The notes: generated by a model from the sequence alone, not told the origin. Shown: positions 1 through 21,713, numbered from the stretch's first letter. The stretch is 21,713 nt of DNA from a virus (IMGVR_UViG_3300048997_000096:1-21713), one strand, 5' to 3'. Program-made: numbers and translations.

Positions 1-2
1 TT

Positions 3-53
3 CTAGATCAGCCAGTAGACTGGTTAAGCAAGAGTTTTGGAATTAACGGATAG
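3..53 (+). CDS. 3' end of an unknown gene (partial)
   Basis: One reading frame is open from the left edge and ends at TAG (51-53). It encodes the tail LDQPVDWLSKSFGING. It is followed directly by a possible hairpin terminator. The frame is too short to assign a family, and it is called only because its composition is protein-like and the hairpin follows at a suitable distance. Confidence 0.35.
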   Translation, partial: LDQPVDWLSKSFGING

Positions 54-65
54 ATCGTAAAGTTT

Positions 66-96
66 GGAGGGGCTGTTATGGCCCTCTTCACCTTTT
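66..96 (+). terminator. possible weak terminator
   Basis: GAGGGGC (67-73) can pair with GCCCTC (81-86) with one bulged G, followed by TTCACCTTTT. The stem is short and the T run is poor, so this is a weak call supported mainly by its place between the stop at 53 and the next promoter-like box at 105. Confidence 0.3.
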
Positions 97-109
97 ATAA
101 ACATTATAA
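95..109. repeat. TTATAAACATTATAA dispersed motif, copy 1 (exact)
   Basis: Two TTATAA palindromes separated by ACA. The same 15-mer occurs exactly at 5837-5851 and with one mismatch at 9703-9717, 11878-11892, 14801-14815 and 15070-15084. This copy overlaps the TATAAATA box at 105-112. Confidence 0.6.
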
Positions 110-112
110 ATA
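105..112 (+). promoter_or_regulatory. late-promoter-like box TATAAATA
   Basis: This is an exact match to the T4 late-promoter -10 element, 12 bases before the ATG at 125. AAGGA at 112-116 could serve as ribosome binding site. The reading as a late promoter rests on the gp55-like sigma gene at 1755-2117 and on similar boxes before seven other genes. Confidence 0.5.
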
Positions 113-124
113 AGGAACAACCAA

Positions 125-277
125 ATGAACGATGAAACGAAAGAATTAAAAGAGCGATGTGATAAGATAAGAAGCATTTTGCTACTAATGGGCGATTATT
201 GCAGGAAACACAAAGTTACTCACAAGCAACTTGAAGCGACATTAAAACAACACGGAGATGAAAATGGGAATGAATAG
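125..277 (+). CDS. small hypothetical protein (50 aa)
   Basis: A 50-residue highly charged protein that starts MNDETKELKERC and contains a short hydrophobic stretch (SILLLM). I do not recognise a family. The start is supported by AAGGA eight bases upstream and by the TATAAATA box at 105-112. Its 3' end overlaps the next gene: the GGAG at 254-257 inside it is the likely ribosome binding site for the ATG at 264, so the two are probably translationally coupled. The sequence shows no signal peptide or membrane segment and no function can be named. Confidence 0.55.
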   Translation: MNDETKELKERCDKIRSILLLMGDYCRKHKVTHKQLEATLKQHGDENGNE

Positions 278-596
278 ATTAAATTGGGTAAAGATAAGTG
301 AAGACTGGTATCAATGCGAGGCCCCTTATGACTTCGGAACAATTGATGCTGTTAGACGCAAAGTTTACTGGAACTCTAGACAGAAGGAATTTAGTAGGGC
401 CGAGGATTTTCGAGATTCCGATGATCTTTTGACATCCAGTTATTACGAGTTTGTAAGTTTGCCTCTACTTCTAGACAGATGGGAATTATATCGCAATGCC
501 AATTGGTATGCTGATTTTGATACTTTGTTTGATTTGAACCTTCATGCAATGGATTTGATAGAGACGTATATCAAGGATGAGAAGGTTGCAGTATAA
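264..596 (+). CDS. hypothetical protein (110 aa)
   Basis: This acidic protein of about 110 residues begins MGMNRLNWVKISEDWYQCEA and is rich in Asp, Tyr and Trp. Of the in-frame ATGs (258, 264, 270), the one at 264 is preferred because GGAG (254-257) lies six bases upstream; 258 would leave no spacing. The gene overlaps the end of the upstream 50-residue gene. Its stop codon (594-596) lies inside the TATAAATA box of the next gene. No known domain is recognised. It is predicted soluble. A role cannot be inferred beyond membership of a short unit with the downstream glycosyltransferase. Confidence 0.7.
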   Translation: MGMNRLNWVKISEDWYQCEAPYDFGTIDAVRRKVYWNSRQKEFSRAEDFRDSDDLLTSSYYEFVSLPLLLDRWELYRNANWYADFDTLFDLNLHAMDLIETYIKDEKVAV

Positions 597-599
597 ATA
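592..599 (+). promoter_or_regulatory. late-promoter-like box TATAAATA before the GT4 gene
   Basis: An exact TATAAATA lies four bases before the ATG at 604 and overlaps the stop codon of the preceding gene. No Shine-Dalgarno sequence lies at normal distance from this ATG. If the box acts as a -10 element, transcription would start at about the start codon. Confidence 0.5.
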
Positions 600-603
600 A
601 CCA

Positions 604-1770
604 ATGCCAACAATCAAAGAAATAGCTCACAAAGAAATCGTCACACTTCAAAATACGAAGAATCTCAAAGCTTACTCCAGAGCGACAACCGTTTATAAAC
701 TGCCTTCGATTAGTGATAAAACTCTTTTTATCACTGGTTGTGTCCATAATCACTCTGGCTATGATTGTCTTGTTCGTCAGATGGTGACGGGATTTGTGCA
801 AGCAAATATAAACTTTAGAATCAACAATAACTGCCATGCTGACGAATTCAAGAATGCTTTGCATAAGAAAGAGGATCAGTGGGAAATAATAATTAAAACC
901 CCAGCATCCCTTTTCAAGTATAACGTAAACAAGAAATCAATCCTGATAGCCATGTGGGAAGCCGATTACCTCGATCCTGCTTGGGTTTCTGAGATGAACA
1001 AAGCTTTTGCGATCATTACCCCTTCCACCTGGAGCAAGGCCAGCTTCATCAAGCATGGGGTTACAGTTCCAATCCACGTTGTCCCTCTTGGTTACGATCC
1101 TCTCGTTTTCAACCCTCAAAGTCCCTACGTTCCTGAAGTACCTTTTAGGGCGTTTGATTCAAAAGCTGATCCAGGAAGCTCGCTGACTCTCACAAAACCC
1201 TGTACCTTTGGCGTGGCTGCGGCATTGGGGGATGGAGGCATACGAAAGAACGTCCATTACACCATCGAATGCTTCCAGAAGGCATTCCAATACGAAAACG
1301 TCAGACTCAAGATCAAGCTTGGTGCAAAGGACAATTTGGGCATAAACGACAATCGAATTGAAATAACCAAAGCAACCTTGACTGAACATGAACTTGCTGA
1401 CTGGTACAGGAGTCTAGATGCTTACGTGCATTTGTCTGCAGCCGAGGGTTGGGGCCTGCACGTTGTAGAAAGCATGGCCTGTGGTGTTCCAGCCATTTCC
1501 ACCACCTATTCCTCCATGCAGGACTACATGAGCGAAGAAATCGGTATCGTTGTAGATCATGAAGAAATTGACGTGGATAATTGGGTTTACAAAGGGAAAC
1601 AATGCAAACCTGTTGAAGAGAGCGTTATTTCGGCTTTACAGTGGGCAAACACCCATCAGGAAGAAATGAAGTTGAAAGGTGAATGGGCTGCATTGAAAGC
1701 CAAGAACTATCCTTGGAAGATTTTTGGTAAGAACCTGCTAGACATCCTGCACGTCTACGACATTTTATAA
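604..1770 (+). CDS. GT4-family glycosyltransferase
   Basis: This 388-residue protein is a retaining, GT-B-fold glycosyltransferase that would transfer a sugar from a nucleotide sugar to an unknown acceptor. The key evidence is the GT4 donor-site motif at residues 281-294 (EGWGLHVVESMACG), which contains the E-x7-E pair, followed by VPAIST. Upstream there is a typical linker region (ITPSTWSKASFIKHGV, VVPLGYDP) of the two-domain fold. There is no signal peptide or membrane helix, so it should act in the cytoplasm. In phages such enzymes glycosylate virion proteins or modify DNA or host surface sugars; which applies here cannot be read from the sequence. The start lies four bases after TATAAATA and lacks a clear Shine-Dalgarno. 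Its 3' end overlaps the convergent sigma-like gene by 16 bases with no terminator between. Confidence 0.88.
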   Translation: MPTIKEIAHKEIVTLQNTKNLKAYSRATTVYKLPSISDKTLFITGCVHNHSGYDCLVRQMVTGFVQANINFRINNNCHADEFKNALHKKEDQWEIIIKTPASLFKYNVNKKSILIAMWEADYLDPAWVSEMNKAFAIITPSTWSKASFIKHGVTVPIHVVPLGYDPLVFNPQSPYVPEVPFRAFDSKADPGSSLTLTKPCTFGVAAALGDGGIRKNVHYTIECFQKAFQYENVRLKIKLGAKDNLGINDNRIEITKATLTEHELADWYRSLDAYVHLSAAEGWGLHVVESMACGVPAISTTYSSMQDYMSEEIGIVVDHEEIDVDNWVYKGKQCKPVEESVISALQWANTHQEEMKLKGEWAALKAKNYPWKIFGKNLLDILHVYDIL

Positions 1771-2117
1771 CTTTTATAATCTTCTTCTCTCATCTTCTTT
1801 TTCAGGGATTCGATCAAATCATAATAACGTTTATCCATATTCCAGGTATATTTCCAGTGATTGAGAATTACAGTTGTGAAGTAAGAAAAGCAACTGCCTT
1901 TGTTATATCGGAAATTGTGTTGCTTCATCAAACAGATCATGATGGCTTCCTGAATGAAATCTTCTTTGCCCATTCCAGTTGAATAGAACTTGTACTTGAG
2001 CATGAGGTTCTTGGCAATAAGGCCGATGGCTGTTATGAACTCATTAGCCTCTGTCTTATCATTACGATATTTCTCAAGTATATCTAGCAGATCTTTTTCT
2101 TTCAGATATTCAGCCAA
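1755..2117 (-). CDS. sigma-factor region-2 protein, resembling T4 late sigma gp55
   Basis: A 120-residue protein with the core of a sigma-70 region 2: DFIQE at 53-57 followed by FRYNKGSCFSYFTTVILNHW at 69-88, which matches the family pattern D-L-I-Q-E ... F-D-x-x-x-G-x-x-F-x-x-Y. It has only region 2 and no regions 3 or 4. That, the N-terminal helix and the overall order closely parallel T4 gp55, the sigma subunit for phage late promoters, although gp55 is longer (185 residues). The expected role is to bind host RNA polymerase and recognise a minimal -10 element. It is the last gene of a minus-strand operon, and its ATG lies in the 3' end of the upstream gene (2110-2301). It is convergent with, and overlaps, the GT4 gene. 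A generic phage sigma-like protein is the alternative. Confidence 0.7.
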   Translation of the reverse strand: MAEYLKEKDLLDILEKYRNDKTEANEFITAIGLIAKNLMLKYKFYSTGMGKEDFIQEAIMICLMKQHNFRYNKGSCFSYFTTVILNHWKYTWNMDKRYYDLIESLKKKMREEDYKSYKMS

Positions 2118-2301
2118 GTATATTCTTTTCTCTTAAAGTCCACTCCCCATTGAAATGAACCTTATATCTACTCTGCATCTCTCTCGTTAATAAAGCCTTT
2201 ATCTGATCCTCAATAACTTTCTGAACCTGCTGCTGATCCAGACTGATCGTATATGTCTTCTGATTCACAACACAATTAAACTGATATATCTTTTGCATCA
2301 T
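2110..2301 (-). CDS. small hypothetical protein (63 aa)
   Basis: A 63-residue protein starting MMQKIYQFNCVVNQKTYTIS. The sequence suggests a short beta-rich N-terminus followed by a charged helix (DQQQVQKVIEDQIKALLTRE). Its start overlaps the 3' end of the 54-residue gene upstream by 26 bases, and its end overlaps the sigma-like gene by eight bases, so the three are very probably co-translated. A GGAGA lies directly before the tandem ATGs, so the second ATG is the better spaced start. No family is recognised. Position next to a gp55-like sigma makes an accessory role in late transcription conceivable but unsupported by sequence. Confidence 0.6.
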   Translation of the reverse strand: MMQKIYQFNCVVNQKTYTISLDQQQVQKVIEDQIKALLTREMQSRYKVHFNGEWTLREKNILG

Positions 2302-2440
2302 TCTCCATTTCTCTCAACTTGGTTTCCAGTTCCTCAATTTTCTTCTCGTGCTTCTCTAGATGAATCCGAAACCAGATGTACAATCTTTCCAGCTTACCAT
2401 TATGCCTCACAAGTTGTCTTTTTATTTGTTCTGGTGTCAT
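2276..2440 (-). CDS. small coiled-coil-like protein (54 aa)
   Basis: A 54-residue protein beginning MTPEQIKRQLVRHNGKLERL, with a strongly charged second half (HLEKHEKKIEELETKLREME) that should form an amphipathic helix or short coiled coil. It was found by reading the gap between two longer minus-strand genes. Its ATG overlaps the TGA of the upstream GT9-like gene in an ATGA arrangement (2437-2440), a strong sign of a real coupled gene. Its 3' end overlaps the next gene. No family is recognised. Confidence 0.6.
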   Translation of the reverse strand: MTPEQIKRQLVRHNGKLERLYIWFRIHLEKHEKKIEELETKLREMENDAKDISV

Positions 2441-3447
2441 AACTGAATTCCCCCATTCTTGATCCCCGTTCTTATGTCTTCAACTATCATCTGTGGATCA
2501 ATATCCAAGCTGCATTGGCAAAACGTATAATTCTCTTCCTTAACGTAAACTGGCAATTCGCACATCCTTTTCCCTTGATCTTGTCCATCATTGATAGCAC
2601 TAACCCTTGTCTTCCAACAACTCTGATTCAAAGCACATTTATACAATCCAATCCTATTGTACTTGTGCAGGTTATGATATTGACTCCACCACATAGGCTC
2701 AGATGCATTGCCAGTACAAAAATAATTCTTGTCGAATGCTGCACAACAATGAAGTAATGCCGTTATTGGCCCAACTCCAAATGCACACTGACTAGCCAAT
2801 ATCAATAAGTCCCTAATGTTCGTCTTGTCAAAGAGACTTGTTACATTGGGCAAATCCAGAGGCTTATGATTGTGTCCAGGTGCAGTCATCCCAATCTGTA
2901 TAAACTTTATATCAGGGAAACTTCTAACGATCTCCCTGTAATACTCGTGCGGATAACTTTTCGTTGTGTAATCGTTCTTCCATCCCGAATTGATAAGTGC
3001 ATAAGGAAACTTGAAAGGCTTCTCTCTTTTCTCCACATCAGTCAAATAAACCATTGGCTTGTTCTTCGTCATCCTCAACGTCATCCCAATCGTAGATTCT
3101 AAATGCCTGCAATATCCTTCCATGAAATTATTGGTTTCTTGATTACTTCGATTCACCAATGGATAACTAAGCCAAACATCAATCACTTCATTGTTAGCTT
3201 GATGCTTGACAACATAAGGATTGTTATCAAAGATTTCTGGATGGTTACAGAACATCTCAGTTTCAAATAATCCCTTGTATTGTTCATGGAGGCAAGTAAG
3301 AGTTGGGGTAAATACAAGGATGTCTCCAGGACAAAGCAATTCATGCAATCGTAATTTGATTGGGAACTTGCCTGCATCTAATGCTTGTTTGATTTTGTTA
3401 TGTGGGGTTTTTTGATGCCACATATGTTCAACTACGGTTTTGCCCAT
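2437..3447 (-). CDS. GT9-like glycosyltransferase
   Basis: This 336-residue protein resembles the GT9 (heptosyltransferase-like) GT-B fold. Signs are GDILVFTPTL at 41-50 (the GD-x-hydrophobic-x-x-T-P-x-L N-terminal motif), INSGWKNDYTTKSYP at 152-166 with a following strand FIQIG at 182-186, and a segment NVTSLFDKTNIRDLLILASQ at 201-220. GVGPITALLHCCAAF at 224-238 corresponds to the donor-binding GPxTGxxH-type region. Its C-terminal quarter is Cys-rich (CALNQSCW, FCQCS). The start is supported by GGAG four bases before the ATG. It overlaps the HNH gene upstream by 20 bases and the small gene downstream by four. Two different glycosyltransferases in this window suggest a glycan-building role, with unknown acceptor. 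Alternative: a diverged member without activity. Confidence 0.72.
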   Translation of the reverse strand: MGKTVVEHMWHQKTPHNKIKQALDAGKFPIKLRLHELLCPGDILVFTPTLTCLHEQYKGLFETEMFCNHPEIFDNNPYVVKHQANNEVIDVWLSYPLVNRSNQETNNFMEGYCRHLESTIGMTLRMTKNKPMVYLTDVEKREKPFKFPYALINSGWKNDYTTKSYPHEYYREIVRSFPDIKFIQIGMTAPGHNHKPLDLPNVTSLFDKTNIRDLLILASQCAFGVGPITALLHCCAAFDKNYFCTGNASEPMWWSQYHNLHKYNRIGLYKCALNQSCWKTRVSAINDGQDQGKRMCELPVYVKEENYTFCQCSLDIDPQMIVEDIRTGIKNGGIQL

Positions 3448-3868
3448 TCAGCTCCTTTCTTATTATCTCTTCAATGTCTAGTTGGGTTTTGCCTCTATAA
3501 CGTAATTCCCCGATATAGCTTGGGTTTCTCCCCATCTTTATACTCCAGTGTCTTGCACAAAGAGTTACTTCATCAATAGTGTAAAATATTGAGTTTGATC
3601 TGATAAGTCTTTTAGATTCACTCGTTAATACCCATTCGCAATTCTCTTTATTATAACCTTTATCATTGTCCAATCTCGCTAAACTCCAGTCATCTGCTGC
3701 ATGTCCCATGTCATCCCAAAAGTTAATAAACTCCTTCCAGTCTTCACAAACCACTATTCCCTTCCCTCCATAATTCTTGTAATGCTTGCAGTTCACGTTG
3801 CCACATCTCTGTATCATCGCTTCCCAAATGTGATAAGTCCTGCTTTGATATTGCCCATGTCTATACAT
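3428..3868 (-). CDS. HNH-like endonuclease/DNA-binding protein (YGGKGI type)
   Basis: A 146-residue protein of the phage HNH-like group with the pattern Y-x-x-YGGKGI-x-x-C-x-x-W-x-x-F-x-x-F-x-x-D-M-G ... R-x-DN-D-KGY-x-x-x-NC-x-W, seen at residues 30-79. The homologous protein at 18529-18999 shares the same core. Such proteins are usually free-standing homing-type nicking or cleaving endonucleases. The C-terminal part (ITIDEVTLCARHWSI-like, then RNPSYIGELRYRG) looks like a helix-turn-helix target-binding region. It is the first gene of the minus operon with the GT9-like and sigma genes. GGGGG lies five bases before the ATG. A few bases further upstream a GGAG precedes a three-codon mini-ORF. 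Activity is inferred from the family only. Confidence 0.7.
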   Translation of the reverse strand: MYRHGQYQSRTYHIWEAMIQRCGNVNCKHYKNYGGKGIVVCEDWKEFINFWDDMGHAADDWSLARLDNDKGYNKENCEWVLTSESKRLIRSNSIFYTIDEVTLCARHWSIKMGRNPSYIGELRYRGKTQLDIEEIIRKELNGQNRS

Positions 3869-4057
3869 TCATTCCCCCATTTTAATCTCCTATCTATGAT
3901 TGAGTAATGAGAATTGAGAAGGTTATTGCTAAATAAAGATAATTACGAAGGTATTGTCAGCTAATATCACCTAACAACAATCCTACGAGTGTAGAGAAGA
4001 CAGAGAGTGATAGGCAGAGATAAGGCTTGTAAGGGATTTACTATAAGGTAAATAAAA
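3869..4057. other. divergent intergenic region between HNH operon and capsid gene
   Basis: This 189-base AT-rich stretch must hold the promoters of the minus operon and of the capsid gene. I see a TAAATA core at 3930-3935 and GGTAAATA directly before the capsid start, but no convincing -35/-10 pair. There is no further gene in it. Confidence 0.4.
4047..4054 (+). promoter_or_regulatory. late-promoter-like box GGTAAATA before the capsid gene
   Basis: TAAATA lies three bases before the capsid ATG and matches the 3' part of the T4 late element. AAGG at 4045-4048 overlaps the box and could be a ribosome binding site nine bases from the ATG. The match is weaker than at the other sites, so this could be only an A-rich translation start. 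Confidence 0.4.
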
Positions 4058-5521
4058 ATGTATAAAGATTATGAAATTACGGATGAGGAACATGCTGGCG
4101 AACATGGAAAAAAGGTAGGCGATACCATTTCTATGGACGAACAGACAGCCCATCCATTAGTGCTTAACCGTAAGATCAAGCCAAAAGATGATGTTCAACA
4201 AGTTCCCGATTCGTGTATCGAGGAAGTTTATAAAGAAGAAGTGAATCCTCAAGGTGCTAATTATTCACATGCGAAGTCATTGGACAGCAATTTGAAGAGT
4301 GGTATCGAGGATGCAGTAAGAAAAAGCGTGATGCAGCATTTTGCACCAAAGCAGACTCCCAAGAGTCCTGTGAATGCTCAGAGTCCTGCTCAAGTTGGCC
4401 CTGCTCCAATTGCAAATCTTGGCGAATTGCTTTCCACAATGGTACGTGCCAAAAAGTGGAACAATCAAGTCGCTCAAGAACGATTGGTAAAGCATGAAAC
4501 TCTTGCTGTTAAGAAGTTTCCTGGACTGGTTCAGAAAGCTCCATTAGGTGCCTATGAATTTGGTGGTGGTGGTGACGAGGCAGGTGGTTTCTCGGTTTTC
4601 CCAGAATTCATCGATCAAGTTTTCCACGTTCAGAAAGATTATCCTGATCTTTTGAGTCAGACTGTAGTCTTTCCAGCTAACAAAACTTCTACGATTAATT
4701 TCCCAACCTTGAATGAGCCATCTCTTCAGAATGGCCAGCGTCATGGTGGAGTCCAAGCTTTCTATCAGAGTGCAGAAGGTAATGCTTTAAGTAGCTCCTA
4801 CCCAAGCCTCTTGCAGCGTCAATTGATTCTCAAGTCATTGTTTATCTTGACTTACGGATCATTGCAGTTGCTCGAAGATAGCACGATTGGTTTTGAAAAG
4901 TATACTTCTGAGCAATCTGCTCTTGAACTTTTGTGGCAGTTGGATGCTGGTATTATTTCAGGTGCTGGTGGTGCTGAACCACTTGGTATCCTAAATCAAC
5001 CATCATTGATTACTGTTCCGAAGATTACGAGTCAGGCACAGACAGTAAACTTCCAGAATATTACTGATATGTATAATGCTTTGTGGCCACCGTCTCGTAG
5101 ACGTGCAGTTTGGCTTGCAAATCCAGATCAGTGGAATAGTTTGCTACAAATGTCATTCCCAAATGAAGCTGGAACATTCCCAGCTATGAGTTTGAACTAC
5201 GATGTACGGGATTCTGTATATCCTTTGAAACTCTTGGGTAGGCCAGTTATTGAGTGTTTGATGATGCCAGATGCAGGTTTGGAAGGATCTTTGATTCTTG
5301 CAGATATGCAGGCCATGTACACTGCTGTTCATCAGCCTTTTGTACGTGTCGATGTCTCCAATGAATTCCAGTTCGCTACAGCTCAAGTTGCATTCAGATG
5401 GACTTGTCGTTGGGATGCTAACTCTCCTTGGAACGATACCATCGAATCGTTGTCTGGTTGTAACACTTATGGCCCATTCGTGGCTCTAGGACAAACCGGA
5501 TCAAGTTCCGCTTGTCCATAA
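4058..5521 (+). CDS. major capsid protein, HK97 fold
   Basis: A 487-residue HK97-type major capsid protein. The first 160 or so residues are charged, Gln/Pro-rich and low in hydrophobics, as expected of a delta (scaffolding) domain removed by the prohead protease. The mature part begins near the Gly-rich GGGGDEAGGFSVFPEFID at about residues 170-187, matching the family's GG-(F/Y)-L-(V/I)-P start. Later segments GILNQP, a WLANPDQW-type strand and RPVIEC follow the family order. Coat subunits assemble into the icosahedral shell with the portal (20699-) and are processed by the protease (17818-18513). It forms its own transcription unit: a TAAATA box before the start and a strong terminator at 5553-5580. 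It lies 12 kb or more from the protease and portal genes, which is unusual for this family. Confidence 0.9.
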   Translation: MYKDYEITDEEHAGEHGKKVGDTISMDEQTAHPLVLNRKIKPKDDVQQVPDSCIEEVYKEEVNPQGANYSHAKSLDSNLKSGIEDAVRKSVMQHFAPKQTPKSPVNAQSPAQVGPAPIANLGELLSTMVRAKKWNNQVAQERLVKHETLAVKKFPGLVQKAPLGAYEFGGGGDEAGGFSVFPEFIDQVFHVQKDYPDLLSQTVVFPANKTSTINFPTLNEPSLQNGQRHGGVQAFYQSAEGNALSSSYPSLLQRQLILKSLFILTYGSLQLLEDSTIGFEKYTSEQSALELLWQLDAGIISGAGGAEPLGILNQPSLITVPKITSQAQTVNFQNITDMYNALWPPSRRRAVWLANPDQWNSLLQMSFPNEAGTFPAMSLNYDVRDSVYPLKLLGRPVIECLMMPDAGLEGSLILADMQAMYTAVHQPFVRVDVSNEFQFATAQVAFRWTCRWDANSPWNDTIESLSGCNTYGPFVALGQTGSSSACP

Positions 5522-5552
5522 TACCAATCCTTTCCTTCGTTGGGTGAGCGTT

Positions 5553-5580
5553 AAAAGGTAGCAGAAATGCTACCTTTTTT
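5553..5580 (+). terminator. rho-independent terminator of the capsid gene
   Basis: AAAAGGTAGCA (5553-5563) pairs perfectly with TGCTACCTTTT (5568-5578) around a GAAA tetraloop and is followed by more T. It lies 32 bases after the capsid stop codon. Confidence 0.95.
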
Positions 5581-5605
5581 CGTTGGTAGATTACTCCATT
5601 ATAAC

Positions 5606-5785
5606 ATGGAAGAAATACAAAAATCAGAATACGTCCCAAGCGTAGAATTGCAATTTATTATGTGCGAGCTTTTCCCCGAAATGATATTCAGCAAGAGGAT
5701 GGCATTGGTAAGACAAATAATGCCAAGAGTTCAGAAAAGTCTAGAGCATTGGAATTCACGTCATTCCGACTACTATACGATATGA
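5606..5785 (+). CDS. small hypothetical protein (59 aa)
   Basis: A 59-residue protein starting MEEIQKSEYVPSVELQFIMC. It is probably alpha-helical, with no known domain. The start at 5606 is chosen over an upstream in-frame codon because that one lies inside the terminator of the capsid gene. It is the first gene of the small-gene cluster 5606-7328 and overlaps the next gene in an ATGA arrangement (5782-5785). Its place just after the capsid gene would suit a head-completion or early accessory protein, but nothing in the sequence shows this. Confidence 0.5.
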   Translation: MEEIQKSEYVPSVELQFIMCELFPEMIFSKRMALVRQIMPRVQKSLEHWNSRHSDYYTI

Positions 5786-6045
5786 AAAACACATTCAAAA
5801 TCCCCAATGGGGAAACAATCGAATTACCCGATAACATTATAAACATTATAATTCCTTCCAGCTTTCCTATCGGTATGGGACAAGTCATCCAGGGATATAT
5901 AACAATTAAGCCAGAAACAGGATTATACAATGACAAATGCACTAAAGAAAATAAAGAAGAATGTTGCAAGACTAAAGTTCAATGCGAAGGAACTAGATGT
6001 GATGCTGGAGTCAGCAAGAGTAAAAGGAAGAATGGAGGGGATTAA
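5782..6045 (+). CDS. hypothetical protein (87 aa), long overlap with next gene
   Basis: The frame starts at the ATGA overlap with the preceding gene and encodes MKNTFKIPNGETIELPDNII followed by a hydrophobic beta-rich stretch up to about residue 50. The last 37 residues are Lys/Cys/Glu-rich and overlap the following gene by 116 bases in another frame. The first half therefore looks like a real small domain, while the second half may be only passive overlap. No family is recognised. The TTATAAACATTATAA motif lies inside this gene and encodes the NIINII region. Confidence 0.45.
   Translation: MKNTFKIPNGETIELPDNIINIIIPSSFPIGMGQVIQGYITIKPETGLYNDKCTKENKEECCKTKVQCEGTRCDAGVSKSKRKNGGD
5837..5851. 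repeat. TTATAAACATTATAA dispersed motif, copy 2 (exact)
   Basis: This is an exact second copy of the 15-mer found at 95-109, here inside a coding sequence. Confidence 0.6.
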
Positions 6046-6205
6046 ATACACCCTCGATAAACTTGAAGAACTTGGACATACAGAGATCATAGAAGAATTG
6101 AAAATGATAAATCCAAGAGAAGGACTTGTGCCAGCAAGAACACTTTTTGAACATATTGACATGACAGGAAAGAGAACATTTACAAAAGAGGAAACCAATG
6201 AGTGA
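5930..6205 (+). CDS. hypothetical helical protein (91 aa)
   Basis: A 91-residue, Lys/Glu-rich, helical protein beginning MTNALKKIKKNVARLKFNAK. Its start has AGGA seven bases upstream. Residues 28-50 (KGRMEGIKYTLDKLEELGHT) resemble an ordinary helical hairpin and no catalytic motif is visible. It overlaps the preceding frame by 116 bases and the next gene by eight bases (stop 6203-6205, next ATG 6198). I do not recognise a family. Confidence 0.6.
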   Translation: MTNALKKIKKNVARLKFNAKELDVMLESARVKGRMEGIKYTLDKLEELGHTEIIEELKMINPREGLVPARTLFEHIDMTGKRTFTKEETNE

Positions 6206-6479
6206 TTGCAAGTTAGTAGAAAAAACGACGAGTAGGTTGGAAGATACCTATGAAAGATTTTATCGCATGTTCCGCAGGGATATCAAACAAACCAAGATGG
6301 TTTTAAGGATGCGTGAAGCGGGGATCTTAACAAAGGCAGAAGCAAGGGAAATACTTAGCCTTCCAGTCATACCAGATACCCAAAGAGAATTGGTGAGGAT
6401 GCACGTAGAAGCCGAGGATATGCGAATAGCAAACGATAAAAAGTTGTGGTGCAAGCTATCAAAGAAAAGAAAGAACTGA
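6198..6479 (+). CDS. hypothetical helical protein (93 aa)
   Basis: A 93-residue basic, helical protein beginning MSDCKLVEKTTSRLEDTYER. It includes a segment AGILTKAEAREILSLPVIPD that looks like a short helix-turn-helix-type hairpin of the EF/SAM kind, without a recognised family. GAGGAAA lies a few bases before the ATG, a good ribosome binding site. It overlaps the preceding gene by eight bases. The stop is embedded in TGAACTAGATAAA, a looser relative of the GACTAGATAGAA element at 7323, 7406 and 8181. Confidence 0.6.
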   Translation: MSDCKLVEKTTSRLEDTYERFYRMFRRDIKQTKMVLRMREAGILTKAEAREILSLPVIPDTQRELVRMHVEAEDMRIANDKKLWCKLSKKRKN

Positions 6480-6491
6480 ACTAGATAAACA

Positions 6492-6713
6492 ATGAGCATT
6501 AATAAAAGATGGAAAAAAACAAATTGCAAATTTGTTGGTGGTAGTCAAGACGGAATTACTAAATCAATACCTCTTGATGACAATTACGTTAATTTTATGA
6601 AGAGTGTTGATGACTACATCGAGCTTTACCAAAGGACTGATGCTAAAACATTTACTCTCGCTGCCACAACATTTGAAGAGGTAATGCAATTAAGTGCAAA
6701 CCCTAAACCTTGA
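6492..6713 (+). CDS. small hypothetical protein (73 aa)
   Basis: A 73-residue protein starting MSINKRWKKTNCKFVGGSQDG. The N-terminal part CKFVGGSQDG with following IPLDDNYV resembles short phage and bacterial proteins that describe a beta-strand pair (F-x-GG-x-x-DG), but no function is known to me. There is no Shine-Dalgarno close to the ATG; the sequence upstream is AGATAAACA. It is twelve bases downstream of the previous gene. Confidence 0.5.
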   Translation: MSINKRWKKTNCKFVGGSQDGITKSIPLDDNYVNFMKSVDDYIELYQRTDAKTFTLAATTFEEVMQLSANPKP

Positions 6714-6765
6714 AAAAGTGTTATTGTATTTCCTTAAAGAATTATTACAACCAGGAGTTATTACA

Positions 6766-6939
6766 GTGGATATTACAACGTTACAAAATGACATAGCCCT
6801 ATTAAACAAAGCACTTGATGCCGTTCAATCCCTATTTCCGAATGCAACCCCCAACCTCATCATACAATTTCTGAAACAAGTGGATACCAACCCAATCCTT
6901 CAGAATATCATCTTGCTGGTGGTGAACGGGGGAAAATAA
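6766..6939 (+). CDS. small hypothetical protein with GTG start (57 aa)
   Basis: A protein of about 57 residues, reading (V/M)DITTLQNDIALLNKALDAV at its start, probably helical. The GTG at 6766 is chosen because AGGAG (6753-6757) lies eight bases before it. An in-frame GTG at 6694 would add 24 hydrophobic residues and overlap the previous gene but has no good ribosome binding site. The end LQNIILLVVNGGK overlaps the next ATG by one base. The conserved-looking heptad pattern suggests a small helical phage protein; function unknown. Confidence 0.5.
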   Translation: MDITTLQNDIALLNKALDAVQSLFPNATPNLIIQFLKQVDTNPILQNIILLVVNGGK

Positions 6940-7328
6940 TGATGAGCGACGATTACCTGTATAATGATCCTAACTTTCGGCGTGTCGGCGGCGGCGAGGA
7001 TTGTTATATGTGCAAGAAACCGTTGTACTTTGGCGATTATTTGATAAATGCAGAACGAGATAGTGAATTCTTTAGACTGAAAGCATGTATGGCTTGCATA
7101 TTCAAAGACAAGCCAACACTTACCAAAATGGTATTTGAAAGTGAAAAAAAGGAGGAAATAATGAACGTGATAGAAATAGAGTTTACAAAGACAGAACACG
7201 ATATAATGAACCTTGTTTCCCTTATGCAAAAACCGGAACATGGAAGTTATGCAGTTCTTGAAAAAGCGGAAAAGGAATTGCGTAGACTTTTTGATAAAGC
7301 CGGGGAAGAATGGAAGACAAAGGACTAG
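6939..7328 (+). CDS. hypothetical zinc-finger-like protein (128-129 aa)
   Basis: A 129-residue protein with two CxxC pairs in the N-terminal half: CYMCKKP at 22-28 and CMACIF at 50-55, spaced like a treble-clef or zinc-ribbon. The C-terminal half is a charged helical region. Tandem ATGs at 6939 and 6942 both fit the GGGGG at 6928-6932. It overlaps the previous gene by one base and is the last gene of the 5606-7328 cluster. Its stop TAG is part of the GACTAGATAGAA element and is followed by two strong terminators. Zinc binding is inferred from the cysteines; no partner is known. Confidence 0.65.
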   Translation: MMSDDYLYNDPNFRRVGGGEDCYMCKKPLYFGDYLINAERDSEFFRLKACMACIFKDKPTLTKMVFESEKKEEIMNVIEIEFTKTEHDIMNLVSLMQKPEHGSYAVLEKAEKELRRLFDKAGEEWKTKD

Positions 7329-7334
7329 ATAGAA
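7323..7334 (+). repeat. GACTAGATAGAA stop-associated element, copy 1
   Basis: GACTAGATAGAAGT contains the stop codon of the preceding gene (TAG 7326) and a second TAG in another frame. The same element stands before each of the terminators at 7434-7470 and (minus strand) 8129-8156. Confidence 0.55.
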
Positions 7335-7352
7335 GTGGTATGCAATGTTAGC

Positions 7353-7400
7353 AAAAAAAGCCCCTAACTCTTATTTTTCTTGTTAGGGGCTTTTTTGTTT
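7353..7400 (+). terminator. rho-independent terminator, first of a tandem pair
   Basis: AAAAAAGCCCCTAAC (7354-7368) pairs with GTTAGGGGCTTTTTT (7382-7396) with a 13-base loop. It ends the small-gene cluster 5606-7328 and could also act on the other strand. Confidence 0.95.
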
Positions 7401-7405
7401 GGCAA

Positions 7406-7417
7406 GACTAGATAGAA
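7406..7417 (+). repeat. GACTAGATAGAA stop-associated element, copy 2
   Basis: This is an exact second copy of the element, lying between two terminators with no obvious gene ending here. The element plus terminator therefore looks duplicated as a unit. Confidence 0.5.
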
Positions 7418-7433
7418 ATGTATAGTCAATGCG

Positions 7434-7470
7434 AAAAGCCCATACCATCGTTCAGGTATGGGCTTTTTTG
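7434..7470 (+). terminator. rho-independent terminator, second of a tandem pair
   Basis: AAAAGCCCATACC (7434-7446) pairs with GGTATGGGCTTTT (7455-7467), an uninterrupted 13-bp stem, followed by TT. Confidence 0.95.
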
Positions 7471-7476
7471 TTTCTT

Positions 7477-7494
7477 CTTATTAGGGCGTTTGAT
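7477..7494. repeat. CTTATTAGGGCGTTTGAT dispersed repeat, copy 1
   Basis: This 18-mer is identical to 8964-8981, shares 17 bases with 11857-11873 and the core GGGCGTTTGAT with the reverse-oriented copy at 9888-9898. Here it lies between the tandem terminators and the end of the minus-strand gene at 7544. Confidence 0.65.
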
Positions 7495-7515
7495 AAATAG
7501 AATGTCGTGGGTTGG

Positions 7516-7544
7516 GGAGCTTATTAGCGTAAGCTCCTCCTTTT
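7516..7544. terminator. hairpin between convergent units
   Basis: GGAGCTTA (7516-7523) pairs with TAAGCTCC (7530-7537) around a six-base loop, followed on the plus strand by TCCTTTT. It is the third stable hairpin between the convergent ends at 7328 and 7544. It is less typical because the T run is short and it would sit after the minus gene without T on that strand. Confidence 0.5.
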
Positions 7545-7993
7545 CATTTCACCAAAGACAAAAATCTTTTCACGTTCTCTTCCCCAAGCTGTGCAATCTT
7601 TTCGTAAAGGGGATTCTCCAGCATTTCCAACACCTTCTTGGCCCCATCCTTAAAGCTATGCTTGTTAGCTTCGCTGTCCTTCTTCACCGTCTCCAGGAAT
7701 TCAGCCATTTCAGCCAATCCAACAGCTTCTTGGGGCCTTCCAGGAGCAGCATTTGCCCCTTTAGCCCTTTGCACCCGATCTGGCTTGGCATTGTTCACGG
7801 TAGGCAAGGAAATCTCGTGTCCCTGACTGGCCAATATCTCTTTGATCGCAACTGCTGTCTTCCCAGGATTAGCAAGCCATGCCTTTTTGGCTATCTCCGT
7901 CTTGCTCTCAGAAGGTTCTGTCTTTGCATTGAATTCAGCCTCTGCTTGCTTTTCTTCTTCCGTCTGCTCAACTGTCGTGCTTTTCTTCGCCAT
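7544..7993 (-). CDS. Ala/Lys-rich protein with planctomycete-type helical repeat (149 aa)
   Basis: A 149-residue protein beginning MAKKSTTVEQTEEEKQAEAE. After a charged, probably disordered N-terminus comes KKAWLANPGKTAVAIKEILA followed by a Q-G-x-x-(I/V)-S-x-x-T-V-x-x-x-K segment (residues about 43-77). This resembles, from memory, a winged-helix-like segment found in many planctomycete proteins (AIRxxLxxNPxAxPKEI...V-S-x-x-x-V-S-x-x-K). The remainder is helical. The start at 7993 is chosen for AAGGGG eight bases upstream; longer in-frame starts exist at 8050 and 8092 but lack a ribosome binding site. A sigma-70-like promoter lies at 8066-8092. A DNA-binding or virion role is possible; neither is shown. 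Confidence 0.65.
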   Translation of the reverse strand: MAKKSTTVEQTEEEKQAEAEFNAKTEPSESKTEIAKKAWLANPGKTAVAIKEILASQGHEISLPTVNNAKPDRVQRAKGANAAPGRPQEAVGLAEMAEFLETVKKDSEANKHSFKDGAKKVLEMLENPLYEKIAQLGEENVKRFLSLVK

Positions 7994-8029
7994 CACGTTT
8001 CCCCTTATCAATAGGTGGTTCAGAAACCC

Positions 8030-8047
8030 AAGGCTTTGCCTGTCAGC
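8030..8047. repeat. AAGGCTTTGCCTGTCAGC dispersed repeat, copy 1
   Basis: This exact 18-mer recurs at 11837-11854. Here it lies in the probable leader of the 7544-7993 gene, on the minus strand reading GCTGACAGGCAAAGCCTT. Confidence 0.6.
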
Positions 8048-8065
8048 CATTGGCTTGGTATAAAC

Positions 8066-8092
8066 TTTATAAACCAGATTGGCAATTGTCAA
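8066..8092 (-). promoter_or_regulatory. sigma-70-like promoter for the 7544-7993 gene
   Basis: On the minus strand TTGACA (8092-8087) is followed after 15 bases by TATAAA (8071-8066). The -35 is a perfect consensus; the spacer is shorter than the usual 17. The expected leader would include the dispersed repeat at 8030-8047. Confidence 0.45.
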
Positions 8093-8128
8093 GAGCTTCG
8101 TAAACGAAGCGACTTTACAAGAAGAACG

Positions 8129-8156
8129 AAAAAACCCATCTTGCGATGGGTTTCTT
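8129..8156 (-). terminator. terminator of the minus operon 9225-8191
   Basis: On the minus strand AAGAAACCCATC pairs with GATGGGTTTTTT around GCAA, giving a stable stem with a six-T end. It lies about 35 bases after the metallopeptidase stop codon and may work in both directions. Confidence 0.85.
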
Positions 8157-8180
8157 GCACGGACAGGACGGCCTCAATAC

Positions 8181-8192
8181 TTCTATCTAGTC
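8181..8192 (-). repeat. GACTAGATAGAA stop-associated element, copy 3
   Basis: On the minus strand the sequence is TGACTAGATAG, in which TGA (the stop of the metallopeptidase gene), TAG and TAG close all three frames. The terminator at 8129-8156 follows. Confidence 0.55.
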
Positions 8193-8637
8193 ACTTGCTG
8201 AAGAAATAAATCGCACAGACGATAAGCACGAAAAGAGCAAACCAACTCTTGATTCCGTCTAACTCAGTATGCTCTATCTCCTTCTCTTCCTTTATCGCTA
8301 CTTTCCTCGTCTTGCTCCAAACCTCTTCAGGAACTTGCGTCCTTATAATGTATAGAAACCAGTCATTCCAGATAGGACTATGCCCTTCCCCTGGACAAAA
8401 GACATGAGCTAGTTCATGCTGTATCGTCTCCAGAGCATCCGTGTTCTTCATCCCCCTCTGTATCCAAAGCGTCTTATGCTTGTAATCGCATAACCCAAGA
8501 ACACTGTCCCCACATCCACAACCAGTTTCCCTCCTCAAGTCAGGATAATGAAGATCTCTAAACTTTATAACCCAATCACGATAGCCATACTCCCGCAACC
8601 ACCTGTAACCAACTTCTTTGGGAGATAGCAAAGTCAC
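8191..8637 (-). CDS. membrane-anchored SprT/YgjP-like zinc metallopeptidase
   Basis: A 148-residue protein with a zincin motif TIQHELAHVF...GHSPIW: H74, E75, H78 and a third ligand candidate H86. This HExxH-x7-H arrangement followed by W and an aromatic segment resembles SprT-like and YgjP-like (DUF45) peptidases. A Cys-rich loop (TGCGCGDSVLGLC, 38-50) precedes it. A single hydrophobic segment at 130-147 ends the protein, suggesting a C-terminal membrane anchor. The start chosen is GTG at 8637, whose GTGA overlaps the stop of the upstream membrane-protein gene and which has GGGAG nine bases upstream; a longer ATG start at 8709 would read through the out-of-frame membrane segment. Substrate unknown. 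Peptidase activity is inferred. A role with its membrane-protein neighbour in host lysis is possible but speculative. Confidence 0.68.
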   Translation of the reverse strand: MTLLSPKEVGYRWLREYGYRDWVIKFRDLHYPDLRRETGCGCGDSVLGLCDYKHKTLWIQRGMKNTDALETIQHELAHVFCPGEGHSPIWNDWFLYIIRTQVPEEVWSKTRKVAIKEEKEIEHTELDGIKSWFALFVLIVCAIYFFSK

Positions 8638-8948
8638 GGTAAGTAACTCCCAATAGTCCCAATGATCCAACCACTGAATACCGCCATCACAACCAACCCA
8701 AGAAAACACGATATACCAAGAACCAAACTGGCTATCATACTGTCCTGTTTGGGCTTGGTATCACTTTCATCAAAAAGCACATCGTTGTAACTAGCTGGAC
8801 GGGTAACTTTGGATTGTCGCTCTGCTCCTGGCTTGTTAATGTTTAGATCCCAATGTTCCTTGTTGTTGGGATCTTCCAGCTTGTACTTATCAGCAAATTC
8901 CCTTTGCTTTTCCCGTTCACTCATGTAATCACGTTCTTGGATGCTCAT
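8634..8948 (-). CDS. small membrane protein (104 aa)
   Basis: A 104-residue protein with a charged cytoplasmic-looking N-terminal part (residues 1-70, rich in Glu, Lys, Asp and Asn) and one long or hairpin-forming hydrophobic segment at 71-104 (MIASLVLGISCFLGLVVMAV then SGWIIGTIGSYLP). The ATG at 8948 has GGGAG seven bases upstream. It is the second gene of a minus operon and overlaps the metallopeptidase start by GTGA. The topology is compatible with a holin-like or membrane-scaffold protein, but no family is recognised. The dispersed repeat at 8964-8981 lies just upstream. Confidence 0.6.
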   Translation of the reverse strand: MSIQERDYMSEREKQREFADKYKLEDPNNKEHWDLNINKPGAERQSKVTRPASYNDVLFDESDTKPKQDSMIASLVLGISCFLGLVVMAVFSGWIIGTIGSYLP

Positions 8949-8963
8949 GATGCTTCTCCCTTA

Positions 8964-8981
8964 CTTATTAGGGCGTTTGAT
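8964..8981. repeat. CTTATTAGGGCGTTTGAT dispersed repeat, copy 2
   Basis: This 18-mer is identical to 7477-7494. It fills most of the 37-base gap between the Gln-rich gene and the membrane-protein gene of one operon, so it would be transcribed as AATCAAACGCCCTAATAAG in the mRNA. Confidence 0.65.
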
Positions 8982-8985
8982 TGAA

Positions 8986-9225
8986 TTACCTAATGCCATA
9001 CAATAATCTCAATTGTGCCTGATATTGTGCCTGTTGCAGAGCAAGTTGATACTGATAATTCAATGCCCTTTGCTGCAAAATAAAATTATACAACAACTGT
9101 TGCTGTTGTAATGCAAACAATTGTGCCTGAACTTGAGCAGGTGATGGACGATACCTAACAGGAGGATGGCCCTGTACTCCACTTGCACAAACCGCCAGCA
9201 TTATAAACGTTAAAACCCACCTCAT
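8986..9225 (-). CDS. secreted Gln-rich small protein (79 aa)
   Basis: A 79-residue protein with a clear signal peptide: MRWVLTFIMLAVCASGVQG, with a probable signal peptidase I site after the last Gly. LAVC is not a canonical lipobox, because Val precedes Cys. The mature part starts HPPVRYRPSPAQ and continues as a Gln/Leu/Ala/Tyr-rich helix that could be a coiled coil. The ATG at 9225 is chosen for GGAGG five bases upstream; the ATGs at 9237-9243 overlap that site. It opens the operon with the membrane protein and metallopeptidase and has a sigma-70-like promoter at 9271-9299. Function unknown; a periplasmic partner of the two membrane proteins is a possible reading. Confidence 0.65.
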   Translation of the reverse strand: MRWVLTFIMLAVCASGVQGHPPVRYRPSPAQVQAQLFALQQQQLLYNFILQQRALNYQYQLALQQAQYQAQLRLLYGIR

Positions 9226-9270
9226 GTTAGCCTCCATCATCAAGTTGCTTCCACTAGCAAACCTGATGCC

Positions 9271-9299
9271 ATATTACCATTAATAAGGTGTTAAATCAA
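9271..9299 (-). promoter_or_regulatory. sigma-70-like promoter for the 9225-8191 operon
   Basis: On the minus strand TTGATT (9299-9294), 17 bases, then TAATAT (9276-9271). The spacing is ideal and each hexamer matches the consensus at four of six positions. It lies about 45 bases before the start at 9225. Confidence 0.45.
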
Positions 9300-9589
9300 G
9301 AAAAATCCATAGATTCTGTCATTATTGCTACAGATGAATTTACTGAATAAAAGACAAAACAGGTAGACATCTTACTGAGATTGTTAGTAATATTAAGACA
9401 TGGATGGTAGAGTATTATAATTATCAAAAATGCAGTTGATGTGGGCATCCATTGCCAAGAATCTATGCAAAAGATAGAGTTGAATTCAAGGAAGTTGCAC
9501 GGTAGTTCAGGAAAGTTCGCTTGACGCTCAAGAGGTTGGTAGGGAATTACTGGGAGAGATGACACGGGGCTGAATTGCAGGAAAGCTTC

Positions 9590-9603
9590 GCTGACGCTCA
9601 GGA
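9590..9603. repeat. GCTGACGCTCAGGA dispersed repeat
   Basis: This 14-mer is identical to 11692-11705, with a degenerate copy at 9519-9533 (GCTTGACGCTCAAGA). The 11692 copy lies within the tail-protein gene at the edge of its tandem repeat. Confidence 0.55.
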
Positions 9604-9702
9604 CATTTGGCCTTGGGAAGCTCGTAAAAGTGGGTAGCTCAACTTTCCCGGTTCGTTGGGAAGATTCTTGTAAGAATTTGCGTGTATTTTCAGAAGTTTC
9701 AA

Positions 9703-9717
9703 GTATAATGTTTATAA
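9703..9717. repeat. TTATAAACATTATAA motif, reverse orientation, one mismatch
   Basis: GTATAATGTTTATAA is the reverse complement of the dispersed 15-mer with one mismatch. It is the only clearly intergenic copy besides 95-109. It contains TATAAT, but no -35 hexamer at normal spacing was found. Confidence 0.5.
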
Positions 9718-9753
9718 GGACTTACGACGGTTCCCTTCTTCCAAAAGAGTGAT

Positions 9754-9778
9754 TTTGCACAAACTCCGTTTGTGCAAA
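9754..9778. repeat. perfect 11-bp hairpin in non-coding DNA
   Basis: TTTGCACAAAC (9754-9764) is repeated in inverted form as GTTTGTGCAAA (9768-9778) with a three-base loop TCC. No T run follows, so it is not an ordinary terminator. It could be a protein-binding site, a recombination site arm or an RNA structure. Confidence 0.7.
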
Positions 9779-9887
9779 CCTTGCCAAACCTTGATTTTTC
9801 CCAAGTTTTAAACCTAGTCTTACACTGAATTTCCCAAACGCATTCCTGATTTGGTGGGGAATTTTGGTGTAGGGATTTCTGCTTTTA

Positions 9888-9898
9888 ATCAAACGCCC
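9888..9898. repeat. GGGCGTTTGAT dispersed repeat, reverse copy
   Basis: ATCAAACGCCC on the plus strand is the reverse complement of the core shared with 7477-7494, 8964-8981 and 11857-11873. It lies about 100 bases before the recombinase start and reads in the same sense relative to its neighbouring gene as the others do. Confidence 0.5.
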
Positions 9899-9917
9899 AT
9901 TAAAGGCAGAGCAGGAT

Positions 9918-9934
9918 GTAACCACGTTGGTTAC
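9918..9934. promoter_or_regulatory. palindrome overlapping the recombinase promoter (operator-like)
   Basis: GTAACCACGTTGGTTAC has 7-bp perfect arms around CGT. It overlaps the candidate -35 hexamer TTGGTT (9927-9932), as expected for an operator that blocks the promoter. The regulator is unknown. Confidence 0.45.
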
Positions 9935-9955
9935 TGAATCTTTGTCCAGTATAAC
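9927..9955 (+). promoter_or_regulatory. candidate sigma-70 promoter of the recombinase gene
   Basis: TTGGTT (9927-9932), a 17-base spacer and TATAAC (9950-9955). The transcript would start near 9962, with GGAG at 9985-9988 and the ATG at 9997. Confidence 0.45.
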
Positions 9956-9996
9956 GTTTAAACTTGGGATTCAGGGGTTTTCACGGAGTTTTCGTC

Positions 9997-11310
9997 ATGC
10001 CTAGAGCTTACTCGATGTCTTACGTGAAAAGGGATGCCACTTGGAAAAAAATGTTCAAGGGAGAAACTTATTTTGTTTCGTGTTTGGCATTGGGTTGTGA
10101 GCAGACGAAAGAGGGAAGTTGGCAAGCTGCTAATGCTTGGTGGAAGATCAAAAGATCTGAGCTTGTCAAGGAAAATTCTGTGATGGGAAGTTTGGAATCG
10201 GTTACTGAGATGTGCAATGTTTGGGCGGGGAGATCGGTTAGTGCTGCTGAAGTGCCTGTATTCGTCAATGAAATGGTTGAAACCTCCTTTTCTGCCAAAC
10301 CCGAAATTCAAACCAAACTCTGGATGAACCTTCTTGGTGAATCAGGCTTCAAGAAGCTTGCAGAAGGCATCCAAATGGGAAAACATGCAGATTTGCTGGT
10401 AAAAGCGGCATTAGAAGACGAACCCATCATGCTGGACACTGTTGGAACCCAGGTAAAGAACTGGCTTGAATTGCTCCAGGTTAAAGTCAGTAATGGCAAA
10501 CTCTCTGCCTCTTCCTTTGATTCTTATCGCCGTCAAATTGCTCATTTTGAATCATTTATTGGCACTTTTTCCCCAATTTCCAGCATAAATGAAGCCCAAA
10601 TTGAAGCCTATTTTCTGCACATTAGCAAAAGCGACAACGAGCAAGCTGGCAAGAAACTTCGCTTTGACGTTGCCCGAATGTTCGTTCGCAAGATGCATGA
10701 GATTGGTAAGATTCCTCTTCCCCGCAACCTATCGTCCAAGGATCTCGTTTTTAGCCCCGATCATGGCCGTAAGGTGACTTGGACACTTGAGCAATTCCAA
10801 GCTGCCTACGGGGCTTCCAGGGGCCTTAGAAGGCTATGCCTGCTTCTTGCTGCCAATTGCTGCTTTCATGCTGCCGATATGGCTTCTTTGGAAGGTAAGA
10901 TTGATTTTTCATCAAGACAACTGTCTACAGGCGAAAGCCTTGGCACAATAACCAAGGGACGAAAGAAAACCGAATCTCGAAAAGAAGAAAAGACTACTTG
11001 GGTTTTGTGGCCTGAGACTTTATCGTTATTGAAAGAGCATCATTTGGAGTTGCCAAATCTCTGTTCCAAGAAGCTTGTTGATGGGGAATTTAAGAAGATT
11101 CTTCGTCCTGAAGCTGCTGGGTTAAAGCAAGTGCGAACCACTACCATTGATTTTATTAGTAATTCAGAGTTCAAACCTTGGGCTGCTTATTATGCTGGTG
11201 AATCTGATAAAACCATGATTGATAAGTTCTATGGTTCTACTTGGTTTGATACTTGCAAGAAACTTTCTGACTACGTTTTTAATTGCTACTTCCCTAAAGG
11301 TGTCGTTTGA
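9997..11310 (+). CDS. tyrosine-recombinase-like integrase, planctomycete type
   Basis: A 437-residue protein. A SAM-like/core-binding domain lies in the middle (TQVKNWLELLQVKVSNGKLS through ISKSDNEQ), followed by a catalytic-domain-like region. LLLAANCCFHAADMASLEG (around H291) occupies the place of the first catalytic Arg box. LWPETLSLLKE (about 337-347), QVRTTTIDFI with R380 (second Arg box) and YAGESDKTMIDKFYG with the candidate nucleophile Y412 follow. The first Arg is absent (His or Cys in its place). From memory the NCGFG...D...L / LWPET pattern occurs in many planctomycete integrases. The start at 9997 is chosen for GGAG eight bases upstream; TTG 9964 would extend it. Expected role: site-specific integration or excision. 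Alternative: an inactive relative with another DNA-binding role. A long repeat-rich region lies upstream and a terminator downstream. Confidence 0.65.
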   Translation: MPRAYSMSYVKRDATWKKMFKGETYFVSCLALGCEQTKEGSWQAANAWWKIKRSELVKENSVMGSLESVTEMCNVWAGRSVSAAEVPVFVNEMVETSFSAKPEIQTKLWMNLLGESGFKKLAEGIQMGKHADLLVKAALEDEPIMLDTVGTQVKNWLELLQVKVSNGKLSASSFDSYRRQIAHFESFIGTFSPISSINEAQIEAYFLHISKSDNEQAGKKLRFDVARMFVRKMHEIGKIPLPRNLSSKDLVFSPDHGRKVTWTLEQFQAAYGASRGLRRLCLLLAANCCFHAADMASLEGKIDFSSRQLSTGESLGTITKGRKKTESRKEEKTTWVLWPETLSLLKEHHLELPNLCSKKLVDGEFKKILRPEAAGLKQVRTTTIDFISNSEFKPWAAYYAGESDKTMIDKFYGSTWFDTCKKLSDYVFNCYFPKGVV

Positions 11311-11401
11311 TTATGTTTATTCCTGTTACTTTAGGAGCGAAGCGACTATATTAAATTGAACTCAACTTAGCATCAACAGCTAGTTTGATTCTTATCTTAC
11401 A

Positions 11402-11440
11402 AAGAACCCTATCAATTGTTTTGGTGGGGTTTTTTTGTTT
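11402..11440 (+). terminator. rho-independent terminator after the recombinase
   Basis: AACCCTATCAA (11405-11415) pairs with TTGGTGGGGTT (11421-11431), using two G-U pairs, around TTGTT, followed by a run of T to 11436. It is 95 bases downstream of the recombinase stop; the space between holds AGCGAAGCGACT, also seen in part at 8104-8113, and no gene. Confidence 0.85.
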
Positions 11441-11493
11441 TATAATATTTGTCATTTTCTGTTTTTCCCCATTTATCACCATCTCTTGATTGC

Positions 11494-11598
11494 TTACAGT
11501 TTAATCTTGGGATAAGTTCGGTTAATGATGATATGCAACCGGTTTAGTATTTCTGCAATCACTTCTTTGTTATTTTCTGCTAGATCAAGTGCAATCAT
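11494..11598 (-). CDS. very small protein at the end of the tail operon (34 aa)
   Basis: A 34-residue frame, MIALDLAENNKEVIAEILNR at its start, then hydrophobic/basic to the end. Its ATG lies one base after the stop codon of the large Cys-rich protein gene, with AAGGAA seven bases upstream. It was found by reading the gap, as it is too short for a normal gene search. The amphipathic helical pattern and the ribosome binding site support it; no family is recognised. Confidence 0.5.
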   Translation of the reverse strand: MIALDLAENNKEVIAEILNRLHIIINRTYPKIKL

Positions 11599-11599
11599 A

Positions 11600-13531
11600 T
11601 TATTCCTTATTAAATTGTTTACGTCTCTCGTTCAGTTCTTTGCCCTTCTTGATAAGTAGTTGGATATCTATCTTGGGTTTAGGAATGTTTTGCTGACGCT
11701 CAGGAGTCTCACGACTACCAGGAGTCTCACGACTACCAGGAGTCTCACGACTACCAGGAGTCTCACGACTACCAGGAGTCTCACGACTACCAGGAGTCTC
11801 ACGACTACCAGGAATCTCACGATTACTTGGGGGTATAAGGCTTTGCCTGTCAGCGTTTATTAGGGCGTTTGATTGATTTATAATGTTTATAGGTTGGGAA
11901 GAGGATTTGTTACATCCACAACCTCTTTTCTTTTTTGGTGGGATCACTTCTGTTGCAACTAAAGCTTGGTTTTCGCTGGTGATAGCAGCAAGTAGGTTTT
12001 GTTTTTTTGTAAGCATCAAACTTGAACTAGAATCGGATGAGAAGGGATTAATAGGATTTGAGCAGTCACCACCTGCATCGATTACTACGTGAACATTGCT
12101 ATTACATCTGTTGCAGCCAGATCCATTACCGAATACGCCGCCTCCTTTTGCTATGGTTAGATCAGCTTCGATATGTAGTGGATCACAGGTATAGGTAGCA
12201 GTTTCAGTACCCCAGCTATAGACACAACCAATAACGTTATTGCATACTGGATCACAAGCACCGATAACAAAATTGACATCCATATAACCAGTAGTGAGGC
12301 AGAAGATTTCAACAAAGCCAGTTTGTCCGCAGCAAGTGGGACAACCTGTTAATGGAAAATAACCTTCCCAACCTTGAGAGAAGGGATAGGAAGGAAGTTC
12401 GGTTACACAAGGAAGGATGGGGAATGTGTAGGTTCCATTTATGCCGCAACAATCTGCACCTGTAATAGTCATGGTTACGCAATCTGGACATTCAACATCA
12501 CCATCCTCAGTCAAGCAGCAATAATTTCCCAAGCAGTCACAGGCTTGGCAATCAAGTTCTATTGTCTCTGGTAATCCTGCTATTGAGCTTGTTATTGAGA
12601 ATACTTGATCCCCGCAACAAGAGAAATCATCTGATTGGTAAGTGGCACTGGTTGATGATGGAAGATTTGTTTGTAGTTTTATTGTTGCAGTTGTTTCGCT
12701 TGTAACGTCTAGTCTTAGCATATCATTAGCAACAATACTTGTGAACCATGAGCAATAATTAAATGCTGAAAGTGGTGGGTTCTTAACAAAGCCACCAAGA
12801 TTATTCCATCCAGTCCAGGCACCACTGAAGGGAGTGCCATTTAGCATCCACCCACAGCAAGTTCTAGAGTTACAGCATCTTTGACAATAACCACAAGGTT
12901 CGTCCATTACGTTGGGATAATGCGGGATACTTGAAGGGCCTGGGAATTGGATTGTTAGCCTATAGACACAATCGGGGGTTCCACCTTCTCCATTCGTCAT
13001 ACAGCAAGGGCAAATATCGAGATTTCCACCAACACAAGTGGAGGCATTTACTGCGAATTCATATTCTAAGAAGAAGAGTCCATCATCTTCTCCACAGGAA
13101 CAATCTGTTGGCAAAAGTGGAGGAGGATCGGGTGGGCCAAGAGAGAAATAATTGAATGCTAAGCAGGCACCCAATTCAGCATTCAGATTTCCCATTTTAA
13201 TTCTTAGTGCAAAGCTTTCACAACCTACCCCTGTTGTAAGTGGGATGCATTGGACATCGAAAACAAAAGAACATCTGATTTGGCCTGGGGGGATGAATGA
13301 ACCACCCTTCCAACCGCATGCTATACCTGCTGAATCACAAGGCCAAACACCTGAAATATCACCAGTAGCAGGAGGAGTACCGGATATGACTTCTATAACA
13401 GCGAGTGCATTTGGTGGAGTGTTGAAGGGAAAACGGCAACATCCGCATTGCTCTGGAAGGGGATTACATTTACATGGACAGCAGGGATCACAAAAACCTA
13501 TTCTACAAACGTTATTTGGACAATCACTCAT
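11600..13531 (-). CDS. large Cys-rich tail-associated protein with SRETPG repeats
   Basis: A 643-residue protein with about 55 cysteines, many as CC or CxxC pairs, from the N-terminus (CPNNVCRIGFCDPCCPCKCN) to about residue 540. Inside are modules of the type CPDCVTMTITGADCCGINGT, beta-rich and similar in style to Cys-rich extracellular or tail proteins I associate with planctomycete phages. A Ser run (SSDSSSS) and a Cys-Gly segment (KKKRGCGCNKS) precede a disordered tail with six identical SRETPG units encoded by an 18-bp tandem repeat (11703-11828), ending in a charged helix. No signal peptide. AGAGG before the ATG supports the start. It follows the Ser/Cys-rich protein gene by 15 bases in the tape-measure operon, so a tail-tip, fibre or adhesion role is likely but unproven. 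Confidence 0.72.
   Translation of the reverse strand: MSDCPNNVCRIGFCDPCCPCKCNPLPEQCGCCRFPFNTPPNALAVIEVISGTPPATGDISGVWPCDSAGIACGWKGGSFIPPGQIRCSFVFDVQCIPLTTGVGCESFALRIKMGNLNAELGACLAFNYFSLGPPDPPPLLPTDCSCGEDDGLFFLEYEFAVNASTCVGGNLDICPCCMTNGEGGTPDCVYRLTIQFPGPSSIPHYPNVMDEPCGYCQRCCNSRTCCGWMLNGTPFSGAWTGWNNLGGFVKNPPLSAFNYCSWFTSIVANDMLRLDVTSETTATIKLQTNLPSSTSATYQSDDFSCCGDQVFSITSSIAGLPETIELDCQACDCLGNYCCLTEDGDVECPDCVTMTITGADCCGINGTYTFPILPCVTELPSYPFSQGWEGYFPLTGCPTCCGQTGFVEIFCLTTGYMDVNFVIGACDPVCNNVIGCVYSWGTETATYTCDPLHIEADLTIAKGGGVFGNGSGCNRCNSNVHVVIDAGGDCSNPINPFSSDSSSSLMLTKKQNLLAAITSENQALVATEVIPPKKKRGCGCNKSSSQPINIINQSNALINADRQSLIPPSNREIPGSRETPGSRETPGSRETPGSRETPGSRETPGSRETPERQQNIPKPKIDIQLLIKKGKELNERRKQFNKE
11692..11705. 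repeat. GCTGACGCTCAGGA dispersed repeat, coding copy
   Basis: This is an exact copy of the non-coding repeat at 9590-9603, here encoding the PERQQ junction at the edge of the tandem repeat. Confidence 0.55.
11703..11828. repeat. 18-bp tandem repeat, six perfect units plus one degenerate
   Basis: The unit GGAGTCTCACGACTACCA is repeated exactly from 11703 to 11810, with a diverged seventh unit at 11811-11828. On the minus strand each unit encodes one Pro-Gly-Ser-Arg-Glu-Thr period. Identity even at silent sites points to recent slippage. Confidence 0.95.
11837..11854. repeat. AAGGCTTTGCCTGTCAGC dispersed repeat, coding copy
   Basis: This is an exact copy of 8030-8047. Here it encodes ADRQSL of the Cys-rich protein's tail. 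Confidence 0.6.
11857..11873. repeat. TTATTAGGGCGTTTGAT dispersed repeat, coding copy
   Basis: It shares 17 bases with 7477-7494 and at least 20 with 8964-8983 (the match continues into TTGA). It encodes the QSNALIN segment of the Cys-rich protein. Confidence 0.65.
11878..11892. repeat. TTATAAACATTATAA motif, reverse orientation, coding copy
   Basis: TTATAATGTTTATAG differs at one position from the reverse complement of the 15-mer. It directly follows the GGGCGTTTGAT copy and encodes INIIN. Confidence 0.5.
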
Positions 13532-13546
13532 TTTTCCTCTTTAAGC

Positions 13547-14755
13547 TTAACTGTTATTACATGCTGAGCTTGCTGAACTACCACTGAATACCCAATCTGC
13601 TGGTAATTTCAACCAGATACCAGATGTGGCTACACCGTGAATATCGCAAGTTACGTTAGTCAATACTTTAGTGCAGGTATCGTTAATAATATTACATTCA
13701 GTATTACATTTCGGTACAGAAGAGTTTCCTGCACAATCGAGAGCTTGCAATACTAATGTGCTTGGTAGATCGCATAAGGTATCGTCACTGCATTTTGTAA
13801 AAGTATTTGTTTGGCATTGGTTGAAGCAGGGGCCTGAAAAGTTATACACTGCGGTTCCACATCCTTCTATATCGATGATTATTGTTGGGGTTTCGCTTGC
13901 TGGCATACAGCTTGAGCAAGAAGATACACTACAAACGTTATCCGTGTAGGTGAATATAATACTTATAAAGTCATCTACGAATTGCCAGAAACATTCTTCT
14001 TCGGCATCAAGGGTTAGAATATAACTTGTATCATCTGCCACTTCGCAAATATCACAAACACTACTTGAACTTGAAGTAGAACTAGATGTACTAGAGCTTG
14101 TATCGCTGCTAGAACTCGTATCGCTTGAGCTTGAAGGATCTATGCTTGAGCTTGCTCTTAATTTGGCTTGTTCTAGGAAGAGTAGGGGGAAGGTTATTAA
14201 GTATTGGCTTGGGTAAAAATCGAATAGATTGCAATGTCCTGTATCAAACAAGCATTCCGAAGATTCTATTCTTTCAGCCAAGATGCAAGCATACGTCTTT
14301 TGAACAATACCATCTTCGCAATTATGATCTAGTAAGATTCTGATTGGTGTTCCAGCACCTCCGCCACTTCCACCATTGGTGAAATAGAATTCGTTTTGGC
14401 TTCCTGCATACATTTTGACAGGAGTTCCAGATGATGCACTTGTTCCGTTATAAGCATAAGCAGGAGTAGTATCTTTATCGCCATTTCCCATAGATGGGCC
14501 AGTTAGCCAAAGTCCATCACCTGTTGGAGTTGCTACTTGCCAAGAGTGTGCCCAGACTCCATTGCCTTGTTGGAAAGAGTCACCCAAGATAGCATCGAAT
14601 TCGTGAATAGGTTGGGAGAGATTTATTTGGTTACCGAATTGTTGAATCTGAATTGAGTTATCTGCTGTAATACCTACTGGGCGATTAACGGCATCAATTA
14701 ACTTATTCAGATCTTTAGCTTGAAATCTCTGCCCTCTTGTACCACGATTTATCAT
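13547..14755 (-). CDS. Ser/Cys-rich tail protein
   Basis: A 402-residue protein that begins MINRGTRGQRFQAKDLNKLI, a start I associate with planctomycete phage tail or neck proteins (R-F-x-A-x-D-L-N-x-(L/I)-I-D-A-V-N). Residues 40-190 are Gly/Thr-rich and beta-like. A Ser/Thr/Asp run of about 35 residues (SSSSDTSSSSDTSS...) at about 200-232 acts as a linker. The C-terminal part is Cys-rich with CxxC pairs, similar in style to the downstream 643-residue protein. AGGGG five bases before the ATG supports the start. It lies between the tape measure and the Cys-rich protein in one minus operon, so it is probably part of the distal tail or a fibre. The start is only 22 bases from the divergent HNH gene. 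Confidence 0.65.
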   Translation of the reverse strand: MINRGTRGQRFQAKDLNKLIDAVNRPVGITADNSIQIQQFGNQINLSQPIHEFDAILGDSFQQGNGVWAHSWQVATPTGDGLWLTGPSMGNGDKDTTPAYAYNGTSASSGTPVKMYAGSQNEFYFTNGGSGGGAGTPIRILLDHNCEDGIVQKTYACILAERIESSECLFDTGHCNLFDFYPSQYLITFPLLFLEQAKLRASSSIDPSSSSDTSSSSDTSSSTSSSTSSSSSVCDICEVADDTSYILTLDAEEECFWQFVDDFISIIFTYTDNVCSVSSCSSCMPASETPTIIIDIEGCGTAVYNFSGPCFNQCQTNTFTKCSDDTLCDLPSTLVLQALDCAGNSSVPKCNTECNIINDTCTKVLTNVTCDIHGVATSGIWLKLPADWVFSGSSASSACNNS

Positions 14756-14777
14756 AGATTGCCCCTATATTTTATAT

Positions 14778-15176
14778 ATGGCAAACGATGATAGCTTCTT
14801 TGATAATGTTTATAAGACTTTGGGATGTTGGGAGTGGACGGGGAAAAGAAGGGGAAAGTATGGAATTTTTGATGGAGAATTAGCTCATGCTTATAGTTGG
14901 AAGTTGCATAAGGGGGAAACTTCCAAATTTGTCTGTCATCGCTGTGATAATCCTTTATGTGTAAATCCTTCGCATTTGTATTTATCTGATAAGTTTATTG
15001 AAACGGTGGAATGGAAGATGCGGGAGGAGAAGCATCGAGGTGGAAAGTGGAAATTGACGAAGAAGGATATTATAAACATTAGAAAGATGCTTGCTTGTGG
15101 GAAGACAAAGACATCAATTTCTAAAGTTTATAAAATCACTACAGCTACTTTGGATCGTAATCTTAAACGAAGTTAA
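14778..15176 (+). CDS. HNH homing-type endonuclease with C-terminal HTH
   Basis: A 132-residue protein with the HNH_3-type core CHRCDNPLCVNPSHLYL at residues 53-69 (H54, N58, N63 and H66 among the expected residues), preceded by CWEWTGKR...YG, which is the usual N-terminal strand. Residues 92-130 (KLTKKDIINIRKMLACGKTK ...) form a helix-turn-helix DNA-binding segment. It should cut or nick DNA near its own gene and spread by homing. It is squeezed into the minus-strand tail operon in the opposite direction: 22 bases from the divergent start on its left, while its TAA shares TTAA with the tape-measure stop on its right. The start follows TATATTTTATAT with no Shine-Dalgarno. Two of the dispersed TTATAAACATTATAA-like motifs (14801-14815, 15070-15084) lie inside it. 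Confidence 0.82.
   Translation: MANDDSFFDNVYKTLGCWEWTGKRRGKYGIFDGELAHAYSWKLHKGETSKFVCHRCDNPLCVNPSHLYLSDKFIETVEWKMREEKHRGGKWKLTKKDIINIRKMLACGKTKTSISKVYKITTATLDRNLKRS
14801..14815. repeat. TTATAAACATTATAA motif, reverse, in the HNH gene
   Basis: TGATAATGTTTATAA has one mismatch to the reverse complement of the 15-mer; it encodes DNVYK near the start of the HNH protein. Confidence 0.4.
15070..15084. repeat. TTATAAACATTATAA motif, forward, in the HNH gene
   Basis: TTATAAACATTAGAA has one mismatch to the 15-mer; it encodes IINIRK of the helix-turn-helix. The protein motif is itself common in HNH C-termini, so this copy may be coincidence. Confidence 0.35.
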
Positions 15177-17293
15177 GCCATTCCTAGATTGGCAGTATTA
15201 GCTGCGATAATCTTGAGTGCTAATCCACTTGCAGAATTATCGATAGCCCCTGCCATAGCAGTAGCAAGGTTCAAATTACCACCAGTTGGGGATGTTGGCC
15301 CCATACCTGCATTTTTATATTGCTGCATTCTGAGTTGCATTTCACCTTCTGGCATGAAGGATTGTTGAAATTGTCCCCAAGCTTCGGTTATACCAGAAAG
15401 TCTTGGAGCATTTCTTGGAGGCAAAGCGGGTTGTCTATTTGCTCCCCATGCTTGTTGAGATAGATATTCGTCATTGCTTTTACCCATACCAAACCATTGC
15501 AAGACTCTGTTAGTTCCGTGTCCAAAGTTCTGCATTTGTCTTCCGAACCAACTAGGAGATTGATTCAATGTAAACGATCCATCATCATTCTTGGTTGCTC
15601 CTGATCCTTCTGTCATTAGTTGAGCTGCTTTACCTAGTCCAAGTGTGGCTGCTCCTGCTGCTATAGGAATAGAAAGGTATGGATGTCTTACAGCAAGGCC
15701 ACCCAACCCACCAATACCTGTTCCGAATGCTTTTTTCGCAGCCCAATTGGCAGCAAGTCCTCCACCGATGCCAAGAGCAGTATTCCCAACTAATTCTTGT
15801 TGTCCTGGAGACATATTATCCCATTTACTACCTGCCCAATCGGCTGCATTGCCTGCACTTCTAACTACTGGAAGAAATGCCATTCCTATTTTGGCTAATA
15901 GTGCGTTTATTTTTCCTTCCATGATTTCAAAATCTCTTGGTGCAGCAAGATGTGCGGATCTAACAGCAGTAGCAGTAAACCCGACGGCTATCAATGCGGT
16001 TTTGAACCCAGCAGCTATTTCAGATGCTTTAATTAAGCCTGTTCCTATTGCTCCACCTGCTATATTGAGGCCCCTTCTCATAGAGCCTAGATTTAATGCA
16101 CCACTTTCATCGCTAAGAAAGTTTCTTATGCTTCCTGGACTTGTTCCACCTGCATTTGTTCTAATGTTTAGTTGTGGATCAGATAAATGCACTGATGGTG
16201 GGCCAAGTTGGCTTCCTCCTGGTTGGTTGGCCATTGCTCTCCATGCATCAATACGTTCCTGATTTTTCCTGATTTTTTCTGCTTGTTCTGCTAAATGTTC
16301 TGGAGAAAATTGGGGAGGAGCGGAACTAAACTGTGCTAATTCGGCTTCATTAGGGGATTCAAAATCAGGTGGCATTTGGAATGGCTTTGGCTTTTGGGCA
16401 TATTTCCTTTCCAGTCTTTCTATTTCTTCTGCATTCGTTCCTGATTGTTCTGGAAGATCAATATTATCTGTTGGCTCTAATCCGTGCATCCTTCTTCGAG
16501 CTTCTTTTGTTTCAGGTGTTTGTTCGCCTCTTAGAAAGCTGGAAAGTCTAGGGGAGAGCCATTTCCTAGCTTGGGAAAATCGTTGTCCAAGAACATCTAG
16601 ATTGATTGCTGCACTTTCACCCGTACCGAACGATTTTCCTGCTCTCAGAGCGTTAGCTTTCCAGTTCTCATAACCCTCTTGTGTCCAAGTATCTTCTTTG
16701 TCCCCCAAATCGATGGTTCCACGAGGAGTACCAAGCGTTTCAGGATCAATCTGCCAAGGTTTCTTTGCTTTAGTTTTCTTTCGAGCTTCTTCCCATTCTC
16801 TTTCAATGGCAACAGATGTTCCATGTGTATCAATAAACTCTCCAAAATCACGATAAGCACCATGCGGACGATGTGGAGCATCTGATGACAAAGGTGGCAT
16901 CTGATATTTGGATGAAGTTTTTGATCGAAATCCCCTTAACATTGAGGCAATAGCTGCACCTGTTAAGGCACCAATTCCACCTCCTGATGAAACTGGACTT
17001 TGCAAATTAGCTTTGTGCATTGCTTGCTGCATCAATGCAAGCATCTTGTCATTCTGGCTAGTAATCTTTTTCAACTGATTCAATTGTTGAACATCAATGC
17101 TGATACTTCTATCATTAGCAGTCTTGTTTGTAGTATTGGTTTTTATGGTTGGAGAGTATTCACTACCAGTTGTAGCAATCGGGTTCTGATTAATTCTCTT
17201 GATTTGTTTTTCTAAATCATCAAGTTGAATCTTGAGTTTGTCTAAAGCTTCGGTTTTAACTTTGATTTCTAGTGTTGCGTATTGTGCTGGCAT
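15173..17293 (-). CDS. tail tape measure protein
   Basis: A 706-residue protein with an N-terminal coiled-coil-like region (LKIQLDDLEKQIKRINQN, about 20-37), a long polar Pro/Gln-rich middle and a C-terminal third rich in Gly/Ala helices. The stretch KINALLAKIGMAFLPVVRSA followed by GNAADWAGSKWDNMSPGQQE and a hydrophobic Gly/Ala segment is typical of tape-measure proteins, where a helix x-x-x-G-x-A-(L/F)-LPV precedes W-x-x-x-SP-x-x-Q. It sets tail length and is carried in the tail tube; 706 residues suggest a tail of about 100 nm by the usual rule. AGGAG six bases before the ATG supports the start, and GGTAAATA lies 15 bases upstream. It heads the minus tail operon and its stop overlaps the convergent HNH stop. 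Confidence 0.8.
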   Translation of the reverse strand: MPAQYATLEIKVKTEALDKLKIQLDDLEKQIKRINQNPIATTGSEYSPTIKTNTTNKTANDRSISIDVQQLNQLKKITSQNDKMLALMQQAMHKANLQSPVSSGGGIGALTGAAIASMLRGFRSKTSSKYQMPPLSSDAPHRPHGAYRDFGEFIDTHGTSVAIEREWEEARKKTKAKKPWQIDPETLGTPRGTIDLGDKEDTWTQEGYENWKANALRAGKSFGTGESAAINLDVLGQRFSQARKWLSPRLSSFLRGEQTPETKEARRRMHGLEPTDNIDLPEQSGTNAEEIERLERKYAQKPKPFQMPPDFESPNEAELAQFSSAPPQFSPEHLAEQAEKIRKNQERIDAWRAMANQPGGSQLGPPSVHLSDPQLNIRTNAGGTSPGSIRNFLSDESGALNLGSMRRGLNIAGGAIGTGLIKASEIAAGFKTALIAVGFTATAVRSAHLAAPRDFEIMEGKINALLAKIGMAFLPVVRSAGNAADWAGSKWDNMSPGQQELVGNTALGIGGGLAANWAAKKAFGTGIGGLGGLAVRHPYLSIPIAAGAATLGLGKAAQLMTEGSGATKNDDGSFTLNQSPSWFGRQMQNFGHGTNRVLQWFGMGKSNDEYLSQQAWGANRQPALPPRNAPRLSGITEAWGQFQQSFMPEGEMQLRMQQYKNAGMGPTSPTGGNLNLATAMAGAIDNSASGLALKIIAANTANLGMA

Positions 17294-17308
17294 ATGATTC
17301 TCCTATCA

Positions 17309-17316
17309 TATTTACC
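17309..17316 (-). promoter_or_regulatory. late-promoter-like box GGTAAATA before the tape measure
   Basis: On the minus strand GGTAAATA is followed by 15 bases and the ATG, with AGGAG (17300-17304) between. Here the spacing leaves room for a short leader with a ribosome binding site, unlike at the other boxes. Confidence 0.4.
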
Positions 17317-17359
17317 AGCACAGACTATAAAATTAGATTTGGTATCACTACTATATTTA

Positions 17360-17809
17360 ATGGGCCAAATTAAATATAAATGTTCAAAATGTGGTGAAAT
17401 CAAATGGGAAACCGATTTTTATAAAACTAGCACAGCGTACTGCAAGCCATGCAGAAAGCAAAGCAACAAAGACTACCGCCAGAAGCTTGGAAAAGAGTTT
17501 GCAGCCATCGTTAAGCGAAGCAGAGACAAGTATTACAACCCCTTGAAAGCCGAGATATTGGAAGCTTATGGCAATAGTTGCTCATGCTGCGGAGAAGATA
17601 TAAAGGAGTTTTTAACAATAGATCATATTCACAATGATGGGGCAGAAGAACGAAGTCATTCCAATTGGAGCCAACTAACGTTTTACAGAAGATTGAAAAA
17701 AACAAACTTCCCAAAAGACAGATATAGACTATTGTGCATGAACTGTAATTGGGCCAGAGGGGTGTTCGGATATTGTCCACATCAAAAGGAAATAGAATTG
17801 CTACCATAA
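17360..17809 (+). CDS. HNH endonuclease with zinc ribbon
   Basis: A 149-residue protein with an N-terminal zinc ribbon (CSKCGE at 8-13, CKPC at 28-31), a helical spacer, then an HNH region: CSCCGED (74-80), FLTIDHIHNDG (84-94) and LLCMNCNWARG (125-135). This matches the phage HNH type with D-H-x-x-N/H-D-G and C-x-x-C-N. The ATG at 17360 is chosen; an in-frame upstream start at 17282 would run through the divergent tape-measure start and gives a hydrophobic, unlikely N-terminus. No good Shine-Dalgarno is seen. It lies 66 bases from the divergent tape-measure gene and ends eight bases before the protease start, with the protease late-type box spanning its stop region. Probably a free-standing mobile endonuclease. 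Confidence 0.8.
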   Translation: MGQIKYKCSKCGEIKWETDFYKTSTAYCKPCRKQSNKDYRQKLGKEFAAIVKRSRDKYYNPLKAEILEAYGNSCSCCGEDIKEFLTIDHIHNDGAEERSHSNWSQLTFYRRLKKTNFPKDRYRLLCMNCNWARGVFGYCPHQKEIELLP

Positions 17810-17812
17810 ATA
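17805..17812 (+). promoter_or_regulatory. late-promoter-like box CATAAATA before the protease
   Basis: CATAAATA ends five bases before the ATG at 17818 and contains the stop codon of the HNH gene (TAA 17807-17809). There is no Shine-Dalgarno between. Confidence 0.5.
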
Positions 17813-17817
17813 TCTTT

Positions 17818-18513
17818 ATGAAAGAATCATCATCGTGGTGTAGCTCCATTCCCGTTTATACTAAGGATTCCCTCTGCAAAGAGATTGATACGCTCAGCAA
17901 GAAACATAAGTTTGCTCGAAAAGCGTTTAATAGTGTTACTTCTGAGAAAGATGTTGATAAGAGATCAGAAGTATCAATCATTTCAGATGAGTCTATTATT
18001 GATCTGGAAAATGAACGGGTTATTATTTCCGGTATCAATACAGGAATATATCAAAAGAATCCTGTTGTTTATTGGAATCACAATTTCGAGATGCCAATTG
18101 CTAAATGTTTATGGTTAAAACATCGTGGCAGTCAGTTATTGGGAAAAGCCATTTATAGTAAGACTGATTTTGCAGATACCATTTGGACACTTATTTGCGA
18201 AGACATTTGCAAAGCCAAATCAATTGGTTATCTGGAACAGAAGGTTGTTAGGGGACAACAAGATGAACGGGTTGTTACTCAATCATTGATGATTGAATAT
18301 AGTTGTTGTGGCAATGGTGTTAATCCTGCAGCTCTTGTTGAGAAGGTTAATAAGTCATTTTTCTCGCTAATATCAGGCCAAACTGTGCAGGATTACGAGA
18401 GTGAATTGATGCAGAAGCGAGTTGAACGAATCATGAACGAAGTGGACATTGATGGAATAATCAATGAGACAGTTGGCAGACTCAAGGGCCAACTAGAATA
18501 CTACATTGATTAA
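17818..18513 (+). CDS. HK97-type prohead protease
   Basis: A 231-residue serine protease of the HK97 prohead (S78) family that cleaves the capsid delta domain during maturation. Residues 66-95 contain ERVIISGINTG ... YWNHNFEMPIAK with the candidate catalytic His88. LMIEYSCCGNGVNPAAL at 158-173 contains the candidate Ser162 in the usual E-x-S-x-x-x-x-x-x-x-N-P-x-A context. The C-terminal third is a charged helical tail. The start at 17818 is preferred over in-frame 17749, because 17749 lies within the HNH coding region and 17818 follows the CATAAATA box. Its substrate would be the capsid protein at 4058-5521, encoded far away. Confidence 0.82.
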   Translation: MKESSSWCSSIPVYTKDSLCKEIDTLSKKHKFARKAFNSVTSEKDVDKRSEVSIISDESIIDLENERVIISGINTGIYQKNPVVYWNHNFEMPIAKCLWLKHRGSQLLGKAIYSKTDFADTIWTLICEDICKAKSIGYLEQKVVRGQQDERVVTQSLMIEYSCCGNGVNPAALVEKVNKSFFSLISGQTVQDYESELMQKRVERIMNEVDIDGIINETVGRLKGQLEYYID

Positions 18514-18528
18514 TGTTATAAAAGGGTA

Positions 18529-18999
18529 ATGAACACAAGAAATTATAAACATGGCCACAACACCAAGGCTTATCAAAGTCCTGAGTATGTTGCTTGGCAA
18601 AGAATGAAACAAAGATGCGATCCCAAATACCCACGATACGATGAATGGGGAGGAAGAGGGATAAATGTTTGCGATAGGTGGGCGGACTCATTTACTAACT
18701 TCTATGAAGACATGGGAAATAAGCCATCACCGCAACATAGCCTTGATAGGATCAAGAATGATAAAGGTTATAATCCTCCGAATTGCCGATGGGCAACACC
18801 AAAAGAACAGGCACAAAATAGAAGGCAACCTCGTGGTGAATCCTTATGGCGTTCTAAATTAACAGAACAGGATGTTATAACTATTAGAAGCAAGAGTACA
18901 GGTGAACGAGGTGAAATTGCGAGATTTGCTAAGGAATACAGAGTAGATCCATCTACTATGGCAGATGTTATAAATCGCAAGAATTGGAAACATTTATAA
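18529..18999 (+). CDS. HNH-like endonuclease (YGGRGI type) with C-terminal HTH
   Basis: A 156-residue protein with the same core as 3428-3868: YPRYDEWGGRGINVCDRWAD at 34-53, then FTNFYEDMG at 55-63, SLDRIKNDKGY at 71-81 and NCRWAT at 85-90. A C-terminal segment (LTEQDVITIRSKS ... IARFAKEYRVDPSTMADVIN) is a helix-turn-helix of the kind found in homing endonucleases. The start at 18529 has AAGGG five bases upstream (AAAAGGGTAATG). It is 15 bases after the protease stop, between protease and the small gene at 19011, an intrusion into the head gene cluster. It is a paralogue, or independent arrival, of the HNH at 3428. Confidence 0.8.
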   Translation: MNTRNYKHGHNTKAYQSPEYVAWQRMKQRCDPKYPRYDEWGGRGINVCDRWADSFTNFYEDMGNKPSPQHSLDRIKNDKGYNPPNCRWATPKEQAQNRRQPRGESLWRSKLTEQDVITIRSKSTGERGEIARFAKEYRVDPSTMADVINRKNWKHL

Positions 19000-19010
19000 A
19001 GGTTATAAAA

Positions 19011-19268
19011 ATGAGGATCGCTAAAGACTCAAAGGTGCAACTAACAGAAGGTGTTAAAGTTTATATGAATGAGTTTGGGATGTGGCAGATGTTTGCTACT
19101 CATTATAAACCCGAAGAAGAGGCACAAAGACTAACAGATGAAAACGAAGCAATTGAAGCTGGTTTCGTCAAACATGAAGGTTACTGGATGTCAAAGATGG
19201 ATGCGGACATGGTTAAGCGATGTGAAGAAGAGATGCAGGAACACAAGAGAATAATTATAGAGGGATAA
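19011..19268 (+). CDS. hypothetical protein before the gp10-like gene (85 aa)
   Basis: An 85-residue acidic protein beginning MRIAKDSKVQLTEGVKVYMN. The first half looks beta-like, the second half is a charged helix (DMVKRCEEEMQEHKRIIIEG). The ATG at 19011 is chosen for AAAGG eight bases upstream; in-frame 18984 lies in the HNH gene. Its stop (19266-19268) overlaps the next ATG by one base. No family is recognised. Position suggests a head-tail accessory protein. Confidence 0.55.
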   Translation: MRIAKDSKVQLTEGVKVYMNEFGMWQMFATHYKPEEEAQRLTDENEAIEAGFVKHEGYWMSKMDADMVKRCEEEMQEHKRIIIEG

Positions 19269-19597
19269 TGTCATCAGAATCGTGGTTTCAAAATTTTAAC
19301 GACGAATTATCCAAAAGGATAGACAAGGTTGGAAGACACATAAGGGACAAGATCAAAGAATCCATTGATATTCCTTATCCACCTCCTTCTGCTCCAGGTG
19401 AACCCCCACATAAACGCACTGGATACCTGCAAAGGAATGTCCGGTTCAAACGTGAGCCATTTACCAAAGATTTGGAAATCGTAAGTGAGGCGGAATATTC
19501 AAGCTATTTGGAGCATGGAACCAAGAAGATGGCTGCACGTCCTTTCATGCATCCCCAATTGAATATCGACGAAATAAACAACATATTGAACGATTAG
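19268..19597 (+). CDS. HK97 gp10-like head-tail/tail-completion protein
   Basis: A 109-residue protein of the HK97-gp10 type. The typical elements are an N-terminal helix (NDELSKRIDKVGRHIRDKIK), the segment SAPGEPPHKRTGYLQRNV at 42-59, and YSSYLEHGTKKMAARPFMHP (Y-x-x-x-x-E-x-G-T-x-x-x-x-x-R-P-F-x-x-P) at about 77-96. Family members help join head and tail. The length is near the usual 100-140. The ATG overlaps the preceding stop codon (TAATG) and GGG is just upstream. The end overlaps the convergent FN3-fusion gene by four bases. Confidence 0.82.
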   Translation: MSSESWFQNFNDELSKRIDKVGRHIRDKIKESIDIPYPPPSAPGEPPHKRTGYLQRNVRFKREPFTKDLEIVSEAEYSSYLEHGTKKMAARPFMHPQLNIDEINNILND

Positions 19598-20286
19598 GTT
19601 ACACCTATAGAAATCTCGTTGGATCTGTCACTTTCTCCAACACTATCCACAGCAGTCATTGCAAAATAATAAGTAGTCAAGGGAACAAAACCCGAAACAG
19701 TAAAGGGATTTGTCGTTATATTGGTTGTAAGGAGGCTCAAACCAGTTGGGGTATGTCCTGCATAAAGTCTATAATAATCAGCACCTTCTGATCCAGTGTA
19801 GTGGAAAGTAACACTGCCTGATAGTGGTTGGTTCCAAGAAACTATAACGGGAGGATCAGGAATTTCAGGACATGGCGTTGGATCAATTTTCCTATTCAAT
19901 TTTGCCTTTAGCTCCAATCGTTTCACATAAACCATTCTTTCCTGAACTTCTTCCGTAACTCCTGAGTTCTTGATAAGGATAGTGTTCATAACGTAATCCG
20001 CCCACTTTACGCCATCAAACAAGTCCCACAATGCTTCCGCAAGATTCTCCACTACCAATGCATCCATCCCGTAAATGGTGAATTTGAAATAGTAATCGGT
20101 TACTATGCAGGCAGTGTTCATTGCATAATATGGATTAGTTTCAACTGGCTGGCCAACACTGGCATACGGAGCATCTTCAATTTTGAGTTTCTCATTCAAT
20201 AATCCCAAACCCATTCTTCCAAGAGGGAGATCAGTTAGTTGATTGGCTGCATAGTAGGAATAGATGGCTAATAACGGTGTACTCAT
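19594..20286 (-). CDS. tail-terminator-like domain fused to fibronectin type III domain
   Basis: A 230-residue protein. Residues 1-120 show a layout like DUF3168/tail-terminator proteins: an N-terminal helix, PYASVG, an alternating beta segment (CIVTDYYFKFTIYGMDALVV) and a helix (ENLAEALWDLFDGVKW). Residues about 140-230 are a fibronectin type III domain (PDPPVIVSWNQPLSGSV; YYRLYAG; VSGFVPLTTYYFAMTAVDSV; GESDRSNEISIGV). FN3 domains on phage virion proteins are thought to bind carbohydrate surfaces. The start at 20286 is chosen because the upstream in-frame codon (20343) runs through the neighbouring gene's start; the sequence before it (GATAAATATTATTATGAG) is identical to that before the divergent gene. 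Function of the first domain is inferred. Confidence 0.6.
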   Translation of the reverse strand: MSTPLLAIYSYYAANQLTDLPLGRMGLGLLNEKLKIEDAPYASVGQPVETNPYYAMNTACIVTDYYFKFTIYGMDALVVENLAEALWDLFDGVKWADYVMNTILIKNSGVTEEVQERMVYVKRLELKAKLNRKIDPTPCPEIPDPPVIVSWNQPLSGSVTFHYTGSEGADYYRLYAGHTPTGLSLLTTNITTNPFTVSGFVPLTTYYFAMTAVDSVGESDRSNEISIGVT

Positions 20287-20336
20287 AATAATATTTATCA
20301 ACAAACATGCTCGAAAATGATAAATATTATTATGAG
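20282..20336. promoter_or_regulatory. perfect inverted repeat carrying divergent late-type boxes and start codons
   Basis: TGATAAATATTATTATGAG occurs on the plus strand at 20318-20336 and on the minus strand at 20300-20282, perfect 19-bp arms with a 17-base spacer. Each arm contains GATAAATA (20319-20326; 20299-20292) and, five bases later, the ATG of the gene reading outward. No Shine-Dalgarno is present on either side. Confidence 0.75.
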
Positions 20337-20676
20337 AGAACAACTGCTTTCAAATGTGATTCAGATCATTTCTAAGAACCTAGCACAGGGGCCAATCTTT
20401 AATTGGCAAGAGAATCTTACTAAAAGTGCAAAAATAAAGGCATTAGTATTGCCTGCATCCCAGGGTGCTGCCAAAATTCTATACGACAAGTTTAATCAGA
20501 CAGTTGATTGGAAAATAATGATTAACAATCCCCATGATGTGGTAACAGATGGAGACTTGATTTACTTTGTGGATCAGGATGTAAAAATGATGGTGGTTAC
20601 GACTAGAAAAACGAATCCTAATATGATTGGTGGCTTCTCTGTTATTTATGCACGGACTTGGACTGGTAAAACATAA
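20332..20676 (+). CDS. neck/head-closure-like protein
   Basis: A 114-residue protein starting MREQLLSNVIQIISKNLAQG, then beta-rich: IKALVLPASQG, LYDKFNQTVDWKIMINN, HDVVTDGDLIYFVDQDVKMM and FSVIYARTW. This order (two turns of strand around a gD-x-(I/V)-x-(F/V) turn) resembles head-closure or stopper proteins of long-tailed phages, which cap the connector after DNA packaging. The match is by layout only. The start at 20332 is chosen because it follows GATAAATA by five bases in the inverted repeat. It lies 22 bases before the portal gene. Confidence 0.45.
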   Translation: MREQLLSNVIQIISKNLAQGPIFNWQENLTKSAKIKALVLPASQGAAKILYDKFNQTVDWKIMINNPHDVVTDGDLIYFVDQDVKMMVVTTRKTNPNMIGGFSVIYARTWTGKT

Positions 20677-20683
20677 CCAAGGG

Positions 20684-20691
20684 AATAAATA
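20684..20691 (+). promoter_or_regulatory. late-promoter-like box AATAAATA before the portal gene
   Basis: AATAAATA ends seven bases before the portal ATG at 20699. The purine stretch AAGGGA is about 15 bases from the ATG, too far for a usual Shine-Dalgarno. Confidence 0.45.
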
Positions 20692-20698
20692 ACATTAT

Positions 20699-21713
20699 AT
20701 GAATATCTTTCAAAAGGCCAGTGAATTATTTAACAACGTTTTCGGTGAGAAGACTGTTGCAAAGAAATCTTTTTTTGCAGATGACGTAGTAACCAAATCC
20801 TACGGTGATTACGCTTTCTTCGGTGGATCAAACAATTTTCCCTATCTCAATACTAACAATCAATCCAATATGCGTGTAGGTGATTTGAACCTAGTAAACG
20901 CATTATTCAATGATACCGTCTATTCCTGCTTACGTAGAACGTCTGATGCAATGGTAGCAATTCCTTTCAACCTCAAAGGAAAAAAGAAAACATTAAATGC
21001 TGAACCGGTTACTTTGCGAAGGGATCATCCCCTTATCTATCTTCTGGAAAATCCTAACAAAGATATGAACTGGAATGAGTTCATTACAGTTGTCAATATG
21101 TATTTGGAAATCAACGGCGATGCTTATATCAAAAAGGATTTCAACGAAGCTTTGGGAACACCAATAGCATTATGGCCCCTTGAGACTTATAAAGTTCGTC
21201 AAGAGTTTGATGAGAATGGCAACCTAATTGGCTATAAATATCAGAAGGGTTTGGAGGAAGTATTTTATAAGCCAGAACAAATTATACACATTATGGCTTA
21301 TCCTGATCCGATGATGCCTTATCATAAGGGTTTTTCGGTATGTCAAGCAGCATGGCAAGAAATCCAGCTTGGTTTGCGTGAAGTTACCATGATGAATCAG
21401 CAGCTAGAGAATAATGCAACTCCGTCCTTTATCGTTCAACCATTGATGCCTGTTGGCCCTGTTCAAGCTGAAAGACTTGAGAAGAGTTTACGTCAGAAGT
21501 TCAAGGAAGGTGGGCCATATGTACCTCCGCACAAGATGGAGGTTGAGCAATTAACTCCACCACAAGATACTAAGCAAATTGAGTTTTATAGTCTCGTTAG
21601 AAAGATCATTGCTGTTGGTATGGGTGTTCCACTTGGAGTTCTCGAACCAGAATCAGAATCTTATGCATCCGCATTCCAAGCATGGAAAAACTTTATTGAT
21701 TTGAACGTGTTGC
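20699..21713 (+). CDS. HK97-type portal protein (partial, runs off the right edge)
   Basis: The first 338 residues of a portal protein are present; the frame is open to the window end. Portal rings form the DNA entry vertex of the head and bind the terminase. Typical elements: NDTVYSCLRRTSDAMVAIPF (about 70-89), HPLIYLLENPNKDMNWNEFI (about 110-129) and INGDAYI, IALWPLETYKVR with GYKYQKG, then EQIIHI. After that come the helix region MMNQQLENNATPSFIVQP and a VPLGVLEPES segment with the usual A-x-W near 330. The family length is about 400-450 residues, so roughly a hundred residues should follow beyond the edge. It is preceded by AATAAATA and lacks a near Shine-Dalgarno. A large terminase gene would be expected nearby, outside the window. 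Confidence 0.9.
   Translation, partial: MNIFQKASELFNNVFGEKTVAKKSFFADDVVTKSYGDYAFFGGSNNFPYLNTNNQSNMRVGDLNLVNALFNDTVYSCLRRTSDAMVAIPFNLKGKKKTLNAEPVTLRRDHPLIYLLENPNKDMNWNEFITVVNMYLEINGDAYIKKDFNEALGTPIALWPLETYKVRQEFDENGNLIGYKYQKGLEEVFYKPEQIIHIMAYPDPMMPYHKGFSVCQAAWQEIQLGLREVTMMNQQLENNATPSFIVQPLMPVGPVQAERLEKSLRQKFKEGGPYVPPHKMEVEQLTPPQDTKQIEFYSLVRKIIAVGMGVPLGVLEPESESYASAFQAWKNFIDLNVL

Follow-up and report, generated by a model that had tools for sequence, protein, structure and literature searches.

A gp55-like sigma factor and T4-type late boxes set close to start codons in a virus with an HK97-type head

The window, by which we mean the whole 21.7-kb stretch of viral DNA analysed here (IMGVR_UViG_3300048997_000096), carries an HK97-fold capsid gene, an HK97-type portal gene, and tape measure, neck and minor tail genes, together with a small sigma factor encoded on the minus strand. 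The genes on which the argument turns are listed below; "boxed" refers to a gene with the hexamer TAAATA at most 15 nt 5' of its ATG.

604..1770, plus strand: glycosyltransferase of the GT4 type, boxed (Pfam Glyco_trans_1_4, E=3.7e-12; PHROG glycosyltransferase)
1755..2117, minus strand: gp55-like late sigma factor of 120 aa with a TTG start, sigma region 2 only (phrog_234)
4058..5521, plus strand: HK97-fold major capsid protein, boxed (Pfam Phage_capsid PF05065, E=3.1e-27)
15173..17293, minus strand: tail tape measure protein, boxed (PHROG tape measure, E=3.5e-5)
17818..18513, plus strand: head-maturation-protease-like protein, boxed (PHROG phrog_11321, E=5.7e-10, and weak head/protease profiles, all matched by the longer frame 17749-18513)
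19268..19597, plus strand: neck or tail-completion protein, unboxed, with an SD motif (PHROG Neck1, E=2.7e-12)
19594..20286, minus strand: minor tail protein, boxed (PHROG minor tail protein, E=9e-5)
20332..20676, plus strand: small protein directly 5' of the portal gene, boxed (assigned by position; weak PHROG match, E=0.033)
20699..21713, plus strand: HK97-type portal protein, boxed, truncated where the contig stops (Pfam Phage_portal, E=6.8e-34)

Six of the eight boxed genes belong to the virion or its gene cluster (capsid, tape measure, protease-like protein, minor tail protein, the small pre-portal protein and portal); the other two are a 50-aa ORF at 125 and the glycosyltransferase at 604. 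Recognisable early genes are few in the fragment. An earlier note on this DNA had placed the boxes before structural genes (capsid, tape measure, protease, neck, portal) and one glycosyltransferase; the neck gene is unboxed. The virus has no close kin in the collections searched: an IMG/VR peptide scan gave no close relative for the sigma, capsid, portal or glycosyltransferase, GTDB gave none for the capsid, and in a tblastn search against annotated phages the portal and capsid matched only distantly and the tape measure had no match.

The eight boxes lie as follows, with spacing counted from TAAATA to the ATG.

105..112, plus strand: TATAAATA, spacing 12, gene at 125, with AAGGA between box and ATG
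592..599, plus strand: TATAAATA, spacing 4, gene at 604, box overlapping the preceding gene's stop codon, without SD
4047..4054, plus strand: GGTAAATA, spacing 3, gene at 4058
17309..17316, minus strand: GGTAAATA, spacing 15, gene at 17293, with the SD motif AGGAG between box and ATG
17805..17812, plus strand: CATAAATA, spacing 5, gene at 17818, box overlapping the preceding HNH gene's stop codon, without SD
20292..20299, minus strand: GATAAATA, spacing 5, gene at 20286, in the left arm of an inverted repeat
20319..20326, plus strand: GATAAATA, spacing 5, gene at 20332, in the right arm of the same repeat
20684..20691, plus strand: AATAAATA, spacing 7, gene at 20699, without SD

All eight were found in the places and on the strands that had been claimed for them, 3-15 nt 5' of the ATGs at 125, 604, 4058, 17293(-), 17818, 20286(-), 20332 and 20699. 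The first base of the box is T, T, C, G, G and A in six of them; the remaining two are the GGTAAATA boxes. The paired boxes of the minor tail gene (20286, minus) and the pre-portal gene (20332, plus) sit in a perfect 19-bp inverted repeat at 20282..20336, whose arms (20282-20300 and 20318-20336, 17 nt apart) take in both boxes and both divergent ATGs. A repeat, GGGCGTTTGAT, considered as a clue to the host, matches nothing elsewhere.

TAAATA is not enriched in the window as such (18 copies seen, 18.06 expected); at one per 2.4 kb on each strand it is less common than the figure of 1.4 kb given before. It is the placement that stands out. Eight of the 18 copies fall no more than 15 nt 5' of one of 32 hand-listed starts, where 0.21 would be expected (Poisson P about 1e-10), and six of the 32 starts have a copy at spacing 3-7 against 0.066 expected. 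In the 25 nt upstream of the hand-listed starts TAAATA is the top enriched hexamer, at 30-fold (with 4 of the 32 positions off). A harder control, in which the AT-rich upstream pieces alone were shuffled, gave a mean of 1.45 placements and a maximum of 6 in 5000 (again with 4 of 32 starts off). A mechanical ORF list, which omits the 50-aa ORF, the open-ended portal gene and the inner start at 20332, still shows the box 3-7 nt ahead of the ATG at 4 of its 28 starts, where 0.06-0.12 would be expected (P 9e-6).

The sigma protein at 1755-2117 (minus) matches the PHROG family phrog_234, "late sigma transcription factor", with E=3.4e-6 (1.3e-7 in a six-frame search); Pfam Sigma70_r2 scores it at 17.8 bits, under the cut-off of 24. 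Its AlphaFold2 model, built on an alignment of 46 family sequences, has a pLDDT of 91.9, and the leading matches in a PDB fold search are sigma-factor chains, at modest E-values (0.1 and up). Among the PDB matches listed, the T4 gp55 chain 7d7c_F has the highest TM-score, 0.60. Direct comparison by hhalign of the family profile with T4 gp55 is weak when taken alone (probability 16%, P 0.0016). T4 gp55 has conserved aromatic residues at positions 10 and 23 (PMC2988020), and in the alignment these correspond to Y4 and Y17 of the window sigma, with the same 13-residue spacing. Judged by profile, modelled fold and this N-terminal aromatic pair, the protein belongs with the gp55-like late sigmas, as had been proposed.

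Sigma region 2 is its sole sigma domain, and a TTG start and a length of 120 aa leave room for little else. The conserved features of gp55 also include segment 3 (about 141-156) and a C-terminal hydrophobic/acidic segment that binds the sliding clamp (PMC2988020). Segment 3 is absent from the window sigma, whose chain stops shortly past region 2, and so is the clamp-binding tail: the C-terminus reads ...KKKMREEDYKSYKMS, with nothing of the T4 SLDFLYEANND type. Because the aromatics are kept but segment 3 and the clamp-binding tail are missing, we call the protein gp55-like rather than a full gp55. No gp33 or gp45 was recognised among the ORFs searched in the 21.7-kb fragment.

The likeness to T4 late transcription by gp55, gp33 and gp45 extends from sigma region 2 of the gp55 kind to the promoter, with an 8-bp box, an AT-rich downstream stretch and no -35 element, and to the regulon, in which boxes precede virion genes on both strands. 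The T4 late box is TATAAATA, 8 bp long and starting at -13, so that the TATA box lies about one helical turn before the transcription start (PMC2988020). Late promoters of the cyanophages S-PM2 and Syn9 read NATAAATA, with the first box base free (PMC2984593), as it is in six of the eight window boxes. These comparisons support the view that the window box corresponds to the T4 late box. In two positive controls, a T4 late region and Ochrobactrum phage OC, TAAATA likewise ranks first among hexamers lying within 55 nt of a start.

The same controls mark the differences. TAAATA stands mostly 21-28 nt from the start codon in the T4 late region, at 18-52 nt in phage OC and mostly at 15-38 nt in the cyanophage control; in T4 and its kin the box is thus mostly 20-50 nt away, with a leader, whereas the spacings in the window are 3, 4, 5, 5, 5, 7, 12 and 15. 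The window also has an HK97-type head where T4 has gp23, and the cyanophages, unlike the window, are T4-like myoviruses. The earlier description of a T4-type late regulon thus stands for the sigma family and the box and does not carry over to the arrangement, with six of eight boxes 3-7 nt from the ATG. Phage-specific late initiation is also a feature of phiKZ and AR9, which differ in their phage-encoded multisubunit polymerases and in other motifs. In AR9 the leaders measure at least 26 nt (PMC5312081).

Since the 8-bp T4 box begins at -13, the predicted transcription start lies about 6 nt after the box. By this geometry a spacing of 5 would put +1 on the A of the ATG, as at 17818, 20286 and 20332, and all six genes with the box at 3-7 nt would have leaderless messages. 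Leaderless phage mRNAs are known in general. Five of the six close-boxed genes have no SD-like motif, and at the sixth (4058) an AAGG runs into the box. An SD motif is present in the two genes whose boxes lie further off (12 and 15 nt) and in 15 of 24 unboxed genes. The absence of SD motifs is partly a by-product of the arrangement and not independent evidence, because a box at -12 to -5 fills the SD position. At 125 the leader is uncertain, as transcription starting strictly by the T4 rule would begin past the SD motif there.

From the family of the sigma, the placement and spacing of the boxes and their recurrence in other phages with this sigma (below), we propose, with a probability of roughly 0.65, that the window of this HK97-type phage holds a late regulon of the gp55 type whose late mRNAs are leaderless. 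A minimal gp55-type sigma, region 2 with a short N-terminal segment, would take the place of the host sigma on the host's RNA polymerase, and the polymerase bearing it would read an 8-bp TATAAATA-like box without a -35 element and so turn on the virion genes. With the start placed as in T4, transcription of six of the eight genes would begin at the start codon or no more than about 2 nt from it. The late mRNAs of these six would have no leader and would be translated with no ribosome-binding site; the genes with boxes at 12 and 15 nt, which have an SD motif, would keep a very short leader. The 55-bp inverted repeat is likely a two-way promoter that would drive the divergent tail and head genes in both directions. 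We infer that the messages are late, and gene content supports this timing, since the virion cluster takes in six of the eight boxed genes.

Relatives of the sigma occur beyond the window. The nearest ones in annotated phages include proteins annotated as late sigmas in Ochrobactrum phage OC and in a cyanophage; another is encoded by LR756511, an unannotated 595-kb uncultured phage. Because the first sigma alignment was too diverse for scanning, degenerate DNA patterns were used on IMG/VR, and they recovered 120 loci of the family. If the close spacing went with this sigma, other carriers would be expected to have it too. Long records behind these loci were read piecewise, with expected counts taken from the genome-wide or further-upstream TAAATA frequency. 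At spacing 3-7 there were 23 boxed starts in G005, a 390-kb record (at most 1.6 expected; P 6e-19), 9 in G006 (at most 0.8; P 1e-7), 12 in G019 (at most 1.5; P 7e-8) and 12 in LR756511 (at most 0.6; P 4e-12). With starts from a mechanical ORF list, the TAAATA peak in the three IMG/VR records G005, G006 and G019 is sharp at 4-6 nt, and it is absent at ATGs that start no ORF. In line with leaderless messages, SD-like motifs accompany 6 of 44 boxed genes in these three records together, against 411 of 862 unboxed genes. G005, G006, G019 and LR756511 share with the window both the sigma family and the TAAATA-N4-6-ATG spacing; they differ from it in their very large genomes and, in G005 and G006, in a gp23-type capsid. 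The window sigma is only 20-31% identical to the jumbo-phage sigmas over the alignment and sits in the sigma tree on a long branch next to their clade, a placing that is unsure. No HK97-type capsid (PF05065) was found in 49 other records carrying this sigma, many of which are fragments.

The recurrence has limits. Pooled over the 120 loci, TAAATA gives no more than weak bumps, at 4-5 and 17-19 nt, since the majority of the loci are small neighbourhoods. Among other carriers of a gp55-like sigma, G049 has boxes at 10-49 nt (8.5-fold) and no leaderless peak, and neither G047 nor the GC-rich G010 has a TAAATA peak. Of 40 boxed genes in the jumbo phages almost none could be given a function by family calls, and gene content thus supports late timing in the window but not in those phages. 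Where jumbo-phage genes for capsid and sheath were checked, they lacked a close box and mostly had an SD-like leader.

Two individual sites in these genomes may be recorded. In G006 a close box (TAAATA-ATA-ATG) precedes a gene for a 304-aa coiled-coil-like protein directly upstream of the gp23-type capsid gene; judged purely by position, this is likely the scaffold gene. In G019 two divergent boxed starts (L184, 17454 minus and 17502 plus) lie at nearly the same distance as the window pair, without a perfect repeat.

The recurrence also bears on whether the hexamer is a promoter at all. TAAATA before an ATG could instead be a translation-start signal, A/T-rich and Kozak-like, used where the SD motif is missing. 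The six window boxes at 3-7 nt, mostly without SD, would suit such a signal. Boxed jumbo-phage genes are, moreover, not clearly first in their transcription units, the test being weakly positive in G005 and null in G006, G019 and LR756511. The same hexamer, however, is the established core of T4-like late promoters, where it lies tens of nucleotides upstream, and its spacing in the window ranges from 3 to 15. At spacing 3-7 TAAATA outnumbers every other hexamer of the same letters in G005, G006, G019 and LR756511 each. The peak also tracks phages with this sigma: in nine phages, several of them AT-rich, that lack gp55 by annotation rather than by sensitive search, and of which phage G has another sigma factor, 1 of 424 starts had TAAATA at this spacing. 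Chiefly on account of the hexamer's promoter role further upstream in the leadered relatives and its link with this sigma, we regard a pure translation signal as unlikely.

Less probable again, in our judgement, is that the boxes are -10 elements of the host sigma, forming leaderless promoters of host type, and that the phage sigma reads something else. TATAAATA does look like a -10 element, and AT-rich DNA abounds in promoter-like sites. TAAATA and TATAAT nevertheless differ in the place of the last T, no -35 element is evident upstream of the boxes, and sigma-70-type sites are no commoner in the window than in shuffles (43 seen, 48 expected); the link to a gp55-like sigma across unrelated phages would also have to be coincidence. 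That these are ordinary T4-type late promoters with leaders, the true starts lying further downstream or transcription beginning elsewhere, fits the SD motifs between box and ATG at 125 and 17293 but is very improbable, given that the genes at 604, 17818 and 20332 have no further in-frame ATG for several tens of residues and that the 4-6 nt peak of the jumbo phages is computed from mechanically listed ORF starts.

Beyond the proposed late regulon of the window itself, we tentatively suggest, at somewhat less than even odds, that a branch of the gp55 family, present in jumbo phages and in one or more phages of HK97 type, directs a late regulon that needs no clamp. Fusion of its box to the start codon would leave the late mRNAs leaderless and set late translation apart from that of SD-dependent host and early genes. 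In a limited search of the open-access literature, no report was found linking gp55 to late regulons of siphoviruses or to late mRNAs that lack a leader. If the proposal is true, the T4 late switch would extend past T4-like viruses with a replication clamp, and a stripped-down gp55 would work in other phage types. A whole class of late messages would begin at the start codon, coupling the control of phage transcription to a different mode of translation start, and the late genes of jumbo phages would become readable from sequence by TAAATA 4-6 nt before the ATG.

Besides its structural genes, the window carries several repeats and additional open reading frames:

3428-3868 (-): HNH/endonuclease-VII-like ORF, by profile match
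9509-9533, 9579-9603 and 11681-11705: repeats of the AGGAAAGCTTCGCTGACGCTCAGGA form
9964-11310: ORF whose sole match, to the phage-integrase SAM-like family, is weak (E=0.006)
11701-11826: tandem array of an 18-nt unit that codes for GSRETP
14778-15176: HNH/endonuclease-VII-like ORF, by profile match
17360-17809: HNH/endonuclease-VII-like ORF, by profile match
18529-18999: HNH/endonuclease-VII-like ORF, by sequence resemblance to the ORF at 3428

The four HNH/endonuclease-VII-like ORFs are interspersed among the structural genes, and the GSRETP units lie close to the C-terminus of a Cys-rich protein of 643 aa. Another repeat, GGGCGTTTGAT, occurs in five exact copies, at 1148, 7484, 8971, 9888(-) and 11863, against 0.25 expected in the window even with one mismatch allowed. 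Three of these five copies are enclosed by a longer, TTATTAGGGCGTTTGAT-like repeat, a form for which no match was found in IMG/VR or GTDB. Two of the three AGGAAAGCTTCGCTGACGCTCAGGA-form repeats fall within a long, sparsely coding stretch that precedes the integrase-like ORF.

Relatives of the window's gp55-like sigma factor occur elsewhere. A 4.9-kb fragment (L212) encodes a close match at 1342-1740, with 38% identity over 79 aa, and also bears a gene similar to the tail-sheath gene of another DNA piece, L019. The jumbo phage record G019 holds a divergent pair of starts, at 17454(-) and 17502(+) of L184, each with a TAAATA box close before its start codon; the ATG-to-ATG distance nearly equals that in the window's two-way promoter. 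In three further sigma-carrying records, the jumbo phage G005 (L142-L151) and G002 and G004 (L140-L141), the top non-SD hexamer upstream of starts is TATATA/CTATAT, which perhaps represents a further promoter class in these phages.
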